64,000 bases of DNA, taken from assembly GCF_000024985.1 (NCBI RefSeq), contig NC_013524.1:744001-808000 (forward strand), given 5' to 3'. The stretch's first letter is position 1. The number at the start of each line of letters is the position of its first letter. Source of the DNA: Sphaerobacter thermophilus DSM 20745. Its GTDB lineage: Bacteria > Chloroflexota > Chloroflexia > Thermomicrobiales > Thermomicrobiaceae. The notes below the pieces were generated by a model. That model saw only the letters and a list, made by a program, of their open reading frames with translations. It made no database searches and had not been told where the DNA came from. Positions 1-64,000 of this stretch are shown here, piece by piece. The position numbers and the translations under genes were made by a program.

Positions 1-465
1 ACGCGACTCGTAGAGCTGGCGGGTCAGCAGGGCCTGGCCCAGGTGCTCACGGCTGTGCTCGACGGCATGGAGCAGCCACCAGATCCCGGGGTGGCGGCGA
101 TTCAACCGGTCCCCCGCCGGCTGGCGGATCGCCGAGAGGTCCTCAGCGGTCACGCGATCGAGCAGCTCGGCGGTGCGGGCACTGGACTCGTCGATGAGGC
201 GCAGCAGCGTCGTGGCGTCGGGCGCCTCGGCGCGGAACTCGGCCTCCCGGTCACGCTGAACCGCCTCACCGACGGCCGTGGCGATCAGAAACTCTTCGGC
301 CCCAAGCGAATGCGTCACCAGCACCGCGAGCGAGTTCATCTCCGGGCCGGGGCTCCAGTTGAGTGCCTCGGCGCTCAATCCATCGAGCACCTGCCGCCAG
401 GCGTCGTGCTGCTCGGCGAGCACCTGCTTGAAGCCATCGCGCAGGCTCTGGATCGCGGTGTCCAT
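1..465 (-). CDS. DinB-like four-helix protein (partial)
   Basis: The reading frame opens at an ATG whose complement is at 463-465 and runs off the window start, so only the first 155 residues are visible. A strong purine-rich Shine-Dalgarno (gagaggag) precedes it. The translation begins MDTAIQSLRDGFKQ and shows the alternating amphipathic helices of the DinB/YfiT fold. A late helix contains HAVEHSREHLGQ, which resembles the His-bearing metal-binding helix of this family, with a possible partner His in VTHSLGAEE. Family members are often metal-binding and some act as thiol-dependent transferases, but many have no known substrate. It lies upstream-facing next to rsgA on the same strand and could be cotranscribed (48 bp gap). 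The function is unassigned; the fold call is by motif and helix pattern only. Confidence 0.7.
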   Translation of the reverse strand, partial: MDTAIQSLRDGFKQVLAEQHDAWRQVLDGLSAEALNWSPGPEMNSLAVLVTHSLGAEEFLIATAVGEAVQRDREAEFRAEAPDATTLLRLIDESSARTAELLDRVTAEDLSAIRQPAGDRLNRRHPGIWWLLHAVEHSREHLGQALLTRQLYESR

Positions 466-513
466 GGGCGGTCTCCTCTCTGCTCCCGGCACATCTGCGG
501 GCGGCGTAGTCGG

Positions 514-1467
514 CTAGCGGTCGTCGGTTCCCGCGCGCAGCGCCCGGTAGCTCTCGTACCGATCGTAATCGATCGCACCGGCCTCCACAGCGGCCAGCAC
601 GGCGCAGCCCGGCTCGGTCAGATGGGTGCAGTCGGCATAGTAGCACTGGTCGAGGTAAGGGCGAAACTCCGGGAAGTAGTGATCGAGGCGCTCGAAGTCG
701 ATGCCCCAGAAGCCGAGCTGGCGGATGCCGGGAGTGTCGGCAATATAGGTCTCGTCGTCGAGGAGGATCAGGGTTGTGGCAGTGGTCGTGTGCCGCCCCT
801 TTCCGGTCACGGCGCTGATTTCCCCCACGCGCAGGTCTAACTCAGGGTGCAGCGCGTTGATGAGGCTCGACTTGCCCACACCGGAGGGGCCGGAGAGCGC
901 CGAGACCTTACCGTGCAAGATGGCGCGCAGCTCGTCGATCCCGACGCCGGTGGTGGCGCTCGTCTCGATAACCGGGTAGCCGGCCGCGCGGTAGGGATCG
1001 AAGATGCGACGCAGCTCCCCGGACGGGTCGAGGTCGATCTTGTTGACACAGACCGCCGCCGCCAGCCCGCGCGCCTCGGCGATGATGAGGAAGCGGTCGA
1101 GCATACGCGGGTGCGGCTCGGGCTCGGCCACGGCAAACACGGCGACTAACTGATCCGGGTTGGCCAGGATGACCTGTTCGACGTCCTCGGTGCCGCGAGC
1201 GCGCCGCGAGAGGGTCCGCAACCGCGGCGCGACCGCTTCGATCACCCCCTCACCCGGTCCGGTCAGCGTGATCTCGACCCGATCCCCAACCGCCACCGGG
1301 TCGGTCTTGCGGCGCGCACGCTTGAGCACACCGCGGACGGTGCAGCGCACGATACCCTCGGGTGTGCGGACATCGTAGTACTGGCCGTAGCCGCGGATGA
1401 CGATGTTTGGCGGTCGGGGATTCGCGTCTTGCTCGAGCGGTGTCTGGGCGATCGGATCCGCCTCCAT
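514..1467 (-). CDS. rsgA: Ribosome small subunit-dependent GTPase A
   Basis: RsgA (YjeQ) is a circularly permuted GTPase that helps mature the 30S ribosomal subunit. From the ATG at 1467 the protein has 317 residues, close to the usual family length; a TTG nine bases upstream is possible but less likely. The order of domains is diagnostic: an OB-fold N-terminus (about residues 22-82), then the G4 motif NKID (about 142), then G1 GPSGVGKS (about 193), then G3 DTPG (about 244). The C-terminal zinc knuckle shows the Cys spacing CYYADCTHLTEPGC. All key residues of a working GTPase are present. It is followed on the same strand by the DinB-like gene. The call is secure. Confidence 0.96.
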   Translation of the reverse strand: MEADPIAQTPLEQDANPRPPNIVIRGYGQYYDVRTPEGIVRCTVRGVLKRARRKTDPVAVGDRVEITLTGPGEGVIEAVAPRLRTLSRRARGTEDVEQVILANPDQLVAVFAVAEPEPHPRMLDRFLIIAEARGLAAAVCVNKIDLDPSGELRRIFDPYRAAGYPVIETSATTGVGIDELRAILHGKVSALSGPSGVGKSSLINALHPELDLRVGEISAVTGKGRHTTTATTLILLDDETYIADTPGIRQLGFWGIDFERLDHYFPEFRPYLDQCYYADCTHLTEPGCAVLAAVEAGAIDYDRYESYRALRAGTDDR

Positions 1468-1913
1468 AGGCTCCAACGCGACCGATACGGCCTACCGGCG
1501 GCCGTCCGCGGCCCCGGCGTGCCCGGACATCGCTGCCAGTCTAGCACGGTATATCGGGATGGCTCCATCTCGCGGATCTCGCGCCACGAAGCGTTGCGAC
1601 CATCCAGGTGATGGTCGATGGCTGGCCGATCGAGCCGCACGATGTAGCAGTCGAGCCAGACTGGATTGCACAGGACGGATCGTCCGGTATGCATTGTCCG
1701 GTGTAATTGACCGTGTCAGCCGAGACATAGCCGCCGGCAGGTTGGTCGACATCGGGCTGACCAATAGTGATTACCGGTCCGCCCCCCGTACCACGCTTGC
1801 ACCAACGAGATCGCCGCGCTATACTGACGCTAGGATAATCTCCTGTCAAAGGTTCCGCCTTGATGACAAGAGCCCAGTGGGCTCTCCCGTAAGGGTAGTC
1901 AAGGCGGTCACTC
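1468..1913. other. Gene-poor stretch upstream of rsgA
   Basis: No convincing coding region is seen between rsgA and the DUF3800 gene. Several short open frames on both strands lack ribosome sites and family-like sequence. On the minus strand a TAGACT sequence about 70 bp before rsgA could be a -10 box, but no good -35 accompanies it. The only clear structure is the branched inverted repeat at 1855-1907, described separately. Confidence 0.5.
1855..1907 (-). other. Branched inverted repeat, possible RNA element or terminator
   Basis: A perfect 9-bp outer stem (CCGCCTTGA at 1855-1863 with its complement at 1899-1907) encloses two further hairpins. One has a 7-bp stem, AGAGCCC/GGGCTCT at 1869-1885 with a 3-nt loop; the other has a 3-bp stem with a GTAA tetraloop at 1886-1895 (plus-strand reading). 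Together they would form a compact three-way junction in RNA or a cruciform in DNA. It begins 6 bp after the DUF3800 stop, so termination or 3'-end protection of that transcript is the simplest role. No long U-tract follows on either strand. I cannot match it to a known riboswitch or ribozyme class. Confidence 0.5.
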
Positions 1914-2651
1914 TTAATTGGGGGGCTTGGGACGTCCCGACGCGTGTCTCTCCAATTCCTGGAGCGCATTCAACTCGACGCGCACCGCGGACCTGATCCG
2001 ATCGAAGCTGCGTTCATCTCCCTTCTCCCGCTTCCGGTACACAGCCCAGTTCGCGTAATCAGCGACCTGCAAGCCCCACCACGCTTTCGAATCGTGATGA
2101 AGAACACGGTATCGGGTCTCTGCAGGCAACATGGCAGCAAGTGCCAGCTTGATGCCCTTCTCAACCGCACGGCGCTTTCGTTTCACAGGAATGCGATCCG
2201 TAATGACGATGACCTCGGCCACGGTCGGCCAATCGACCTGACTCAGCGTCCACCTGAGTAAGCAGCCGAGCATCCACGGATACAGGTGCTCAACTTGTTG
2301 GAGCTCCACGGGTACCGCCGCCTTCTCGGCGATTACACAGTCGATGTGCAGTGCGTCCAGAGCGCCGACGATTACGTCGAATACCCGGTTCCGGATGGAC
2401 TGTGCGTCCTCACTGGCATGAAAGTACTCCAGTTCGATGCCGCGCTCGACCAGGTCACACCGCAACTCATCCAATGCAGCGGCGAACGGGAACGGTCGGT
2501 AAAGAGCGACGCTCGCTACCGCGAAGTGCCTTGTCCCGGTCGCACCGAAATCGAAGTTCCCAGCCTCATCGAGGAAGACGTAGAGGCATTGCCGACGCCC
2601 AGCACCCGCCACGGACGCCACCCCCACCGAAACCGGTACCGTACCTTCCAC
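1914..2651 (-). CDS. DUF3800 domain protein
   Basis: This 245-residue protein starts at a GTG and carries the DUF3800 signature: an N-terminal beta strand ending YVFLDEAGNFDF, a central acidic ITDR strand, and the C-terminal ADYANWAVYRKREKGD helix. DUF3800 proteins have a predicted RNase H-like fold, with the DE and D positions as likely metal ligands, and are often found in mobile or defence-linked settings; their activity is not established. The start is uncertain because several in-frame GTG codons lie in the first 20 residues and no strong Shine-Dalgarno is visible. The gene stands alone, between a repeat-like structure downstream and a 170-bp intergenic stretch upstream. Confidence 0.82.
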   Translation of the reverse strand: MEGTVPVSVGVASVAGAGRRQCLYVFLDEAGNFDFGATGTRHFAVASVALYRPFPFAAALDELRCDLVERGIELEYFHASEDAQSIRNRVFDVIVGALDALHIDCVIAEKAAVPVELQQVEHLYPWMLGCLLRWTLSQVDWPTVAEVIVITDRIPVKRKRRAVEKGIKLALAAMLPAETRYRVLHHDSKAWWGLQVADYANWAVYRKREKGDERSFDRIRSAVRVELNALQELERHASGRPKPPN

Positions 2652-2824
2652 CCCAACAAGCGATTATGCGTCGAAGCCTGTCGTGATTCTCGCATGCTCT
2701 CCCACTGATGGAAAAGCGATAATTGCCAATCCTCCTATAGATCGCAGCTCACTCTCCCGTTCGGATCGACTCTATCCCCCACCCCCATCGCCTTCCCCGT
2801 CGCGCGCGGGTAGAATGCCGGGGC

Positions 2825-4753
2825 GTGAGTGAACGAACACCTCCGATCAAGGACGATCGCCTGCCCCGGCTCGGCTTCTCCGCCGGGATGCTGCTGCTCC
2901 TGGCGGCGGCCGGGGCGCTGCGGGTGGTCTGGCTCGGCGATCTGCCGCCGGGGCTGCCCGGTGCCGCGGCCGAGCACGGGTTGCTGGCGCGGGCGCTGGT
3001 GGAGAGCGGCATCCCGGGGGCGCTGCGTGACGCGGACGCGGCCTCGGTTCCGCTCGCTGCGCTCATCGCCATGGCTGGTCGCCTCACCGGATTCGACGTG
3101 GCGACGCCGGCGCTGGGCGCGGCGCTGGCCGGAACGGCGACGGTAGGCTTCACGGCGCTCTGGCTGCGGCGGGCCGTCGGCCCGGTAGGGGGACTGGCCG
3201 GGGGCGCGCTGCTCGCGGGCAGCTTCTGGTCGCTCCTCTTCGGCCGGTTGGGATTGAGCCCGGCCGTGGGCGCCGCGGGGCTGGCGGCGCTGCTCTGGCT
3301 GGTGCTCGAAGCGATCCGCCGGCCGCTCCGCCTCGCTCTCCCCTGGTACGTGCTGGCCGGGCTGGCCGCGGCGGTCGCGTTCGCCGCAGACCCGGTGCTG
3401 CGGGTCGTGCCGGCGCTGCTCCTCGTCGCGCTGGGCGCGGCCCTGTGGCGGGCACGAAGGAGCGAGAGCGACAGGGCTGTGGCATGGGGACTCGCGATCT
3501 CGCTCCTGGTTGCCACCCTGGCTGCACTGCCGGTCGTCGCTGGCGGGGGCGGTGCGGCGGGACGCCTCGGCTTCTGGTCACCCACGCCCGGCCTTCCGGG
3601 CGACACCGTCTCCGGTATCACCGAAACTATCCACGGCTATGGGAGCGCGCTCTCTCGGATCATCTGGCCCGGTGCGCCGGACACGGCGTTGAACCTGCCG
3701 GACGCGCCGCTGTTCGACCTATGGCTAGTGCCCTGGGTGCTGGTGGGAAGCGTAGTCGCGGTGCGCCGGGTCCGGCGGCCGCTGGCGACCGTCGGCCTCG
3801 TCTGGGGAGCGCTGCTGCTCCTCCCGGCCGCGCTGGTCGACCCCGACCACCCCGGGCGGCTGCTCCCGGCGCTGCCGCTGCTCACCCTCCTGCCGGTGCT
3901 CGGTATGCGGGTCGCCGTCGAGCGCGCCCACGGGCGGTGGCGACGCGTGGTGATGACCGGCGCGGCAGTCGCCACCATCGCGGCGACGGTGATCACCGGG
4001 GCGTGGCGGTACTTCGCGGGCTGGGCCGCGGACCCGGCCACGGGATGGGCCCTGGACGCCGGGGTGGTCGCCTCGCTGGCGGCGATCCGGGACCTGCCCC
4101 CCGACGGGATGGTGGTCTACAGCACATACGGCCGCGACGCGGTCGTGCGCTACCTGTCCGGCGACGCGCCACGGGTGGACGTCGACGGGCGGCATCTGCT
4201 GCTCCTACCCGGCGATCCTGCGACCGGGGTGCGGCGCGGGTGGCTGGTCGTGCCGGCGGCCACACCGGTTGATCCCCACCTGATGGAGATCTTCGCGGAG
4301 ATCCCGCCGGTAGAGGTTGCCCACGCCCCCGACGGCGCCGAGCTGTACCGCGTCTACCGCATCGACGAGCGCCTGGGCCAGCACATCCCGCTCAGCGTGC
4401 CGACGATCCCCTGGGGAGACGGTATCGTCTTTCAGGGATTTCGGCTGACGCCGTTGGAGGGCGGCCGGGTGACGCTGGTGTTCGCCTGGGCATTGCCGGC
4501 GGGCAGCGCAGCCCACACGGCAGCGGTGCAGCTGGCGGGCGAGTCGATCAGCGAGGCGCGGCTGGCGCTGCCGGCCACGGCGCCGGACCAGCCGATGATC
4601 GCCCTGGCGATGGCAACGCTCGACATCCCGGGCACGTCCGAGCCGCTGGACCTCCGGCTGGCCCTGCTCGACGCCGACGGCCGGCCGAACGCGGTTCCCG
4701 GCGCGGATGCCGATGGCTTCCTCCTCCTGGAGCGATACCGGTTCGAGCCCTAG
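2825..4753 (+). CDS. Polytopic membrane protein, GT-C glycosyltransferase-like
   Basis: The 642-residue product starts at GTG and is dominated by about ten to twelve hydrophobic segments between residues 15 and 400, followed by a soluble C-terminal region of about 230 residues. The architecture, with an early loop carrying LPPGLPGAAAEHG between the first two membrane segments, is like that of GT-C fold membrane glycosyltransferases (ArnT/PMT-type) that use lipid-linked sugar donors. The usual acidic catalytic pair in the first external loop is not obvious (an AAE appears instead), so enzymatic activity is inferred only from topology. Neighbours give no pathway. It converges with the TPM-domain gene. 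It could instead be a membrane protein of unknown function. Confidence 0.6.
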   Translation: MSERTPPIKDDRLPRLGFSAGMLLLLAAAGALRVVWLGDLPPGLPGAAAEHGLLARALVESGIPGALRDADAASVPLAALIAMAGRLTGFDVATPALGAALAGTATVGFTALWLRRAVGPVGGLAGGALLAGSFWSLLFGRLGLSPAVGAAGLAALLWLVLEAIRRPLRLALPWYVLAGLAAAVAFAADPVLRVVPALLLVALGAALWRARRSESDRAVAWGLAISLLVATLAALPVVAGGGGAAGRLGFWSPTPGLPGDTVSGITETIHGYGSALSRIIWPGAPDTALNLPDAPLFDLWLVPWVLVGSVVAVRRVRRPLATVGLVWGALLLLPAALVDPDHPGRLLPALPLLTLLPVLGMRVAVERAHGRWRRVVMTGAAVATIAATVITGAWRYFAGWAADPATGWALDAGVVASLAAIRDLPPDGMVVYSTYGRDAVVRYLSGDAPRVDVDGRHLLLLPGDPATGVRRGWLVVPAATPVDPHLMEIFAEIPPVEVAHAPDGAELYRVYRIDERLGQHIPLSVPTIPWGDGIVFQGFRLTPLEGGRVTLVFAWALPAGSAAHTAAVQLAGESISEARLALPATAPDQPMIALAMATLDIPGTSEPLDLRLALLDADGRPNAVPGADADGFLLLERYRFEP

Positions 4754-4794
4754 TCCGCGCTCATCCGGTAGGGACCAACGGTCGCCGGTCACGC

Positions 4795-6369
4795 CTAGAA
4801 GCGTCCGCCCGCACCACCGCCTCCGGAGGACGCGCTGTCGCTCGAGGAGGACGAGGACGACGACCGCTTGGAGGCACGGTGGTAGTCGTGCCAGTAGTGA
4901 TAGAAGTACCAGTCGTCGCTGCGGCTGCCAGAAGGCCGCCTCGTCATCTCGAACCAGATCGGTTGCCAGCCGGCGGCGCTCGCCTCGCGGATACGCTTAT
5001 CCAGCTTATCAATGACGCCGAACGCGACCGCGTAGGGGAACGCCTCGTCCAGGTCAAGCTCGGCGGTGCGATCGTACGCAGCCGCGACGATGCCCTCCAT
5101 ATAGCCACGCCACGGGACAGCCATGCTCTGGCCGAGCGCCGTGGTATCAGGCACACGCGCGGACAGCAACATGGCCCCCAGTACCCCCAGTACCCCCAGG
5201 GCGATCAGGACCGCGCCAAAGGGTGTGCCGGAGCCATTCGCGATGGACTCGGCGGCGACCACGCCAAGCAAAACGGGAACGGCCACCATGATGGCGAGGC
5301 GCACCGGGCGGCGCCCCTTCCCCTCGCGGTCGAAGAGGCCATTTGCTTCCAACTGGGCCTGGAGCTCGGCGCGCGCCCGTCCCCAGAACCTCCACAGCTC
5401 CCCCAGCGCCTCGCCTGAGATCGCACCGGTCTTCTGGCTCATGAGTTCGAGACTCGTCCAGAGGGCACGCTCGTAGGGCGCCCGAACGAGGCTCGGGTCA
5501 ACCAGGCGGATCTGCATGCCTCCCTTGTCGGCCGGTTCAAAGACGAGCGCACCGCGCTGGGCGAGATCGATCAGGGTCGCTTCCAGTTGGTACGGGGTAA
5601 CCCTACCCGCCACGAGGGCTCCGGCAATGGCCGGTGGGGTGTCATCCGGCTTCCTGGTCGTGGGCACGACCGGACTACGGGTGATCGAGCGCGCCTGGTA
5701 GGTGGCCAGGCCGGTGAGGACCATGAAGATGCTCACCGCGGCCGAGGCAATATTGGCAATGCTGAACCGCCCGGCGGTAACCGTACGGGCGAGCCACTTG
5801 TGCACCGGCTGCCTCGGCGGGCCGTTGGTCAGCGAGTGGGCGATCGCGTCGAGCCCAGCCCCGATCCCCTCAGCCGTCTGGTTCTCCCGGAGCAGCGGGA
5901 TCATCTCCTCATCGATGATGCGCTGCAGCTCCGACTCCGGTAGGTTTCCTCCGTCGAAGTGCTTCTCCCCGGCGTAGATAAACACCTGACCACGACGGAG
6001 ATTTCCGGGCCTGAGGTTGAAGAACATCACGACGCCGTCATGGGCACCGGGGGCTGACTGCACATCCCAGGCATCCATCAGGGCGCGGGCATCGGCCTCG
6101 GTCTCACTCTGGGAAGCGTCACGAGCCTGAAGGTAGACGACGATCGGAGCACCCGCGGCTTCGACTGCCGCGGCGCGTGCCTCCAGGTCGGCGATCTCCT
6201 CAGGCGTGAGCAGGTCAGTGGTGTCGTAGACGTGTTGCCCGGGGACCGGCTCGCCGTACTCGGCCGCCGCCGACTGCGCGGTCGCAGCGGTCAGCAGGAG
6301 CGCGACGAGGAATCCTGCAGCCAGCGTGAGGCGCCAGGAGGAGCAGGAAGATCGGATGAGCGCTAGCAT
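4795..6369 (-). CDS. TPM-domain / DUF2207-like membrane protein
   Basis: The protein of 524 residues begins with a signal peptide (hydrophobic stretch about 16-35 ending AQSAAA) and is followed by a TPM domain at about 38-170, recognisable by VYDTTDLLTPEEIADLE and the region around FFNLRPGNLRRGQVFIYAGE. A membrane segment follows near 200-220, then a soluble region, a membrane pair near 355-400, and a tail of consecutive serines ending GGGGAGGRF. This order matches the DUF2207/TPM group of envelope proteins; the Ser tract followed by a glycine-rich end is typical. TPM domains have been linked to photosystem repair and weak phosphatase activity, but the bacterial membrane forms are uncharacterised. 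A purine-rich AAGGGGG lies before the ATG. Confidence 0.82.
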   Translation of the reverse strand: MLALIRSSCSSWRLTLAAGFLVALLLTAATAQSAAAEYGEPVPGQHVYDTTDLLTPEEIADLEARAAAVEAAGAPIVVYLQARDASQSETEADARALMDAWDVQSAPGAHDGVVMFFNLRPGNLRRGQVFIYAGEKHFDGGNLPESELQRIIDEEMIPLLRENQTAEGIGAGLDAIAHSLTNGPPRQPVHKWLARTVTAGRFSIANIASAAVSIFMVLTGLATYQARSITRSPVVPTTRKPDDTPPAIAGALVAGRVTPYQLEATLIDLAQRGALVFEPADKGGMQIRLVDPSLVRAPYERALWTSLELMSQKTGAISGEALGELWRFWGRARAELQAQLEANGLFDREGKGRRPVRLAIMVAVPVLLGVVAAESIANGSGTPFGAVLIALGVLGVLGAMLLSARVPDTTALGQSMAVPWRGYMEGIVAAAYDRTAELDLDEAFPYAVAFGVIDKLDKRIREASAAGWQPIWFEMTRRPSGSRSDDWYFYHYWHDYHRASKRSSSSSSSSDSASSGGGGAGGRF

Positions 6370-6453
6370 ACATGCCCCCTTGTTCCCGACGGCCGATACG
6401 GTCGATTGTCAAGAACCGTTCACGGGAGTATAGCGAGGAGCTGGGAAACGAAT

Positions 6454-6477
6454 ATCCCCCTACGATCGTAGGGGGAT
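6454..6477 (-). terminator. Perfect 24-bp palindrome after ctaA
   Basis: ATCCCCCTACGA and its exact reverse complement abut with no loop bases, 26 bp beyond the ctaA stop codon. In RNA a stem of about ten pairs with a four-base loop would form, which suits termination of ctaA transcription before the TPM-domain gene. The expected U-tract is weak (ATATTCGTTT on the minus strand), so rho-independent action is only likely, and a dimeric-protein binding site is an alternative. Confidence 0.55.
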
Positions 6478-6502
6478 GTTGGTACGCTCGCGCTCTGGTG
6501 GT

Positions 6503-7483
6503 CTACCGCTGAGGAGCACCGGTTCCCAGCGCCGGGCTCGCCTGCCCACCCGTCGACTGAATGACGGGGCGCTCGGACGGCAGCGGCAGCGTGCGGTAGC
6601 ACATGTAGCTCAGCGCCCCGAACAGGAGCGTCGCCAGCCCGGCGTGGCTGATCGTGCTGTAGACGTGCAACTTGCTCAGCACCACAAGCCCGCCGCTGAG
6701 CGACTGGAGCAGCATCAGCCCCAGCGCGATAACCGCGGACCAGTAGAGATCGGGCCGCGCCCGGCGCACGCGCCAGGTCCAGACGACGAGCGCGCCGATC
6801 AGGAGCGTGCCGGCCACTGCCGCCAGCCGGTGGGCGAACATGATGCCGACCGGTCCGCTGAGCCCGGGCCACACCTGGCCGTTGCAGAGCGGCCAGTCAA
6901 TGCAGGCGAGACCGGAGTTGGTGTGACGGACGTAGGCCCCAACGTAGACGAGCAGGTAGGTGTAGCCCAGCGTGCCCCAGATCAACCAGCGCAGCCCCGA
7001 CGGGACCGGCCGGTTCCGCATCGCCTCGAACCCACCCACCTCGTAGAGGAAGGCGGCGAGGAGCATGACGCTGGCGAACGCCGTCAGCGAGACCCCGAAG
7101 TGGAGCGCCATCGTGGCGGGCTGCTGCCCGAAGACGGCCGCCCAGGCCCCCAGAATCGACTGCAGTACCAGGAAGCCGATCATCAGGGGCACCAGAACGC
7201 GCACCTCGCTCCGCCGCTTCCAGCCGCGCCAGGCGCCGATCGCCAGCGCGACGATGAGCAACCCCTCCACCCCGGTCACCGCCCGGTGGGAGTACTCGAT
7301 GATCGACTCCAGGGTGAACTGAGGGAGGACCCGCCCATGGCAGAGCGGCCAGGAACGCCCACAGCCGGCTCCCGACCCGGTACTGGTCACCGTGGCGCCG
7401 GCGATCAGGACGAGGAACATCCCGACCGTCGCCGCGACCGCCAACCGGCGGAGAGCCCGGGGACGTTTGACACGATCTCGCAT
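6503..7483 (-). CDS. ctaA: Heme A synthase (COX15/CtaA family)
   Basis: CtaA converts heme O to heme A for aa3-type cytochrome oxidases and is an eight-helix membrane enzyme. The 326-residue protein has the family pattern twice over: TGSGAGCGRSWPLCHG in the first external loop and HTNSGLACIDWPLCNG in the second, each with the paired cysteines. The histidines at EYSHRAVTG, MALHFGVSL, FAHRLAAVAG and STISHAGLA match the heme-ligand positions of the two four-helix halves. The start ATG is preceded by AGGTAGGCGG. The gene runs divergently from the radical SAM gene; the shared intergenic region of 366 bp probably holds both promoters. Presence of ctaA implies an aerobic respiratory chain. Confidence 0.95.
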   Translation of the reverse strand: MRDRVKRPRALRRLAVAATVGMFLVLIAGATVTSTGSGAGCGRSWPLCHGRVLPQFTLESIIEYSHRAVTGVEGLLIVALAIGAWRGWKRRSEVRVLVPLMIGFLVLQSILGAWAAVFGQQPATMALHFGVSLTAFASVMLLAAFLYEVGGFEAMRNRPVPSGLRWLIWGTLGYTYLLVYVGAYVRHTNSGLACIDWPLCNGQVWPGLSGPVGIMFAHRLAAVAGTLLIGALVVWTWRVRRARPDLYWSAVIALGLMLLQSLSGGLVVLSKLHVYSTISHAGLATLLFGALSYMCYRTLPLPSERPVIQSTGGQASPALGTGAPQR

Positions 7484-7849
7484 CGTCGCCGCCTACCTGT
7501 CCTGCACATCGTTCAAGCCGGGCGCGCGGTCTCCCTGCCCCGAGCCGCGCGCGGCACACGGAGCAGCGACGCCGTCGTCAGCGCCGCCCGACGTTACGTC
7601 ATGGCCAAGCATACACCGGAGCATCGGCCCGAGCGCGTCAAAATTCCGAAACAACTGCACACAGACTGACGGCAGCAGCCGGTCCCGCGCCGTGGGCCTT
7701 CCGGGAAAACCACCCCGGCGGGTAGGACGAAACCACCCGCAGGGCTGGGCCGACCCTCGGGCCGTGACAGCATCCTGCTCAGACGTGGCCCAGCCGGCTC
7801 GCCGGGCCACCCACATCGCCCCAGCGGCCCGCAGCGAGGAGGACATGTC
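7484..7849. other. Divergent promoter region with structured leader
   Basis: This intergenic stretch separates ctaA (minus) from the radical SAM gene (plus). The half nearest the plus gene (about 7680-7840) contains nested dyads: GCGGGT/ACCCGC around 7720-7740, and an 8-bp stem GCTGGGCC (7744-7751) pairing with GGCCCAGC (7787-7794) that encloses smaller hairpins. Two copies of AAACCACCC-like sequence flank the first stem. A strong Shine-Dalgarno (gaggagg) precedes the ATG at 7850. The structure could be a regulatory leader, but I cannot assign it to a known riboswitch; the cobalamin box is absent. No coding region is supported here. Confidence 0.45.
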
Positions 7850-9022
7850 ATGACGCATACACCGGGCGCCCTCTCCAACCCGCCGGATCACCCACCTGCG
7901 GCCTACCCCGCCGCGCGAGCGGACCGGCCGCGGAAGCCCGACCTGGCCGCGATCGACTTTTCCCGACAGCCGTTCGTGCTCGCCTGGGAGTTGACGCGCG
8001 CCTGTAATCTGGCCTGCATCCACTGTCGCGCGGATGCCCAACTCCGGCGTCACCCGGGGGAGTTGACCACGGAGGAGGCGTTTCGGCTGATCGACGACAT
8101 CGCCCGGTTCGATCTCCCGCCCATTCTGATCCTGACCGGCGGCGACCCGCTGCGCCGGCCCGACGTGATCGACCTCATCGCCCACGCCACCGGGCACGGC
8201 ATCCCCGTCACGCTCACGCCGGCGGGCACGCCCCTGGCCAGCTACAACCGACTCGCCGCGGCGAAGGAGGCTGGCGTGGCGCGGATCGCGGTGAGCTTCG
8301 ACGGGGCCACCCCCGAGACCCACGATGCCTTCCGGCGTGTGCCGGGCTCCTTCGGCTGGACGCTACAGATCGTCCGCCACGCGCACGACCTCGGTCTGCC
8401 GGTCCAGATCCACACCACGCTCTGCCGCCAGACACTCGGGGAGTTGCCCCGCCTGGCTGACCTCGCCGACGAACTGGGCGCGGTCGTCTGGGCGGTCTTC
8501 TGCCTGGTGCCGGTCGGCCGAGGCGAGATCCTGGAACCACTCAGCCCGGCCGAGTACGAGGAGGTCTTCAACTGGCTGATCGACCGGAGCCAGACCGCCC
8601 GCTGGAACCTGAAGCTGACGGAGGGGTATCACCTCCGGCGCGTGCTCGCGCAGCGAGGGATGGGACCGGTGTCGGGCCTCGGCTTCCGGGAGAGCAACGG
8701 CATCGGGCGAGCGCCCAAGGCGGTCAACGCGGGAAATGGTTTCTGCTTCGTGTCGCACCTCGGCGAGGTTTGGCCGAGCGGCTTCCTCCCACTGGCCACC
8801 GGCAACGTCCGAACAAGCTCGATCGTCGATCTGTACCGTAACCACCCCATCTTCCGGGCCCTGCGCGATCCCGCGCGGCTCAAGGGGAAGTGCGGCGCCT
8901 GCCGCTTCAAACTGATCTGTGGCGGCTCCCGCTCCCGCGCCTTCGCCGCGACCGGCGACTATCTCGCCTCGGACCCGGCCTGCGCATACCAGCCGGGAGT
9001 GCCGGCTCCCTTGGGCACCTAG
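7850..9022 (+). CDS. Radical SAM/SPASM-like protein (AhbD/NirJ-like)
   Basis: This 390-residue protein has the radical SAM cluster motif CNLACIHC (Cys 52, 56 and 59, spacing CX3CX2C) directly after WELTRA, and the glycine-rich LTGGDPL strand. The C-terminal region has a second Cys set, CGACRFKLICGG and a later DPAC, consistent with a SPASM/twitch-type domain binding an extra iron-sulfur cluster. The start WELTRACNLACIHC and overall length resemble the heme-related AhbD/NirJ group and the radical SAM family known from Bacillus species. A role in tetrapyrrole modification is suggested by the divergent heme A synthase gene, but peptide modification is also possible, and no precursor peptide is visible next to it. 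The family call is strong; the substrate is unknown. Confidence 0.85.
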   Translation: MTHTPGALSNPPDHPPAAYPAARADRPRKPDLAAIDFSRQPFVLAWELTRACNLACIHCRADAQLRRHPGELTTEEAFRLIDDIARFDLPPILILTGGDPLRRPDVIDLIAHATGHGIPVTLTPAGTPLASYNRLAAAKEAGVARIAVSFDGATPETHDAFRRVPGSFGWTLQIVRHAHDLGLPVQIHTTLCRQTLGELPRLADLADELGAVVWAVFCLVPVGRGEILEPLSPAEYEEVFNWLIDRSQTARWNLKLTEGYHLRRVLAQRGMGPVSGLGFRESNGIGRAPKAVNAGNGFCFVSHLGEVWPSGFLPLATGNVRTSSIVDLYRNHPIFRALRDPARLKGKCGACRFKLICGGSRSRAFAATGDYLASDPACAYQPGVPAPLGT

Positions 9023-10305
9023 CCGGCCGCGTGTCTGGTGACTGATGGGCTGCCAAAAATGCACCGCGCAGACGGCTACCGCGCCGGCCCGGTGTTTCCT
9101 CCCGCCCACTCTCTCCTAGACAGCCGGCCGGAAGCCGGATCACGGACGCATATGACGTTTGGCGAATCGGCTAATCGCCTGTCCGCGGTCGGCAGGGGTC
9201 TGGGGGTGATGGCGGTTGTCGAATACGAAGGGGCTCCGGCGGTGGCACGTGCCCGGGGGTGATGGGATTCGACGCATTGAAAGGGTTGTCCGCCGTCGGC
9301 GTGTGCCCGGGGGTAATGAAGTTTGACGAGTTTGGCGAGTGTACGTGGTCGGCCCGGGGCTGAAGCCGCCGGGCTGACAACGAAAGCCGGCTGACGATAT
9401 TGAGCCGGGAGATCGGTGATTGTCCGCAGCGCGCCGCAACCGGCTCGTAGGCCAATTTGGAGTGCGGCGGCCAAAGCCGCCGCTTTGGTGTGGCGCGGGA
9501 CGGTGGCGTGTGACCTGAGACGGGTGATGCGATGGTTTCCGCGCCGTATCCTGAGTCCAGGAACGATGAAGCGGGATCCTGCGCCGTACGTGTCCGAGAC
9601 GAGTGGTGCGACCGTTCTCGCAGCGAGATCAGCGCCCGGGGTTAAAGCCACCGGGCTGATATTTTGGAAAGCCCACTGAAGGGGCTGCGGTGCCTCCATA
9701 CAGGCGGATTCAATCCAGCATCCTGCCTGGCACAGCTTTTCCAGCCCCTTCAGTGGGCTTCGCCTTGTCAGCCCAGGGGTTTGCCCCCGGGCACCCACCG
9801 ACCGGTGGACACTGTTCCACCGGGGTGTCAACGCTCTTCCCCCCGCCGGCTTCAGCCGGCTTTCGTTGTCAGCCCGGCGGCTTCAGCCCCGGGGCACGTG
9901 CCGACCGCGTACACCCCTGTAATTCGTCAAACTCCATTAGCCCTTGGCAGGTACCACGGTGCGGGGATCCTTGCACGGACTCCTCCGGAACTTGACCGCG
10001 ACACAGGGAAGCTTCACACCGCCCACCCCGGACCCACGCCACAGCGCGAGAGCCTCCTACCACCTCACCCGACCGCACCACATTCCGGACACATGCCACG
10101 GCGCGGGAACCGTCGCACCGCCCATCCCCGGATGCACCACCGCCAGAGACCCACCTGATAGTCAGACTCCATGAGCTGGCTGGGAACGATCGGCGCAGAT
10201 ACCGAGACCATCCGGCGCATTCACTTGCGACGGGCACAGGCAACCCGGGTCAACGGGCCTAAAGGATCACACCGGTCACAGGGGTCGCCGTGCTGGCGCA
10301 CGGCC
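9023..10305. other. Repeat-filled intergenic region without genes
   Basis: About 1.3 kb contain no credible gene; the open frames here are translations of palindromic repeats. From 9233 to 9330 two degenerate units start with GGCACGTGCCCGGGGGTG-like sequence and carry a following TTTGACGA. The large composite inverted repeat at 9351-9898 follows. From 9900 to about 10150 reverse-oriented degenerate units recur (TCGTCAAACTCC, CACATGCCACGGCGCGG, CATCCCCGGATGCACC). The last 150 bp before 10305 show nothing recognisable. Confidence 0.75.
9351..9898. repeat. Composite nested inverted repeat, copy 1
   Basis: The outer arms are a perfect 42-bp inverted repeat: 9353-9394 (starting CCCGGGGCTGAAGCCGCCGG) and 9852-9893. 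Each arm is itself made of partial palindromes. Inside lies a second perfect inverted repeat of 18 bp, AAGCCCACTGAAGGGGCT at 9669-9686 with its complement at 9743-9760, separated by 56 bp. The inner arms are bordered by imperfect GC-rich palindromes (about 9632-9660 and 9768-9794). A GCGGCGGCC..GCCGCCGC hairpin near 9463-9483 sits on the left side only. The same arrangement recurs near 29.6 and 47.6 kb. No transposase is present. Confidence 0.85.
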
Positions 10306-11031
10306 TCACTCCCGCGCGAGACCGACGAGGCGGAGGAAGGCGGTGATCTTGTCGATGTCCCAGTCCGTCATGTCGACGGTCACGGAGAGCGTGACGCCTG
10401 GGCGGGACGGGAGGCCGTCGGTGGGCAGGGTGATGGAACCTGCGCCCGGCGACGTCGGGACAGCGGCGGCCGGGGCCGGCTCGGCAGTCTCCGGGCTCTG
10501 CTGGCGCAGGGAGGCCAACCGCGCGGCGACATCGGGAGCAAGGTCGAGCCGGGTCGGCTGGCCACGCACGCCGCGGCGGTACGTGCCGAGGCCGGCCTCA
10601 TCGGCGAGGCGGAAGAAGAAGGTACGGGCCTCTTCGACACGGTTCCGGGGCTGGCCGAGCCGCATGTCAACCTGCCAGACACGCTCGACCCACGGGGCAT
10701 CGAGAACAGTCAACTCTTCGGCGACGGCGCGCTCCAGCGGGATGGCGTAGGGCGGGTAGCTGAGCATAGCGCGAGCGAGTTCGTCACGGCGCTCACTCTC
10801 GCTGCTGGCGTAGGCCAGGCGCTCGCCCTGCGGTGTCAGGCGCACATCGCCGACCTCGTCCCGCGTGACGAGCCCCAACTGCTCGGCCGCGTTGAGGGTC
10901 TCGCGGAGCGACTCCCCGGCACCCATGCGTGCCTCAAGCGTCGCTCGATCGACCCCCTTCCCCTTGGCGTAGTCGAGCAGGGTACCCATGGCTCGCCAGT
11001 CGGTCCGGTAGGGGAGCATCACCTCGGCCAT
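10306..11031 (-). CDS. Hypothetical protein, winged-helix-like
   Basis: The 241-residue product is read from the ATG at 11031 (GAGGAG five bases upstream); an ATG at 11034 and a GTG at 11037 are alternatives. Residues 1-80 look like a winged-helix domain: LEARMGAGESLRETLNAAEQ followed by LGLVTRDEVGDVRLTPQGER has the helix-helix-wing rhythm of small DNA-binding or partner-binding modules that score a gained growth or fate state. The middle is charged and helical. A linker rich in Pro and Ala (about 180-205) leads to a C-terminal beta-alpha unit, LSVTVDMTDWDIDKITAFLR. This resembles DUF5343-type proteins, but I cannot confirm a family. It is isolated between two repeat-rich regions, so context gives no function. 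Confidence 0.65.
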   Translation of the reverse strand: MAEVMLPYRTDWRAMGTLLDYAKGKGVDRATLEARMGAGESLRETLNAAEQLGLVTRDEVGDVRLTPQGERLAYASSESERRDELARAMLSYPPYAIPLERAVAEELTVLDAPWVERVWQVDMRLGQPRNRVEEARTFFFRLADEAGLGTYRRGVRGQPTRLDLAPDVAARLASLRQQSPETAEPAPAAAVPTSPGAGSITLPTDGLPSRPGVTLSVTVDMTDWDIDKITAFLRLVGLARE

Positions 11032-11787
11032 CATCACTCCTCGGGACGCCGCGCCAGTATCGCCACACGTTCAGTGTGGCACACGCCCAGGCAATCCGTC
11101 AAGCAATAATCGTCAAGCACATACCGCATCCATCGCTTTGCCCAGCGGATCTCGTATGCTTTTCACACTCGCTTGAAGATAGATTCTCTGCACGCCCATG
11201 CTTGCCGTAAGCCACATGCGCTTGATTGTTCAAGTACACTTCTGAAACCGACCGGTCTCAGTGTCACGGAGCAATGCCGGCCGTCGGAGCCTGCTGATGG
11301 CTCACGTCGAGTTGATAGGATCTCGGGCCGTGGCGCGTGCCCGGGGGTTCACCTCGGGCTCTAACCGGACGGCAGGCACCCTATCACCTGAGTGCACGCC
11401 CTGCTCCGCCACAGCTAGCTTTAGCCGGCTTCGCCTTGTCAGCCCGGCGACTCTAGCACCGGGCATCTGCCACCTCCGACGCAGCCCCGATCACTTCGTC
11501 AACTTCATCATCCCCGGGCACAGACCGTCAGCGCAGACCCCGGCCACATCACCATACCCAGCCAACCGACTTCGCCTTATCGGTCCACGACACGCCAGCC
11601 TCCATCGGCGAACGTTGCCACCAGCCCGGCAAGAAGCACCGGACACATGCCCCCCGACACCGAACCGAATCACCAACCCAGGCTTGACCACGACCACTCG
11701 ATCGTGTTAGTGGTTTGCCAAGCAGCAACGTGCCAATACACTTGCAGAATCTCACGCCGCCTGTAATCACGTATCGCCCGATTCCTA
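11032..11787. other. Intergenic region with degraded repeats
   Basis: No supported gene is present. Between about 11325 and 11530 there are worn copies of the dispersed repeat family: GGCGCGTGCCCGGGGGTT, then CTTTAGCCGGCTTCGCCTTGTCAGCCCGG, written here in two pieces, CTTTAGCCGGCTTCGCC and TTGTCAGCCCGG, then TCGTCAACTTCATC next to CCCCGGGCAC. The remaining sequence (11040-11320 and 11530-11780) has lower GC than the surrounding genes but shows no recognisable site. Confidence 0.6.
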
Positions 11788-11816
11788 TTGAGGTATCACG
11801 TGGGATATGTTAGAGT
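11788..11816 (+). promoter_or_regulatory. Sigma-70-type promoter for DnaA-N protein
   Basis: TTGAGG (11788-11793) and TAGAGT (11811-11816) are separated by exactly 17 bp, giving four matches each to the -35 and -10 consensus. The spacer contains the palindrome CACGTG. The position suits a transcript beginning near 11823, ahead of both candidate start codons of the downstream gene. Confidence 0.55.
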
Positions 11817-11894
11817 ACGGGTGGTGGGAAGGGCCAGTGGGGTGCCCCGGTGATCGGCCGTGGCGCGGGGCGCTCTCAATGGGAGGTGGGTCCG

Positions 11895-13892
11895 GTGCCG
11901 GACGAGGGACCGAAGGCCGCCGAGCAGGCAACGCCTCCCGCTGCCGCACAGCGCAGCGGAGAGGATGCCCGCCGTCGTGGCTGGTTCTGGCACTGGAACA
12001 CCATCATCACGCAGTACGCCCCCCTGATCGGCCTCAAGGGCGTCGGGCTCCTCAACTCCTACACCGTCTGGACCGACCGCCGGGAAGAATCCCCCCACCG
12101 CGGCTACGCCTTCCCGAGCCAGCAGGCGGAAGCCGACTTCTACGGCGAGGACCGCGCCGAACTGATCACCATCAACAAGATCCTGGTCGCGCTCGACCTG
12201 ATCGAGATCCGCAAGGAGATGGTGCTGCGCGTGGACGAGCGCGGCCGTCGCTGGCGTGTGCCCCACAACCTCTACCGGGTCAAGGACCATCCCGAGGGGT
12301 ATGTGCTCGGGGTCGACGACGTCCTCCGCGTGGTCGAGCTGGCGGCGCGCGACCGCGCGGTCTACCGGTACATCCGCCGCATCTTCTCCAGCCGCTTTGC
12401 CCCGATCGACCGCGACAACGTCTGGCACCAGATCCTCCCCGTCGTGCGCCAGACGGAGATCTGGCAGCGCCTGGCCGAACGCGCCGAGCGCGAGGAGGCC
12501 CGCAACTCCGCCCGCACCCGAGCCGGCCATGCCAGCCGGTCACGCGCGGCCGGAAAGGAGGAACCCGCAGAACCGACGACGACCGACCCAGCACCACCAA
12601 CAACCAATGTTGAACCCACCAACACTGGTTCACAGCCCGCTGTTGACGAGAGCAACAGTGGTTCTGACGCGGATGTTGCCGCGAGCAACAATGCTTCGGC
12701 CGCTCCGGAGGCTGGCAATGCTGCTCAGACCAACGAAGGTCCGGAAGAGATTGTTGATGAGAGCAACACTACGTATAACCAAGATCTTTCCACTACTACG
12801 ACCACCACTGGCACGCCTGGGACGATGGCTGATACCGCGGGAGGCGACGATGACGACGTATTGCAGCGCCCGGCGGGCGCGGGTCCGATACTGGAGCCGA
12901 CAGCTGCGGTGGTCGCCTGCTTCGAAGCTGCCAACGGGCGGACCGCCACCCCGCTCGAGCGCGAACTTCTGGCAGAGCTTGAAGTGGCATTCGACGCTGC
13001 TGCTCGCCGAGCAGGCGCGAGCGGCAGCGCATGGGTCGAAGCCGCGATTCGGGAGGCGGTCAGCAGCGGATCCCGGTTCGTCGCGCCCAAGCGGATCCGG
13101 GAGATCCTCAGCCGCTGGGCCCGCGAAGGCGAAGCCGTTCGGCCGGGCGCTGCGACGGCGCCGCCGCTAGGCGTGGCGCCGGACGCGCCGGACTTCCCCC
13201 TCCCGCATGGCCCAGGCAGCCGGCGGACGTGGGAGTTCGTCCTCCGCCTCCTCGCGCAGGTGATCGACCGGGCCGAGATGGAACGGCTCTTCGCCGGGTC
13301 GGCCATCGTGGGCTACCGGGCCGGGACGGTCACGGTCGCGGTCGCTTCCGAGGCCATCGCCGCGCGGCTGGGGGCGGAGTACTACGACCTCGTAGCACGC
13401 AAGCTGAGCGAGGCGATGCGCCGCCCGGTGCGGGTGCAATTCACGGCACCGGACACGGGGGATGCCGCGGCTCCGGAGGATGAAGAGCCTGCGCCGGCGG
13501 CTCCTGAGCCTGCACCGCCACCTCCAGCGCGCCCCACGCCACCGGCCGCACCCGCGACGCTGCCACGTTTCGTCCTCCCGGGTGGACTGACGAACTTCCA
13601 GGTCTGGGAGGCGGCTCAGGACGACCTGGCACGGGAACTTAGCCAGGCCAACTTCGAGTCCTGGGTGCGCCCCGCCGCGCTGCTCGGCATGGACGATGAC
13701 GGCACACTCGTGATCGGCGCTCCCAGCGCATTCGCCTGTCGCCGTCTGGAGGTGCTGCTACCCCAGATCTGCGCCGCACTCGGCCGCATCCTCGGCGCGC
13801 CGGTGCAGGCTCGCGCGGTCGTCACCCGCGAATGGCTCCGACAACACCAAGCTCCCGGGTCAGGGGAAGCGGAGGGAAGAGGCAGGGGATGA
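11895..13892 (+). CDS. Winged-helix protein with two DnaA-N-like domains
   Basis: The GTG at 11895 has GGGAGG eight bases upstream and gives 665 residues; an upstream GTG at 11850 would add 15. The N-terminal 190 residues look like a replication-initiator-type helix-turn-helix region. A Thr/Asn/Ser-rich linker (about 238-298) holds degenerate 11-residue repeats. Two copies of a fold resembling the DnaA N-terminal domain follow: one near residues 455-520 (RTWEFVLRLLAQ ... AAEYYDLV-like), and a better one at the C-terminus, with VWEAAQDDLARELSQ, FESWVRPA and LVIGAPSAFACRRLE. In DnaA this domain binds DnaB/DiaA and oligomerises; here the AAA+ ATPase and DNA-binding domain IV are missing. A role in replication or its control is inferred, not shown. 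A Pro/Ala linker separates the two copies. Confidence 0.75.
   Translation: MPDEGPKAAEQATPPAAAQRSGEDARRRGWFWHWNTIITQYAPLIGLKGVGLLNSYTVWTDRREESPHRGYAFPSQQAEADFYGEDRAELITINKILVALDLIEIRKEMVLRVDERGRRWRVPHNLYRVKDHPEGYVLGVDDVLRVVELAARDRAVYRYIRRIFSSRFAPIDRDNVWHQILPVVRQTEIWQRLAERAEREEARNSARTRAGHASRSRAAGKEEPAEPTTTDPAPPTTNVEPTNTGSQPAVDESNSGSDADVAASNNASAAPEAGNAAQTNEGPEEIVDESNTTYNQDLSTTTTTTGTPGTMADTAGGDDDDVLQRPAGAGPILEPTAAVVACFEAANGRTATPLERELLAELEVAFDAAARRAGASGSAWVEAAIREAVSSGSRFVAPKRIREILSRWAREGEAVRPGAATAPPLGVAPDAPDFPLPHGPGSRRTWEFVLRLLAQVIDRAEMERLFAGSAIVGYRAGTVTVAVASEAIAARLGAEYYDLVARKLSEAMRRPVRVQFTAPDTGDAAAPEDEEPAPAAPEPAPPPPARPTPPAAPATLPRFVLPGGLTNFQVWEAAQDDLARELSQANFESWVRPAALLGMDDDGTLVIGAPSAFACRRLEVLLPQICAALGRILGAPVQARAVVTREWLRQHQAPGSGEAEGRGRG
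12608..12768 (+). repeat. 33-bp-phased TGTTG-N7-CAACA dyads inside the gene
   Basis: Small dyads of the form TGTTG, seven bases, CAACA start at 12608, 12641, 12674 and 12752; a degenerate member (TGCTG..CAACG) starts at 12719. The spacings 12608-12641-12674 and 12719-12752 are each exactly 33 bp, and the 12674-12719 step is 45. The repeats encode an imperfect 11-residue unit (for example VDESNSGSDAD and VDESNTTYNQD). The stretch is less GC-rich than the rest of the gene. Both protein-level repeat expansion and a nucleic-acid binding array would give this pattern. Confidence 0.7.
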
Positions 13893-14912
13893 GGAACACT
13901 CCTCATCCCCTTGCCCCCTCTCCCAACGCTCGGAACGAGTGAGGTTCGCCGCGGCGTGGGTCGGGTCGGCCCGCGCGGAGCCACACGGGACGCGAGCGGT
14001 GGGCATCGCGCTTATGTCATTCCGGCAGGCGTCACCGTGGCACGACGGTGGACCGCGGAGCGGATGACCCTATCCCTCGGGCCTGCGCTGAGGCAGCCCG
14101 GGGGACGAGGTGGTATCGCATGGTGGCGTGTGTCGGGAGGCGATGGCGTCTCTCGGATGCGATGGATCATCGCCCGTGGCATATGGCGAGGATGGATGGT
14201 GCAAGGATCTCAGCACTGTGGCAATGTGCCCGGGATGTGGTGCGGACGGGCGAGGTGGTAGGAGGCTCTGGCGCTGTGGCACGTGCCCTGGGGGTGTTGA
14301 AGTTTGACGAATTACCGTGCTACACCGGAGCCGCCCCCATCGACGGGTTGCTGTCATCCTGAGCGGAGTCGGGGGCGGTGAGAGCCGTCCCCGGTGACTC
14401 CGTCCGAGGCAAAGGATCGCTGCACTGGGGGTGGCTCCGAGGAGAGATACTTCGCGTCGCTCAGGAGACATGCCTTTACCCGATTTTCTGGTCATGGGTA
14501 GTCCGCTGGCCGCGTGAGCGGACACGAAAGGCAGTTTGCTGCGCGTGCAGCTCTAGCCCCTTCAGTGGGCTTTCCCGATTCAGCCCGGCGGCTTCAGCCC
14601 CGGGCAAACGTCACGGTGTGAGAACCTTCCCGCCGTCCATCTCCGGGCACACGCCACGGCACCGGGACCCTTCCCACCACCCCATCCTCGGCACGAGCCA
14701 CCACGGAATATCCAACGCATCCGCCAGATCCCGTCACCCCGAGGCCCCCGGCACCGCCGGACACCCATCGCAGCGGCGCGTCACGGTCTTCGTGCGTCAC
14801 GCTTATAGATGAGGAAGCCGGAGCCGCCGCAGCGCGGCGGGGGATCTGCTACGGTGCGGTGGGAGCGCCGGCGGGGTGCTCCGGCATGGGTGCCACGGGG
14901 AGGCTGAGCGCG
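13893..14912. other. Intergenic region with repeat remnants
   Basis: No supported gene lies in this kilobase. Just after the upstream stop, CTCATCCCCTTGCCCCCTCTCCC begins in pieces like the CCCTCTCCCA/TGGGAGAGGG repeat. From about 14020 to 14310 degenerate units recur, ending in GGCACGTGCCCTGGGGGTG and TTTGACGAATT. TGTCATCCTGAGCGGAGTC near 14350 is another dispersed type. From 14550 to 14610 a half of the composite element is present (CCCCTTCAGTGGGCTTTCCC followed by CAGCCCGGCGGCTTCAGCC). Further reversed units run to about 14710. The final 100 bp lead into the cupin gene. Confidence 0.65.
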
Positions 14913-15269
14913 ATGGAGCGGGAGATGACGGTCGTGGATCTGGCGGAGCTGGCGGCGTCCGGTGGATCGGGCGCGATCTTCGCGCGGGAGACGGCGGATC
15001 TAGACCTGAACCTGGTGCGCTTCGCGCCGGGGTCGGGCGTTGGAGAGCATGTCAACCGCGAGGTGGATGTGGCGGTGATCGTGCTCGACGGCGAGGGTGT
15101 GCTGACGGTTGACGGGGCGGAGCACCCGCTGCGGGCCGGGAGGGCGACGATCATCCCGAAGGGGGTGCGCCGGGCGATCCGGGCGACCGGCGACGTGCCG
15201 CTGGTCTACGTCACGGTTCACCGCCGACGGCGGCGCCTCTGGCCGAGCACGCCCGATCGTCAGGCCTGA
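14913..15269 (+). CDS. Cupin-domain protein
   Basis: The ATG at 14913 (MEREMTVVDL) is preceded by GGGGAGG and gives 118 residues; an in-frame GTG at 14859 would add 18 residues of unlikely sequence. The single cupin barrel shows the two-motif pattern: GSGVGEHVNREVDVAVIVLDG for motif 1, given in order as GSGVGEHVN and the following acidic strand, and RAGRATIIPKGVRRAIRATG for motif 2. The metal-ligand set is reduced: motif 1 has a His but motif 2 lacks the usual H (PKGVRRAI), so a structural or ligand-sensing role is as likely as catalysis. It converges with and overlaps the end of panE by 10 bp. Substrate unknown. Confidence 0.8.
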   Translation: MEREMTVVDLAELAASGGSGAIFARETADLDLNLVRFAPGSGVGEHVNREVDVAVIVLDGEGVLTVDGAEHPLRAGRATIIPKGVRRAIRATGDVPLVYVTVHRRRRRLWPSTPDRQA

Positions 15270-16330
15270 GCGGTCCCCGAGGTCCGGCCGAGCGCGGCGA
15301 GCAACGCGTCTGGTCGCCCGGCGAATGCCCGGCGCCGCTCGGGGTTCCGTGCAGCTTCTTCCAATAGCTCGGTCAGGGTGGCATTGACGGGGGTCGGGAT
15401 GCCGAGCCGAGCGCCCAGGTCTGCGACCGCGCCGTTGAGCCAGCGCACCTCGGTCGTGCCCAGGCCGCGCTCGATGTCGAGCCATAGTGAAGGCCGCTTC
15501 TCGCCGCGGCCGCGTGCGGCGCGTGCGGCGATCAGGCGGCGCGCCAGCGGGGCGGGCAGGCGCATCGCATGGGCGAGGAGCGGCACGTTGAAGCCTGGCA
15601 GCGGGATCGGGCGGATGCCGGCGCCGAGCATCACCGCGAGCGCCTCGATGAAGGCGGCGCGCTCGACCGCGAAGAGGCGTGGGTCGGCATAGATCGCCGC
15701 GGGCGGGAGCGCCAGGAGAGCCGAGGTGGCGTTCGCCATGATGTTGAGCAGGAGCTTCGACCACGTGAGGTCCTGGTAGCGCGGCACGACACCGGCCGGG
15801 AGCCCCGTGGCGGTGAGGGCCGCGGCCAACTGGTCGAGCGGCACACCGCCCCGCACCGGGGCCAGCATGACCCCGCCGGTCGTCTCCTGCCGCACCGTTG
15901 CCGGACTGTCCCGCATGACCGAGGCGGTGATGGTGCCCGACGCGAGGCGCGGCATGTCCGGTTCCGCGAGCAGGGTCTCGACGGTGCCGACCCCGTTCTG
16001 GAGTGCCACGATCGCGGCGCCGGAAGCCGCGAGGCGGCGCAGGTCCGGCAGTGCGGCGGCCACGGCGTAGGCCTTCACGGTGAGGAGGACGAGGGCGGGC
16101 GGAGCCGAAATCGCGTCGATGCTTGTCACGGCAGGGATGCGGATGCGGCGCGTGCTCGACGGCTGGACGATGGTGAGTCCCTGCTCGTTGACGGCCTCGG
16201 CCACCGCGGGGCGGCCGAGCAGGGTGACGGGAGCGTCGGCCGCGGCCAGCACCCCGCCGAGAAGGCAGCCGACGGCGCCTGCGCCGTAGATCAGGGTTGG
16301 AGGAAGCGACGCGACCGGCTCAGTCGGCAT
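15260..16330 (-). CDS. panE: 2-dehydropantoate 2-reductase
   Basis: PanE reduces ketopantoate to pantoate with NADPH in coenzyme A synthesis. The 356-residue protein, read from the ATG at 16330, opens with the Rossmann motif GAGAVGCLLGG, and continues with VLLTVKAYAVAAALPDL (the conserved VK pair of the family) and VALQNGVGTVE. The later TWSKLLLNIMANATSALLA carries the conserved Lys (WSK) and Asn of the active site. A TTG nine bases upstream is an alternative start. The gene overlaps the end of plsY by 11 bp, so the two are probably cotranscribed. Paralogues with unassigned 2-oxoacid substrates are common, so the exact substrate is likely but not certain. Confidence 0.9.
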   Translation of the reverse strand: MPTEPVASLPPTLIYGAGAVGCLLGGVLAAADAPVTLLGRPAVAEAVNEQGLTIVQPSSTRRIRIPAVTSIDAISAPPALVLLTVKAYAVAAALPDLRRLAASGAAIVALQNGVGTVETLLAEPDMPRLASGTITASVMRDSPATVRQETTGGVMLAPVRGGVPLDQLAAALTATGLPAGVVPRYQDLTWSKLLLNIMANATSALLALPPAAIYADPRLFAVERAAFIEALAVMLGAGIRPIPLPGFNVPLLAHAMRLPAPLARRLIAARAARGRGEKRPSLWLDIERGLGTTEVRWLNGAVADLGARLGIPTPVNATLTELLEEAARNPERRRAFAGRPDALLAALGRTSGTAQA

Positions 16331-16952
16331 GCCCGCCAAAGGTGGTGGAGATCTTCAACTCGGTGCCGCCGAGGAGGCGCAGGATGTTGGCCCGGTGGCG
16401 GTAGATCGCCAGCGCCAGCACGGCCAGGGCGAAGATCCAGTAGGCATCCGCGTAGCCCATGAGTGCCAGTACCGGCGGGAGAGACGCGATCATCAGCAGC
16501 GAGGCGAGCGAGGCGTAGCGGCTGGCGACGATCGCCACGGCCCAGACGCCGATCGCAATCAGCGCCGGGATCGGGGCGAGCCCGAGGACGACGCCCAGCG
16601 AGGTGGCGACGCCTTTGCCGCCGCGACCGCGCAGGAAGATCGACCAGTTGTGCCCGGCGATCGCGGCAAGACCCACCATGAACAGCGCGATGAGCGGCAG
16701 GTCGAGCGCGCTGCCCGCGAGCACAGGCAACAGGCCCTTGAGCGCGTCGGCCAGCAGGGTGAGCGCAGCAGGGCCGCGTCCGGCGGCGCGGAAGACGTTG
16801 GCGGTGCCGATGTTGCCGCTGCCGTGCAGCCGCACATCGATACCGCGCACCAGTCGGGTGATCAGCAGCCCGAACGGGATCGAGCCGGCAAGGTAGGCGC
16901 CTGCGATGAGCAGCAGCGCCACAGACCAGGATTCCATCGCCTGCGTCGGCAT
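16320..16952 (-). CDS. plsY: Acyl-phosphate glycerol-3-phosphate acyltransferase
   Basis: PlsY transfers the acyl group from acyl phosphate to glycerol 3-phosphate, the first step of phospholipid synthesis in most bacteria. Three family motifs are visible: GSIPFGLLITRLVRGIDVR with LHGSGNIGTANVFRAAG (motif 1), AGHNWSIFLRGRGGKGVATS (motif 2), and the late NILRLLGGTE. Five or so membrane helices fit the known topology. The ATG at 16952 yields 210 residues, the usual length; a longer frame to 17039 exists but adds hydrophilic, unlike sequence. GAGAGG directly precedes the chosen ATG, so a start at 16937 is also possible. It is followed by panE with an 11-bp overlap. Together with glpD upstream it links glycerol 3-phosphate to lipid synthesis. 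Confidence 0.94.
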   Translation of the reverse strand: MPTQAMESWSVALLLIAGAYLAGSIPFGLLITRLVRGIDVRLHGSGNIGTANVFRAAGRGPAALTLLADALKGLLPVLAGSALDLPLIALFMVGLAAIAGHNWSIFLRGRGGKGVATSLGVVLGLAPIPALIAIGVWAVAIVASRYASLASLLMIASLPPVLALMGYADAYWIFALAVLALAIYRHRANILRLLGGTELKISTTFGGHAD

Positions 16953-17122
16953 CCTCTCGCTATCACACGGATCGTACTCGGCCGTTGCATCCCGCCGGGT
17001 GCCGGCGGAAGCGATGGAGGAGTGGCGACCGGCGTTCACAGAAGGGCACGGTTGGACGGGTACACGGGCCCGACCAAGAGAATAACACCACCAGGGCTAA
17101 AGATACGAGGCCGGCAGCCGCC

Positions 17123-18775
17123 TCACGACGCCACGGCGGGCTCGCGCGGGCGGAAGCGCTCGGTGTACGCCCGGTAGTCGGCGACCTCGCGCTGCACTCG
17201 CGCGTCGTCCCAGCCCAGGTAGTCGCGCGCGATTTCCCCGGCGGTTTCGATCTCGTCGCGCCCCACATCGGGGTCCCACCCGACCATCGCCCGGCGCATG
17301 AACACATCGATGAGCGTCTGCGCCAGCTCCCACCGGACGGCGTAAGGGATCTCGGCGCCGATGGCGAGGGAGTTGGGACCGAGCGGAGCGAGCAGCCGAG
17401 CATCATCCCCGGCGAGCCGTCGCACCGTCGGGGCGAAGGTGCCGTAGATGCGGAGCAGGCGCTTGGCGACCGGCTCGTCCAACCCGGAGGTGGCGACGAA
17501 GTTGGCAGCGAACGCCTCCCAGTCGCGGGTGTTGCCGCCCGGCAGCGGGATGCGCCCGGTGCGGCAGGGCGGAGCGGGCCGGTTGAGTTTCTCGAACACG
17601 AGATCGACGGTTTCCTCGGCGAGGCTGCGATAGGTCGTGATCTTGCCGCCGATGATCGAGATCAGCCCGCCGAGTTGGGGCTCGTGCCGAGCGTGGTCGT
17701 AGATGATGTGGCTGCGGGTGATGCTGCCGGGTGAACCTTCTTCTTTATAAGGAAGGGGGCGCACTCCGGCGTAGGCGTAGAGGACGTCGTCCCGCGTCAG
17801 CCCGGCGCTCGGCAGCACCCGGTTCGTCTCGCTGATGAGGTAGTCGATCTCGTCCTCGGTGGGGAAGACACGGTCCAGGTCGTCGTTGTAGCGGGTGTCG
17901 GTCGTGCCGATGAGGTAGCGGCCGTTCCAGGGAACGATGAAGTAGGGCCGTCCATCGGCGCGGGCCTCGACGTACAGGGCCTCCGTCGGCGCACCCGGGA
18001 AGGGGTCGACCACGATGTGGGTCCCCTTGGTGCCGCCGATCATGCGCGGGGCTCCGATCCCGCGGAGGACCTCATCGACCCAGGGACCGGCGGCGTTGAC
18101 GACCAGGCGGCCACGCGCCTCGTGCTCACCGCCGTTGAGCATGTCGGTGAAGTGGACGCCCACGACCTGGTCGTTCTCGATCAGGAGCCGGTCCACCTTG
18201 GCGTAGGTCAGGACGACCGCGCCGTGGTCGCGCGCCGAGAGCGCGTTCTCCACGGTCAGCCGCTCCGGGTAGGGCACCTGTGCATCGTAATAGAAGGCAG
18301 CGCCGACCAGGCCGTCCGGGTCGAGGCCCGGCTCCCGGCGCAGGGTGGCCTCGCGGTCGAGCATCTGGTGCCGCGGGAGGCTCTTGTCGTAGGAGAGCAC
18401 GTCGTAAGCGATCATCCCGAGGCGGATCATGCCAGGACCGCGCTTCATGTCGCCGTAGATCGGGATGAGGAACCCGAGCGGCCGGACCAGGTGCGGGGCG
18501 ATGTGGAGCAGGATCTCCCGCTCGCGCAGGGACTCACGCACCAGCCCGAACTCGTAGTACTCCAGGTAGCGCAGCCCGCCATGGATCAGCCGGGTGGAGG
18601 AGTCGGTCGTGCCGCTGCCGATGTCCTCCTTCTCGATCAGGAGGACGGAGAGGCCACGCATCGCCGCGTCACGCGCGATCCCGGCGCCGTTCACCCCGGC
18701 CCCGACTACGATCAGGTCGAAGGTGCGCCGGCCGATCTCGTCGGGAATTCTCCTGGGGGTCTCTGCTCCAGCCAT
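17123..18775 (-). CDS. glpD: Glycerol-3-phosphate dehydrogenase (FAD)
   Basis: GlpD oxidises glycerol 3-phosphate to dihydroxyacetone phosphate and passes electrons to the quinone pool at the membrane. The 550-residue protein, from the ATG at 18775 with AGGAGG six bases upstream, has the FAD-binding motif VVGAGVNGAGIARDAA, followed by SSRLIHGGLRYLE-like sequence (TRLIHGGLRYLEYYE), and the substrate-region motifs GPWVDEV, GTKGTHIVV and PWNGRYLIGTTDT. The C-terminal helical domain with LDEPVAKRLLRIYG is also present. A longer frame runs to 18961 but lacks family-like sequence. With glpK and glpF elsewhere in this window it completes a glycerol-to-triose route. A TATAAT sits about 60 bp upstream. 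Confidence 0.95.
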   Translation of the reverse strand: MAGAETPRRIPDEIGRRTFDLIVVGAGVNGAGIARDAAMRGLSVLLIEKEDIGSGTTDSSTRLIHGGLRYLEYYEFGLVRESLREREILLHIAPHLVRPLGFLIPIYGDMKRGPGMIRLGMIAYDVLSYDKSLPRHQMLDREATLRREPGLDPDGLVGAAFYYDAQVPYPERLTVENALSARDHGAVVLTYAKVDRLLIENDQVVGVHFTDMLNGGEHEARGRLVVNAAGPWVDEVLRGIGAPRMIGGTKGTHIVVDPFPGAPTEALYVEARADGRPYFIVPWNGRYLIGTTDTRYNDDLDRVFPTEDEIDYLISETNRVLPSAGLTRDDVLYAYAGVRPLPYKEEGSPGSITRSHIIYDHARHEPQLGGLISIIGGKITTYRSLAEETVDLVFEKLNRPAPPCRTGRIPLPGGNTRDWEAFAANFVATSGLDEPVAKRLLRIYGTFAPTVRRLAGDDARLLAPLGPNSLAIGAEIPYAVRWELAQTLIDVFMRRAMVGWDPDVGRDEIETAGEIARDYLGWDDARVQREVADYRAYTERFRPREPAVAS

Positions 18776-18833
18776 GACCGCCCTCCTGCTTCGCTGCGGC
18801 ATCTGCGGCACCAGCCTGTGGCTCGTTATGTTG

Positions 18834-18839
18834 ATTATA
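18834..18839 (-). promoter_or_regulatory. Possible -10 box for glpD
   Basis: A perfect TATAAT (read on the minus strand) lies 59 bp upstream of the glpD start. No good -35 is found 16-18 bp further upstream, so the promoter would need an activator or is only a candidate. Confidence 0.35.
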
Positions 18840-19022
18840 AGACCGGTCGCCACGCAGCGCACGTCGCGGCCGCGGCGATCCGCTCGCATTGGAAGCCGCC
18901 GATCCCATCGGCAAGTCGAATGCCAGCGTGCCGGCAGGCACGTGCGATGCCCAGTCCGCACCCCGCCAACCGGCGCGGTCGAAACATCCTGATGTCATGT
19001 CTATTACTGAGGCAGCACAGGG

Positions 19023-19066
19023 GTTGTCCTGACAACGTTGACACGTGTCACGGTCCGGCGTAGGAT
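19023..19066 (+). promoter_or_regulatory. Promoter with overlapping operator dyads
   Basis: TTGACA (19038-19043) and TAGGAT (19061-19066) are 17 bp apart, a near-consensus sigma-70 promoter. Two dyads overlap it: GTTGTC-CT-GACAAC at 19023-19036 just upstream, and the perfect palindrome TGACACGTGTCA at 19039-19050 across the -35 end. The second would block polymerase if bound by a dimeric repressor. The promoter faces the leader frame at 19144 and the transporter operon. Confidence 0.7.
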
Positions 19067-19143
19067 CGTGGGTCGTGATGGACCTGCCTCCAGCCCGTCC
19101 GGCCGGGATGGTCGGGGGCGTTTCATCTATATCGCGAGGGCGT

Positions 19144-19317
19144 ATGGCAGCAGCAGTGAGCACGACGGTACGAACCCCGCAGGGCGCGCACGCAGCGGTC
19201 CTGCACCGCCGCGACGTGCGCACCGCCTGGTCCTTCGTTTACGGCTTCTTCTCCAACGGTACCCCCTTCGACGCCCCGAACCGCAGCGAACCCTGTTGTC
19301 TCTGCTCAAAGAGCTGA
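19144..19317 (+). CDS. Possible leader peptide with C-terminal Cys codons
   Basis: This 57-codon frame (ATG at 19144, GAGGG shortly upstream) lies between a strong promoter and a strong hairpin, before livJ. The peptide ends EPCCLCSKS: three cysteine codons, two of them TGT, within five positions, eight residues or fewer from the stop. TGT is rare in a genome this rich in GC. A small dyad GCTC-AAA-GAGC overlaps the codons after the Cys run, and the 11-bp hairpin starts 8 bp after the stop. This layout is like amino-acid-responsive leader peptides, in which ribosome stalling at the key codons changes downstream folding. Cysteine leaders are known in actinobacteria; here the role is inferred. 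It might also be a small protein or spurious. Confidence 0.45.
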   Translation: MAAAVSTTVRTPQGAHAAVLHRRDVRTAWSFVYGFFSNGTPFDAPNRSEPCCLCSKS

Positions 19318-19324
19318 TCTCGCG

Positions 19325-19351
19325 CTCGTCGTAGCACCAGGCTACGACGAG
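19325..19351 (+). terminator. 11-bp hairpin before livJ, possible attenuator
   Basis: CTCGTCGTAGC and GCTACGACGAG form a perfect 11-bp stem with the loop ACCAG. It begins 8 bp after the leader stop codon and ends 145 bp before livJ. There is no U-tract afterwards (GCCCGTGCTC), so it may be rho-linked, a pause or processing site, or a stability element rather than an intrinsic terminator. Confidence 0.6.
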
Positions 19352-19496
19352 GCCCGTGCTCTCCCCCGCCGGGGAGCGGCGCGTGGTAGCGCATTCCGTG
19401 GTGCGTGGCGAGCGCAGTCGCGTGGACGTGTGTGCGGGACGGTCGACCGTCCTGTGGTGATGTCTTGCCGGTGGGACTGGTCAGGAGGAGAGATCA

Positions 19497-20624
19497 ATGA
19501 GTCGTCGTCCGTTGCGATGGGTATCGGCGCTGTTCGTGATCGCGCTCCTCGTGGCGGGCTGCGGCTCGCCGGGGGACGCGGCCGACAGCGATGAAATCAA
19601 GATCGCCGTGGTTGGGCCGATGACCGGGGACGCGGCGCAGTACGGTGAGGACTTCACCCGCGGCGCGCAGTTGGCCGCGGAGCAGATCAATGCCGCCGAC
19701 GGCGTGGATGGCAAGCAGATCACGATCGTCACCTTCGACGATCGGAACGACACCACCGAGGCGGCCAGCGTGGCCCAGAAGATCGCGACCGATTCGAGCA
19801 TCGTCGCGAGCATGGGCCACTTCACCAGCAGCACCGTCTACGCGGCCATGCCGATCTACAAGTCGAACCAGTTGCCGCTGGTGGTGATCTCCGCGTCCGA
19901 CCCCGGGATCACGGAGCAGGGCAACGAGTGGGTCTTCCGGGTTAGCCCGACCAACAACCTCGGGGCGGAGGCAATGGCCGACCTCATCGTCAACGAACTG
20001 GGGCTGAAGAAGATCGCGATCTTCTACCTCAACACCGACTTCGGGAAGACCGAGCGCGAGTTCTTCACCGCGCGCGTTCAGGCCAACGGCGGCGAGATCG
20101 TGCTGGATGAGCCCTACCAGCCGGACGCCAAGGACTTCAGCAGCAGCATCATCAAGCTGAAGAATGCCGGGGCGGACGCGGTCTACCTGAGCAGCTACTA
20201 CAATGACGCGGTGCTCCTGATCCGGCAGGCGAAGGACGCCGGGGTGGAGATCCGCTGGTTCACCTCGGCCGCGGTGCTCTCGCCCCAGTTCACCGAGATC
20301 GGCGGCGAGGCCGTCGAAGGGGTCATCACCAACCGGGTCAGCCAGGGCGATAGCTGGGATGCGGTCGCCGAGGCGTACCGGGCCAAGTACAACGACGATC
20401 CGTCGCCCTTCGTGATCTACGCCTACAGCGCGGTGCAGGCCGTCGCCGAGGCCGCGCGGAGCGAGGGGACGAGCCGCGAGGCAATCCGCGACGGGCTGGC
20501 CAAGATCCAGGGTCTGGAGACGGCGCTTGGGCCGCTGACCTTCGATGAGAACCGCCAGGCGGTGTACGAGTCGTTCGACTACCTCGAAGTGCGGGACGGG
20601 CAGTTCCAGCTATGGCAGCCGTGA
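19497..20624 (+). CDS. livJ: ABC transporter substrate-binding lipoprotein (LivJ-type)
   Basis: The 375-residue protein has a lipoprotein signal: a basic start, hydrophobic core and lipobox LVAGC with the Cys near residue 22. The mature part is a type I periplasmic-binding fold of the branched-chain amino acid family, beginning IKIAVVGPMTGDAAQYGED and continuing with GAQLAAEQINAADGV and the hinge-region SSTVYAAMPIYKSNQLPLV. AGGAGGAGA lies just before the ATG. It is the first main gene of an operon with livH, livM-livG, livF and two enzyme genes. LIV-type binding proteins also take up amides, urea and aromatic acids, so the ligand cannot be read from the sequence. Confidence 0.92.
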   Translation: MSRRPLRWVSALFVIALLVAGCGSPGDAADSDEIKIAVVGPMTGDAAQYGEDFTRGAQLAAEQINAADGVDGKQITIVTFDDRNDTTEAASVAQKIATDSSIVASMGHFTSSTVYAAMPIYKSNQLPLVVISASDPGITEQGNEWVFRVSPTNNLGAEAMADLIVNELGLKKIAIFYLNTDFGKTEREFFTARVQANGGEIVLDEPYQPDAKDFSSSIIKLKNAGADAVYLSSYYNDAVLLIRQAKDAGVEIRWFTSAAVLSPQFTEIGGEAVEGVITNRVSQGDSWDAVAEAYRAKYNDDPSPFVIYAYSAVQAVAEAARSEGTSREAIRDGLAKIQGLETALGPLTFDENRQAVYESFDYLEVRDGQFQLWQP

Positions 20625-21517
20625 CGCTCCCGGTTCTGATCGATCAACTGGTCAGCGGGCTGGCGATCGGCGGCGTGTATGCGCTCGTGGCGCTCGGCTT
20701 TGCCCTCATCTTCGGCGTGCTGCGGGCAGCCCAGTTCGCCCACGGTGAGGTCTACATGGTGGTGGCCTTTCTGGTCCTGGCCGTGCTCCCGTGGTTCCCC
20801 GCGCTCGGCGCGCTGCAGTTCCTGCTGGTGATCGTGGCTGCGGCAGTCTTCGGCGCGATCGCCGGCATGCTCATCGAGCGCGGGGTGTTCCGCCCGCTGG
20901 CCGACGCGCCGCACATCGCGCCGATCATCAGCACGATCGGCCTCATGATCCTGCTGCAGAACCTGGTGGCGTACCTCAAGGGGTCGGAGCTACACCGCTT
21001 CGCGCTGGCCTGGCCGCAGGGCAACGTCCCGGTCGGCCCGGCCAGCGTCCCCGTGCTGAAGCTCGTCATCTTCGGCACAGCGCTGGTCATCCCGGCGCTG
21101 CTGCAGGTGGCGTTGGCCCGCACCCAGCTTGGCCGTGCGATCCGCGCGACCGCGATCGACGCCGAGACGGCGCGCCTGATGGGGGTCAACACCGCGCGCA
21201 CGAGCCTGGTGGCCTTCGCCATCGGGTCGGCCCTGGCCGGCATCGCGGGTGTGCTGGTGGGGGCGCTCTACGGGGTGGTCTACTCGACCATGGGCGTGAC
21301 CGCGCTGGTGAAGGGCTACGCGGCCACCATCATCGGCGGCGTGGGCAACCTGGTCGGAGCGGTGGCGGGCGGCCTCTTGCTCGGCATCTTCGAGGTCTTC
21401 GTGGCCAGCTATGTCTCGCCGCGCTGGACCGACGCCATCGTCTACACCCTCTTGATCGTCCTGCTCGCGCTGCGTCCGCAGGGGCTTGTCGGCCGCGCCA
21501 TCCCGGAGAAGCTGTAG
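20612..21517 (+). CDS. livH: ABC transporter permease (LivH-type)
   Basis: This 301-residue membrane protein carries the LivH pattern: an early helix SGLAIGGVYALVALGFALIF, the cytoplasmic loop AAQFAHGEVYMV, and the coupling region around TRLMGVNTARTSLVAFAIGSALAGIAG, shown here as the LMGVNTARTS segment. It ends with helices leading to LRPQGLVGRAIPEKL, the standard C-terminus. About eight membrane segments are visible. The ATG overlaps the end of livJ by 13 bp, and the stop is one base before the livM-livG start, so translation is probably coupled. It forms the transmembrane channel with the LivM half of the next gene. Confidence 0.93.
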   Translation: MAAVTLPVLIDQLVSGLAIGGVYALVALGFALIFGVLRAAQFAHGEVYMVVAFLVLAVLPWFPALGALQFLLVIVAAAVFGAIAGMLIERGVFRPLADAPHIAPIISTIGLMILLQNLVAYLKGSELHRFALAWPQGNVPVGPASVPVLKLVIFGTALVIPALLQVALARTQLGRAIRATAIDAETARLMGVNTARTSLVAFAIGSALAGIAGVLVGALYGVVYSTMGVTALVKGYAATIIGGVGNLVGAVAGGLLLGIFEVFVASYVSPRWTDAIVYTLLIVLLALRPQGLVGRAIPEKL

Positions 21518-21518
21518 C

Positions 21519-23414
21519 ATGCGGAGTGGGAACTACCGAACCCAGCACGCGCTTACCGCCGCTGTGATCGCCATGGCGGTCATCGCGCCGCTGGTGATCG
21601 CCGATGCCTACATCCACCGGCTGATGGCGACGGTCGTGCTCGCGGCGGTGCTGGCCGTGAGCATGAACCTGGTCCTCGGGTACGGCGGGCTCCTCGCGCT
21701 GGGCCACGCGGGCTTCTACGGGATCGGCGCCTACACCGCCGCGCTCCTGAGTCTGCATCTGGGGGCGCCGTTCCTGGTGACTGCGCTGGCCGCGGCCGCC
21801 GCCGCGGCGCTGGTCGCCTGGCTGGTCGCCCGGCCGATCCTGCACCTGCGCGGGCACTACTTCGCGATGGCTATGCTCGCGATCGGGGAGATCGTGGTCC
21901 AGGTCGCGTACAACTGGGACAGCGTCACCCGCGGCGCGAGCGGCCTGCCCGGGATCTCGCAACCTGACCTCATCGTCTGGACGGCCGTCACCCACCGCGA
22001 CAACTACTATCTCGCCCTGGTCCTCCTGCTAGTGGCCATGCTGGCCGTGCGGCGCTTCGTCGCCTCGCCGCTTGGTCTTGGGCTGATCGCGGCGCGGGAC
22101 GACGACCAGGGTGCCGCGAGCGTCGGGATCGGCGTCGCGCAGACGCGTACGCTGGCGCTCGCCCTGGCGGCGGGGATCGCCGGGGTGGCCGGGGCGCTCT
22201 ATGCCCACTACATCACCTTCGTCAGCGTCGAGCCGTTCCAGCTCGAGCAGACGATCGCCCTGCTGGCGATGGTCGCGGTCGGCGGCATGGGGACGACCTG
22301 GGGGCCGGTCGTCGGGGCAGCGCTGCTGACGCTGCTGCCGGAGGTGCTGCGCGACTTCGCCGAGTTGCGCATGGTCATCTACGGCGCGCTGCTCATGCTG
22401 GTGGTCTGGCTGCGTCCCCAGGGGTTGCTGGGCCGGGGTCCTTCCCGCTGGGGGCTGAAGCTTCCTGGGCGAACCCGGCCGGAGCCGTCCGCGGCCTCCG
22501 ACGCACCGGCGCTGGCGAGCGTCGTCGCCGCTCCCGCGGGCAGCCCGGCACTGGACGGTGTGGCAACCGAGGTCGCGACAGCCACTGACGTCGCACCCGC
22601 CCGCGCGGCACCCACGGTGCTCACCGTGCCGGAGCCGGCCCCGACCGGGGAGTCGCTGCTGCGGGTCGAACACCTGACCAAGGACTTCGCCGGGCTCCGC
22701 GCCGTCTCCGATGTCTCGCTGGAGGTGGCTCCTGGCGAGATCGTGGGCCTGATCGGCCCCAACGGGGCGGGCAAGAGCACCATCATCAATCTCATCTCCG
22801 GTGCGCACCGGCCGACCAGTGGGCGCATCTGGTTCAACGGCCAGGACATCACCAACAGCGAGACGAGCCGGGTGGCTCGCGCCGGGCTGGTGCGGACCTT
22901 CCAGCACATCCGCCTCTTCCGTAGCCTCACGGTCCGCCAGAACGTGGAGGCGGCGTACCAGGTGCGCCTTGGGCTGTCGCTCCTCTCGGTGATGACGCGT
23001 TCGCGCCGCTACCGCGAGGCGATGGAGGAGATGCGGGTGGCCGTTGATGAGGCCCTGGCGCTCTTCGGGCTGGAGGGCGTGCAGCATCAGTTGGCCGGGA
23101 CGCTCTCGTACGGCGACCAGCGGCGCGTCGAGATCGTGCGCGCGCTGGTGACGCAGCCGCGCCTGCTCCTGCTCGACGAGCCGGCCGCCGGGATGAATGA
23201 GGCCGAGTCGGCCGAGCTGGCGCAGTTCCTCCGCGAGATCCGGCAGCGCCACAGCCTGTCGATCATCCTGGTCGAGCACCACCTGGACGTCGTCATGGAG
23301 GTCTGTGATCGGCTCATCGTGCTCGATCACGGCACTGTCATTGCATCGGGGCGCCCCGACGAGGTCGTGCGCCACCCGGAGGTGCTCCGTGCCTACCTGG
23401 GAGGGAGCGCATGA
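21519..23414 (+). CDS. livM/livG: LivM permease fused to LivG ATPase
   Basis: The 631-residue protein joins two usually separate subunits. Residues about 10-310 form a LivM permease (NLVLGYGGLLALGHAGFYGI, and the C-terminal VVWLRPQGLLGRG). A Pro/Ala/Ser-rich linker of about 65 residues follows. From about 380 a LivG-type ATPase begins: RVEHLTKDFAGLRAVSDVSL, Walker A GPNGAGKS, the family segment RTFQHIRLF, signature LSYGDQRR and Walker B LLLLDEPAAG followed by MN. The ATG at 21519 directly after the livH stop is chosen; a frame from 21486 also exists. The fusion reads through without any stop or frame change, so it appears genuine. LivG ends overlapping livF by four bases (ATGA). Confidence 0.93.
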   Translation: MRSGNYRTQHALTAAVIAMAVIAPLVIADAYIHRLMATVVLAAVLAVSMNLVLGYGGLLALGHAGFYGIGAYTAALLSLHLGAPFLVTALAAAAAAALVAWLVARPILHLRGHYFAMAMLAIGEIVVQVAYNWDSVTRGASGLPGISQPDLIVWTAVTHRDNYYLALVLLLVAMLAVRRFVASPLGLGLIAARDDDQGAASVGIGVAQTRTLALALAAGIAGVAGALYAHYITFVSVEPFQLEQTIALLAMVAVGGMGTTWGPVVGAALLTLLPEVLRDFAELRMVIYGALLMLVVWLRPQGLLGRGPSRWGLKLPGRTRPEPSAASDAPALASVVAAPAGSPALDGVATEVATATDVAPARAAPTVLTVPEPAPTGESLLRVEHLTKDFAGLRAVSDVSLEVAPGEIVGLIGPNGAGKSTIINLISGAHRPTSGRIWFNGQDITNSETSRVARAGLVRTFQHIRLFRSLTVRQNVEAAYQVRLGLSLLSVMTRSRRYREAMEEMRVAVDEALALFGLEGVQHQLAGTLSYGDQRRVEIVRALVTQPRLLLLDEPAAGMNEAESAELAQFLREIRQRHSLSIILVEHHLDVVMEVCDRLIVLDHGTVIASGRPDEVVRHPEVLRAYLGGSA

Positions 23415-24187
23415 GCCAGTCAGCACCACTGCTGGCCGTGACCGACCTGACCGTGACCTACGGCGGCATCCGAGCGGTCGACCGCATCTCCTTCACGCTC
23501 CAAGAAGGAGAGCTGGTGGCCCTGATCGGAGCGAACGGGGCCGGGAAAAGCAGCACGCTGCGTGCGATCGCCGGCATCGTCCCCATCGCTGAGGGTGACG
23601 TGCGGCTGGCCGGGGAGTCGCTGCGCACCGTGCCGGCACACGAGATCCCCCGGCGCGGCCTGGTGCTCGTCCCGGAGGGCCGGCGCGTCTTCGGCGAATT
23701 GAGCGTCCTCGACAACCTGTACCTGGGTGGCTACACCCGCTCCCCCGAGGAGCGCGCGGCGGGGCTGGAGCGGGTCTTCGCCCTCTTCCCCCGGCTCAAG
23801 GAGCGGGTGAACCAGGCGGCGGGAACTCTCTCCGGCGGCGAGCAGCAGATGCTGGCGATCGGGCGGGCGCTCATGGCCAACCCGCGGGTCTTACTGCTCG
23901 ACGAGCCGAGCCTCGGTCTGGCGCCGGTGGTGGTCGAGCAGGTCTTCGATCTCCTGCGGCGGCTGCACGCCGAGGGGGTGAGCATGCTGCTCGTGGAGCA
24001 GAACGCCCGGATGGCGCTGGCGGTGGCGGACCGGGCCTACGTGCTCCAGACCGGCCGGATCGTCATGTCCGGAGCGGCCGCGGAACTGGCGGCCAGTGAC
24101 GAAGTGCGCGCCCGGTACCTGGGCGCGGGGCGGCTCTCGACCGTTCCGCGGGACGCCCCGGCGCCGGAGCCGGAGGAAGCACGCTGA
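23411..24187 (+). CDS. livF: ABC transporter ATPase (LivF-type)
   Basis: LivF is the second ATPase of LIV-type importers. The 258-residue protein has Walker A GANGAGKSS, the LivF-specific LVPEGRRVFGELSVLDNLYLGG region (visible as VPEGRRVFGELSV), signature LSGGEQQML, and Walker B VLLLDEPSLGLAP, in the usual order. The C-terminal extension DAPAPEPEEAR is longer than in most homologues. The start overlaps the end of the livM-livG gene by four bases. With the upstream genes it makes a complete importer: binding protein, two permeases and two ATPases. Confidence 0.94.
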   Translation: MSQSAPLLAVTDLTVTYGGIRAVDRISFTLQEGELVALIGANGAGKSSTLRAIAGIVPIAEGDVRLAGESLRTVPAHEIPRRGLVLVPEGRRVFGELSVLDNLYLGGYTRSPEERAAGLERVFALFPRLKERVNQAAGTLSGGEQQMLAIGRALMANPRVLLLDEPSLGLAPVVVEQVFDLLRRLHAEGVSMLLVEQNARMALAVADRAYVLQTGRIVMSGAAAELAASDEVRARYLGAGRLSTVPRDAPAPEPEEAR

Positions 24188-24247
24188 AGCGCCGCGGTGC
24201 GGCGGGTCCCGGCGCGGAGCCGGGTCGGTCGATGGAAGGAGTCAGTT

Positions 24248-25225
24248 GTGGTTCGTTTTGGTCTCACGTTGCCGAATCGCGGTGTGATCACCGGTGTGAC
24301 GACGGTCGATGAGATGGTGCGCCTGGCCCAGAAGGCCGATGCCGCGCCGGTGTGGGACTCGGTCTGGGTCGGGGACTCGATCTTCGCCAAGCCCCGGCTC
24401 GATGCGATCGTGCTCCTGGGTGCGCTGGCGGCCAAGACGGAGCGGGTCAAGCTCGGTCCGGCCTGCATGGCGAGTATGCCGCTGCGCCACCCGCTGCTGA
24501 TGGCGTACCAGTGGGCAAGCCTCGACTTCCTGTCTGGCGGGCGCACGATCATGGTGGCCTGCCAGGGGCAGGCCGGGCCGGCCGGTGGGAACTTCTATGA
24601 AGAGTTCGCCGCCTTCGACATCGCGCCGGAGACGCGGATGCGGCGCATGGAAGAGGCGATCGAGATCCTGCGGCTGACGAGCAGCCAGGAGAACGCCAGC
24701 TACGAGGGCGAGTACTTCCGGTTCGAGAACGTCACCGTCCTCCCCCGCCCGGTGCAGCAGCCGATCCCGATCTGGGTCACGGCCAACCCGCCGATGGACA
24801 AGCCGAAGATGCGCGAGCGGGCGCTGCGGCGCGTCGCGCGGCTGGGTGACGGCTGGATGACGACCCTGAACACGCCGGAGACCTTCGGCGAGAACCTGGA
24901 GACGATTCGCGCCTACGCCCGCGAGGAGGGGCGTGAACTCGGCCCCGACTTCGAGGCCTGCCTCTACTACAACATCAACGTCAACGAGGACCGCGAAGCC
25001 GCGCTCGCTGACAGCAAGCGCTTCCTCGACGCCTACTACACGACCGACTACGATCGCGCGACCCTTGAGCAGTGGGTCGCTCACGGCTCGCCGGAGGAGT
25101 GCATCGAGCAGCTCCGCCGCTTCATCGACAGGGGTGCGACGACGATCACGCTGCGGCTCACCGGCGCCGATCAGGAGCGGCAGTTCCAACGCGTCACCGA
25201 GGAAGTGCTGCCGGCGCTCATCTAG
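24248..25225 (+). CDS. LLM-class flavin-dependent oxidoreductase
   Basis: The 325-residue protein starts at GTG 24248 with GGAAGGAG six bases upstream; a longer frame from 24197 is less likely. It begins VRFGLTLPNRG, has the TIM-barrel strand VWDSVWVGDS, and the KLGPACMASMPLRHPLLMAYQ region typical of bacterial luciferase-like monooxygenases, as well as ARLGDGWMTT near residue 200. Such enzymes use FMNH2 or F420; several (SsuD, SfnG, DszA) attack sulfonates and sulfones. It lies 60 bp after livF and 54 bp before a glyoxalase-like gene, in line with one operon that imports and then oxidises a compound. The cofactor and the substrate are not determined by what can be seen. Confidence 0.87.
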   Translation: MVRFGLTLPNRGVITGVTTVDEMVRLAQKADAAPVWDSVWVGDSIFAKPRLDAIVLLGALAAKTERVKLGPACMASMPLRHPLLMAYQWASLDFLSGGRTIMVACQGQAGPAGGNFYEEFAAFDIAPETRMRRMEEAIEILRLTSSQENASYEGEYFRFENVTVLPRPVQQPIPIWVTANPPMDKPKMRERALRRVARLGDGWMTTLNTPETFGENLETIRAYAREEGRELGPDFEACLYYNINVNEDREAALADSKRFLDAYYTTDYDRATLEQWVAHGSPEECIEQLRRFIDRGATTITLRLTGADQERQFQRVTEEVLPALI

Positions 25226-25279
25226 CCGGTGCGGTCCGGCACGGCGGGACGCCGCGCCGGTGGGAAGGAGACAGCGGCG

Positions 25280-26134
25280 ATGATCTCACGCTTCGACCAT
25301 GTAATTGTCGGGGTGCGCGACCTGGAGGCGGCCAGCGAGCGCTACCGCGCGCTCGGCTTCGAGGTCAACCCCGGTGGGCGCCACACCGGCCTCGGTACGG
25401 CCAACGCCATCATCCGCTTCGGCGTCGACTACATCGAGTTGCTCACCATCGCCGACCCGGAGGAGGCCGAGCGTGCCGGTGGCAGCAGCAAGGTGCTGCT
25501 CGACCTGCTCCAGGATCGGCCCGGTGCGCTGGCCGGCTACGCCCTGGCGACCGCGGACATCGAGGAGGATGCCGAGCGGCTGAAGCAGGGCGGGCTTGCG
25601 GCCGTTGGCCCCTTCGCCATGGAGCGGCTGCGGCCCGACGGGCGGCTCCTCTCATGGCGCCTGCTCGTGCCGGAGGGGGTGAGCTGGCGCCGACCGTGGC
25701 CCTTCCTGATCCAGTGGGACCAGTCGGATGAGCAGCGGCTCTCCTGGGAACAGCCCGGTTCCCACCCGAACGGCGCGACCACCGTGCTCGGCGTGTCGGT
25801 CGTGGTCGCCAGCCTGGAGGACGCCGTCGAGCTGTACCGTGACAAGCTGGGTCTGGAACCGAGCGTGGAGGGCGATCGCGCGACGATCGCCGTCGGCGGC
25901 TTCCAGATCACACTGCTCCCCGCGTCCGCGGACGCTGCGGCGGCGCAGACGCTGTCCGAGATCGGCGAGGGGCCGGTCGCGGCGGTGATCGGCGTACAGG
26001 ACCTGGCGCGGACGGAGTCCGTGCTGACCGAGGCCGGTGTGGCCTGGCAGCGCGAGGAGGACGGCGCGATCCGGGTCGACCCGGACCAGGCGGTCGGTGC
26101 CCGGCTCGTGTTCCGAGAGGTCGCATCCTCCTGA
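25280..26134 (+). CDS. Glyoxalase/VOC-like protein
   Basis: The ATG at 25280, with GAAGGAGAC upstream, yields 284 residues. The N-terminal half (FDHVIVGVRDLEAASERYRA, then LGFEVNPGGRHTGLGTANA) is a Glyoxalase_3-type VOC module; the C-terminal half repeats the betaalphabeta-betabetabeta pattern from about residue 170 (TTVLGVSVVVASLEDAVELY). His 6 and Glu 55 (IELLTI region) could be metal ligands. VOC proteins include dioxygenases, isomerases and resistance proteins. This one closes the transporter operon and ends just before two strong hairpins. A second protein of the same kind is encoded at 58376-59170. Confidence 0.85.
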   Translation: MISRFDHVIVGVRDLEAASERYRALGFEVNPGGRHTGLGTANAIIRFGVDYIELLTIADPEEAERAGGSSKVLLDLLQDRPGALAGYALATADIEEDAERLKQGGLAAVGPFAMERLRPDGRLLSWRLLVPEGVSWRRPWPFLIQWDQSDEQRLSWEQPGSHPNGATTVLGVSVVVASLEDAVELYRDKLGLEPSVEGDRATIAVGGFQITLLPASADAAAAQTLSEIGEGPVAAVIGVQDLARTESVLTEAGVAWQREEDGAIRVDPDQAVGARLVFREVASS

Positions 26135-26157
26135 GGTAGAAGCGTTCCTGGAGGCCA

Positions 26158-26218
26158 GGAGCGCCGGCGAGCACGCCGGCGCTCCTTGAAAGGCCCCGGC
26201 CCCAGGTGGGCCGGGGCC
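26158..26218. terminator. Tandem hairpins between convergent genes
   Basis: Two strong GC-rich stems lie between the stops of the VOC gene (plus) and the VPS10-like gene (minus). The first is a 12-bp stem (GGAGCGCCGGCG, 26158-26169, loop AGCA, complement to 26185). The second is an 11-bp stem (GGCCCCGGCCC, 26192-26202, loop CAGGT, complement to 26218). TTGAA separates them. A two-way terminator is the natural reading. Confidence 0.75.
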
Positions 26219-26225
26219 GACTGCG

Positions 26226-29200
26226 TTAGCGCCCCTCGCGCGGCCTCGGCGCCAGCGCGGGCAGGGCAGCCTCGCGGATCTGGGCGTTGAGCGCGGTCAC
26301 GTCGTGCTCGACGATCTCCGCCAGACGCTTGAGATGCTGGTCGATCGCCGCGGTCAGCTCCTCGTACGTCTCAACGGATTGCCGGGTCGGCGCGGCGTCG
26401 GCGCTGTCGACGATGGCCGCGAGCGCGGCGAGCTTGTTGTTGAGCTTCACCGGGAAGTTGAGCGGGTCCTCGATCTCCTTGGCCTTGACCTGGATCAACT
26501 CCTCCTCGATCTCGGTCAATGCCGTGATGAGCGATTCCGCGGCCGAGGCGATCGCGTCGCCCTCGGCGCTCTCCTTCGCCCGCTGCTGCCACTCCCGGGC
26601 CTGGCTCCGCAGGTCACGGATCTGCATGATGGCGTCGTGCGTCTCGGAGAGCTTGTCCCGGATCTTCAGCAGCAGGTCGAACTGCGCCTGCAGGTCCTCC
26701 TGGCTCACGGTGACCCGCGGGTCCACCTTCACCTCGAACGGCTGGGTGTAGCTCTGCCCATTGACGGTGAGGCGCACCTGGTACTGGCCCGGCAGCGCCA
26801 GCGGTCCGCGCAGGCTGCCGGCCCAGAGGATGGCCGGGGGATCGGTGTCGCGCGCATCGAGGTAGCGCAGATCCCAGACGAACCGGTTCGTACCGGCCTC
26901 CTTCGGGACCCGCGGCTCCTTCTTCTTCGGCTTGTGCCCTTTGGCCTCCGATTCGTCCCCTTTCGGCTCGGAACCCTTCTCCTCGCTGGTGAAGGTGCGG
27001 ATCTCGTTGCCGTCCGCATCGAGGAAGGTCAGCGTGACCTCCCCCTCCGGCTTCTCCTTGAGCCAGTAGGTGACGACCACGCCGCCGGGCGGGTTCGCCC
27101 CGGCGTTGAGGAACTCCTCCCGCTTGCCCTCACGGCGCTGGATGACCTGCGCCGGCCCGGTCGAGAGGTACTCGCGCCCGGTCACGCCCGGCTCCAGGAA
27201 GTTCCGGAGGCCGCCGCGGTAGCGGATCGCCGGTCGCGGCGCGAAGAGGTGTGCCTCCTGCTCCGCGATCTCGGCCCGCATCTGGCGCAGTGGAGACAGG
27301 TCGTCGAGCACCCAGAACGAGCGGCCGTGCGTGGCGGCGATGAGGTCGCTCCCCTTCACCGCGAGGTCGTGGATCGGCACGACGGGCAGGCTCTTCCCGT
27401 TTCCAGGCTTGCCGTCGCCCCGGAGCGACTGCCAGTACCCGCCGTCGTCGAAGGAGACGTAGAGCCCGCTCTCAGTGCCGCAGTAGAGGAGCCCCGGTCG
27501 CTCGGTATCCTCGCGGATCACCCGCGTGAAGTCGTCCTCGGGGATGCCGTCGGTGATCCGGGTCCAGGTCTGGCCGTAGTCGCGGGTCTTATAAAGGTAG
27601 GGGGTGCGATCGTCTAGCTTGTAGCGTGTCGCGGCGACGTAGGCCACGGCCGGGTCGTGGGGCGAGGGCTCGATGATCGAGATCAGCGCCCACTCCGGCA
27701 GGTCGGGCGGCGTCACGTTCTCCCAGGTCTGCCCGCCGTCGCGCGAGACGTGGATCAGTCCGTCGTCCGAGCCGGCCCAGAGGAGACCCGGCTGCAGCGG
27801 CGACTCGGCGAAGGCGAAGATGGTGCCGTAGTACTCGACGCTGGTGTTGTCCCGCGTGATCGGCCCGCCGGAGGGACCCATCTTGCTCGTGTCGTTGCGG
27901 GTCAGGTCCGGGCTGATCGTCTCCCAGCTCGACCCCTCATCCGTGCTGCGGTGGACGTGGTTGGAGCAGACATAGAGCACGTTCGGGTCGTGCGGGGAGA
28001 TGACGATCGGGAAGGTCCACTGGAAGCGGTACTTGAGGTCCTTCGCGGCCCAGCCCATGTGGTTCTCCGGCCAGACCATGATGTTGCGCTTCTGCCCGGT
28101 GCGGTGGTCGTAGCGAGTCAGGTGCCCACCGTAGCTGCCGGCGTAGACGATGTTCGGGTCGTCCGGCCGCACGGCGATGTAGCCGGATTCTCCGCCGCCG
28201 ACCGGGTACCACTCGCCGTTGGTGATCGCGCCGCTGTCGGAGCGGCTGGGGCCGGAGAGGGTCGTGTTGTCCTGCTGTGCGCCGTAGACCCGGTACGGCT
28301 CACGGGTGTCGGTGGTCACATGGTAGAACTGCGCGGTCGGCTGGTTATAGATGCTCGACCAGCTCACGCCCCCGTTGTAGCTGACGCAGGCGCCGCCGTC
28401 GTTGCCGTTGATCATCCGCTGCGGGTTCTTCGGGTCGATCCAGAGGTCGTGGTTGTCGCCGTGCGGGGTCGGGATGCCGTGGAAGGTGTGGCCGCCGTCG
28501 GTGGACCGGAGCATGGCGAGGTTCAAGACGTAGACCGTCTCGGGATCGACCGGGTCGGCGAAGACGTGCATGTAGTACCAGGGGCGCTGCCGCAGGCTGG
28601 GGCTCTCGCTGAGGCGCTGCCAGGTCTGCCCGTAGTCGTCAGAGCGGAAGAGCGCCCCGTCCTCGGCCTCGACCAGCGCCCAGACGCGGCCGGGCTTCGC
28701 ACCCGAGGCCGCCACGCCGATCTTGCCGATCATCCCTTTGGGCAGCCCCTCGTTGCGCGTGATCTCCTCCCAGGTGTCCCCGCCGTCGGTCGAGCGGAAC
28801 AGCCCGCACTCCGGCCCGCCGCTCACCAGCGAGTAGGGAGTGCGATGGGCCTCCCAGATGCTCGCGTAGAGGATGCGCGGGTTATTCGGGTCCATCGAGA
28901 GATCGACCGCCCCGGCCCGCTCGCTGCGGTAGAGCACCTTCTCCCAGGTCTTCCCACCGTTGGTGGAGCGGAAAACGCCACGCTCCTCGTTCGGCCCGAA
29001 GACGTGACCGAGTGCGGCGACGTAGACGATGTCCGGGTTCTGCGGGTGGATGCGGATGCGGCCGATGGCGCGGGTGTCGGCCAGGCCGAGATGCTGCCAG
29101 GTGCGCCCGCCGTCGGTCGACTTGTAGACGCCGTCCCCCTCGACGACATTGCCGCGGATGGTTGTCTCCCCGGTGCCCACGTAGATCACATTGGGGTCGG

Positions 29201-29465
29201 ACTCGGCGACCGCGATCGCGCCGATAGCGGCGGAGGTGAAGTAGCCGTCGGAGACGTTCTCCCAGGTCAGCCCGCCATCGACCGTCTTCCAGACACCCCC
29301 GGCGCAGGCACCAAAGTAGAACACGCGCGGGTCGACCGGATCGCCCGCTACGGCCACGACCCGGCCGCCGCGGAACGGGCCGATCAGACGCCAGGACACC
29401 GCCTTGAGCAGAGCCGGATCGACCCCGCCCCGCGTTCCTTGCGTCGCTGCGCGCTCGACCGCCAT
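26226..29465 (-). CDS. Asp-box / VPS10-like beta-propeller protein
   Basis: The 1079-residue protein begins MAVERAATQGT and contains many BNR/Asp-box repeats of the form S-T-D-G-G-x-T-W (KTVDGGLTWEN, KSTDGGRTWQH, RSTNGGKTWEK, RSTDGGDTWEE, RSDDYGQTWQR, VSRDGGQTWEN), spread over the first 700 residues, as in sortilin/VPS10 and related glycosidase-like propellers. After about residue 700 there is a fibronectin-like region, a Lys/Glu-rich linker (PKGDESEAKGHKPKKKEPR), and a C-terminal helical bundle. No signal peptide or membrane anchor is apparent at the start, which is unusual for this family, normally extracellular. It may be a longer precursor than annotated or a cytoplasmic protein. It stands alone; the function is not assigned. 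Confidence 0.85.
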   Translation of the reverse strand: MAVERAATQGTRGGVDPALLKAVSWRLIGPFRGGRVVAVAGDPVDPRVFYFGACAGGVWKTVDGGLTWENVSDGYFTSAAIGAIAVAESDPNVIYVGTGETTIRGNVVEGDGVYKSTDGGRTWQHLGLADTRAIGRIRIHPQNPDIVYVAALGHVFGPNEERGVFRSTNGGKTWEKVLYRSERAGAVDLSMDPNNPRILYASIWEAHRTPYSLVSGGPECGLFRSTDGGDTWEEITRNEGLPKGMIGKIGVAASGAKPGRVWALVEAEDGALFRSDDYGQTWQRLSESPSLRQRPWYYMHVFADPVDPETVYVLNLAMLRSTDGGHTFHGIPTPHGDNHDLWIDPKNPQRMINGNDGGACVSYNGGVSWSSIYNQPTAQFYHVTTDTREPYRVYGAQQDNTTLSGPSRSDSGAITNGEWYPVGGGESGYIAVRPDDPNIVYAGSYGGHLTRYDHRTGQKRNIMVWPENHMGWAAKDLKYRFQWTFPIVISPHDPNVLYVCSNHVHRSTDEGSSWETISPDLTRNDTSKMGPSGGPITRDNTSVEYYGTIFAFAESPLQPGLLWAGSDDGLIHVSRDGGQTWENVTPPDLPEWALISIIEPSPHDPAVAYVAATRYKLDDRTPYLYKTRDYGQTWTRITDGIPEDDFTRVIREDTERPGLLYCGTESGLYVSFDDGGYWQSLRGDGKPGNGKSLPVVPIHDLAVKGSDLIAATHGRSFWVLDDLSPLRQMRAEIAEQEAHLFAPRPAIRYRGGLRNFLEPGVTGREYLSTGPAQVIQRREGKREEFLNAGANPPGGVVVTYWLKEKPEGEVTLTFLDADGNEIRTFTSEEKGSEPKGDESEAKGHKPKKKEPRVPKEAGTNRFVWDLRYLDARDTDPPAILWAGSLRGPLALPGQYQVRLTVNGQSYTQPFEVKVDPRVTVSQEDLQAQFDLLLKIRDKLSETHDAIMQIRDLRSQAREWQQRAKESAEGDAIASAAESLITALTEIEEELIQVKAKEIEDPLNFPVKLNNKLAALAAIVDSADAAPTRQSVETYEELTAAIDQHLKRLAEIVEHDVTALNAQIREAALPALAPRPREGR

Positions 29466-30141
29466 ACCATCCTCCTCCAGATTCTGAACCGGTCCCTACC
29501 GCGGGCATAGTACACCGCCCCGCGCCGCGGCGCGAGCGGTGGTGGTGCTCTCTGGCACGCGGCGGCGCGGGGGCAGGGTGGTGGGGCGGTCGCGGTCTGA
29601 CGGAGTGGTGGAAGGGTCTAGCGTGCTAGTACGTGCCCGGGGCTGAAGCCGCCGGGCTCACCATGAAAGCCGGCTAAAGCCGGCTGGGACTAAGCCGGGC
29701 TAACCCCCGGGTGATAGGTGCCCGCCGCCCGGTTAGTGCCCGGGGGTAAACCCCCGGGCTAGGAAGCGAAGTCCACTGAAGGGACTTAGGGCGCTGAGCC
29801 CGGTGGGTGGCCGAATCGGATTCGCCTGAATGTTGCCATCACAGCCCCTTCAGTGGGCTTTCCATCTTCAGCCCGGGGGGTTACCCCCGGGCACCGACCA
29901 CGACGTCGTGATCCTTACGCCACCAAACCCGCGATCCGACGCCAGCGCGGAACCAACCGCGGCGCGGCGCCTCCATGCCACCGATCCCGTGTCCCGACGC
30001 CGTCGCGGCCACCCCCGGCGCACGGCTGATGCCGCGCGGTACCAAAGCGGCGGCGAGAGCCGCCGCACTCCAAGACTGGTCGCCAGCCGGCTTTAGCCGG
30101 CTTTCGTTGTCAGCCGGGGGGTTCACCCCCGGGCACGTGCT
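29466..30141. other. Repeat-filled intergenic region
   Basis: No gene is supported between the VPS10-like gene and ptsI. The first 165 bp hold the upstream region of the VPS10-like gene and show nothing clear. From 29631 to 30138 the sequence is occupied by the second composite inverted repeat. The last few bases adjoin the ptsI stop codon directly. Confidence 0.75.
29631..30138. repeat. Composite nested inverted repeat, copy 2
   Basis: Outer arms: 29631-29687 (ACGTGCCCGGGGCTGAAGCC, then GCCGGCTAAAGCCGGCTGG) and 30083-30138 in reverse. Inner arms: 29736-29786, made of the palindrome CCCGGGGGTAAACCCCCGGG and GAAGTCCACTGAAGGGACT, facing 29843-29893 with CCCCTTCAGTGGGCTTTCC and a matching palindrome. 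The central spacer is 56 bp (29787-29842) and contains GTGGCCGAATCGG. A GCGGCGGC..GCCGCCGC hairpin is at about 30047-30067, here on the right side. The arrangement mirrors copy 1 near 9.4 kb and copy 3 near 47.6 kb. Confidence 0.85.
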
Positions 30142-31833
30142 TCAGTCGCTCAGCCCGCCGATGATGCGGCGTTGGGCTTCCTGTTCGGCGTCGGCGATGC
30201 GGAGGCTACGCACGATCTCTTTGGCCCGGGGGATGCTGGTGGCGGTCATGCTGAGTTCGCGAATGCCCAGCCCGAGCAGCAGAGGGATTGCCTCCGGGTC
30301 GCCTGCCATCTCGCCGCAGACGGCGACCGACTTCCCGATGCCAGTGGCGGCTGAGGCGGCCTGAGCGATCATCCGCACGACCGAGACGTCGAGCGGGTCG
30401 TAGCGGCGGGCGAGGTCGGCGTTGGTCCGATCCACCGCCAGGGTGTACTGCACCAGATCGTTGGTGCCGATGCTGAAGAAGTCCACCTCGCGGATGAGCA
30501 CATCGGCGGCGACTGCGGCAGCGGGTGTCTCGACCATGATGCCGATCGGCAGGTCGTCGGCGTAGGGGATGCCCTCGGCGTTCAGCTCGTCCTTGACTTC
30601 CTCGACGATCTGCCGGGCTTCGAAGATGTCCTGCACGGTGGCGACCATCGGGAACATCATGTGGACGTTGCCGTGGGCGGCGGCGCGCAGGATCGCGCGG
30701 AGCTGGGTGCGGAACAGGTCCGGGTAGCGCAGGGAGAGACGCAGCCCGCGGGTGCCGAGGAAGGGGTTCGCTTCCGGTTCGAGTTGCACCCCGGGCACCG
30801 GCTTGTCGCCGCCGACGTCGAGCGTGCGGATGACGACCGGGCGGTGCGCCATCACCTCGACGACGTGGTGATAGGCCTGGTATTGCTCCTCCTCGCTCGG
30901 CGGCTCGGGCCGGTCGAGGAAGAGGAATTCGGTGCGGAAGAGGCCGACGCCCTCCGCGCCGTGGGTCAGGGCGATCTCAGCCTCCCGTGGCGTGCCGATA
31001 TTGGCGAGCAGCGTGATGCGGACGCGGTCAAGCGTGTCGGCCGGAAGGGCGTGCAGCGAGCGCAGCCGGGCACGCTCCTGTCGCGCGACATCGAGGCGGG
31101 CCTGGTAGCCGGGGAGCGTGTCGGTGTCGGGTGAGAGGATGAGTTCGCCCCAGTCGCCGTCGACGATAGCGCCCTCGCCCTCCTGCGCCTGGGCCAGCAA
31201 ACCGGCAACCCCGACGATGGCGGGCATCTCCAGCGCCCGGGCGAGGATGGCGACATGCGCGGTGCGGCTGCCCCGCTCGGTGACGAGCGCCACGACGCGG
31301 TCGGGGTCGAAGAGCGCGGTGTCGGAGGGGAGCAACTCCTCGGCGACGATGATGGTGTTCTCCGGGAACTCTGGTGGGCGGGCGGGCTCGTCTCCTGCCA
31401 GCGCACGGAGGAGCTGGGTGGCGATGTCCTGGATGTCGGCCACGCGGGCGCGCAGGTACTCGTCATCCATCTGGGCGAACTGCTCGCGCAGCGCGGCTGC
31501 CGTCTCCTCGACGGCGCGCGAGGGCGGCTGTCGCTCTTCCCGGATGCGGCGCTCGATCTCGCCGGTGAAGGCGGGGTCTTCGAGCATGAGGAGGTGCGCG
31601 TCGAAGATGGCAGCTTCCTGCGCCCCGGCGGTTACGGCGGCCCGCGTGCGCGCCGCGTCGATGCGCTCGCGAACCCGCGCGACGGCGTCGTGCAGCCGTG
31701 CGATCTCGGCGTCAATCTCCTCCGGCTTGAGGGTGGTCGCCGTCACTGTGGCGCGGGCAGGAACGTAGCGGACGATGTGCCCCACCGCGACCCCAGGTGC
31801 CGCCGGGGTCCCGCGCAGTCTCCGTTCGGCCAT
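30142..31833 (-). CDS. ptsI: PTS enzyme I (phosphoenolpyruvate-protein phosphotransferase)
   Basis: Enzyme I takes phosphate from PEP and passes it to HPr. The ATG at 31833 gives 563 residues; a GTG at 31854 is possible. The phosphorylated-His region reads TERGSRTAHVAILARALEMP, matching the GGRTSH-type active site with His in RTAH. The PEP-binding barrel shows GLFRTEFLFLDR, RTLDVGGDKPVP, MVETPAAAV and the active Cys in SVAVCGEMAGDP. The gene ends the glycerol/dihydroxyacetone operon, 87 bp after ptsH. No sugar-specific EII genes are nearby, so its likely client is the DhaKLM kinase encoded upstream. Confidence 0.94.
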   Translation of the reverse strand: MAERRLRGTPAAPGVAVGHIVRYVPARATVTATTLKPEEIDAEIARLHDAVARVRERIDAARTRAAVTAGAQEAAIFDAHLLMLEDPAFTGEIERRIREERQPPSRAVEETAAALREQFAQMDDEYLRARVADIQDIATQLLRALAGDEPARPPEFPENTIIVAEELLPSDTALFDPDRVVALVTERGSRTAHVAILARALEMPAIVGVAGLLAQAQEGEGAIVDGDWGELILSPDTDTLPGYQARLDVARQERARLRSLHALPADTLDRVRITLLANIGTPREAEIALTHGAEGVGLFRTEFLFLDRPEPPSEEEQYQAYHHVVEVMAHRPVVIRTLDVGGDKPVPGVQLEPEANPFLGTRGLRLSLRYPDLFRTQLRAILRAAAHGNVHMMFPMVATVQDIFEARQIVEEVKDELNAEGIPYADDLPIGIMVETPAAAVAADVLIREVDFFSIGTNDLVQYTLAVDRTNADLARRYDPLDVSVVRMIAQAASAATGIGKSVAVCGEMAGDPEAIPLLLGLGIRELSMTATSIPRAKEIVRSLRIADAEQEAQRRIIGGLSD

Positions 31834-31920
31834 GACTCCGCCTTTCGTGGTCACCGCGTCGCCGCCCGCACCGGAGCTGCTCGCAGGTGGTGTTCCAGCC
31901 GCTGCCTGTACCCGCCCGGG

Positions 31921-32196
31921 CTACTCGCGGAAGTTGGTTTCGACCAGGTCCCGGAGCGCGGCGATGGCGGCCTCCTCGTCCGGCCCTTCGGCCCGGATCA
32001 GGATTTCATGGCCGTGTTCGACCCCGAGCGTCATCAGGCTGAGGATGCTCTTGGCGTCGGCTTCCCGCTCCGGGTCGCGGGTCAGGTTGCGCACACGCAC
32101 CGCGGCCTGAAAGCCGGCCGCGGTGCGGACGAAGAGCGCGGCCGGCCGGGCGTGCAGGCCGACCGGGTTGGTGATGGTCAGGCGTGCCTCGGTCAT
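31921..32196 (-). CDS. ptsH: HPr phosphocarrier protein
   Basis: The 91-residue protein has the HPr active site NPVGLHARPAALFV, with the phosphorylated His in HARP at position 16. The regulatory-site region is DAKSILSLMTLG, in which Ser is present as in Gram-positive HPr (usually Ser46). The start ATG overlaps the end of dhaM (ATGA), so the two genes are translationally coupled. HPr relays phosphate from enzyme I to the EIIA-like DhaM. The fold length and spacing are standard. Confidence 0.94.
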   Translation of the reverse strand: MTEARLTITNPVGLHARPAALFVRTAAGFQAAVRVRNLTRDPEREADAKSILSLMTLGVEHGHEILIRAEGPDEEAAIAALRDLVETNFRE

Positions 32197-32594
32197 CGCT
32201 TCACCTTGGTCATCTGTCGGGCGTCGAGCGCCGTTTGGGCGACCTCATCCAGGGAGCGCCCGATCGAGGCCTCAACGGCTGCGACCACCGCACCCTCGAC
32301 CAGGGGCGCGTCGCTCAGCACGACACGCCCTTGCAGTCTGTCGCCCAGCATCTCGACTGCCATCTCGGTGCTCAGCACCGCCGACCCGAGGTCCATCAGG
32401 ACGAGCACACCGTCCGGGCTGTCGGCCGCAGCGATGGCCCGCGCGATGGCTTCGGCGTCGGTGCCCAGGGCACCGCCGGCGACGCCGCCCGCCGCCTCGA
32501 TGGTGACGCTGCCACCCGTCATCTGCAGCGCCACCTCGCGCACACCCTCGGCGAGCCGCTGGCTGTGCGCGACGATGACCAGACCGACCGGCAT
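32193..32594 (-). CDS. dhaM: Dihydroxyacetone kinase phosphotransfer subunit (EIIA-Man-like)
   Basis: DhaM accepts phosphate from HPr on a His and gives it to the ADP bound by DhaL, which drives DhaK. The 133-residue protein has only the EIIA-like domain: GLVIVAHSQRLAEGV carries the expected phosphorylated His (position 10), and VLVLMDLGSAVLSTEMA and VVLSDAPLVEGAVVAAV complete the fold. In Escherichia coli this domain is fused to HPr and an enzyme I part; here those two follow as separate genes, ptsH and ptsI. It is followed by ptsH with a four-base overlap and lies 162 bp after glpK. Confidence 0.93.
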   Translation of the reverse strand: MPVGLVIVAHSQRLAEGVREVALQMTGGSVTIEAAGGVAGGALGTDAEAIARAIAAADSPDGVLVLMDLGSAVLSTEMAVEMLGDRLQGRVVLSDAPLVEGAVVAAVEASIGRSLDEVAQTALDARQMTKVKR

Positions 32595-32651
32595 AGATCC
32601 TCCTCACCCACTCACCCACGGACAGCCCTTTGACGCCGACTCTGGCGCCCA

Positions 32652-32680
32652 CCAGGGGCGGGTTCGAAACCCGCCCCTGG
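32652..32680. repeat. 13-bp inverted repeat between glpK and dhaM
   Basis: CCAGGGGCGGGTT and AACCCGCCCCTGG enclose three bases in the 162-bp gap between glpK and dhaM. A related half (CCCCGCCCCTG) follows near 32718-32730. Palindromes of this GGGGCGGGTT type are dispersed in many bacterial genomes. In the operon transcript it would form a stable stem that could lessen expression of the downstream PTS genes relative to glpK. Confidence 0.6.
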
Positions 32681-32756
32681 CAGACATCGGGCACCCGTGC
32701 TGCTCCGAGCGAGGCCAAACCCCGCCCCTGCTGATCCCGACCGGGTGCGCGCCGTG

Positions 32757-34435
<1,679 letters not shown>

Positions 34436-35077
34436 CTACCCGCTGTTCTCGCGAACAACATCCGCGATCGCCTGCACGATCAGGTAGGACGAGGTCGCAC
34501 CGGGGTCCTGATGGCCGATGCTGCGCTCTCCGAGGTAGCTGGCCCGTCCCTTGGTGGCCAGCATCGGGATCGTTGCCTCCATCCCGGTCCGGGCCGCCGC
34601 CGCGGCGTGGTCGAGCGCGGTGGGCAGATCGAGGCCCTGCTCGACCGCGGCGCGTAGGGCGTCGACAGCCGGGGTGAGCGCATCAACCATCGTCTTCTCA
34701 CCAGGACTGGCTTTACCCCGCGCCTTGATCCCCTCAAGCGCCGCATCGAACGCGGCCAGCACGTCGCGCTCGTCGATGTCGTTCTTCCCGTCGAGCGCGG
34801 TGGCGGCGCGGAGGAAGGCGGTGCCGTAGAGTGGTCCCGCGGCGCCGCCCACGGTCGAGATGAGCGTGGTGGCGGTGGTCTTGAGCAGCGCCGCTGGGGG
34901 CTGCCCGGCCATCGCTTCCACCTTCGGCAGGACGGCGTTGAAGCCACGGGCCATGTTGGTTCCGTGGTCGCCGTCGCCGATCGCCGAGTCCAGGCGGGTC
35001 AACTCCTCGGCGTTCTCTCGCATCACTTCCGTGATGCGGCGCAGGATCTCCAGAGTGATCGCGTCACTGTTCCCCAC
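34436..35077 (-). CDS. dhaL: Dihydroxyacetone kinase ADP-binding subunit
   Basis: DhaL holds the nucleotide that shuttles phosphate from DhaM to dihydroxyacetone on DhaK. From the GTG at 35077 (AGAGGAT upstream) it has 213 residues. Metal/ADP-binding motifs are LDSAIGDGDHGTNMARG near the start, with the Asp cluster, and later TMVDALTPA, AARTGMEATIPMLATKGRASY and HQDPGATSS. A longer frame to 35185 has no family-like sequence. It lies 133 bp after dhaK, with a TGCGT-type repeat in between. The complete DhaKLM set means that the phosphate donor is PEP rather than ATP. Confidence 0.95.
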   Translation of the reverse strand: MGNSDAITLEILRRITEVMRENAEELTRLDSAIGDGDHGTNMARGFNAVLPKVEAMAGQPPAALLKTTATTLISTVGGAAGPLYGTAFLRAATALDGKNDIDERDVLAAFDAALEGIKARGKASPGEKTMVDALTPAVDALRAAVEQGLDLPTALDHAAAAARTGMEATIPMLATKGRASYLGERSIGHQDPGATSSYLIVQAIADVVRENSG

Positions 35078-35210
35078 GGTGCATCCTCTGTTCGAGCTCC
35101 GTGCTGCGTGCTTCGTCCCTGTCACCCCGGCTCCCGCGGCGAGAGCCCCCGAGGGGAGAGCAGAGCGAGACGGATCACGGACCACGAAACACGCAACACG
35201 CCAGGCGCCC

Positions 35211-36212
35211 CTACACGCCCCACCGCAGCGCGGGGGTGTGGACGGGCGCGTCCCACAGGTCGATGAGTTGGTCGTCGAGCCGCAGCAGGGTGATCGACAC
35301 GCCTGCCATCTCGAGCGAGGTGATGTAGTCCCCCACGAGGGACCGAGCGATGGTGATGCCGCGGTCGCTCAGGATTCGGTGTAGCTGGCGGAAGACGATG
35401 TACAGCTCCATGAGCGGGGTACCGCCCATGCCGTTGACGAAGGCCAACACCTGATCGCCCCGGCGGAACGGCAGGTCCTCCAGGATCGGCGTGACCAGCA
35501 TCTCGGTGATTTCATCGGCCGAGGCGAGGGGGAGGCGCTGCCGGCCAGGCTCGCCGTGGATGCCAATGCCGATCTCCATCTCGTTCTCGCCTAGCTCGAA
35601 GGTCGGCTTCCCGGCGGTGGGCACGGTGCAGGACGTCAGCGCCATGCCCATGCTGCGCACGTTCTCGTTGACCTTACGGCAGACGGCTTCGACCTCGTCG
35701 AGGCTCGCCTTGCGCTCGGCGAGCGCGCCGGTGATCTTCTCGGCCAGGACGGTCCCGCCGACACCGCGGCGCCCTGCGGTGTAGAGCGAGTCCTGCACGG
35801 CTACGTCATCGTTGATGATGACGCTGCGGACCTCGATGCCCTCGGCCTGAGCCAGCTCGGCAGCCAGCTCGAAGTTCATGACGTCGCCGGTGTAGTTCTT
35901 CACGATGTGCAGCACGCCTGCGCCGCCGTTGACCGCCTTGGTGGCCTCCAGCATCTGATCGGGCACCGGCGAGGTGAAGACTGCTCCCGGGCAGGCGGCG
36001 TCGAGCATTCCCATGCCGACGAAGCCGCCGTGGAGTGGTTCGTGGCCGCTGCCGCCACCCGATATGACTCCGACCTTGCCCTCGATCGGCGCATCCTTGC
36101 GGATGATGACCTGGAGTTCCGGGTCCACCCGCAGGAGATCGGGATGGGCCGCTGCCATCCCTTCGAGTTCCTCACGGACCACATCCTCCGGGCGGTTGAT
36201 GAGCTTCTTCAT
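35211..36212 (-). CDS. dhaK: Dihydroxyacetone kinase substrate-binding subunit
   Basis: DhaK binds dihydroxyacetone covalently through a His and receives the phosphate. The ATG at 36212 has AAGGAG seven bases upstream and gives 333 residues beginning [12 protein letters not shown], typical of the family. Motifs are [16 protein letters not shown] (substrate pocket), [11 protein letters not shown], and GIGIHGEPG, which carries the hemiaminal-forming His. An ATG further upstream adds only low-complexity Pro/Ala sequence. It follows glpF after 87 bp. No glycerol dehydrogenase is seen in the window, so the dihydroxyacetone may come from outside or from a gene elsewhere. Confidence 0.95.
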
Positions 36213-36299
36213 GCAGAACTCCTTCGCTGCGGTCGACGCCGGAGGAGCACCGGCCGGTGGCCGGTCGGTCACCGGCCGGTGCAGCTCATGCGATGTCGG

Positions 36300-37259
36300 T
36301 TAGTCGGCCGGTGCGGCGCGGCCGCGCTCCTCGGGGCGCTCTTCCTCAGGGCGCTCCTCGACGGCCCGGCCCTCGACCTCCAGGTCGGGCGCCGGTTGCA
36401 CGCCGCGGGCCTTGAGCACGTCGTGGATGAACACGTCGTAGATGAAGGCGCCGATCACGCCGCCGACGATCGGCCCGACGATCGGCACCCACCAGTAGGA
36501 GTTGATGCCGGGGAACGCCCATTGGCCCCAGCCGGCCAGGTAGGCAAACAGCCGCGGCCCGAAGTCGCGGGCCGGGTTGATGGCGTACCCGGCGTTGGCG
36601 CCGTAGGACATACCGATCGCCGCGACGATCAGGCCGACGATGAACGGCCCGAGGTTCGACCGCGGCGCGAGGTTGAGGGTGTCCACCACAGCCAGGATCA
36701 GGAGCACCAGCAGCGCGGTGCCGATCACCTGGTCGATGAATGGACCGATCAGGCTGTCACCGAAGTACGGTGCCGGGAAGGTGGCAAAGATGCTGAAGGT
36801 CGTGTTGCCGCCCTCGCCGTCGCGGACGATGCCGGATGCGCTCTCAAAGGCGCCGATCGCGTCGCGGTAGTTCACGAACACGAGCGCGGCAGCGACGAAG
36901 GCACCGAGGATCTGGGCGATGATGTAGCCGGGCACTTTCGACCAGGGGAAACCCCGCTTGACGGCGAAGGCGATCGTCACCGCCGGGTTGATGTGAGCGC
37001 CGGTGATGCCACCCGCCACATACACCCCGAAGGTCACCGCCAGGGCCCATCCCCAGGTGATCAGAAGCCAGTCGCCAGAAGCGAGGAAGATCGTTGTCGG
37101 CTCGGCGGCCCGTCCCGAGGAGTTCAGGGCAGCCACAGCCATTGCAACTACACCATCACCGAACATGATCAGGATGAACGTGCCGAGGAACTCCGCGAGC
37201 AACTCACCCCAGATGGTGGCACGCCATCCGGTCTTGCCCAGGGTCGTCGGACTGGCCAT
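36300..37259 (-). CDS. glpF: Glycerol uptake facilitator (aquaglyceroporin)
   Basis: The 319-residue membrane protein has both NPA motifs, GAHINPAVTIAFAV and GYAINPARDFGPRL. The Asp after the second motif (NPARD) is the mark of glycerol facilitators rather than water-only channels. Six membrane helices and two half-helices fit. The C-terminal 30 residues are a Glu/Arg/Pro-rich tail (EERPEEERPEERG), an extension not typical for GlpF. AAGGAG precedes the ATG. It is the first gene of the operon glpF-dhaK-dhaL-glpK-dhaM-ptsH-ptsI, so glycerol entry and its two possible phosphorylation routes are expressed together. Confidence 0.95.
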   Translation of the reverse strand: MASPTTLGKTGWRATIWGELLAEFLGTFILIMFGDGVVAMAVAALNSSGRAAEPTTIFLASGDWLLITWGWALAVTFGVYVAGGITGAHINPAVTIAFAVKRGFPWSKVPGYIIAQILGAFVAAALVFVNYRDAIGAFESASGIVRDGEGGNTTFSIFATFPAPYFGDSLIGPFIDQVIGTALLVLLILAVVDTLNLAPRSNLGPFIVGLIVAAIGMSYGANAGYAINPARDFGPRLFAYLAGWGQWAFPGINSYWWVPIVGPIVGGVIGAFIYDVFIHDVLKARGVQPAPDLEVEGRAVEERPEEERPEERGRAAPAD

Positions 37260-37277
37260 CGAGTGCTCCTTCCTCCA

Positions 37278-37377
37278 CCCGCCGGGAGGCGGGGGCGATC
37301 AACCCCGGTAGAAGGACACCGAACTGTACGAGTGGAACTGATGTGTCGTGGAGGATCCTCACGCGGTGCGCCGCGTG
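37278..37377 (-). promoter_or_regulatory. Hairpins upstream of glpF
   Basis: Two dyads lie in the 278-bp region that must hold the glpF operon promoter. CCCGCC-GGGA-GGCGGG (37278-37293) sits close to the Shine-Dalgarno and could limit ribosome access. CACGCGG-TGCG-CCGCGTG (37360-37377) lies further upstream and may be an operator. A TTGATA near 37475 is a possible -35 but no good -10 accompanies it. Confidence 0.4.
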
Positions 37378-37537
37378 GGGACGGCCATCCCCGCCCCTCC
37401 TCTCACTCGCCGTGAAGGCATGGTTGCCAGTCGTCGACGTGATTGCACCCAGGCCACTCGTCGCCAGGTACTATCAACCGATCCGGCCCGAGGCTGATCG
37501 TCTTCCCCTGGCTCCCCCTGTCCTAGGGATCGCCGGA

Positions 37538-38782
37538 TCAGCGCAGTGAACCGGATCGGTTGAGGGTCCGTGACGACCCGGGTGTGGCCGGGACGCCAAT
37601 CCGCTCGGGAATGGCTCGCCATGCCCACAGCCCTATTACCAGTAGCAGCGCTCCCATAACCAGGAACGTCGCTCGGATACTGATTGCTGCCGCAAGACTC
37701 GCACCACCGAGCGGACCGACGAAGCCGCCGAGGGAGGTCGCCGCCGCGGTGAAGCCGTAGATGGCGCCGCGCCGCTCTGGCGGGGTCAGGTGGGCGACGA
37801 TGGCGTTGGCCGTGGGTAGGGCGCCCCCGACTGCAAGCCCGAAGACGGCCTGCAGGAGGATCAACTGCCCGACCGACTGCACCCCTGCCTGCGGCAGGTA
37901 GAGCAGTCCGGACAGCACGATGCTGACCAGCAGGATGGGCCGGGTGCCGAAGCGGTCACCCGCGCGCCCGAGCAGCACCGACGCCAGGGCGCTGGTCAGG
38001 CCCATCACCCCCATCGTGATCCCAGCGAGGGAGGCGACGCCGCTGGCGCGGTTGGCGAGCTGCTCGACGTACAGAGGCATAATCGGCTGGATGGCGCTGC
38101 TGGCCGCGCGCAGGCCGAACAGCACCAGGATCATGGCGAGCATCGCGGGGGCGACGAGCAATGCTCGCATTGACACGCGCTCGGAGGCATCCTCGTCGCG
38201 CGGGACGGGTCGCTCGAAGTTCTCCTGCACCAGGACGAGGACCAGGACGCCCGAGATGAACAAGAGCGAGCCGGCCAGCACGAAAGTGGGGCGGTACCCG
38301 ATCGTGTCACCCAGGACGCCGCCCAGCAGCGGGCCGACCGACGAGCCGGAGAAGATGGCCATCTGCATCAGGCCAAGGCTGTAGCCCAGGCGCTCCTTCG
38401 GCACGGTCGTGGCGACCAGCGCGGTGGACGCGGTGACGGTGCCGGTCAACCCCCCTTCGACGAAGCGCAGCGCCAGCAGGTGCCACGGACTGGTGGCGAG
38501 GGCCATCAGCCCAATGGTGCAAGAGCCGACGAACATGGCGCGGAGCACCATCGGCTTGCGGCCGTAGCGGTCGGCCACGAAGCCCCAGAGCGGGGCAGTC
38601 ACGGCCATAATGGCGGCCCCGCCCCCGTTGATCAGTCCCGACCAGAGGGCCTGCTGCTCCATCGATTCGGCACCAAGGTCGCCGAGGAAAAGAGGAAGGA
38701 AGGGAGTGCGCAGGCTGAATCCGATGATGGTCAGCGTCTGTGCCAACCACAGCGCATAAAGCGTTCGTTGCCACGAGGTCAT
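37538..38782 (-). CDS. MFS transporter (probable drug/H+ antiporter)
   Basis: The 414-residue protein has twelve predicted membrane helices in two halves. The A-type motif after helix 2, GFVADRYGRKPMVLRAMFVG, is complete, with the matching motif GRAGDRFGTRPILLV in the second half. LGYSLGLMQMAIFSGSSVGPLLGG is like motif C of antiporters in the 12-TM drug family. Relatives include MdtG-like exporters. Substrate cannot be inferred. It is monocistronic between the glpF promoter region and the divergent antiporter gene. Confidence 0.88.
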   Translation of the reverse strand: MTSWQRTLYALWLAQTLTIIGFSLRTPFLPLFLGDLGAESMEQQALWSGLINGGGAAIMAVTAPLWGFVADRYGRKPMVLRAMFVGSCTIGLMALATSPWHLLALRFVEGGLTGTVTASTALVATTVPKERLGYSLGLMQMAIFSGSSVGPLLGGVLGDTIGYRPTFVLAGSLLFISGVLVLVLVQENFERPVPRDEDASERVSMRALLVAPAMLAMILVLFGLRAASSAIQPIMPLYVEQLANRASGVASLAGITMGVMGLTSALASVLLGRAGDRFGTRPILLVSIVLSGLLYLPQAGVQSVGQLILLQAVFGLAVGGALPTANAIVAHLTPPERRGAIYGFTAAATSLGGFVGPLGGASLAAAISIRATFLVMGALLLVIGLWAWRAIPERIGVPATPGSSRTLNRSGSLR

Positions 38783-39011
38783 GCGAGCGTGTCCCCCACC
38801 GGTCCGGCATGCCGGATTCTAGAGTCTACGGGACCCACCGCTCACGGGCAATGGCTCAGGACATCGGCTTTTCGCCGGTTCTTCGCGCTGGTGGTGGAGA
38901 GGGTGCAGGCGAGCCTGCGGCGACTTGGTTCTGGCCGGGGTGGTGCGATAGCATTGCGGCTTTCGGGTTCGAGGAGTGACCGAAGCGAACTGCGAAGGAG
39001 AACGACGCCGC

Positions 39012-40856
39012 GTGGAACTCACACAGCAACTCGTTATCACCGGCACGAGCATCCTGGTCGCCGCGGCGGTGGTGCAGGTGCTGGCGCTCCGCACCCCGAT
39101 CCCGTCGATCTTGCTCTACCTGGGCATCGGCATCCTGCTGGGGCCGAGTGTCTTCGGTCTGCTGGCGACCAATCACCTGGGTGACACCCTGACCGCGGTC
39201 GTCCAGCTCGCGGTCGCTATCATCGTGTTCGAGGGCGCCTTCTCGCTCGAGGGCTACTACCTGCGTCAGGTCCAGGCGCCGGTCCGCAACCTGGTGACCC
39301 TGGGCGTGCTGGTCACACTCGTCGGGGGCGCCCTGGTGGCACGCGGCGTCGCCGGCTTGAGCTGGCCGCTGGCCATCCAGTACGCCGCGCTGGTGTCGGT
39401 GACGGGGCCGACCGTGATCACGCCGCTGCTGCAGCGGGTGCGGGTGCGCGGCCGTGTGCGGGCCACACTGGCCGGCGAGGGCGTGATCGTCGACCCGATC
39501 GGCGCGGTTATCGCGCTGGTGGTCTTCAATATCATCCGGGCGTCGGACCTCGACCTGGGGGCCGCAGCCATCCACGCGGGGACGCGCCTGCTGATCGGGG
39601 CGGCCTGGGGTGCCGTCGGCGGCGTGCTGCTCCTGCTAGTGCTGCGGCGACTGGGCGAGGAGCCGAGCCGGGTGGCGCGGATCATGGCCATCGCCGGGGC
39701 CGCGGCGATCTATACGGCCATCGAGTCGGTGATGCCGGAGACGGGGCTGGCGGCCGTCGTGGTCGCCGGGCTGCTCCTCGGGAACGCCGAGTTCCCCCAC
39801 CGGGAGGAAGTCCATGAGTTCAAGGGCGACATCACCATGATCGTCATCGCCACCGTGTACCTGCTGCTGGCCGCGACGCTGGATCCGTCGGACCTGGGCG
39901 AACTCGGCTGGCGTGGCCCGGTGGCGGTGCTGCTGATGATGGTGCTGGTGCGCCCGGCGGGGGTCGTCCTCAGTACCCTGCGCTCGGCGCTCTCCTGGCG
40001 CGAGCGTGCCTTTGTGGCGGCCATTGGGCCGCGGGGGGTGGTGGCGGCCTCGCTGGCCACCCTGGTGGCCCTGAACCTGGATGCGGCGGGCGTAGCGGGC
40101 GCTCCGGCGCTGCTCGGCCTCGTCTTCCTGACGATCGTCATCACCATCGCCGTGCAGGCGAGCTACGCGGGCTGGTTGGCTCAGCGATTGGGGGTCATAC
40201 CGATGGACGTGCTCATCATCGGAGGCGGCAAGGTCGGGCGGATGCTGGCGAAGGAGCTCCTCGACGCCGGGGAGGACATCACGGTGATCGAGCAGGACCC
40301 CGACGTGGCCGAACGGGCCCGGCAGCTCGGCGCTCATGTCGTCCTGGGCGACGGAACCGATGCCGAGGTTCTGAAGCGCGCCGGGATCACCCACGCCAAG
40401 GCGGTCGTGGCCACCACCGGGTCGGACAAGGACAACCTGCTCGCGTTGCAGATCGCCCGGACGCGCTTCGGCCGGCAGAAGCTGGTCTCGCGCGTCAACG
40501 ACCCGGAGGCGGTGGAGAGCTTCAAGGCGGCCGGCATCCAGGTGCTGAACCCGGCGCGGGCCACGGCGATGATCCTGGCCAACCTGGTGCGCCGCCCCAC
40601 GCTCTTCCGGCTCCTCAGCGAAGTCCAAGCCCAGGGCGCCGACGTAATAGAAGTGGTGGTGGGGAGCGATGGAGTCGTCGGACGCCCGTTGCGCGAGGTG
40701 CCGTTGCCGCGCGACGTGCTCATCCTCCTCGTCCGCCGCAACGGGCGGCAGGTCATCCCGCACGGGGATACTGTGCTGCAGCCGGGCGACGCGGTGACCC
40801 TGGTCGGCGGTCGCGGCTCGACGAGCGAGGCGGCTCGCCTCCTCGAGGGCTCCTGA
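39012..40856 (+). CDS. Cation:proton antiporter with TrkA-type domains
   Basis: The GTG at 39012 has AAGGAG upstream and gives 614 residues; a GTG at 38976 is an alternative with a less suitable site. The first about 390 residues form a CPA1/NhaP-like membrane domain with some twelve helices, with the pore-region VTGPTVITPLLQ and VDPIGAVIALVV, where the Asp should take part in ion binding. A TrkA-N/RCK domain follows (MDVLIIGGGKVGRMLAKELLD, GDGTDAEVLKRAGI), then a TrkA-C domain (VGRPLREVPLPRDVLI). Such proteins exchange K+ or Na+ for H+ and are gated by nucleotide binding to the RCK part. It is likely a K+/Na+ homeostasis system; neighbours add nothing. Confidence 0.9.
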   Translation: MELTQQLVITGTSILVAAAVVQVLALRTPIPSILLYLGIGILLGPSVFGLLATNHLGDTLTAVVQLAVAIIVFEGAFSLEGYYLRQVQAPVRNLVTLGVLVTLVGGALVARGVAGLSWPLAIQYAALVSVTGPTVITPLLQRVRVRGRVRATLAGEGVIVDPIGAVIALVVFNIIRASDLDLGAAAIHAGTRLLIGAAWGAVGGVLLLLVLRRLGEEPSRVARIMAIAGAAAIYTAIESVMPETGLAAVVVAGLLLGNAEFPHREEVHEFKGDITMIVIATVYLLLAATLDPSDLGELGWRGPVAVLLMMVLVRPAGVVLSTLRSALSWRERAFVAAIGPRGVVAASLATLVALNLDAAGVAGAPALLGLVFLTIVITIAVQASYAGWLAQRLGVIPMDVLIIGGGKVGRMLAKELLDAGEDITVIEQDPDVAERARQLGAHVVLGDGTDAEVLKRAGITHAKAVVATTGSDKDNLLALQIARTRFGRQKLVSRVNDPEAVESFKAAGIQVLNPARATAMILANLVRRPTLFRLLSEVQAQGADVIEVVVGSDGVVGRPLREVPLPRDVLILLVRRNGRQVIPHGDTVLQPGDAVTLVGGRGSTSEAARLLEGS

Positions 40857-41105
40857 CTCCGGAAGGTTGCATTCCCGTAACTTTTCGGTGCTCATGTGAT
40901 GTCAGGCGCCCGACACATTCGTTTAATCGCGTGACACCGGTCGAGCCCCGGTTGCGAAGCTGGGGGTGTTCAACTTCGGGGAATGCCGCCAGCACGCGGA
41001 GAACGGCGCCCATTGGGCGTCGTGCCGGGGGCGAAATATCCGGGGGTAGACCAACCGGGCTCGCCGATGCCTGACCAGATGGACGTCTCAGGGTGGAGGG
41101 CATCA

Positions 41106-41876
41106 ATGCGCATCGTAGTTATCGATCCGGACCAGACGGCTACCCGTCTCGTCGGATTCATCCTCGGTGAGGCCGGGCACACCGTGGTTCAGGCAACGAC
41201 GGCGGCCGCGGGGCTCCACGCGGTGTTCGAGCGGGAGACCGACGCGGTGCTGTTGGAGGCGGAGCTGCCGGACCTGGACGGCTGGGAGCTGTGCAAGGAG
41301 CTGCGAGGGCGGCGCTACACCGGGCCGCTGATCTTCGTCAGCGAGCAGGGCAGCACCCGGGCCAAGGTGCGCGCCTTCGAGCACGGCGCCGATGACTTCA
41401 TCGTCGAGCCCTACGACCCGGCCGAGTTGGTGGCGCGGGTGGGGGCGGTGGCGCGCCGTTGCCAGCGGGCGGACTACCAGGCGATGGGCACGGTGCTGAA
41501 GGTGGGGGACGTCGAGCTGGCGATTGGGGAGTTGACGGTGCGAGTGGCCGGGCGGGAGCCGGTGCTGCTGACGCCGACGGAGATGCGGCTGTTGGAGTGT
41601 CTGATGCGCAACAGTCAGATCACCATCAGCCGGGAGACGTTGATCGAGCGGACGTGGGGGTACGACTTTGTGGGGGAGAGCAACCGGGTGGATGTGTACA
41701 TCAGCCGGTTGCGCAAGAAGCTGGAGCGGGACCCGGCGGCGCCGGAGTACCTGCACACGGTGCGGGGCGTGGGCTACGTCTTCCGCCCCGCGCCACGACG
41801 CGCCAACGTCGTTGCCCTGCCGTCAAGCGTCGGCGTCAACGGCCACGTGGAGGACTTCATCCAGTCAATCGGCTGA
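41106..41876 (+). CDS. Atypical OmpR-family response regulator
   Basis: The ATG at 41106 (GGAGGG seven bases upstream) gives 256 residues: a receiver domain (about 1-118) and an OmpR/PhoB-type winged helix (about 130-226), whose recognition helix lies in ESNRVDVYISRLRKKLE. The receiver departs from the rule at two key places. The phosphoacceptor position, normally Asp in the strand before LPDLDG, is Glu 51 (LLEAELPD). The conserved Lys of the KP pair is Glu 101 (VEPYDP). Asp 7 and Asp 9 and the Thr/Ser position (Ser 79) remain. The protein probably cannot be phosphorylated and may be held in an active-like state. No kinase gene is adjacent. The last 25 residues are an uncommon tail. Confidence 0.92.
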   Translation: MRIVVIDPDQTATRLVGFILGEAGHTVVQATTAAAGLHAVFERETDAVLLEAELPDLDGWELCKELRGRRYTGPLIFVSEQGSTRAKVRAFEHGADDFIVEPYDPAELVARVGAVARRCQRADYQAMGTVLKVGDVELAIGELTVRVAGREPVLLTPTEMRLLECLMRNSQITISRETLIERTWGYDFVGESNRVDVYISRLRKKLERDPAAPEYLHTVRGVGYVFRPAPRRANVVALPSSVGVNGHVEDFIQSIG

Positions 41877-41983
41877 CGGCCGCCTGCCGGCAGCTCAGGA
41901 CGCGGAGCCGGTCCGACCTATCGGCGGCACAACCAGTTGCCCGGCGACACCGGTTCGGCCATAATCGGTCCGGGTGAGGTGGT

Positions 41984-42020
41984 GCCCCGGCAGGGTCGGC
42001 TTTGCCTGCCGCGCCGGGGC
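41984..42020 (+). terminator. GC-rich hairpin before the small membrane gene
   Basis: GCCCCGGC (41984-41991) pairs with GCCGGGGC (42013-42020), and the inner GGCAGG/CCTGCC pairs extend the stem. It stands about 108 bp after the response-regulator stop and 27 bp before the TTG start of the next gene. Termination of the regulator transcript is likely, although no U-tract follows. Confidence 0.45.
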
Positions 42021-42047
42021 TGTGGGACTGGTTGAGGAGGATCGTTC

Positions 42048-42251
42048 TTGATTAAGAAGATTTGGGTGCCGGCGGTCATCCTTCCGGTGATCATCTGCGC
42101 CTTCATCTTCCTGATGATCGTCGGGATCGGTGAGTCCCTGCTCTTTACGTCGATCGAGATTTCGGGTGAGGCGGCCGTCGCGCTGGGCGTGTCGCTCCTG
42201 ACGATCATCGCTGGGGTGTCGTGGTTCGTGGCCCGGCGGGTCGACGAGTAG
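42048..42251 (+). CDS. Small two-helix membrane protein
   Basis: A TTG start (42048) with GAGGAGG seven bases upstream is well supported. The 67-residue product starts MIKKIWVPAVILPVIICAFI and has two membrane helices (about 8-28 and 44-62) with a short acidic loop (SIEISGE) and a basic end, AVRRVDE-like (FVARRVDE). It matches no family I can name. The next gene (SDR) starts 19 bp later, so the two may be cotranscribed. A small accessory subunit or a stress-type membrane peptide is possible, but there is no direct evidence. Confidence 0.7.
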   Translation: MIKKIWVPAVILPVIICAFIFLMIVGIGESLLFTSIEISGEAAVALGVSLLTIIAGVSWFVARRVDE

Positions 42252-42270
42252 CTCCGGAGGGGGCGCCCGC

Positions 42271-42984
42271 ATGACGGCCCTCCGCGGCAAGGTCGCGCTG
42301 ATTACCGGCGCTGGCAGTGGCGTCGGTCGCGCGACCGCCCTGCGGCTGGCGCGGGAGGGCGTAGGCGTCGGCTTGCTCGGCCGGCGTCCTGAGCCGTTGC
42401 AGGAAACCGCGACCGCGGTGCGCCGCATCGGCGGGCAAGCGGTCGTGCTCCCGGCCGACGCAGCGGACGAGGTGGCCGTGGGCACCGCGGTGGCACAGCT
42501 CGCGGGCGATCTCGGCGGTATCGACGCCCTGGTCTACAGCGCCGGGGTCGGCCTCTACGGGCCGGTCGAGCACTACTCGCTCACCGACTGGCAGCAGACA
42601 TTCGCCACCAACGTCACGGGCCTCTTCCTCTGTGCCCGAGCCGTGCTGCCGTTCCTCCGGCGGCGTGGCGGCGGCCACATCATCGCCATCTCCTCCGGCG
42701 CCGGGCGCCGCGGCTACGCCAATCTGGCCGCTTACTCCGCCTCGAAGTTCGCCGTCATCGGCTTCATGGAATCCCTGGCCGAGGAGGTCGGGCCGGACGG
42801 GATCAAGTGCAGCACGATCCTGCCCGGCAGCATCCTCACCGACTTCGGCCCGAGCACGCGCGCCGAGAAGCGCGCGAGCGGGAAGAAGTACCTCGACCCC
42901 GAGGACGTGGCCGACGCGATCCACTACCTCCTGACCCAACCCGACCACGCCTGGGCTCAGCAGATCAACCTCTGGCCGTTCTGA
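42271..42984 (+). CDS. Short-chain dehydrogenase/reductase
   Basis: The 237-residue protein is a classical SDR: cofactor motif TGAGSGVGRATALRLA, the NAG-type strand VYSAGVGLYG, the catalytic Ser in IIAISSGAGRRG, and YSASKFAV with the Tyr and Lys of the YxxxK pair. Asn in ATNVTGLF completes the tetrad. The Arg/Arg after strand 2 (LGRRPEPL) suggests NADPH. The end GAWAQQINLWPF-like segment is usual for the family. Substrates of SDRs cannot be read from sequence. It lies directly downstream of the small membrane protein and ahead of a repeat cluster. Confidence 0.9.
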   Translation: MTALRGKVALITGAGSGVGRATALRLAREGVGVGLLGRRPEPLQETATAVRRIGGQAVVLPADAADEVAVGTAVAQLAGDLGGIDALVYSAGVGLYGPVEHYSLTDWQQTFATNVTGLFLCARAVLPFLRRRGGGHIIAISSGAGRRGYANLAAYSASKFAVIGFMESLAEEVGPDGIKCSTILPGSILTDFGPSTRAEKRASGKKYLDPEDVADAIHYLLTQPDHAWAQQINLWPF

Positions 42985-43377
42985 CCCCGAGCGCACTCCG
43001 TGCGTGGACAAACCACATGCGGGCGAATGCGCATGGCTTCGGAGTGCGGCGACCTGAGCCGCCGCGTTGGTATGGCGCGGCATCAGCCGCGCTGGGAACT
43101 GAAGGGGCTGGGGACGCGGCGCCGGGCGGGGTGCCGAATCGGCTCTGCCTGTGTGTGGCCATCGCAGCCCCTTCAGTGGGCTTTCCCGCTATTCAGCCCG
43201 GGGATAAACCCCCGGGCCCTCACCGATCGGCGGACACTTATCATCTGGGTCTGAGTCCTGCTGCGCCCCAGCCCGCTTTAGCGGGCTTCGCCTTGTCAGC
43301 CCGGGGGTTTACCCCCGGGCACGTGCTATCAGACCGGCGTTCAGCCCCGGGCACATGCCGACTTCTGAAAACAGAAA
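42985..43377. repeat. Right half of the composite inverted repeat
   Basis: This region without genes holds an incomplete copy of the composite element. A hairpin GGAGTGCGGCG..GCCGCCGCGTTGG begins near 43040, and a worn left inner arm (GGGAACTGAAGGGGCTGG) is at 43093-43111. The central spacer (about 43112-43166) has GTGCCGAATCGG as in copy 2. The intact right inner arm CAGCCCCTTCAGTGGGCTTT is at 43165-43184, followed by a GGGGATAAACCCCCGGG palindrome and the right outer arm at 43269-43325 (CAGCCCGCTTTAGCGGGCTT). The left outer arm is missing. The remaining bases to 43377 carry a fragment, CAGCCCCGGGCACATGCC. Confidence 0.75.
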
Positions 43378-43403
43378 CCCCCGGCGGGGATCCCCGCCGG
43401 GGG
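43378..43403 (-). terminator. Intrinsic terminator of the sigma-factor gene
   Basis: A perfect 26-bp palindrome (CCCCCGGCGGGGA and its complement) starts 21 bp after the stop of the sigma gene. On the minus strand it is followed by TTTCTGTTTT, a good U-tract. This is the clearest rho-independent terminator in the window. Confidence 0.88.
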
Positions 43404-43423
43404 TGAACTGTTCGGCTGGAACG

Positions 43424-44413
43424 CTACGCCGCGTTGGCAAGCTGGATCAGGTCCGAATTGCGCAGCTTGGCCAGCGCCTCCTTCTCGATCTGGCGTACCC
43501 GCTCGCGGCTGATGCCGTAGTACTCGGCAATCTCCGCCAGCGTCTGCGGCTGCTGGCCGCCGAGGCCGAACCGCAGCGTCAGGACGCCCCGCTCGCGCTC
43601 GCTCAGGCTCTCGAGGCTGCGGCGGATCTGATCGCGGATCGCGCTGGTGACCGCCTGGTCCACCACCTCGTCGCTGGCGGGATCAGGCAGCAAGTCGCCG
43701 ATGGTGCTCTCTCCATCCTCGCCAATCGGCTTATCGAGGGACGAGGTCCGCGGGATCGCCGACCGGGCCTGCTCGATGCGCTCGACGTCGAGGTCGAGGG
43801 CCTGGGCCAACTCCTGGTCGGTGGCGGGCCGACCATGCAACTGCTCGAGCTGCGCCTCCGTCCGGCGCACCTTCGAAATCAGGTCATGCATATGCACCGG
43901 GACGCGAATGGTCCGGCTCTGGTTCGCCACGGCGCGGCCGATCGCCTGCCGGATCCAGAAGGTCGCGTAGGTGCTGAAGCGATAGCCCAGCTCCGGGTCG
44001 TACCGCTCAACCGCGGTCATCAGACCGATATTGCCCTCCTGAATCAGATCGATCAGGGGCAGCCCACTGGTCCGATACTTCTTGGCGATCGACACGACCA
44101 GGCGCAGGTTATGTCGGATCAGCTTCTCCCGAGCCGCCTTGGCACGCTCGATAATCTGATGCAGCTCCTCCGAGTCCTCACCGGCCTCGAGCCGCTTGCG
44201 CGCCTCAAGCCCGGCGCGAACCGCCCGGGAATACTCGATCTCTTCACGGTGCGTTAGGAGCTGGTGCCCACCGACGTCGCGAAAGTAGCGATAGACAGCG
44301 TCGCTGGTGGCCTGGTCGATGAGGTCCGCCGACTCATCGACGACGTCCCGAACCTCGGCCTCTTCCGCCAGCCGCTCCAGTTCGTAGGTGTCCTGGATCG
44401 CTCGCTCCGTCAT
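43424..44413 (-). CDS. Sigma-70 family sigma factor (group 1/2 type)
   Basis: From the ATG at 44413, with AAGGAGTC five bases upstream, the protein has 329 residues. Region 1.2 (DAVYRYFRDVGGHQLLTHREEIEYS), region 2 (LIQEGNIGLMTAVERYD with FSTYATFWIRQAIGRAV; -10 recognition), region 3 (RVPVHMHDLISKVRRTE) and region 4 (TLAEIAEYYGISRERVRQIE; -35 recognition) are complete, so it directs transcription from standard promoters. The absence of a long acidic region 1.1 points to a group 2 or short SigA-type factor. It is monocistronic, with its own consensus promoter and terminator. Whether it is the main or an alternative sigma factor is undecided from this window. Confidence 0.93.
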   Translation of the reverse strand: MTERAIQDTYELERLAEEAEVRDVVDESADLIDQATSDAVYRYFRDVGGHQLLTHREEIEYSRAVRAGLEARKRLEAGEDSEELHQIIERAKAAREKLIRHNLRLVVSIAKKYRTSGLPLIDLIQEGNIGLMTAVERYDPELGYRFSTYATFWIRQAIGRAVANQSRTIRVPVHMHDLISKVRRTEAQLEQLHGRPATDQELAQALDLDVERIEQARSAIPRTSSLDKPIGEDGESTIGDLLPDPASDEVVDQAVTSAIRDQIRRSLESLSERERGVLTLRFGLGGQQPQTLAEIAEYYGISRERVRQIEKEALAKLRNSDLIQLANAA

Positions 44414-44493
44414 GTGACTCCTTGATTCTGACACTTCACACATCCGCTCCGCGCTTTCGGACCAGACCTGCCGCCCGGTCCGAAAACCTAGAT

Positions 44494-44522
44494 AGTTTAG
44501 CACACACCCGTTGCTATGTCAA
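44494..44522 (-). promoter_or_regulatory. Consensus sigma-70 promoter of the sigma gene
   Basis: On the minus strand TTGACA (44517-44522) and TAAACT (44494-44499) are spaced by exactly 17 bp. The -35 is perfect and the -10 matches in five of six positions. The predicted start near 44487 leaves a leader of about 75 bases. Confidence 0.85.
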
Positions 44523-44618
44523 GAACGTACAACGCCCCAAACGGATGCGGGGGACGCATCCGGTGCCAGAGCCGGTGCGGCTACGTGTTGTTGGTGGAGG
44601 AGTCGCGGAGCGACATGA

Positions 44619-45245
44619 CTACTTGGAGATGATGCCCTCCAGTGTGTTGGCGAGATCCTCTCCACGGTCGGCGACATCCTCCAGGCGGTGGTAGAGCTCT
44701 TCCCAGCGGATCTCCTTGATGACCGAGGGGATATCGTGGACGTCGGCGTAGAGTTCGGCCAGCGCGTCGCTGAGCGCGTCGTCGGCTTCGTCCTCCAGGC
44801 GGTTGATCTCGACGATGTAGGTCATAATCTCGCGCCGATGATTGTCCTGCGCGAGCAGGTTCATCGCCGCGGCGATCGCCGTGCCCTGCTCCGCGATGAT
44901 GCGCCCGAAGAGCCGCGCGCGCTCGGTGGGGCGGTCGATCTTGTAGAGCACGAGCCGACCGGCGGCGGCGGTGATGTAGTCGATGAAGTCGTCCAGCGCC
45001 GCAGCCAGCTCGCGGATGTCTTCGCGGTCGAACGGGGTCAGGAACGTGGTGTCGAGCGCCGTGAGGACGCGATGGGTGATCTCGTCGCCGCGATGCTCCA
45101 GATCCTCCAGCCGGCGCACCCGATCCGGGACGTCGGTGAAATCATCGAGGATATCGCTCAGGCCCTGCGCAACCTCACGCGCGTTCTCGGCCCCCTCTTG
45201 GAAGTACTGGAAGAACCGTGTGTCTCGCGGGAGGAGTCGCACCAT
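44619..45245 (-). CDS. DUF47 family (PhoU-like) protein
   Basis: The 208-residue, almost wholly helical protein begins MVRLLPRDTRFFQYF and has the family motifs EDLEHRGDEITHRVLTALDT (metal-binding E/H/D cluster), FLTPFDREDIRELAAALDD, and a second cluster near LEDEADDALSDALAELY and LYHRLEDVADRGEDLANTLE. DUF47 proteins resemble PhoU and often pair with Pit phosphate transporters, but no pit gene is adjacent here. It lies divergently from the E1 alpha gene. Its role in phosphate handling is inferred from the family. Confidence 0.92.
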   Translation of the reverse strand: MVRLLPRDTRFFQYFQEGAENAREVAQGLSDILDDFTDVPDRVRRLEDLEHRGDEITHRVLTALDTTFLTPFDREDIRELAAALDDFIDYITAAAGRLVLYKIDRPTERARLFGRIIAEQGTAIAAAMNLLAQDNHRREIMTYIVEINRLEDEADDALSDALAELYADVHDIPSVIKEIRWEELYHRLEDVADRGEDLANTLEGIISK

Positions 45246-45522
45246 CCGGTCCCGCCCTCACCCTCTCTCGCTCCTACCCCGGCTGGGGTGCGGCCTGTCT
45301 TTCAGAAGTCTACCGCACATTGGTGGCCGTGCCTCGCCGATGGCCACCCGGGCCGAAGACTTGCGACTACATCGGGCACGACTCTGCGCGAACCGAAAGC
45401 GGCGCTGCGACATGATGAGCAATTGACACCTGGACACTCTCGGACTATGCTCGGAACGAGCGACGCGACAACCGAATAGGGCGCTCGGCCAAGCCGCGCC
45501 CGCGCGGACAGGAGGTGTCGTC

Positions 45523-46560
45523 ATGTGGAAACCGGAGCCGGCACTCCCCGACTTGCATTTCCTCCTCGACAGAGCGGGTCTGACGCGGGAGGCGCTGCTG
45601 GCACAGTACCGCCAAATGTGCCTGATCCGCGACTTCGAGGAGTTGATCGCCGAGCGCTACGCCATCGGCAAGACGCCGAACTTCAACATGGCAGCGGGGC
45701 CGATCCGCGGCGAGATGCACCTGGCCGTGGGACAGGAGGCGGTCGCGGTCGGCGTCTGCTCGTTGCTCACGGATGCCGATGCGGTCGTGAGCACACACCG
45801 GCCGCACCACCACGCGCTGGCCAAGGGCATCGACCCCGGCCGCCTTGCGGCCGAGATCTTCGGCAAGAACACCGGGTTGTGCCGCGGCAAGGGCGGCCAC
45901 ATGCACCTGTTCGACGCCGAGAAGAACTTCTCTTGCAGCGGCATCGTCGGCGCGTCCTACCCACAGGCTGCGGGGGCGGCCTTCAGCTTCCGTGCCCAGG
46001 GGCAGCCGAACGTCGCGGTCGCCTTCTCCGGCGAGGGCGCGGCCAACCACGGCACCTTCAGCGAGACGCTGACAGCCGCGGCACTCTGGCAGTTGCCGCT
46101 CGTGATCGTGATCGAGGACAACCTCTACGCCGACTCGACGCCGAAGTGGGCCGCGCTGGCAAGCACGCACCAGTCCCACCGAGCGCAGGCGTACAACGTC
46201 CCGGCCTACCTGGTCGACGGCATGGACGTCATCGACGTCTACGCCGCAGCGAAGCGCGCCATCGAGCGGGCGCGGGCGGGCCACGGCCCCACGGTGATCG
46301 AGGCGGTCTGCTACCGCTACCGGGGTCACTTCGAGGGGGACGGCGAGGACTACCGCACCCGTGAGGAGGTCGAACTCTGGCGCACGCTCGACCCGATCGA
46401 GCGGCTGGGTAAGCGCCTAATCCGGCTGGGTTGGGCCGACGACGCGACGCTGGCGGAACTGCGCGAGGAGGCAGCGCGTGATGCGGCGCAGGCGATTGCC
46501 TTCGCCGAGGAGAGCCCGCTGCCCGAGCAGCGTGAGGCGCTGATGGGGGTGTTCGCATGA
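45523..46560 (+). CDS. pdhA: 2-oxoacid dehydrogenase E1 component, alpha subunit
   Basis: The alpha subunit of thiamine-diphosphate E1 decarboxylates a 2-oxoacid such as pyruvate or acetoin. The 345-residue protein opens with RQMCLIRDFEELIAERYA, carries GPIRGEMHLAVGQEAVAVG and STHRPHHHALAKGIDP, and the cofactor motif AFSGEGAANHGTFSETLTAA ending IEDN (usually GDG..N; here GEG). CRGKGGHMHLFD is the conserved loop that folds over the active site. AGGAGGTG precedes the ATG. The stop overlaps the beta-subunit start by four bases. No E2 or E3 gene follows, so the partner subunits lie elsewhere. Acetoin dehydrogenase is an equal possibility. Confidence 0.92.
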   Translation: MWKPEPALPDLHFLLDRAGLTREALLAQYRQMCLIRDFEELIAERYAIGKTPNFNMAAGPIRGEMHLAVGQEAVAVGVCSLLTDADAVVSTHRPHHHALAKGIDPGRLAAEIFGKNTGLCRGKGGHMHLFDAEKNFSCSGIVGASYPQAAGAAFSFRAQGQPNVAVAFSGEGAANHGTFSETLTAAALWQLPLVIVIEDNLYADSTPKWAALASTHQSHRAQAYNVPAYLVDGMDVIDVYAAAKRAIERARAGHGPTVIEAVCYRYRGHFEGDGEDYRTREEVELWRTLDPIERLGKRLIRLGWADDATLAELREEAARDAAQAIAFAEESPLPEQREALMGVFA

Positions 46561-47582
46561 GCGCACGAACGATGAAAGGCATCGCCTTCGCCATCGCGGA
46601 GGCGATCGACCAGGAGATGTCCGGCAACCCCAAGGTCGTCGTGATGGGCGAGGACGTTACCTACTGGGGCGCCGTCTTCGGCTTCACCATGGGCCTGCAC
46701 CAGAAGTACGGCCGCGAGCGGGTGATCGACACTCCGATCACCGAGCAGACATTCATGGGCATGGCGGTCGGCGCCGCCGCAACCGGGATGCACCCGGTGG
46801 TGTCGCTGATGTTCGTTGACTTCCTCGGCGCCGGCTTCGACCAGATGTACAACCACATGGCGAAGAACCACTACATGTCGGGGGGCCAGTTCGCCATGCC
46901 GGTGACGGTCCTCACCGCCATCGGCGGCGGCTACGGCGACGCCGCGCAGCACTCGCAGGTCCTCTACGGCCTCTTTGCCCACGTCCCCGGCTTCAAGGTC
47001 GTCGTGCCGTCGACCGCCTACGACGCGAAGGGGCTGACGCTGACCGCGCTGCGCGACAACAACCCGGTGGTGATCTTTGGCCACAAGCTCCTGACCGGGC
47101 TGCCGTTCCTCCCGTTCGAGGGCGAGGAGGAGACGGTGCCGGAGGAGCCGTACACCATCCCCTTCGGGCAGGCGGCCGTCCGCCGTGAGGGGAGCGACCT
47201 GACCATCGTGGCGGCGGGCGTCATGGTCCCGCGCAGCCTCCGTGCGGCCGAGCGCCTGGCTCAGGACGGCATCGACGCTGAGGTGATCGACGTGCGCACC
47301 CTGGTGCCACTCGACACCGACACCCTGGTCGCCTCGGCGCGCAAGACCGGCCGGGTCCTCATCGTGGACGAGGATTACCAGAGCTACGGCATGACCGGGG
47401 AGCTGGCCTTCCGCATCCAGGCCGCGGCCTTCGACGCGCTCAAGGCGCCGATCCACCGGCTGGCGGTGCCGGACGTGCCGATTCCCTTCTCCGAGCCGCT
47501 GGAGTCGGCGGTGATCCCCGGCGTCGACCGCATCGTGGAAGAGGCTCGGGCGCTGGCCGGGGCACAGGTCACGGCGGATTGA
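46557..47582 (+). CDS. pdhB: 2-oxoacid dehydrogenase E1 component, beta subunit
   Basis: The 341-residue subunit completes the E1 heterotetramer. It has VVVMGEDVTYWGAVFGFTMG (the GEDV motif with cofactor-activating Glu), DTPITEQTFMGMAVGAAATG, and LMFVDFLGAGFDQMYNHMAK, then IVAAGVMVPRSLRAAERLA and VIDVRTLVPLDTDTL in the C-terminal domain. The ATG overlaps the alpha gene (ATGA), so the two are coupled. Substrate preference (pyruvate, acetoin or branched-chain oxoacid) is not settled by these motifs; the relatedness of PITEQ and FDQMYNHMAK favours pyruvate/acetoin types. Confidence 0.92.
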   Translation: MSARTMKGIAFAIAEAIDQEMSGNPKVVVMGEDVTYWGAVFGFTMGLHQKYGRERVIDTPITEQTFMGMAVGAAATGMHPVVSLMFVDFLGAGFDQMYNHMAKNHYMSGGQFAMPVTVLTAIGGGYGDAAQHSQVLYGLFAHVPGFKVVVPSTAYDAKGLTLTALRDNNPVVIFGHKLLTGLPFLPFEGEEETVPEEPYTIPFGQAAVRREGSDLTIVAAGVMVPRSLRAAERLAQDGIDAEVIDVRTLVPLDTDTLVASARKTGRVLIVDEDYQSYGMTGELAFRIQAAAFDALKAPIHRLAVPDVPIPFSEPLESAVIPGVDRIVEEARALAGAQVTAD

Positions 47583-48207
47583 CCCGCGACGGGTGATGTG
47601 AGGGATCCCGCGCGGTGGTTGGGGTCCGGGGGTTCACCCCCGGGCTCACAATGAAAGCCGGCTAGAGCGGGCTGAAGGAAAATGGGCTAACACCCCGGTG
47701 TTGAGCGCCGACCGGGCGGTTAGTGCCCGGGGGTAAACCCCCGGGCTGACACGGCGAAGTCCACTGAAGGGACTAGGGACGCTGGGCCTGTCCGGAGGCT
47801 GGATCGGGTCAGCCCGGGTGTACGAGATGGAAGCCCCTTCAGTGGGCTTACCCATTATTCAGCCCGGGGGTTTACCCCCGGGCACGGACCACGCTGCGGA
47901 GATCCTCTCACCACCCGGTCGGTTCATGACCCCCAGCCCGCTTTAGCGGGCTTCGCATTGTGAGCCCGGGGGTTCACCCCCGGGAACGTGCCGGCCGCGT
48001 TCCCCCGACAAAGGCACCTCGTGCCCTCAATCCCCGGGCACGGACCACGGCGCGGAACCCCTCACCACACCGGACGCGTTCATCACCCGTTCCCACTGCC
48101 TATGCGCCTGTGTGACCCGCGTGGTACCCTGCGTGTGGAGACACGCGTTGATCAACGAGGAGCGATCGCCCCGGACGGTGCGGGGCGGGCGATGACGGAG
48201 GCTGGCG
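47583..48207. other. Repeat-filled intergenic region
   Basis: No gene is supported. Positions 47625-47985 hold composite repeat copy 3. From 47985 to 48080 there are further degenerate units (CCCCGGGCACGGACCACGGC near 48034). The last 100 bp before moxR include CGCGTGTGGAGACACGCG-like dyad GTGTGGAGACAC (about 48131) and GGAGG six bases before the start at 48208. Confidence 0.7.
47625..47985. repeat. Composite nested inverted repeat, copy 3
   Basis: Outer arms: 47625-47674 (palindrome CCGGGGGTTCACCCCCGG, then GCTCACAATGAAAGCCGGCT and AGAGCGGGCTG) and 47934-47985 in reverse. Inner arms: the palindrome CCCGGGGGTAAACCCCCGGG at about 47726-47745 and GAAGTCCACTGAAGGGACT at 47756-47774 on the left; AAGCCCCTTCAGTGGGCTT at 47831-47849 and a matching palindrome to 47885 on the right. 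The central spacer is 56 bp. The left segment between outer and inner arms (GGGCTAACACCCCGGTG..CGGGCGGTTAGTGCC) is shared with copy 2. It is the most compact copy, about 360 bp. Confidence 0.87.
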
Positions 48208-49206
48208 ATGGAGAGCGCGGCACGAGTGGCGGATCGGCCGGATGAGGCGACGCTCAACGCGATCCGGGTTACGGTCGACCGGCTGCGGGCCGCGGTGGAG
48301 CAGGTCATCGTCGGCAAAAGGGCGGTGATCGACCGGCTGTTGGTGGCGATCCTCGCCGAGGGGCACGTGCTGATCGAAGACGTGCCGGGGATCGGCAAGA
48401 CAAAGCTCGCGCGCTCGCTCAGCCTAGCCCTTGGTGGCACCTTCCACCGCATCCAGTTCACACCGGACCTGCTCCCATCCGACGTCTCCGGCTCGCTCGT
48501 CTTCGACCAGCGCAGCGCGACGTTCACCTTCCACCCCGGGCCGGTCTTCGCCAACGTCGTCCTTGCCGATGAGATCAACCGCGCCGGGCCACGCACGCAA
48601 TCGGCACTCCTCGAGGCGATGGAGGAGCGGCAGGTGACGGTCGAGCGGCAGACCTACCCACTGCCCCGCCCCTTCCTCGTCGTCGCCACGCAGAACCCGG
48701 TTGAACTCGAGGGAACCTTCCCGCTGCCGGAGGCGCAGCTCGACCGCTTCTTCCTCAGCACGGCCGTCGGCTACCCGGAGCGCGAGGACGAGCGGGACAT
48801 GCTGCGGCGCTTCCGGGTGCATGACCCGCTGGCCGAGGTGCAGGCGGTGACCAGCCCGGAAGAGATCACGGCGATGATCGGCACCGTGCGCCGGGTGTAC
48901 ATCGGCGCGGCCGTGGAAGACTACGTGCTGGACATCGTGCGCCTCACCCGTTCCCACGATGAGATCGAGCTGGGCGCCAGCCCGCGGGCGGCGCTGGCGC
49001 TGGCCCGCGCGGCGCAGGCGACCGCGGCAATGAACGGGCGCGGCTTCGTCATCCCGGACGACGTGCGGGCGATGGCGTTGCCGGTGCTGGCGCACCGGAT
49101 CATCCCGGCCGCGCGCGTCGAACTCCAGGGCCGCACCAAAGAGGCGATCCTCAGCGACCTGATCGCCCAGGTCCCCGTGCCGGTCGAGGAGGAGACCGAG
49201 GCGTGA
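48208..49206 (+). CDS. MoxR-family AAA+ ATPase
   Basis: The 332-residue ATPase has Walker A EDVPGIGKTKLARS, Walker B VVLADEINRAGPRTQ, sensor 1 VVATQNPVELEGTF and the lid motif with SPRAALALARAAQA. MoxR proteins act as chaperones for maturation of metalloenzymes or cell-surface complexes, together with von Willebrand factor-type partner proteins. It is followed by DUF58 and a DUF4129-like membrane protein, the standard MoxR-DUF58-transglutaminase-like gene set. GGAGG lies six bases before the ATG. Confidence 0.94.
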   Translation: MESAARVADRPDEATLNAIRVTVDRLRAAVEQVIVGKRAVIDRLLVAILAEGHVLIEDVPGIGKTKLARSLSLALGGTFHRIQFTPDLLPSDVSGSLVFDQRSATFTFHPGPVFANVVLADEINRAGPRTQSALLEAMEERQVTVERQTYPLPRPFLVVATQNPVELEGTFPLPEAQLDRFFLSTAVGYPEREDERDMLRRFRVHDPLAEVQAVTSPEEITAMIGTVRRVYIGAAVEDYVLDIVRLTRSHDEIELGASPRAALALARAAQATAAMNGRGFVIPDDVRAMALPVLAHRIIPAARVELQGRTKEAILSDLIAQVPVPVEEETEA

Positions 49207-49372
49207 CGCGTCATACGTGATGCGTCATCCGTCATCCGACTTTGTGCATGCTGACCCGAGACAAGAGGACAACACCGATGACAGAGCACGGAACGCGGAA
49301 CACGCAATAGGCAGCACTCGTCACGATTGACGCATGACGCATGACGGATGACGCATGACGCCTGACGACGGG
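49207..49372. repeat. TGCGTCA-type repeat between moxR and DUF58
   Basis: The gap is built of related words: CGTCATACGTGATGCGTCA (49209-49227), CATCCGTCATCCG, then GCACGGAACGCGGAACACGC near 49285, and finally TGACGCATGACGCATGACGG followed by ATGACGCATGACGCCTGACG to 49368. The DUF58 start codon at 49355 lies within the last run. The same words occur at 34.3, 35.2 and 59.2 kb. Confidence 0.65.
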
Positions 49373-50626
49373 TCTCGCCCCGATACCGGCTGGAAGGATC
49401 CAGAGCGCATCCGCTATCTACTCGGCGGGGCGGTGGCGCTGTTCCTGGTGGCGGCGCTACTGCGCCAGCCGCTGCTGGCACTGCTGGCAATGGCGGTGGC
49501 GCTGGCCATCGGTGTGGCGCTTCTCTGGCAGCGGTACGGTCTGCGACACGTGCGCTACACCCGTTCCTTCTCCCGCTCCCGCGCCTTCCCCGGCGAGGAG
49601 GTGCTGCTGGAGATCACCGTCGAGAATGCCAAGCTCTTGCCGCTGCCTTGGCTGGAGGTAGAAGACCAGTTCCCCCAGGGGCTGGAGTTCCCCGGTCTGT
49701 CGCTGGAGCCGTCGCCCACGCCCAAGATCGATATCTTCCGCACGTTCTTCGCTGCGCGACCCTACGAGCGCGTCCGCCGCCGCTACCGGGTCGTCTGCGA
49801 GCGGCGGGGTTACTATCGCTTCGGCCCGGTGGATCTCAGCACTGGCGACGTCTTCGGTTTCGCCACCTGCCGCGGGTCGCTGGAGGTGGTCGATGCTCTC
49901 ATCGTCTACCCGCGCGTGCTCCCTGTGACCGCGTTCGGCCTGCCGGCCAAGCAGCCGTTCGGCGACGAAAAGCCGGTCAAGCCGCTGCTGGAAGACCCGC
50001 TGCGCGTGGCCGGGGTGCGCCCCTACGTGCTGGGCGATCACCCCCGCCGGGTCCACTGGCGCGCCAGCGCCCGGACGGGCACGCTGCAGTCCAAACAGTA
50101 CGAGCCGAGCGCGTTGCCGACGCTGGCGATCTTCCTCGACGTCAACACGTTCGAGCATTTCTGGCAGGGGATCGACCCGGAGGCGCTGGAGCTGGCGATC
50201 TCGGCCGCGGCCTCGCTCGCCGCGCATGGGCTGGAGGAGCGGCGCCAGGTCGGGCTCTACGTCAACGCCCCGCTGGTTGGTGGGCAGCGCTCAGTCCGCC
50301 TGGCGCCCAGCCGGCACCCGGCGCAGTTGGGGAAGATCCTGGAGGCGCTGGCGCTGCTGATCCCCTATACCGGCTTCCGCGTCGAGACGCTGCTTGCGAA
50401 CGAGGCGCGGCGACTGCCCTGGGGTGCGACGGTCGTGGTCATCACCGGCTACGTTACCCCGGCGCTGGAGGAGACGCTGGCGCGGCTCTACCGCGCGGGG
50501 CACGCGGTGGCTCTGCTCGCGTTCGGTGAGCGGGCGCCCGATCTCCCTGCGCGCCCCGGCTTCACGGTCCACCGCTTCGGTCCGGAGGTATCGCTTGAGC
50601 GCATGGCTGCGTTCCGCCTGGGTTGA
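49355..50626 (+). CDS. DUF58 domain protein
   Basis: The 423-residue protein has an N-terminal membrane pair (about 28-70; GGAVALFLVAALLRQPLLA) and a soluble C-terminal region. The DUF58 hallmark GVRPYVLGDHPRRVHWRASART is complete at about residues 215-236, followed by LAIFLDVNTFEHFWQG, where a vWA-like metal site begins (DxNxF rather than DxSxS). DUF58 proteins work with MoxR ATPases. The only upstream Met codon, ATG 49355, lies inside a dispersed repeat and lacks a ribosome site, so the start could be somewhat downstream. The stop overlaps the next gene by 32 bp. Confidence 0.88.
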   Translation: MTPDDGSRPDTGWKDPERIRYLLGGAVALFLVAALLRQPLLALLAMAVALAIGVALLWQRYGLRHVRYTRSFSRSRAFPGEEVLLEITVENAKLLPLPWLEVEDQFPQGLEFPGLSLEPSPTPKIDIFRTFFAARPYERVRRRYRVVCERRGYYRFGPVDLSTGDVFGFATCRGSLEVVDALIVYPRVLPVTAFGLPAKQPFGDEKPVKPLLEDPLRVAGVRPYVLGDHPRRVHWRASARTGTLQSKQYEPSALPTLAIFLDVNTFEHFWQGIDPEALELAISAAASLAAHGLEERRQVGLYVNAPLVGGQRSVRLAPSRHPAQLGKILEALALLIPYTGFRVETLLANEARRLPWGATVVVITGYVTPALEETLARLYRAGHAVALLAFGERAPDLPARPGFTVHRFGPEVSLERMAAFRLG

Positions 50627-52034
50627 TCTGCTGCTGTCGGTGCTGGTCGCGGCGGTCGAGGTCGCGGCCATCGCGCCGTGGCTGCACCTCCTGGCCGGCA
50701 TGCTCGGGCACCCGGGCGCGACGGTCCCCGCGCCGCTCGGGATCGCCCTGGCCGGGCTGGTGGCCTTCTGGTCGGCGCGCGGCTTCCTCAGCAGCGGCTG
50801 GGACATCGCCGCCGCGCGGCTGCTGAGCCTCGGCCTCTGGCTGGCGCTGGTAATCGTTTGGCTGGGCCTGGCCGGTGCCGGCCTCGCGGCGCCCCTGACG
50901 CTGATCGACGGCCTCGTGAGCCGCGACGGTGCGGTCTACGCGCTCCTCGCTGTCGCCGGGCTGGCCTGGTGGCGCGGCATCGCCCTCGGCGTGCACCCCG
51001 ACCCCTTCCCGCCCGGATCCGCGCGGGGCCTACTCGAACGCGGCATCGCCCTGCTGGTCGTCGCGTTGATCGTGGCGGCCGCGACCGGCGGCGAGGCTGG
51101 GCGGAACGCGTTCGCATCCGCTGCCACGGCGGTGCCGGTGGTGCTGATCGGTGGACTCGTTGCGGTAGCGGCGGCGCAGGAGCGGGTGGTGCGGGCGCGC
51201 GTCCGTGAGGGCGGCGCAGGCTGGATCGGGGCCGGCGCGGCGCTGGCGGTCGGCATCGTCCTCCTGGCGCTGCTGCTCGCGGGTGTGGCCGGGCCGGACG
51301 TCTGGCGCCAGGTGCTGCGGCCGCTCCTCCTCGTGTTCGAGGCGCTCGCGACCGGGCTGATTTGGGTCATGACCGCGGTCGCCTACCTTTTCTTCCTGGC
51401 GCTGACGCCGCTGATCTGGCTCGTCCGCGCCCTGGTCGGGGAGCGCGAACAGCCGCAGGAGGGGCAGTCCCCCGGCCCGCCGCCGCTGCCGGAGTTCCAG
51501 GAGCAGGCGCGGAACGCGCTGCCCCCGTTCATCGGCACGGCGCTGGAGATCCTGCTGATCGCAGGTGCTCTCGCCGCCGGGGTCTGGCTGGTGCTGCGCA
51601 CGCTCCGCCGCTTCCGGCCCGAGCGGACCGACCAGGCGCTGGACGAGGTGCGGGAGAGCGTCTGGTCACGGGAGCTGGCGCTGGCGCAGCTCCGCGGCTG
51701 GCTGCGGGGGCTGGGCGCAGCGCGCGGCGGGCGCCGCAACGGTCACTACGACCTCGACGCACCCCCGACCAGCGTGCGCGAGGCCTATCGTCACCTGCTG
51801 GTCCTCGCCGCCCGCGCCGGCCTCCCCCGCCGGCCCACCGAGTCCCCCGGCGACTACGCCGCCCGCGCCGCCGAGGCGTGGCCGTCGGCCGGCGAGCCGC
51901 TCGCCGACCTCACTCAGCGCTACCAGATCGCCCGCTACGCCGACCACGAAACCCCCGCCGACCTCACCCACGCCCGCGCCGCCTGGGAGGCGCTGCGGGA
52001 GAGGGTGGAGCGGGGTGAGCGTGACGGCTCGTAG
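50595..52034 (+). CDS. DUF4129-like membrane protein of the MoxR set
   Basis: A TTG at 50595 with GGAGG seven bases upstream starts a frame of 479 residues. It has about nine membrane segments over the first 330 residues, a Pro-rich linker (SPGPPPLPEF), another membrane helix near 370, and a cytoplasmic C-terminal DUF4129-like domain: SVREAYRHLLVLAARAGLPRRPTESPGDYA, shown here as SVREAYRHLLVLAARAGL with PTESPGDYA. In related operons this domain is joined to a transglutaminase-like core; no Cys-His-Asp transglutaminase triad is visible here. The overlap with DUF58 supports common translation. The set may shape envelope proteins, but this is an inference. Confidence 0.78.
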   Translation: MSAWLRSAWVDLLLSVLVAAVEVAAIAPWLHLLAGMLGHPGATVPAPLGIALAGLVAFWSARGFLSSGWDIAAARLLSLGLWLALVIVWLGLAGAGLAAPLTLIDGLVSRDGAVYALLAVAGLAWWRGIALGVHPDPFPPGSARGLLERGIALLVVALIVAAATGGEAGRNAFASAATAVPVVLIGGLVAVAAAQERVVRARVREGGAGWIGAGAALAVGIVLLALLLAGVAGPDVWRQVLRPLLLVFEALATGLIWVMTAVAYLFFLALTPLIWLVRALVGEREQPQEGQSPGPPPLPEFQEQARNALPPFIGTALEILLIAGALAAGVWLVLRTLRRFRPERTDQALDEVRESVWSRELALAQLRGWLRGLGAARGGRRNGHYDLDAPPTSVREAYRHLLVLAARAGLPRRPTESPGDYAARAAEAWPSAGEPLADLTQRYQIARYADHETPADLTHARAAWEALRERVERGERDGS

Positions 52035-52035
52035 G

Positions 52036-52821
52036 CTACGGGCGCAGAAAATCCCCCTTGCGGACGCTCTCAATGGTGAGGCCGAGCAGCTCAGCTGCCT
52101 CCACGAGCCCTGTGTCGTCGGGGTGGATCGTCTCCGTGGGACACGGGTGGTGGACCATGCGTGTGTCGAAGATCGCCCAGCATTCCCAGTCCGGGTTGAG
52201 GCGGGAGGGATAGCGAATCCCGGCATAGAGCGGGTTACCCGCCTCGTCTACCTGCTCGTAGATGTACCGTGCGCAGTCCTGAGTGAAGCGCCGCTGTCTG
52301 CTCGTGATCGTGCTGAGATCGATGTCGTCGATTCCCAGTTCGGCCGCACGCTTTGCCAAAGCTGTGCGTAGGTGCGTCATCGTCTGGGGTGCGGCAAGGT
52401 CGACGAACCGCAGTGAGGGATCGAGGTATGTCACGCCGACGCGGCGTCTCAGACGCCAGTCGCTCGGAACCAAACCTCGTCGGGGGTCCTCAGGATCCAC
52501 TACTCCCCGCAGTGTCTCCACAAGCGGTTCATCATCAACAACATCATCGACATCGGCGAGTTGCGCGATAAGCTCCAGCGACGGACGCATCCGGGCAATC
52601 GTCTCGCCGAAGGCAGCCGCTCGTTGTGTTGCGCAGTAGATGGTACGGAAGCGCTCTGACTCGGGAATCCCAACCAGGGCGCCGGGATCGTCGGATCGGT
52701 TCCCGAATGTCCCGTCGTCGTCTGCATATTCCCATGGCGGTGGCGCGAACGGGTCGGCGCCGCGCGCAACCCGGTAAACGGGGGTGTCGGGCGGCGGGAC
52801 CGCAACGAGTTGGCTAACCAC
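52036..52821 (-). CDS. RES-domain toxin
   Basis: The GTG at 52821 overlaps the antitoxin stop by 8 bp and gives 261 residues; a frame to 53034 lies mostly inside the antitoxin gene and is not used. The RES domain shows VYRVARGADPFAPP (Arg), TIYCATQRAAAFGETIAR (Glu), and GIRYPSRLNPDWECWAIFD (Ser), the three conserved residues that name the family. RES toxins (ParT, MbcT) destroy or modify NAD+ or ADP-ribosylate an essential enzyme. A C-terminal extension follows (ETIHPDDTGLVEAAELLG). Together with the upstream Xre/ParS-like gene it is a type II toxin-antitoxin module. Confidence 0.92.
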   Translation of the reverse strand: MVSQLVAVPPPDTPVYRVARGADPFAPPPWEYADDDGTFGNRSDDPGALVGIPESERFRTIYCATQRAAAFGETIARMRPSLELIAQLADVDDVVDDEPLVETLRGVVDPEDPRRGLVPSDWRLRRRVGVTYLDPSLRFVDLAAPQTMTHLRTALAKRAAELGIDDIDLSTITSRQRRFTQDCARYIYEQVDEAGNPLYAGIRYPSRLNPDWECWAIFDTRMVHHPCPTETIHPDDTGLVEAAELLGLTIESVRKGDFLRP

Positions 52822-53203
52822 CGACCACAAATGCCCGCGCCGCGGCCAGGGCCTCGCGGAGTTGTCCCTCGCGGATGACCTCGGCTGGAGAGCGATCGTC
52901 GAGCTGGGGGTTGAGCCCGATAAACCAGGCCTTGACGGTCTGCGGCGAGTCGTGGAGCAGTAAGAGCTGGGCGATCTCGTAGGCCGTCCGGAGGCGCTGC
53001 TCGGTCTCGTGCTCGCGGATCTCCGTGACTTCACCGTTCGCCCAGCGGGAAACGGTCTTCCCGTCCTTGACCCCCGCGATGAAGGCCGTCAGCCGGCGTG
53101 AAAGTACCTCCTGAAGTAGCCCGGCAACCTCAGTTAGTGGAGCCGCGACGGCCTGTCGATGAACCTGCGTGATCGGGTCACTTGCGGTGTTGATGGCTGT
53201 CAT
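52814..53203 (-). CDS. Xre/ParS-like antitoxin (DUF2384 type)
   Basis: The 129-residue protein has a helix-turn-helix-like N-terminal half (EVLSRRLTAFIAGVKDGKTVSRWANGE) and the C-terminal segment AWFIGLNPQLDDRSPAEVI, which is the DUF2384/MbcA-ParS signature that binds the RES toxin. AGGAAG precedes the ATG at 53203. The toxin start overlaps its stop by 8 bp, as is common for antitoxin-first operons. Upstream lie a near-consensus promoter and five 11-bp-phased repeats, probably where the antitoxin or the complex represses its own operon. Confidence 0.9.
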   Translation of the reverse strand: MTAINTASDPITQVHRQAVAAPLTEVAGLLQEVLSRRLTAFIAGVKDGKTVSRWANGEVTEIREHETEQRLRTAYEIAQLLLLHDSPQTVKAWFIGLNPQLDDRSPAEVIREGQLREALAAARAFVVGG

Positions 53204-53221
53204 GACCGCTTCCTGTCTCTG

Positions 53222-53276
53222 CTATGCCTCTCCTATGCCCCGCCAATGCCCTCTCTATGCCCCAACTATACCTCAT
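53222..53276 (-). promoter_or_regulatory. Five 11-bp tandem operator repeats
   Basis: The heptamer CTATGCC, or a one-base variant, starts at 53222, 53233, 53244 (CAATGCC), 53255 and 53266 (CTATACC): exactly one repeat every 11 bp. As 11 is not a multiple of three, this is not coding. One repeat per helical turn would place five protein subunits on one face of the DNA. The array runs from the -10 box through the likely transcription start to near the antitoxin ribosome site, the usual place for autorepression. Confidence 0.8.
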
Positions 53277-53292
53277 GGGTACCGCACGTCAA
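53265..53292 (-). promoter_or_regulatory. Promoter of the toxin-antitoxin operon
   Basis: On the minus strand TTGACG (53287-53292) and TATAGT (53265-53270) are 16 bp apart; both match the consensus in five of six positions. The -10 box overlaps the outermost 11-bp repeat, so occupancy of the array would exclude RNA polymerase. Confidence 0.82.
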
Positions 53293-53318
53293 GTGCCGCT
53301 GGTTGCCCCTGGTTCCGG

Positions 53319-54320
53319 TCACATCCGCACGACGACCCGGCCGCGGACCTGGCCGTGCAGGATGGCGGAGAGGGTGGCCGGGAGGTCGGTGAAGGGGATC
53401 TCCTGGGTGATCGGGTCGAGCAGGCCGGCGGGTTTCCAATCCGTGGCGAGGTGCTGCCAGATCTCGCGGCGTAGATCCATCGGGCACTCGACGGTGTCGA
53501 CCCCGGCCAGTGTCACGCCGCGCAGGATGAAGGGGAAGACGGTCGTCGTCACCGCCGCGCCGCCGGCGACACCGCAGAGAGCCACTGTGCCGCCGTACCG
53601 GGTCGTGCGCAGCAGGTAGGCGGTGGTCGCCCCGCCGACCGGGTCCACGGCGCCGGCCCAGCGCTGGCTCTCCAGCGGGCGCGTGCTCTCGGCCGACGTC
53701 TCCTCCCGCGGCAGGATCTCCTGGGCGCCGAGGCTCCGGAGGTAGTCGTGCTCGGTCGCCTTGCCGGTGCTGGCGGCGACGTGGTAGCCGAGCTGGGCCA
53801 GGATGGAGACGGCGATCGAGCCGACGCCACCGGTGGCGCCGGTGACCAGCACCGGCCCCTGCTCCGGCGTGACGCCGTGCTCGCGCAGGCGGTGCACCGA
53901 GAGCGCGGCGGCCAGCCCGGCGGTGCCCAGAGCCATCGCCTCTTTCGTCGTCAGGCCCTCCGGGAGCGGGAGGACCCACTGGGCGGGGATACGCGCGTAC
54001 TCGCTGTAGCCGCCGAAGTGTGAGACGCCGATCTCGTAGCTGGTGGCCAGCACCTCATCGCCGGGCTGGAAGCGAGGATCCTGCGACTCCACCACTGTGC
54101 CGGCCAGGTCGATCCCCGGCACCATCGGGTAGCGGCGCACGACGCGCCCGGTCGGGATCACCGCGAGTCCGTCCTTGTAGTTCACGCTGGAGTAGGCCAC
54201 GCGGATGGTCACCTCGCCCGGCGGCAGGTCGTCCGGGCGCAGCGTGCGGAAGTCGACGGAGACGTCGTCCCCGTCCTTCTCGACGTACAGGGCGCGAAAC
54301 TCGTTCGGGATCGCGGTCAT
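53319..54320 (-). CDS. YhdH/AcuI-type quinone oxidoreductase
   Basis: The 333-residue protein is a medium-chain dehydrogenase of the zinc-free YhdH group. It begins FRALYVEKDGDDVSV, contains SSVNYKDGLAVIPTG and YPMVPGIDLAGTV, and has the NADP-binding motif VLVTGATGGVGSIAVSIL. The segment LTTKEAMALGTAGLAAALSV is typical. Relatives (AcuI) reduce acryloyl-CoA to propionyl-CoA, protecting cells against this reactive thioester; others have quinone substrates. AAAGGAAAC lies before the ATG. It sits between the TA module and the EEP fusion gene. The exact substrate is not shown by sequence. Confidence 0.92.
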   Translation of the reverse strand: MTAIPNEFRALYVEKDGDDVSVDFRTLRPDDLPPGEVTIRVAYSSVNYKDGLAVIPTGRVVRRYPMVPGIDLAGTVVESQDPRFQPGDEVLATSYEIGVSHFGGYSEYARIPAQWVLPLPEGLTTKEAMALGTAGLAAALSVHRLREHGVTPEQGPVLVTGATGGVGSIAVSILAQLGYHVAASTGKATEHDYLRSLGAQEILPREETSAESTRPLESQRWAGAVDPVGGATTAYLLRTTRYGGTVALCGVAGGAAVTTTVFPFILRGVTLAGVDTVECPMDLRREIWQHLATDWKPAGLLDPITQEIPFTDLPATLSAILHGQVRGRVVVRM

Positions 54321-54407
54321 TTCAGTTTCCTTTCCCTGCTCGGGAGTGCCGGCATTCCTGGCGGGGTGCGACGGGAGCCGGGAAGGACGCCGGCGCTCCT
54401 GGGTTCG

Positions 54408-56315
54408 TCACGGCCCGATGGTCAGCCGGGCGACGACGGGGCGATGGTCGGAGGCACGGCTGTCCAGGATCTCGATGTCGCGCAGCTCGATGCCGGTGGT
54501 CGCGAGGATGTAGTCGATCCGGCGGTGGTCCTCCGAGGTCCACGCCTCCGGCCCGAGCACCTCTCCGAGGTCGACGAACCCGGCCTCTGCCAGCGCCTGG
54601 AGCACCTCGCTGTCCGGTTCGGCGTTCAGGTCGCCCAACAAGAGGGCCGGTGTCCGCCCGCCCCAGAAGTCGATCAGCTCCGTCACCTGGGTCATGCGCA
54701 CCTGGCCTGCCTCTGTCGGGTCATCGAGGTGGGTGCCGAAGACCCAGAGGTCGCCGCGCTCGGTTGCCAGCCGTACGCCGATGACGCCGCGCTTGAGATT
54801 CTGCGTGGTCGTGTACTGGCGGTGGGCGACTTCCAGGATCGGGGCGCGGGTCAGGATCGCGTTGCCCCAGATCCCGTCGTCGGCGTTTGTGCCGAAGACG
54901 TAGGGCATCCCGAGCCGGTGGCTGAACCAGCGCAGTTCGTCCACCCCGCTGGAGACGAGCCAGCCGCGGCTGACCTCCTGGAGCACGACGACATCGGGGT
55001 GGACCTCTTCGATCGTGCGGGCGAGTGCGTCCAGCGCGAAGTAGTTGTCGATGGAGAATCCGTTCTGGATGTTGTAGGTGATGACGGTGATGTCGGGGCC
55101 GAGCGGCGGACCGGCGGTCACGTCCTCGGTGCCGAGCCAGGACCAGCCGCAGGCGAGCGTGAGCAGGCCGGCGATGCCAAGCGTCACGCTCGGCACTGCC
55201 GACACGCGGGCCGGTGGGCGATGCGCGCGCGGCGCCGCAGCGGCAATCGCTCCCGCCGCGAGCAGCAGGACGGCGGGCCAGATCAGGCCCGGCCGGCCGG
55301 AGAAGGTGTAGTAGGCGAAGATGATCCCGACCTGCAGCAGCATCCCGCCGGTGAAGGCCGCGGTGTCGGCCCGGAGGCTCGCCCGCTCGCGCGGCGTGGG
55401 CGCGAGGAGCGCCAGCGTCACCAGCGGGAGGCTTGCCGCGCCGGTGGTCACGAGCCCGGCCCCGACCAGCGCCCACCCCTCGGCGTTCCATGCCAGCCAG
55501 AAACCGACCGCGACGACGATCGCCAGCACGGCCGCGCTGCTCAGGCGTGACCGGCGCTCACTCTGGCTCGCGACGACGCCGCTCACGACCAGCCCAACGA
55601 TCGCCCCGAGCGCGAGGGTGGCGCCGGCGCCGGGAAGGTCCAGATCGAGCCGCGTCTCGGCTACCCCGAGGTTGCCGATCTGCAGGTGGAACAGGGCCAG
55701 CGCCGGGCCGATGGCTAGCAGCGGGAGCGCCGCGCCGGGCGTCGGTGTGTCAGACGCCGCCCGTGCCACGGCGACCGCGCTCCAGAGCAGCGTAAGTAGC
55801 AGGACCACCGTGACCACGTGGGCGCCGGGGCCGGGCAGCCAGGGGAGATCGACCGTGCCCCTCGCGATGCGGATGCCGAGGTCGAGCGCCAGACCGGCGG
55901 GCAGGCCGAACGCGACGGCGCGACGGTCAAGGGTGATGAGGCTCAGCGTGAGCCAGCCCCAGGCGATGATCGTGGCGGCACCGAGCACGAGCCGGGGGAC
56001 CGGTGCGTCCCAGAACTGGAGGAGCAGCCGCGCCAGGGCCAGCGCCCCGGCTGTGCCGAGAAGCGCCTGCCGTGCTCCGACCACACGGATCAGCGGGCCG
56101 CCGAGCCCGACGCTGAGGAAGACCCCCACCGCCACGGCGGCCAGGGTTCCCCGGTTGGCCTGGTCGATCACGAAGACCATGTAGGAGACGAAGACCCGCA
56201 TCGCCCCGACCATGACCGTGGTCGCCAGCGCTGCCAGCACCACACCCGCAAGGAGCGAGCGCTCCGGGCTCGGCGCTGAGCTCCGGAGCGACCGGGGAGT
56301 CAACGTCGCGGTCAT
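54408..56315 (-). CDS. Membrane protein fused to EEP-family phosphatase/nuclease
   Basis: The 635-residue protein has an N-terminal membrane part (about 20-380) with ten or more helices and a C-terminal endonuclease/exonuclease/phosphatase domain (about 400-635). The catalytic motifs of the latter are intact: VITYNIQNGFSIDN (Asn), VVVLQEVSRGW (Glu), WVFGTHLDDPTEAGQ (His), LLLGDLNAEPDS (Asp/Asn) and SDHRPVVARL (Asp/His). AAGGAG precedes the ATG. Topology places the catalytic domain at the membrane, on a side that cannot be fixed here. Sphingomyelinase-, inositol-phosphatase- and nuclease-like activities are all possible. The joined arrangement appears native, without a frame break. Confidence 0.87.
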   Translation of the reverse strand: MTATLTPRSLRSSAPSPERSLLAGVVLAALATTVMVGAMRVFVSYMVFVIDQANRGTLAAVAVGVFLSVGLGGPLIRVVGARQALLGTAGALALARLLLQFWDAPVPRLVLGAATIIAWGWLTLSLITLDRRAVAFGLPAGLALDLGIRIARGTVDLPWLPGPGAHVVTVVLLLTLLWSAVAVARAASDTPTPGAALPLLAIGPALALFHLQIGNLGVAETRLDLDLPGAGATLALGAIVGLVVSGVVASQSERRSRLSSAAVLAIVVAVGFWLAWNAEGWALVGAGLVTTGAASLPLVTLALLAPTPRERASLRADTAAFTGGMLLQVGIIFAYYTFSGRPGLIWPAVLLLAAGAIAAAAPRAHRPPARVSAVPSVTLGIAGLLTLACGWSWLGTEDVTAGPPLGPDITVITYNIQNGFSIDNYFALDALARTIEEVHPDVVVLQEVSRGWLVSSGVDELRWFSHRLGMPYVFGTNADDGIWGNAILTRAPILEVAHRQYTTTQNLKRGVIGVRLATERGDLWVFGTHLDDPTEAGQVRMTQVTELIDFWGGRTPALLLGDLNAEPDSEVLQALAEAGFVDLGEVLGPEAWTSEDHRRIDYILATTGIELRDIEILDSRASDHRPVVARLTIGP

Positions 56316-56562
56316 TCCAGCTCCTTCGTGATGCGAGAGGGTGGCCCTCGCCTCCGTCCCCGCTCCCAGCTCTGGGAGAGGGACGCAACCATGTTATCCC
56401 GGCACGAGCCGCAGGCGGTGCGGTGGAGGGATCCGTTTCCCTTCACCCCTCCTGCACCTCGCAGACGGAGCGATTCCACTCCGATGTCGCACCATTCCGC
56501 TTCGGTCGGAATGACGTGATGCATTGTAGCGCGGGTGGCGACAAATCGGGTGTTCGCATCCG
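56316..56562. repeat. TGGGAGAGGG-type repeat and intergenic DNA
   Basis: The segment at about 56339-56385 (GGCCCTCGCCTCCGTCCCC, GCTCCCAGCTCTGGGAGAGG) is another copy of the hairpin-type dispersed repeat, with CTCCCAG/CTGGGAG as its stem. Further on, ATTCCGCTTCGGTCGGAATG (56491-56510) is a separate short dyad. Nothing else is recognised. Confidence 0.55.
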
Positions 56563-56910
56563 TCAGCGGAGGACGCTGACCCACCAGCGTGGGCTGTGCA
56601 CCGGCACCCACTCGCCGCTGCGGTACTCGTAGGTGGCTTCGTGGCGGTCGAGGAGCGGCCCGGCGTCGATGGCGTCCTCGATCGTTCGGAGCGCGGCGTC
56701 GAGCAGGTCCGCCTCGCTGGGCGGCGTGCCGTCGAGCGTGTCGAGCAGCGAGTACATGAAGGCGAAGACGGCCACGCCGCCGCTTGGAGGTCGCACCAGG
56801 AACGAGGCGATCTTGCCGAGCAGGACCGGCGTGAACTCGAACCCCGGCTTGCGGCGCCAGATCGCGTGTCCGCGGTGGTCGGCGACGTGCTCATGGGTCG
56901 GCAGCACCAT
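56563..56910 (-). CDS. Hypothetical protein
   Basis: The 115-residue product begins MVLPTHEHVADHRGHAI and is a soluble alpha/beta mixture with a hydrophobic centre (GGVAVFAFMYSLLDTLDG) and the end YRSGEWVPVHSPRWWVSVLR. I recognise no family. The frame is supported by its codon pattern and by its position, divergent from the DUF1624 gene with an 88-bp gap. Clustered His near the start (THEHVADHRGH) could bind metal, but this is not a known motif. Confidence 0.55.
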   Translation of the reverse strand: MVLPTHEHVADHRGHAIWRRKPGFEFTPVLLGKIASFLVRPPSGGVAVFAFMYSLLDTLDGTPPSEADLLDAALRTIEDAIDAGPLLDRHEATYEYRSGEWVPVHSPRWWVSVLR

Positions 56911-56998
56911 GGACTCCTCTCCGGTGAACCAGGCCCCCTCGGAACGATCATCCCGCGGGGTGGCCCGAAGTCGCTGGCGATCTCATGTGATACCATCG

Positions 56999-57862
56999 AT
57001 GGTGGCAGGTTCGCCGCTCGTGGTGTTGTCGTTTCGCCACGGCGTTTTCGAAAGTATCTCATTGGTGATCGCGCTGCCGGAGCGCCTGCAAGCTCGCCTC
57101 TCGACACCCGCCGGAGGTCAGCGGTACTGGGAAGTCGATGCACTCCGTGGTGTCGCCATCCTCATGATGGTGCTCTACCACTGCCTCTACGACCTGGCCG
57201 AGTTCGGCGGGCACGACATTCGCGTCCGCTCCGGATTCTGGGACGGCTTCGCGGACGCGACGGCGTTCCTCTTCATCTTCCTCGCCGGTGTGTCGCTCAG
57301 CATCAGCTACGCGCGCATGCGCGGCTGCCAGCCGAGCCCGGTATCGAGCGGCTTTCCGAAGTTCGCGCGGCGTGGCGCCCGGATCTTCGCCTATGGCCTG
57401 CTGGTCAGCGTCGCAACCTGGGTGGTCGATCCGGAGCACTACGTGCGCTTCGGCGTGCTCCACCTGATCGGCGCGTCGATCATCCTGGCGTACCCGCTGC
57501 TCGGGCGCGCGGTTCCTGCCGCCGTGCTCGGGCTGGTGCTGGTGGCGGCCGGGGTCGCGCTGGAGGTCGTGCGCTACCCGCTCGGCTACCCGTGGCTGCT
57601 CTGGGTCGGCTTCCGGCCGGACCACCTGCCCGTGTTCGACTACCGGCCGCTGCTCCCCTGGTTCGGCGTGGTCCTGCTCGGGGTCGCGCTCGGCCAGTGG
57701 CTCTATCCCCAGGCCCGCCGGGTCGTCGAACTCCCCGACCTCTCCAGGTTCGCCCCGATCACGTTCCTGGGGCTCCTTGGCCGCCGGTCACTGGCGATCT
57801 ACCTGGTGCACCAACCGCTCTTGCTCGGCGTGCTTGCCCTGCTCGGCGCCATCGAGCTGTAG
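56999..57862 (+). CDS. DUF1624 / heparan-glucosaminide N-acetyltransferase-like
   Basis: The membrane protein has the DUF1624 start RYWEVDALRGVAILMMVLYH, with the conserved His in LYHCLYDLAEF, about eight to ten helices, and the end SLAIYLVHQPLLLGVLAL typical of membrane acyltransferases. The human relative HGSNAT moves an acetyl group through the lysosomal membrane; bacterial members have unknown acceptors, perhaps envelope glycans. The start is uncertain: the ATG at 56999 gives 287 residues, and the GTG at 57064 would also preserve the domain; neither has a clear ribosome site. It precedes the convergent Cys-rich gene. Confidence 0.85.
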   Translation: MVAGSPLVVLSFRHGVFESISLVIALPERLQARLSTPAGGQRYWEVDALRGVAILMMVLYHCLYDLAEFGGHDIRVRSGFWDGFADATAFLFIFLAGVSLSISYARMRGCQPSPVSSGFPKFARRGARIFAYGLLVSVATWVVDPEHYVRFGVLHLIGASIILAYPLLGRAVPAAVLGLVLVAAGVALEVVRYPLGYPWLLWVGFRPDHLPVFDYRPLLPWFGVVLLGVALGQWLYPQARRVVELPDLSRFAPITFLGLLGRRSLAIYLVHQPLLLGVLALLGAIEL

Positions 57863-57875
57863 CGCCCGGTGTGCC

Positions 57876-58241
57876 CTACGCCGCGCTGGCGGCCATCTGA
57901 CGGCACGATTCGGCGCAGCGGCGGCAGACCTCGGCGCAGGCCTGCATCCGCTCGTCGCCGGTGAATCGCTCGCAGTCGGCAGCGCAGGCGTCGCACACCT
58001 CGGCACACACGGCGCAGACGCGCCCTTCGAGGGCCGAGTCGCGCAGCATGAACGCCGCCGCGGTCCGGCAGATATCCACGCAGTCGAGCATCAGCCGGAT
58101 GTGCTCGGCTTTGGCGTGCTCACCACCGTGCTCCAGGCAGTAGCTGATCGTTGTCAGGCACGTGTCGTGGCACTCATTGACCACCGCGATCGCGTCGGCC
58201 ATCTGGTCGTCCATGCCGTGCCGGCTGGTGTGGTGTGCCAT
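57876..58241 (-). CDS. Cys-rich four-helix bundle protein (DUF326/Csp-like)
   Basis: The ATG at 58241 has AAGGAG seven bases upstream and gives 121 residues. Thirteen or so cysteines line the helices (NECHDTCLTTISYCLEHGG, LDCVDICRTAAAF, CAVCAEVCDACAADCERF, CAEVCRRCAESCRQ), the layout of copper-storage proteins (Csp), whose four-helix bundle is filled by Cu(I)-binding thiolates. No export signal is visible, so it would be a cytosolic Csp3-type protein. Copper buffering fits with the presence of a heme-copper oxidase pathway (ctaA), although no other copper genes are close. Confidence 0.9.
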   Translation of the reverse strand: MAHHTSRHGMDDQMADAIAVVNECHDTCLTTISYCLEHGGEHAKAEHIRLMLDCVDICRTAAAFMLRDSALEGRVCAVCAEVCDACAADCERFTGDERMQACAEVCRRCAESCRQMAASAA

Positions 58242-58375
58242 GGTCGGCTCCTTTGGTGGTGCGTCCGGTGCGCGCGGTGGCACGCAAGGGGTATGCCCCT
58301 TGCCGCGGCCGGTCCGAGCGGCGACGATAAACCGCGGCGGCCCGGCCGCCCCGCGAGCGAGCGTAAGGAGGGACC

Positions 58376-59170
58376 ATGTTCACCGGCATCGATCACATCG
58401 TGATCCTGGTGCAGCGGCTCGACGACGCGATCCGCACCTACCAGGGGCTGGGCTTCAACGTCTACCCGGGCGGGGAGCACCCCGGCGGCACCCACAACGC
58501 CCTGGTGATCTTCCAAGACGGCGCCTACCTGGAACTCATCGCTTTCCAGCGGCCCGACTGCCCCCACGATCACCGCTGGTACCGCTTCCTCTCGACCGGC
58601 GGCGGGATAGTCGACTTCGCCGTCGGAGTGGACGATGTCGCGGCGACCGTCGAGCGGGCCCGGGCGGCAGGGCTCGACTACCGCGGCCCGGTTCCCGGTG
58701 CGCGCCGCCGGCTGGACGGCGTCGAGGTCGCCTGGCGGCTCGGCGTTACGGCCGAGGACTTCACCGGCGAGATGCCGTTCGTGATCGACGACGTCACCCC
58801 GCGCGAGGTGCGCGTGCCGACCGGTGACGTCGCGGTCCACCCCCTCGGCGTCGTCGGGCTCCGCTCGGTCGTCGTCGCCGTGCGCGACCTGGGAGAGGCG
58901 GCCGAGCGCTACGGCGCGCTCCTCGGCGTAACCCCGCCCGCTGCCGTGGCCGACGACGCGCTCATGGCCCAGACCGTCACCTTCGACATCGGCCCCCACC
59001 AGATCGTGCTTGCCTACCCCTCCGACCCCGGCAGCCCGCTGGTCCGGCGCATCCAGCGCCAGGGCGACGGCCCCTGGCAGATCGTCCTCACCGCCGAAGG
59101 CCGCGACACCCCGCTGGTGATCGAGCCGGCCGAGGCCGAGGGGGCGCGGCTGGTGATCGAGCCGGCGTAG
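58376..59170 (+). CDS. Glyoxalase/VOC-like protein, second copy
   Basis: The 264-residue protein begins MFTGIDHIVILVQRLDDAI and has the same two-module Glyoxalase_3-like layout as the VOC gene at 25280: LGFNVYPGGEHPGGTHNA and YLELIAFQRPDC in the first half, and a second module from about residue 155 (LGVVGLRSVVVAVRDLGEAA). His 7 and Glu 61 occupy probable metal positions. AAGGAGGGACC precedes the ATG. It stands apart from the transporter operon, so the two proteins may work on related compounds in different conditions. Confidence 0.85.
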   Translation: MFTGIDHIVILVQRLDDAIRTYQGLGFNVYPGGEHPGGTHNALVIFQDGAYLELIAFQRPDCPHDHRWYRFLSTGGGIVDFAVGVDDVAATVERARAAGLDYRGPVPGARRRLDGVEVAWRLGVTAEDFTGEMPFVIDDVTPREVRVPTGDVAVHPLGVVGLRSVVVAVRDLGEAAERYGALLGVTPPAAVADDALMAQTVTFDIGPHQIVLAYPSDPGSPLVRRIQRQGDGPWQIVLTAEGRDTPLVIEPAEAEGARLVIEPA

Positions 59171-59425
59171 GGGGCCCTCACCCCCGACCCCGCTCCCAAT
59201 CCTGGGAGAGGGGCACGCATGACGCATCACGCAACACGGAATACGCTCTACACCGGACGGATGACAGATCACGTCTTCACGCTGATCCAGAACCGTGGTC
59301 AGTGTCGCATCAGACAAGACTGCGCTATGATGACCTTACAGAGATGAAGGGCTGATAGCCCAGATAATGTCGAGCATGACATCCTGTGGGATCCCGTACC
59401 GCGTGGTGTCTGGACCGGGGGGCGA
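59171..59425. repeat. Dispersed repeats and leader before the methylase gene
   Basis: The first 45 bp hold the hairpin-type repeat (CCCTCACCCCCGACCCCGC, CTCCCAATCCTGGGAGAGGG). Next come TGCGT-type words (ACGCATGACGCATCACGC at 59215-59232, AACACGGAATACGC at 59233-59246). TATGAT near 59325 may be a -10. Three small dyads then follow: GGGCT-GAT-AGCCC (59349-59361), TGTC-GAGCAT-GACA (about 59368-59381) and GGGATCCC (about 59389), lying in the probable leader of the methylase gene. Confidence 0.5.
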
Positions 59426-62400
59426 ATGGGGAGCGGGACTGCTGAGCGCGTGCAGCGCTATCTGCGACGGCTGGGGGACCTCGACGACGTCCGTGAGCTC
59501 TTCTCAGAGTTGAACTACGAGCCGGTAGCCGCGGCGCCCCTCTCTCGCCGCGATTGGCCTGACGAGGTGCAGCGGGATCTGGCGGACGACCCCTGCATCA
59601 TCGCCCGCCACGGCGAGTTCCAGATCATCTACTCCCGGCTCGCCTCGCCCCAGCTCCGGCGCGGAACCGAGCGTGCCGTCGTCGATCGCCTGCTCCCCCA
59701 GTTCCGCTACGCGCTCTTCGTCTTCTCCGACTTCGACGCCTCCGACTGGCGCTTCATCAATGTCAAGTACGACGACCGCACGCGGCGTCGCGTCCTGCGC
59801 CGCTACACGATCGGTCCCGACGAGCGCTTCGGCAATCGGCTCCGCACCATCAGTGAGCGGCTGGCTCTGGTCGCGCTTGAGGACGACGAGTTGCCGCGCC
59901 TGGCCCAGGCGCCGCTGGAGATCCAGCGCCGCTACGACGAGGCGTTCGACGTCGAGGCGGTCACCAGGGAGTTCTACCGGGAGTATCGCCGCGTCTTCGA
60001 GGCGGTCGAGGGCAGCATCGGCGGGTTCGGTTCCGAACAGGAGCGGCGGCGCCTCTTCACCCAGCGCCTCTTCAACCGGCTGATGTTCATCGCCTTTATT
60101 CAGAAGAAGGGGTGGCTGCGGCTCGACGGGCAGCACGGTAACGAATACCTGTCGGCGCTGTGGACGACCTACCGGGCCGCGCGCGACCGGGGCGACGCGG
60201 CCAACTTCTACGAGGAGCGCCTGAAGCTGCTCTTCGCCCAGCTCAACACGCCGCACGGCCACGACGGCCGGCACGCCAACCGGGGCAGCGTCGTTCAACA
60301 GTGGATCGGCGATGTGCCGTACCTCAACGGTGGCCTCTTCCACCAGGACGACGACGACATGCGGTCAGACATCGTCGTGCCGGACGAGAGCATCCACCTC
60401 ATCCTGCGGGATCTCTTCGACCGCTTCAACTTCACGATCACCGAGAGCACGCCGCTCGACGTCGAGGTCGCGGTTGACCCCGAGATGCTCGGCAAGGTCT
60501 TCGAGGAGCTGGTCACCGGGCGGCACGAGTCGGGCAGCTACTACACGCCCAAGCCGATCGTCGCCTTTATGTGCCGCGAGGCGCTGAAGGGTTACCTCGG
60601 CTCGATCCTGCCGGCCGAGCCGGCGGCCGCGATCGAGCGGTTCGTGGAGGAGCACGACCCGGGCGGGCTGCGCGACCCGGAGGCGGTGCTCGACGCGCTG
60701 CGGCGGGTGCGCGTCTGCGATCCGGCGGTCGGTAGCGGGGCCTACCTACTGGGCATGCTGCACGAGCTGCTGGACCTGCGCCAGTCGCTGTTCCAGGCGC
60801 AGCGTCTCGACCCGATCTCGACCTACCAGCGGAAGCTGGAGATCCTCCGGAACAACCTGTACGGGGTGGACCTGGACCCGTTCGCGGTCAACATCGCCCA
60901 GCTGCGGCTCTGGCTGTCGCTGGCGGTCGAGTTCGAGGGATCAGAGCCGCAGCCGTTGCCGAACCTCGACTTCAAGATCGAGCAGGGCGACAGCATCCTC
61001 GGCGCGGCGCCGCCGTCGCTGGAGCACGACCCGATGCGGTTGAGGCTGATCGAGGTCCTCGCGGGTCTCAAGGCTGATTACCTGACGGCCGACTCGAGCC
61101 AGAAGCGGCGGCTGGCACCAGAGATCGAGAAGACTGAGGCGCAGATCGCGACCCTCACCCCGCATGCTGCTACCGGCAACGGGTTCAATTGGGCTGTCAA
61201 GTTCGCCGAGGTCTTCGTCGACGGCGGGTTCGACGTCATCCTGGCCAACCCGCCCTATGTCCGGCAGGAGTTGATCCGGGACATCAAACCGGCGCTCAAG
61301 CGGGTGTACGGCCCGCTCTACTCCGGCACGGCCGACCTCTACGTCTACTTCTACTACCGCGCGCTCCAACTCCTGCGACCGCGGGGCATGCTCGCCTTCA
61401 TCAGCAGCAACAAGTGGTTCCGGGCTAACTACGGCAAGAAGCTCCGTGCCCACATCGCCGAGGCGGCGGCGGTGCGCAGCATCACCGACTTCGGGGACCT
61501 GCCGGTCTTCGAGTCGGCCACGGCATACCCGATGATCTTCGTCGCCGAGAAGGGCGGGGTGCCGGGGACGACGCACTACACCGAGGTGCCGTCGCTCGAC
61601 CCGCCGTACCCCGACGTGCGGGCGGTGATCCACGAGTACGGGCAGGCCCTCCCGGAGGGCGCGCTGGCCGGGGAGGACTGGACGCTGGCCGACGCCGCGA
61701 CCGCGAAGCGCATCCAGGTGATGACCGCTGGAGGCACGACCCTGGGCGAGTACGTGCGGGGGCAGATCTATCGTGGCGTTGTGACCGGCTACAACAAGGC
61801 GTTCGTGATCGACGGGCGGAAGCGGGCGGAGTTGATCGCCGCCGACCCGAAGAGCGCGGAGATCATCAAGCCGCTCGTCGTCGGCCGGGACATCGCCCGG
61901 TGGCGGGTCAACTATCAGGATCGGTGGTTGATCGTCACCGAGATCGGCGTCGATATCGCGCGCTATCCGGCCATCTTCGCGCACCTCAGCCAATGGCAGC
62001 CGCAGCTAGAGAAGCGGTGGGATAAGGGGAATCATTGGTGGGAGCTCCGCGCCTGCGCCTACTACAATGCGTTTGAGGCGCCGAAGATCGTGTTCCCTGA
62101 CATTGCCAAGGAACCCCGGTTTGCGATTGACACGTCGAGGTCATTCACTGGCGACACTACGGCGCTTATTCCAACGGAAGACCTGTACCTGTTGGGCGTG
62201 CTCAACTCCCAAGTTGCGCTCCACTTGATGGATCAGATCAGTCCGACGATCCGGGGCGGGTTCTATCGATACAAACCGCAGTACGTGCGACAGATCCCCA
62301 TCGCTCATCCGTCGCCGTCGGACCGCACAGCTATTGAAGGTTTGGTCGAGAAGATCCTTGCTCAGCCGCAGGGAGCGGAGATATCCGAGCTAGAAGCCGA

Positions 62401-62449
62401 GATCGATGCCCGCGTCGCGCGGCTGTACGGTCTACCGAGTGGGAGGTGA
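59426..62449 (+). CDS. Eco57I-type adenine-specific DNA methylase (type IIG-like)
   Basis: The 1007-residue protein starts at ATG 59426 (GGGGGGC upstream). An N-terminal region of about 350 residues, with DWRFINVKYDDRTRRRV, precedes the methylase core: GSYYTPKPIVAFMCREAL, SAM-binding motif VCDPAVGSGAYLLGML (about 430), VDLDPFAVNIAQLRLWLS, and catalytic ILANPPYVRQELI (about 608). The C-terminal third looks like a TaqI-type target-recognition domain (VRGQIYRGVVTGYNKAFVI, VVGRDIARWR). No clear PD-(D/E)XK nuclease motif is visible, so it may only methylate or act with the nuclease encoded by the third gene. It is followed by a winged-helix gene 4 bp later. A defence role is inferred. Confidence 0.93.
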   Translation: MGSGTAERVQRYLRRLGDLDDVRELFSELNYEPVAAAPLSRRDWPDEVQRDLADDPCIIARHGEFQIIYSRLASPQLRRGTERAVVDRLLPQFRYALFVFSDFDASDWRFINVKYDDRTRRRVLRRYTIGPDERFGNRLRTISERLALVALEDDELPRLAQAPLEIQRRYDEAFDVEAVTREFYREYRRVFEAVEGSIGGFGSEQERRRLFTQRLFNRLMFIAFIQKKGWLRLDGQHGNEYLSALWTTYRAARDRGDAANFYEERLKLLFAQLNTPHGHDGRHANRGSVVQQWIGDVPYLNGGLFHQDDDDMRSDIVVPDESIHLILRDLFDRFNFTITESTPLDVEVAVDPEMLGKVFEELVTGRHESGSYYTPKPIVAFMCREALKGYLGSILPAEPAAAIERFVEEHDPGGLRDPEAVLDALRRVRVCDPAVGSGAYLLGMLHELLDLRQSLFQAQRLDPISTYQRKLEILRNNLYGVDLDPFAVNIAQLRLWLSLAVEFEGSEPQPLPNLDFKIEQGDSILGAAPPSLEHDPMRLRLIEVLAGLKADYLTADSSQKRRLAPEIEKTEAQIATLTPHAATGNGFNWAVKFAEVFVDGGFDVILANPPYVRQELIRDIKPALKRVYGPLYSGTADLYVYFYYRALQLLRPRGMLAFISSNKWFRANYGKKLRAHIAEAAAVRSITDFGDLPVFESATAYPMIFVAEKGGVPGTTHYTEVPSLDPPYPDVRAVIHEYGQALPEGALAGEDWTLADAATAKRIQVMTAGGTTLGEYVRGQIYRGVVTGYNKAFVIDGRKRAELIAADPKSAEIIKPLVVGRDIARWRVNYQDRWLIVTEIGVDIARYPAIFAHLSQWQPQLEKRWDKGNHWWELRACAYYNAFEAPKIVFPDIAKEPRFAIDTSRSFTGDTTALIPTEDLYLLGVLNSQVALHLMDQISPTIRGGFYRYKPQYVRQIPIAHPSPSDRTAIEGLVEKILAQPQGAEISELEAEIDARVARLYGLPSGR

Positions 62450-62452
62450 GGA

Positions 62453-63049
62453 GTGGTCACGCACGCGCACACCAACGTCTCCGCCGCCTTCGATATCCTG
62501 CTCGAAGCCATGGATGAGGAGATCGCGGGCATCAACCGGGCGGTCACGGAGGCGCTGGGGCACGGCGACTATGCCCGGGCGAGGGAGCTCGTCGGCCTGG
62601 CGGAGCGGAAGGTAGGGATGCGCGAGCAGCTCTTGGCCTTCCGTGGGGAATGGGAAGGCGTGCCGGCCGCGCGTGTCGAGACGAATGGGCGGTCGACGCG
62701 CGCTCCGCGACGCAATCTTGGGCGCGTTGGCCCAGGGCTCCGAACTCGTGAGGAGGCGTTCTACCTCCCTATTCTGCAGACTCTGGATGAGATGGGTGGT
62801 GTGGCGCGAGCGTCTGAGGCGCTGGAGCGCGTCAAGGAGCGCATGGAGCACGTGCTGAAGCCTGCGGACCTGGACCCTCTTCCGTCCGACCCGAACATGC
62901 CACGATGGCGCAACAGCGCACTCTGGGCGCGGCATTACATGGCCAAAGAGGGGCTGGTGAAGTCTGACACTCCCCACGGCATTTGGGAGATCAGCGAGCA
63001 GGGGCGCGAGTATCTCCGGCGGGCACGAGAGCAAGGGCAGGGGGCGTGA
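62453..63049 (+). CDS. Mrr-N-like winged-helix protein
   Basis: The GTG at 62453 follows a strong GGGAGGTGAGGA. The 198-residue protein has an N-terminal helical hairpin (ILLEAMDEEIAGINRAVTEAL; about 10-70), a basic linker, and from about 95 a winged-helix module: EEAFYLPILQTLDEMGGVAR, WARHYMAKEGLVKSD and GIWEISEQGREYL. The latter matches the N-terminal domain of Mrr-type restriction enzymes, but no nuclease domain follows. It may be a DNA-binding adaptor or regulator of the flanking methylase and helicase. It overlaps the next gene by four bases (GTGA), so the three genes form one operon. Confidence 0.82.
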   Translation: MVTHAHTNVSAAFDILLEAMDEEIAGINRAVTEALGHGDYARARELVGLAERKVGMREQLLAFRGEWEGVPAARVETNGRSTRAPRRNLGRVGPGLRTREEAFYLPILQTLDEMGGVARASEALERVKERMEHVLKPADLDPLPSDPNMPRWRNSALWARHYMAKEGLVKSDTPHGIWEISEQGREYLRRAREQGQGA

Positions 63050-64000
63050 CGGCGCACGACATCATCGACAACCGGCACGAGCGGCTGGTCGACCACATCC
63101 TCGCTATCCTGCCGCAGGCCGCGCGCGCAAGGTTCGCCGTCGGCTACTTCTTCCTGTCCGGCCTGGAGGCGCTCGGTGCCAGCCTCGACGCGATCGGGGA
63201 GCTGCGCCTGCTGATCGGCAACACCTCGAACCGGGAGACGATCGAGCAGCTCAGCGAGGCGTACCGCCGCCTGGATCTGGTCCAGGAGCGGGCCGAGGAG
63301 ATGCGCCTGGCCCGCCGGGCCGACCACCGGGCGCGCGCCCGCGAGACGGCGGACAACCTGCGCCAGACGATCGGCGTGATGGATCAGACCGACGCCGGGG
63401 AGGAGCTGGTTCACACGCTCATCCGCATGGTCGAGGAGCAGCGGCTGAAGGTCCGTGTCTACACCCGCGGCCGGCTCCATGCCAAGGCGTACATCTTCGA
63501 CTGGACCAACCCGACTCCCGGCAACCGGGGTATCGCCATCGTCGGCTCCAGCAACCTCACCCTCGCCGGGATCCAGGACAACACCGAGCTGAATGTTCTG
63601 GTCCATGACAACGGCAACCCGCTTGACCCTAGCCAGGGGAACCATGCGAAGCTCGTCGCCTGGTTCGAGGAGCTGTGGGAAGAGGCGCAGGACTTCGACG
63701 AGCTTTTGATGACCGAGCTGCGCCAGTCGTGGGCCGGCCGGCTGGCGACGCCCTACGACGTCTACATGAAGACCCTCTACACCCTGGTCCGCGACCGGCT
63801 GGAGGGGGAGGAGCAGCGGACGCTGCTCGGGGAGGACGAGATCACCCGCTCGCTGGCCGACTTCCAGGAGGTCGCGGTGCGGCAGGCGATCCGTATGATC
63901 CGGGAGTACGGCGGGTGCTTCGTGGCCGACGTGGTGGGTCTGGGCAAGAGCTTCGTCGGTGCGGCGATCGTGAAGTACTTCGAGCGGGCCGAGGGCCGGC
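63046..64000 (+). CDS. PLD-nuclease/SNF2-type helicase (partial)
   Basis: The frame opens at GTG 63046 and runs past the window end, with 318 residues visible. The first 220 contain a phospholipase D-type nuclease motif, LHAKAYIFDW and IVGSSNLTLAGI (H-K-D with GSSN), at about 145-175. A helicase domain then starts: DFQEVAVRQAIRMIREYGG (Q-like motif) and Walker A VVGLGKSFVGAAI at about 300. Fusion of a PLD domain with a SNF2-type translocase is seen in several defence systems, and recalls DISARM, where such activities are on separate proteins. The rest of the helicase and possible further genes lie outside the window. Confidence 0.9.
   Translation, partial: MTAHDIIDNRHERLVDHILAILPQAARARFAVGYFFLSGLEALGASLDAIGELRLLIGNTSNRETIEQLSEAYRRLDLVQERAEEMRLARRADHRARARETADNLRQTIGVMDQTDAGEELVHTLIRMVEEQRLKVRVYTRGRLHAKAYIFDWTNPTPGNRGIAIVGSSNLTLAGIQDNTELNVLVHDNGNPLDPSQGNHAKLVAWFEELWEEAQDFDELLMTELRQSWAGRLATPYDVYMKTLYTLVRDRLEGEEQRTLLGEDEITRSLADFQEVAVRQAIRMIREYGGCFVADVVGLGKSFVGAAIVKYFERAEGR

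Follow-up and report, generated by a model that had tools for sequence, protein, structure and literature searches.

In haloarchaea, Y1 transposases have palindromic partners that are short and non-autonomous, the PATEs, which in this respect resemble the doublets described below; we know of no two-hairpin arm or mirror nesting among them. BIME clusters of E. coli are composite REP arrays with regular spacers, as are our composites, but they are built from single-hairpin REPs with a GTAG foot, in alternating and not in mirror order. Very small cyanobacterial repeats, the subject of Elhai 2008, may bear on the cyanobacterial units considered here; in the literature searched, no earlier description of these two-hairpin units was recognised. 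Among HuH transposases, the TnpA-Y1 subclass 1.2 is listed as REP 'no' in Table 1 of Quentin 2018 and is described, in the sections of that paper that deal with it, as generally devoid of terminal secondary structures.

The window analyzed here, a stretch of 64,000 nucleotides from Sphaerobacter thermophilus DSM 20745, contains three composites (9351-9898, 29631-30138 and 47625-47985), all at the places given in an earlier note on this DNA. With P1, a and b as names for the short hairpins, the plan common to the three copies is P1-linker-b>-spacer-P1-linker-a>-56 bp centre-a<-linker-P1-spacer-b<-linker-P1. The 56-bp centre that the note had described is found in copies 1 and 2; in copy 3 it measures 57 bp. 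One two-hairpin unit of ~50 nt, repeated as a chain, underlies the plan. It begins with hairpin P1 (~9 bp, TNAA being its most frequent loop) and CT, followed by 10-12 nt of linker and by a second hairpin, P2, whose foot is AAG. The inner doublet is made of two such units, inverted with respect to each other around ~56 bp, and the outer arms are two-hairpin units with a different second hairpin (b, not a). The statement that the composites are far larger than REP or BIME units has to be reworded, as the composite consists of REP-like units joined in a chain, its core being of REPIN size. The hairpins are stable when folded with RNA parameters.

The longest exact inverted match between the outer arms of copy 1 is 42 bp (9353-9394 with 9852-9893), the length previously noticed, and that between its inner arms is 19 bp (9669-9687 with 9742-9760), in agreement with the innermost repeat of 18-19 bp reported before; this repeat is exact over only 14 bp in copy 2, the outer arms of which match over 23 bp. 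In copy 3 the values are 18 bp for the outer arms and 27 bp for the inner arm with P1. By chance, the longest exact inverted match across the middle of a 548-bp segment did not exceed 13 bp among 60 segments generated by a first-order Markov model, nor 12 bp among 57 segments drawn at random from the window. Spacing is undisturbed in copy 3, and extra DNA lies between inner and outer arms on the left side of copy 1 and on the right side of copy 2. With a covariance model of the unit (R1) and a threshold of E < 1e-7, 16 units were detected in the window: four in each of the three copies, and partial copies missing from the original list at 43.17-43.32 kb (two units), 14.56-14.61 kb (one) and 11.41-11.46 kb (one).

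Table 1. Units and centres of the composites in the window, with scores from the covariance model of the unit (R1).
Feature	Position	Strand	R1 score
Copy 1 outer left unit (P1 + linker + decayed b hairpin)	9352..9392	+	32.2 bits, E 7.6e-8
Copy 1 inner left unit (P1 + linker + a hairpin)	9634..9686	+	36.8 bits
Copy 1 centre, 56 bp	9687..9742	.	
Copy 1 inner right unit	9743..9792	-	50.6 bits
Copy 1 right spacer, inner P1 to outer b hairpin	9793..9843	.	
Copy 1 outer right unit	9844..9895	-	40.5 bits
Copy 2 outer left unit	29635..29685	+	48.3 bits
Copy 2 inner left unit	29738..29786	+	55.9 bits
Copy 2 centre, 56 bp, orientation opposite to copy 1	29787..29842	.	
Copy 2 inner right unit	29843..29892	-	42.3 bits
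Copy 2 outer right unit	30085..30134	-	56.0 bits
Copy 3 outer left unit	47624..47673	+	37.9 bits
Copy 3 inner left unit	47725..47774	+	59.4 bits
Copy 3 centre, 57 bp	47775..47831	.	
Copy 3 inner right unit	47832..47883	-	48.6 bits
Copy 3 outer right unit	47935..47984	-	52.0 bits
Fourth, truncated composite: inner right unit	43166..43217	-	40.1 bits
Fourth composite: outer right unit	43270..43320	-	63.5 bits
Partial copy, right inner unit	14555..14605	-	44.9 bits
Partial copy P1-spacer-b-P1	11413..11464	-	37.7 bits

A search of the S. thermophilus genome (G000) for a REP-type tyrosine transposase, as the earlier note had suggested, revealed a single Y1 (HuH) transposase gene (C1), whose neighbours on the two sides encode subunits B and A of type II topoisomerase. 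This gene is bracketed by the same arms as the inner doublet, with a 37-bp exact inverted match between its two sides, and the interval between the arms is only 505 bp, space for the single gene. The protein, 159 aa long, matches Y1_Tnp (E 9.9e-26), and its motifs HVH, WQ and YIVDQRRHH fit the TnpA-Y1 subclass 1.2 signature. The location of the gene is identical in a same-genus MAG (G001), and G002 carries a remnant there. As the only Y1 gene found is bracketed by these arms, the inner element appears to be a REP doublet (REPIN-like) of that transposase. The composites are thus probably nested, non-autonomous REP doublets of a Y1/HuH single-strand DNA transposase of the subclass 1.2 type. The idea of a non-autonomous element moved in trans agrees in kind with a lone Y1 gene that has matching arms on both sides; movement in trans would be the corresponding mode of mobilisation, and no transposition was seen in the data compared. 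In the mechanism that we propose, the transposase would bind the folded single strand of a unit, may cleave at the CT beside P1 by analogy with TnpA-REP, a cutter at CT, and would shift the module from P1 site to P1 site. P1 would serve both as end and as target, an older b-type doublet would have received a younger a-type one at its central P1, and mirror nesting would result from this double role of P1.

Among the 61 genomes compared, the inner repeat (a) occurs at 148 sites in G000, 162 in G001, 27 in G002 and 1 in G006, and is absent from the remaining 57; a reversed-pattern control gave 0 sites. The family therefore extends beyond the window, and the refuting case named in the earlier note, a lack of further copies in the genome, does not apply. 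A total of 55 inner doublets could be aligned as one centre family, the two orientations being represented by 27 and 28 doublets.

The unit of movement could in principle be larger. It is unlikely that the whole four-arm composite (~360 bp) transposes as one unit, with single doublets and half forms being deletions by recombination between P1 palindromes. Spacing is indeed fixed on both sides (the next outer hairpin lies 78-92 bp away in 47/58 cases, for a uniform expectation of 7.6%). The orthologous site at 43 kb, moreover, carries a full composite in G001 and a nearly full one in G002, so this composite is probably older than the split of G000, G001 and G002. Both forms of the 11.4 kb site, P1-spacer-b-P1 in G000 and P1-a>-56-a<-P1 in G001, can also be derived from a full composite via P1-P1 deletion. 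However, just 10 of 57 inner cores are flanked on either side by an outer arm at the fixed distance, 17 lack such arms altogether, and no b arm was present within the 680-840 bp examined beyond either arm of the transposase gene (L032).

The fixed distance of the outer hairpin and the two forms of the 11.4 kb site also speak for nested doublets, as do further loci. Two forms with an empty centre were fetched by the outer arm, L170 (P1-9-b>-52-P1-49-b<-9-P1) and L176. These two loci, which have no inner doublet, retain a single central P1, so that nesting seems to reflect doublets inserted at P1 or lost from it. In the inner slot, a and b can be exchanged (b>-56-a< in L067, L071 and L156; a>-56-b< in L057). 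Where the bulge allows reading, both P1 of a doublet are inverted and not direct repeats; P1 as a target-site duplication was ruled out, since the bulged P1 on one side is the reverse complement of that on the other. At the window loci, comparison with G001 and G002 gave no clean occupied/empty doublet pair: the sites are mostly occupied in these genomes as well, and the differences are internal gains or losses, which could also be produced by recombination between P1 copies.

That this is no REP system but an insertion sequence of the ordinary IS200/IS605 type, accompanied by PATE-like non-autonomous copies, is rather improbable. The protein scores 78.7 bits with the NCBIfam IS200 model (cut-off 55) and 27.6 bits with the REP transposase model (cut-off 80), and among proteins of solved structure its sequence is matched best by IS200/IS605-type transposases. 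Against this stands the subclass 1.2 signature, as the relevant parts of Quentin 2018 set this subclass apart from IS200 as lacking IS properties. The genome furthermore has many doublets in place of IS copies, for one gene whose location is shared by G000 and G001 and is occupied by a remnant in G002. A role of the palindromes as retained structural or RNA elements (terminators, sites for gyrase or nucleoid binding), with recombination and no transposase behind their spread, is very improbable: the window copies do lie in gaps between the longest ORFs (as judged from the ORF list only), they fold stably and E. coli BIMEs bind gyrase, but the centre orientations are equal in number, the arms stand beside transposase genes in many genomes, and G002, with its gene remnant and few inner repeats, suggests decay of copies after gene loss. 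The source of structured RNA evoked in the earlier note is likewise unsupported by arms that flank a transposase gene, and was rejected on the lack of any match to Rfam models at gathering scores in the window.

Arms of a similar kind are present beside related transposase genes in two phyla, Cyanobacteria and Chloroflexota. At 80 related loci, arms were found on both sides in 41, on one side in 24 and on neither in 15; for the 58 loci outside training the figures are 22, 21 and 15, their independence being incomplete because some carry arms that equal or closely resemble those used in training (one arm is common to L203 and L200). Three of the 15 loci without an arm in the expected orientation have an opposite-orientation arm only, and both arms of L246 are reversed. 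Arms of the same gene are alike above the 99% level of 120 cross-locus pairs at 27/80 loci (28 including L219, dropped as a match of N runs). Regular expressions found HuH at 75 of the 80 loci, Y..Q..[HR]H at 74 and Y..Q..HH at 68. In 16 gene-side arms, mostly found as inverted repeats next to genes, the foot has two invariant A's and a nearly invariant AAG, and the CT that follows P1 is invariant, a hint only as to the cleavage site. A perfect-stem hairpin scan of the 80 loci gave 12 with both arms and 23 with one (Markov null 0.000 and 0.013; distal control 0 and 11 of 69), and missed the Sphaerobacter arms because their P1 is bulged. An energy-based scan, stricter in other respects, gave 7 and 20 (shuffles 0/400; distal control 0 and 5 of 69), with opposite-orientation arms on 17 flanks. 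As a MAFFT alignment of the relatives' arms left P2 out of structural register, selected arms of near-equal length were aligned instead. In these, 12/16 pairs are altered on both sides (103 cells compared to 25.6 in shuffles); the counts are partly circular and are not taken as proof, since the 27 arms were chosen for hairpin formation, with CT and [AG]AG required.

At least 5 units are present in 9/10 genomes with a subclass-1.2 gene and in 7/31 others (p 0.00026, for cut-offs picked after data inspection). These seven, in which no intact subclass-1.2 gene was found, are a counter-point, although some are incomplete and G002 has a remnant; G027 has subclass-1.2 genes and 0 units by the unit model. 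The arm type common to the G040 and G050 genes is hardly amplified (G040 7, G050 2, G006 1), nor is that of G057 (G057 2, G040 4, G008 2, G035 1), so the expectation that each genome amplifies its own arm type fails for G057 and G050.

With some reserve, we favour the view that Cyanobacteria and Chloroflexota have a separate REP world, parallel to that of the GTAG REPs and driven by their subclass 1.2 HuH transposases. The substrate of these enzymes would be a unit of two hairpins with TNAA loops, the first followed by CT and the second carrying an AAG foot, with P1 as end and landing site and with doublets inserting into doublets to give mirror composites. A transposase group presented in 2018, in an account that for this group names no DNA partners, now has a specific and testable candidate substrate. 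The covariance model of the arms can be used for annotating intergenic repeats in both phyla, and the mirror nesting, together with the constant distance and the forms with an empty centre that occur in one genome, offers a natural record of how doublets are inserted or lost.

With IS200/IS605 elements (IS608, ISDra2) the system shares the Y1_Tnp transposase family and hairpin ends; it differs from them by the short interval between inverted double-hairpin arms and by one Y1 gene in G000 where several near-identical copies would be expected. As far as the relevant sections of Quentin 2018 describe TnpA-Y1 subclass 1.2, the likeness extends to DH[VI]H, WQ and Y---Q--HH, a size of ~150 aa, low copy number and occurrence in Cyanobacteria, to which Chloroflexota are added here; in contrast to the REP 'no' of that subclass, 65/80 loci have double-hairpin arms on at least one side. 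REPIN/RAYT systems (TnpA-REP; Bertels and Rainey 2011; Quentin 2018), in the parts of these accounts compared, likewise have one Y1 HuH gene flanked by repeats (REPtron), high-copy inverted doublets with tandem and nested clusters, a foot motif and CT close to the hairpin. They have a GT[AG]G foot and the Class 2 protein motif Y---NP, whereas the system described here has a two-hairpin unit with an AAG foot (GAAG, AAAG), a Y---Q--HH protein and a mirror four-arm plan with fixed spacing.

The three nested composites that an earlier note had claimed for the window were all found as described, and the perfect match between the outer arms of copy 1 had exactly the length reported (see the table); inverted matches expected by chance reached a maximum of 13 bp (117 control segments). 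In copies 2 and 3, the left a hairpin differs from the right one at two positions, which pair with each other. The nested repeats of the window are no artefact. They are built from units of ~50 nt, in which a short hairpin, P1, is followed by a linker and a second hairpin, P2, of type a in the inner and type b in the outer units. The concern that there might be no more copies genome-wide, raised in the same note, was dispelled by searching the Sphaerobacter thermophilus genome (G000; 3,993,764 bases, two contigs): the inner repeat AGCCCCTTCAGTGGRCTT occurs there, with at most one mismatch, at 148 sites (79 + 69), and its reversed control at none. Among 61 genomes searched, it was also present in a same-genus MAG (G001, 162 sites), in G002 (27 sites) and in G006 (one site), and was absent from the remaining 57.

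Features located in the analysis (L numbers are fetched loci)
Feature	Location	Observation
Copy 1	window 9351-9898	longest exact inverted match: outer 42 bp, inner 19 bp
Copy 2	window 29631-30138	outer 23 bp, inner 14 bp
Copy 3	window 47625-47985	outer 18 bp, inner arm with P1 27 bp
GCGGCGGC...GCCGCCGCACTCC-type palindromes	window from 9459 and from 30044	further family, within the additional DNA that copies 1 and 2 carry; seen again in L165, L169, L173, L177
Transposase gene	G000 C1:86896-87234	the one PF01797 match
Transposase remnant	G002 C34:45300-45830	C-terminal half only, between topoisomerase genes; one arm, second hairpin type b
DDE insertion sequence	L003:1571-2551 (-); L010:444-1424 (-)	326 aa, DDE_Tnp_1; same protein in both loci
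~250-bp element	G001 C3 (L125:5031-5279)	inverted ends TGGAGTTTGACGAATTA / TAATTCGTCAAACTCCA; inside outer hairpin of G001 copy 1
Reversed arms	L246:1448-1496 and 1957-2005	cyanobacterial gene; both arms reversed in orientation

The anatomy of the composites was analyzed in 80 stretches of G000, 60 fetched through the inner repeat and 20 through the outer one. When 55 inner doublets were aligned, their centres formed one sequence family, present in both orientations (27 vs 28). To within a few bases, the full composite reads P1-9-b>-52-P1-10-a>-56-a<-10-P1-50-b<-10-P1 (numbers are bases between elements, arrowheads orientation), as exemplified by L052, L163, L179 and copy 3. An outer hairpin was sought 45-260 bp from 57 inner cores (the window plus 59 inner-repeat stretches); for 47 of the 58 hairpins met first, the distance was 78-92 bp. 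It stood at the fixed distance on both sides of 10 cores; in 7 it was at the fixed distance on one side and elsewhere on the other, and in 20 at the fixed distance on one side and absent from the other; 17 cores had none and three were of other kinds. A third nesting level is seen in L054, and in the inner slot a and b hairpins interchange (L057, L067, L071, L156). The 20 outer-arm stretches, chosen irrespective of the inner arm, included full or near-full composites (L171, L179, L181), two with a single central P1 and the inner doublet missing (L170, L176), halves (L166, L175, L182) and other broken forms.

The DDE insertion sequence occupies the loop region of P1 palindromes, its end CTAACTCACACCAAGCGTT adjoining half a P1, and its ends also occur in L033, L035, L039, L047-L049, L058, L059, L151 and L160. 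Ends like those of the ~250-bp element lie inside composites L173 and L183 and beside window copy 1.

Sites are mostly occupied in G000, G001 and G002, which differ by internal changes. At 11.34-11.47 kb of the window, G000 carries P1-spacer-b<-P1 and G001, between similar flanks, P1-a>-56-a<-P1; G002 has no unit at the matching site. The composite at 43.1 kb is old, since it is full in G001, nearly full in G002 and reduced to its right half in G000. Recombination can account for such internal differences. P1 is ruled out as a target duplication because, wherever a bulge reveals orientation, the P1 hairpins of a doublet are inverted relative to each other (55 doublets aligned).

The composites are best explained as nested REP-like doublets, probably non-autonomous, that belong to a HuH transposase with one gene found in the genome. 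The search for a tyrosine transposase that had been proposed as a check yielded this single Y1 gene, flanked on each side by P1-linker-a in inverted orientation (37 bp exact); these arms are of the same kind as those of the dispersed doublets. The protein scores 78.7 bits against the NCBIfam IS200 model (cut-off 55) and 27.6 bits against the REP transposase model, below its cut-off of 80, and matches solved IS200/IS605-type transposases (E 6e-8 to 7e-7). The neighbours are gene fragments of type II topoisomerase subunits whose best specific models, GyrA and GyrB, match below cut-offs; they may be topoisomerase IV subunits rather than GyrA/GyrB. In G001, the transposase (97% identity) adjoins the same B-subunit gene (L076). 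The gap between the topoisomerase matches is ~160 bp in G006 vs ~970 bp in G000.

Relatives of the gene were taken as the best 80 of 144 from a profile scan of genome contigs (query alignment of six proteins); judged by title, they come mostly from Chloroflexota and Cyanobacteria, with a few from elsewhere. A covariance model of the unit, R1, was built from 27 arms and searched within 350 bp of each side in the expected orientation. Of the 80 loci, 41 had arms on both flanks, 24 on one and 15 on neither; without the 22 training loci the figures were 22, 21 and 15 (58 loci, a few of which have arms equal or near to training arms). At 27 of the 80 loci, the two arms of the gene were more alike than arms taken from separate genes (>99% level, 120 cross pairs); L219, where only a stretch of N matched, was left out. 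Facing doublets are frequent around these genes (81, some of them enclosing a gene or having a hairpin in common). Beside the transposase genes of L214 and L219, units form regular arrays with steps near 195 bp.

Under stricter filters, genome-wide counts gave at least 146 units in G000, at least 146 in G001 and at least 92 in G002. Ten further genomes were chosen from transposase loci (nine cyanobacterial by name); seven hold at least 137-150 units, the others at least 16, 46 and 47. In other genomes, arms of the type found at a particular gene may be scarce (two copies in G057, two in G050, seven in G040). Among 41 relatives, ten genomes had a subclass-1.2 gene, and nine of these held at least five units, vs 7 of the 31 where no such gene was found; thresholds were set afterwards, and several genomes are incomplete. 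In G008, G014, G029, G036, G038 and G039, with 5-19 units each, no subclass-1.2 gene was found; the gene may have been lost, the genome may be incomplete or the units may have another source.

Sixteen arms at relatives' genes, most of them recognized as inverted repeats between the flanks rather than through a motif, share invariant letters that include two A's in the P1 loop, the CT ending P1 and both A's in the foot of P2. The constancy of CT and [AG]AG in the 27 R1 arms proves nothing because the scan required both; it made no such demand of the T and A's in the P2 loop, and paired-change counts in these arms are weakened by the choice of hairpin-forming arms. TnpA-REP of E. coli is described as cutting at CT on either the 5' or the 3' side of the hairpin, presumably under the direction of the tetranucleotide foot (PMC8266576). 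By analogy, a cut is predicted at the CT beside P1; it would free modules lacking P1, which could rejoin at other P1 copies. The arrays look as such excision and rejoining would leave them.

Nesting as such has precedent, since REPINs inserted into or beside REPINs were noted by Bertels and Rainey (2011). The transposase motifs (DHVH, WQ, YIVDQRRHH) agree with the signature given for TnpA-Y1 subclass 1.2 by Quentin et al. (2018). In Table 1 of that paper, this subclass is entered as 'REP: no' and under Cyanobacteria and Bacteroidetes. What sets the system apart is its two-hairpin unit and a transposase subclass reported without REPs.

Follow-up and report, generated by a model that had tools for sequence, protein, structure and literature searches.

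The five repeats lying over the promoter of a RES/Xre toxin-antitoxin operon in Sphaerobacter thermophilus form, in all likelihood (about 0.8, as judged from sequence), a directional direct-repeat operator of the MbcA type, which would be read by the antitoxin that the operon encodes. They were found in a stretch of 64,000 nucleotides, which is called here the window. The features of the locus are given below, with notes on Bu17, a relative recorded as Sphaerobacter sp. (G113).

53287..53292, minus strand: -35 hexamer TTGACG (TTGACC in Bu17)
53265..53270, minus strand: -10 hexamer TATAGT, 16 bp past the -35 (same letters in Bu17)
53266..53272, minus strand: unit 1, GGTATAG, overlapping the -10 and holding most of it
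53255..53261, minus strand: unit 2, GGCATAG, core retained in Bu17
53244..53250, minus strand: unit 3, GGCATTG, core retained in Bu17
53233..53239, minus strand: unit 4, GGCATAG, core retained in Bu17
53222..53228, minus strand: unit 5, GGCATAG, degenerate in Bu17
53211..53217, minus strand: possible weak sixth in-phase unit, GACAGGA, seen by sequence inspection only and also resembling a ribosome-binding site
52814..53203, minus strand: MbcA-like antitoxin gene, 129 aa, recognition helix at residues 48-55
52036..52821, minus strand: RES-domain toxin gene (PF08808), about 261 aa, with a probable GTG start inferred from the sequence

On the minus strand the array runs GGTATAG-TTGG-GGCATAG-AGAG-GGCATTG-GCGG-GGCATAG-GAGA-GGCATAG-CAGA, with all four steps being 11 bp. 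The corresponding plus-strand heptamers start at 53222 (CTATGCC), 53233 (CTATGCC), 53244 (CAATGCC), 53255 (CTATGCC) and 53266 (CTATACC). The original prediction had spoken of five exact repeats at these positions; the starts and the phasing were confirmed, and the letters turned out to be less regular, with three of the five heptamers identical and two deviating by one base each. The column majority was matched at 33 of the 35 array positions, and the array was the top five-unit, seven-column block of the 64-kb window at periods of 8-14 bp (the runner-up reached 29/35, at periods 9 and 12). The pattern GGCATAGNNNNGGCATAG, with up to two mismatches allowed, gave four matches, all inside the array (0.23 expected; none of 100 shuffles got to four). 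We have found no inverted repeat within the array. A looser array pattern revealed no second array anywhere in the 4-Mb genome; because the pattern forms an array nowhere else, a regulon extending beyond the toxin-antitoxin operon found no support.

The window contains other tandem repeats. A TGACGCA tandem of nearly six copies lies at 49328-49367, at the junction of a MoxR-like ATPase gene and a DUF58-like gene, and AAAGCCGGCT occurs as a tandem of two copies whose exact reverse complement, again in two tandem copies, lies about 400 bp off (29666-29685 and 30085-30104).

The array overlaps the promoter of the operon as had been predicted, with the outermost unit lying across the -10 hexamer and TTGACG placed 16 bp upstream. 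This minus-strand TTGACG-16-TATAGT element, which agrees with the consensus at 10 of 12 positions, was the sole such promoter in the region. Units 2-5 fall past the -10, where they span the predicted start of transcription and the leader. The array is followed by the antitoxin gene and, adjacent to it, by the toxin gene, the two probably overlapping by about 8 nt (the start codon being inferred). The toxin matched PF08808 above the curated cut-off (E 1.4e-11). Judged by sequence, the two genes have the make-up of a type II RES/Xre (MbcTA) module, with a RES toxin gene and an MbcA-type antitoxin gene upstream of it, in which the toxin would deplete NAD and the antitoxin neutralise it; PADLOC and NCBIfam returned no defence or toxin-antitoxin family. 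The predicted assignment of the array to a RES/Xre module was thus borne out, the operator-like direct repeats standing ahead of both genes.

The window antitoxin is MbcA-like. Its sequence matched Mycobacterium tuberculosis MbcA with an E-value of 1.7e-4, and the PF09722 C-terminal domain weakly (E 0.059, under the cut-off of that family). An AlphaFold2 model built with 47 window and locus sequences as input (pLDDT 94.5) had MbcA as its best fold match (Z 12.2, rmsd 2.7, 107 residues), followed by NatR (Z about 10), a Vibrio parahaemolyticus antitoxin (8.8) and Pseudomonas putida Xre (about 8); unrelated proteins scored 4.4 at most. Repression depends on two recognition-helix residues of MbcA, Arg33 and Arg37 (PMC7291234), whose aligned counterparts in the window antitoxin are Lys49 and Arg53 when a two-residue offset in chain numbering is assumed; among eleven close relatives Arg53 was invariant and Lys49 nearly so. 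A stretch of 22 recognition-helix residues weakly resembled BldC (NF033787, E 0.005), with an NCBIfam score of 16.6 for a cut-off of 77, and BldC was absent among the fold matches listed. Kinship with BldC seems doubtful, the motif match being weak and far under the family cut-off.

Further genes of this kind were observed elsewhere. The same genome carries a second Xre/MbcA-type gene (PF09722) outside the window, at about 813.2-814.1 kb of C2 (L092 1006-1616); a RES-like frame from about L092 1621 seems to end early, and this is probably a broken relative of such a module. A similar antitoxin-like gene lies in Bu17 (L209 6367-6972).

We have then compared the locus with its near relatives. 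The Bu17 antitoxin is 86% identical to that of the window; both promoter hexamers are kept with their 16-bp spacing, and four of the five units (1-4) stand in 11-bp phase, with units 2-4 preserving their GRCA core at exactly that phase. In Bu17, the block from window position 53320 downwards, containing array and module, is retained and adjoins a different neighbour. A congener (G112) gave no antitoxin match and lacks both module and array, its DNA matching the window up to 52013 and again from 53325. From these boundaries, array and module behave as one unit with an edge near 53320-53325. In place of the module, G112 has about 8 kb of unrelated genes (L208 99-8133), which by inspection include a peptide-transport binding protein, a GntR-like regulator and a CocE-like hydrolase. 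Several Thermomicrobiales loci carry two to four GRCAT units in 11-bp steps, and one locus has a 12-bp step: L011 (GACATTCAAGC GGCATTGCACG GACATTCGACG GGCATGCCGGC) and L017 have four units each, L021 has three, and L013 has two, which are spaced at 12 bp.

To cover the family, 150 non-redundant antitoxin loci were collected by a genome-collection scan and whole-genome searches, 144 of them with enough upstream DNA. Identical same-strand 6-mers were counted at distances of 6 to 40 within the 150 nt upstream of the antitoxin and compared with shuffles. The counts peaked at 11 bp (54 pairs vs. a shuffle mean of 8.1, z 16.5), 12 bp (48 vs. 6.6, z 10.2) and 22 bp (26 vs. 7.0, z 8.2), with weaker peaks at 23, 24 and 33 bp and z values of 2.7 or less at other distances. 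Inverted 6-mers gave no comparable peak in the 144 promoters. After thinning at 55% protein identity, which left 62 loci, 11 bp (11/62 loci) and 12 bp (9/62) were the two commonest distances and exceeded all 40 shuffles, which averaged 2.5 and 2.3 and reached at most 6 and 5. Control DNA taken 200-400 bp upstream had no 11-bp excess in mean z; it was raised at 12 bp, and equally at 9, 15, 18 and 21 bp, as in coding DNA. The promoters were not raised at those other multiples of three, so their 12-bp peak is not a coding effect.

The repeated words differed among lineages (GGCAT, GACATT, GTGCAT, CATATCACC, CCGGTAGT), and shared letters therefore fail to explain the shared spacing. Copy number ranged from 2 to 5 or more units across loci, and word quality varied. 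Of 145 loci, 85 lacked exact 6-mer repeats at 11, 12, 22 or 24 bp, and no array was seen in the KQVG branch, which consists mostly of Streptomyces. The TRAVxxW branch was strong at 12 bp (8/26 loci vs. 0.7). In another set of 20 MbcA-like loci, more distant and too small to be a strong test alone, 5-mers recurred most often at 12 bp (9 vs. 2.9, with at most 8 in the shuffles), and 11 bp was unexceptional. We have also considered a clade-specific period, 11 bp in the window clade and 12 bp in others, which looked suggestive by eye, and do not claim it: the tree required 11 changes vs. a shuffled mean of 12.3, and 90 of 300 shuffles gave 11 or fewer. The predicted phasing was thus not lost in relatives, be it in Bu17, in the Thermomicrobiales or across the family. 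The placement of all sites on one face of the DNA, claimed along with it, is not strict, because many relatives step by 12 bp.

Individual loci deserve mention. The most regular array found was in Cryobacterium (L106), where five near-identical units of 12 bp (CATATCACCCGA) occur some 140 bp ahead of the antitoxin, and the regions upstream of divergent MbcA-like genes in two loci (L220, L222) had three units resembling CCGGTAGT at a distance of 12 bp.

Relatives from the Actinomycetota and Chloroflexota, mycobacteria included, carry similar direct-repeat arrays. Three Actinomycetes loci (L210-L212) encode MbcA proper, the L211 protein being about 94% identical to crystallised MbcA over 103 residues. 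The L211 promoter reads GACAGAATGCAT GACACACACGCA GACAAAAGCAA GACAG, with four GACA words in steps of 12, 12 and 11 bp, and L212 is alike; L210 (GACAGAGATAC GACAGAACGAA GACAC) has three, in steps of 11 and 11 bp. These repeats sit just before the gene, near the start codon, and were read from the sequence by inspection, as the automated repeat search omitted such short words. In M. tuberculosis, a two-copy GACAAA direct repeat "separated by 12 bp" was proposed as the mbcAT operator; repression by MbcA needs it and is relieved when the downstream copy is disrupted (PMC7291234). The four-repeat arrays of L211 and L212 extend this published operator and, taken together, the mycobacterial repeats make the window array an extended form of an operator type already known. 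The original prediction had seen the direct array as a departure from an inverted norm, and this did not hold: the rule of palindromic sites derives from the Xre-RES system of P. putida (PMC12204516), and a direct repeat had already been proposed for MbcA (PMC7291234). Searches of the open-access literature found no description of a direct-repeat array operator for MbcA-type antitoxins beyond that paper, in which neither an array nor a chain was proposed. The main addition over the known M. tuberculosis operator is the family-wide 11/12-bp rule.

In the mechanism that we propose, each GRCAT-like unit would be bound by one antitoxin molecule through its helix-turn-helix. With the units co-oriented and about one per DNA turn, antitoxins could follow one another in head-to-tail order from the -10 across the start of transcription. 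Occupation of unit 1 and its neighbours would block RNA polymerase, and the operon would repress itself. When toxin exceeds antitoxin, the recognition surface would be hidden in the toxin complex, leaving the sites empty and the operon re-expressed. In M. tuberculosis, repression by MbcA is as strong in the absence of toxin as in its presence, and within the complex the helix-turn-helix is covered by the toxin (PMC7291234); the operon is therefore most simply read as sensing free antitoxin. A response graded by the toxin:antitoxin ratio, as originally predicted, is conceivable, although the M. tuberculosis repression was independent of toxin.

The toxin-antitoxin complex might read the array in place of free antitoxin, with toxin dimers holding several antitoxins that would occupy adjacent units jointly, and excess toxin dissolving the complex (conditional cooperativity). 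The P. putida and Pseudomonas aeruginosa relatives do bind DNA only as a 4:2 antitoxin:toxin complex, the form in which they repress (PMC12204516, PMC11535050), and MbcTA assembles as a dodecamer (PMC7291234). We consider this less likely here, as the toxin-independent repression just described is that of the nearest fold match, which has a similar operator, and as the antitoxin pairs of such a complex, being related by a two-fold axis, suit inverted sites, which were seen neither in the array nor in the 144 promoters.

No better placed is a set of independent antitoxin sites without neighbour contacts, where extra copies only raise the local occupancy. The variation in copy number and word quality would agree with it, whereas a spacing held at 11 or 12 bp across lineages with different words is something that independent sites would not need. 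Contacts between neighbours are likely for the same reason, the spacing staying constant while the letters drift, and cooperative, filament-like assembly on the array is plausible. BldC and omega show that such protein chains on DNA exist (PMC5859096, PMC4803016).

Action of the repeats in the leader mRNA, where GGCAUAG units would fold or be bound as RNA, is very improbable. Units 2-5 are probably transcribed, as they lie past the -10, but unit 1 is inside it, folding of the leader is no better than that of shuffled sequence (z 0.53), the GRCA triples of a Cryobacterium branch (L103, L079) are on the template strand, and the M. tuberculosis operator works via a DNA-binding helix (PMC7291234). 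Least probable of all is a chance or mutational tandem repeat with no function: such short repeats arise easily and the clade of the window has few members, but core and phase are conserved in Bu17 and other loci, the distance peaks are family-wide and the array is unique in its genome.

The proposed binding of the free antitoxin to direct repeats can be set against several known systems. Like M. tuberculosis mbcAT, the window locus has a RES toxin, an MbcA-like antitoxin and direct repeats with a GRCA core close to the -10 and the start codon, with K49 and R53 as counterparts of the two basic recognition-helix residues needed there for autorepression; unlike mbcAT, with its two GACAAA copies, it has five units in strict 11-bp steps, of which the first lies within the -10. 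P. putida Xre-RES shares the RES toxin and a Xre/MbcA-fold antitoxin that represses its own operon. There, a 4:2 complex binds an imperfect inverted repeat and the antitoxin alone is a weak repressor (PMC12204516), whereas neither the window array nor the 144 homologous promoters showed an inverted signal of that type. BldC of Streptomyces binds head to tail on direct repeats that vary in number, as proposed for the window, but has a winged MerR-like fold and 9-bp repeats, so that the analogy concerns the binding mode only (PMC5859096). The omega regulator of omega-epsilon-zeta is a toxin-antitoxin-linked repressor proposed to polymerise on short-repeat arrays; it differs in being a ribbon-helix-helix protein, in its 7-bp repeats and in being separate from the antitoxin (PMC4803016). 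According to the work cited in PMC9426499, ParR/parC of plasmid R1 has tandem 11-bp direct repeats near a promoter and cooperative binding, the system serving plasmid partition with a ribbon-helix-helix protein.

MbcA-type antitoxins probably silence the operons that encode them by assembling in a row on the DNA. At somewhat less than even odds, we would extend this to a general scheme, in which those of Actinomycetota and Chloroflexota form a directional head-to-tail chain of monomers on operators in which two to five or more units stand in tandem at 11/12-bp steps, unlike the palindrome-bound 4:2 Xre-RES of proteobacteria, with array length setting the free-antitoxin threshold for switching. 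The results suggest that one antitoxin fold reads DNA in two ways, as symmetric complexes on palindromes in proteobacteria and on direct-repeat arrays in Actinomycetota and Chloroflexota, including mycobacteria. If true, models of RES autoregulation would shift to the sensing of free antitoxin instead of the complex, and such operators could be found by a sequence rule, namely similar words every 11-12 bp around the transcription start.
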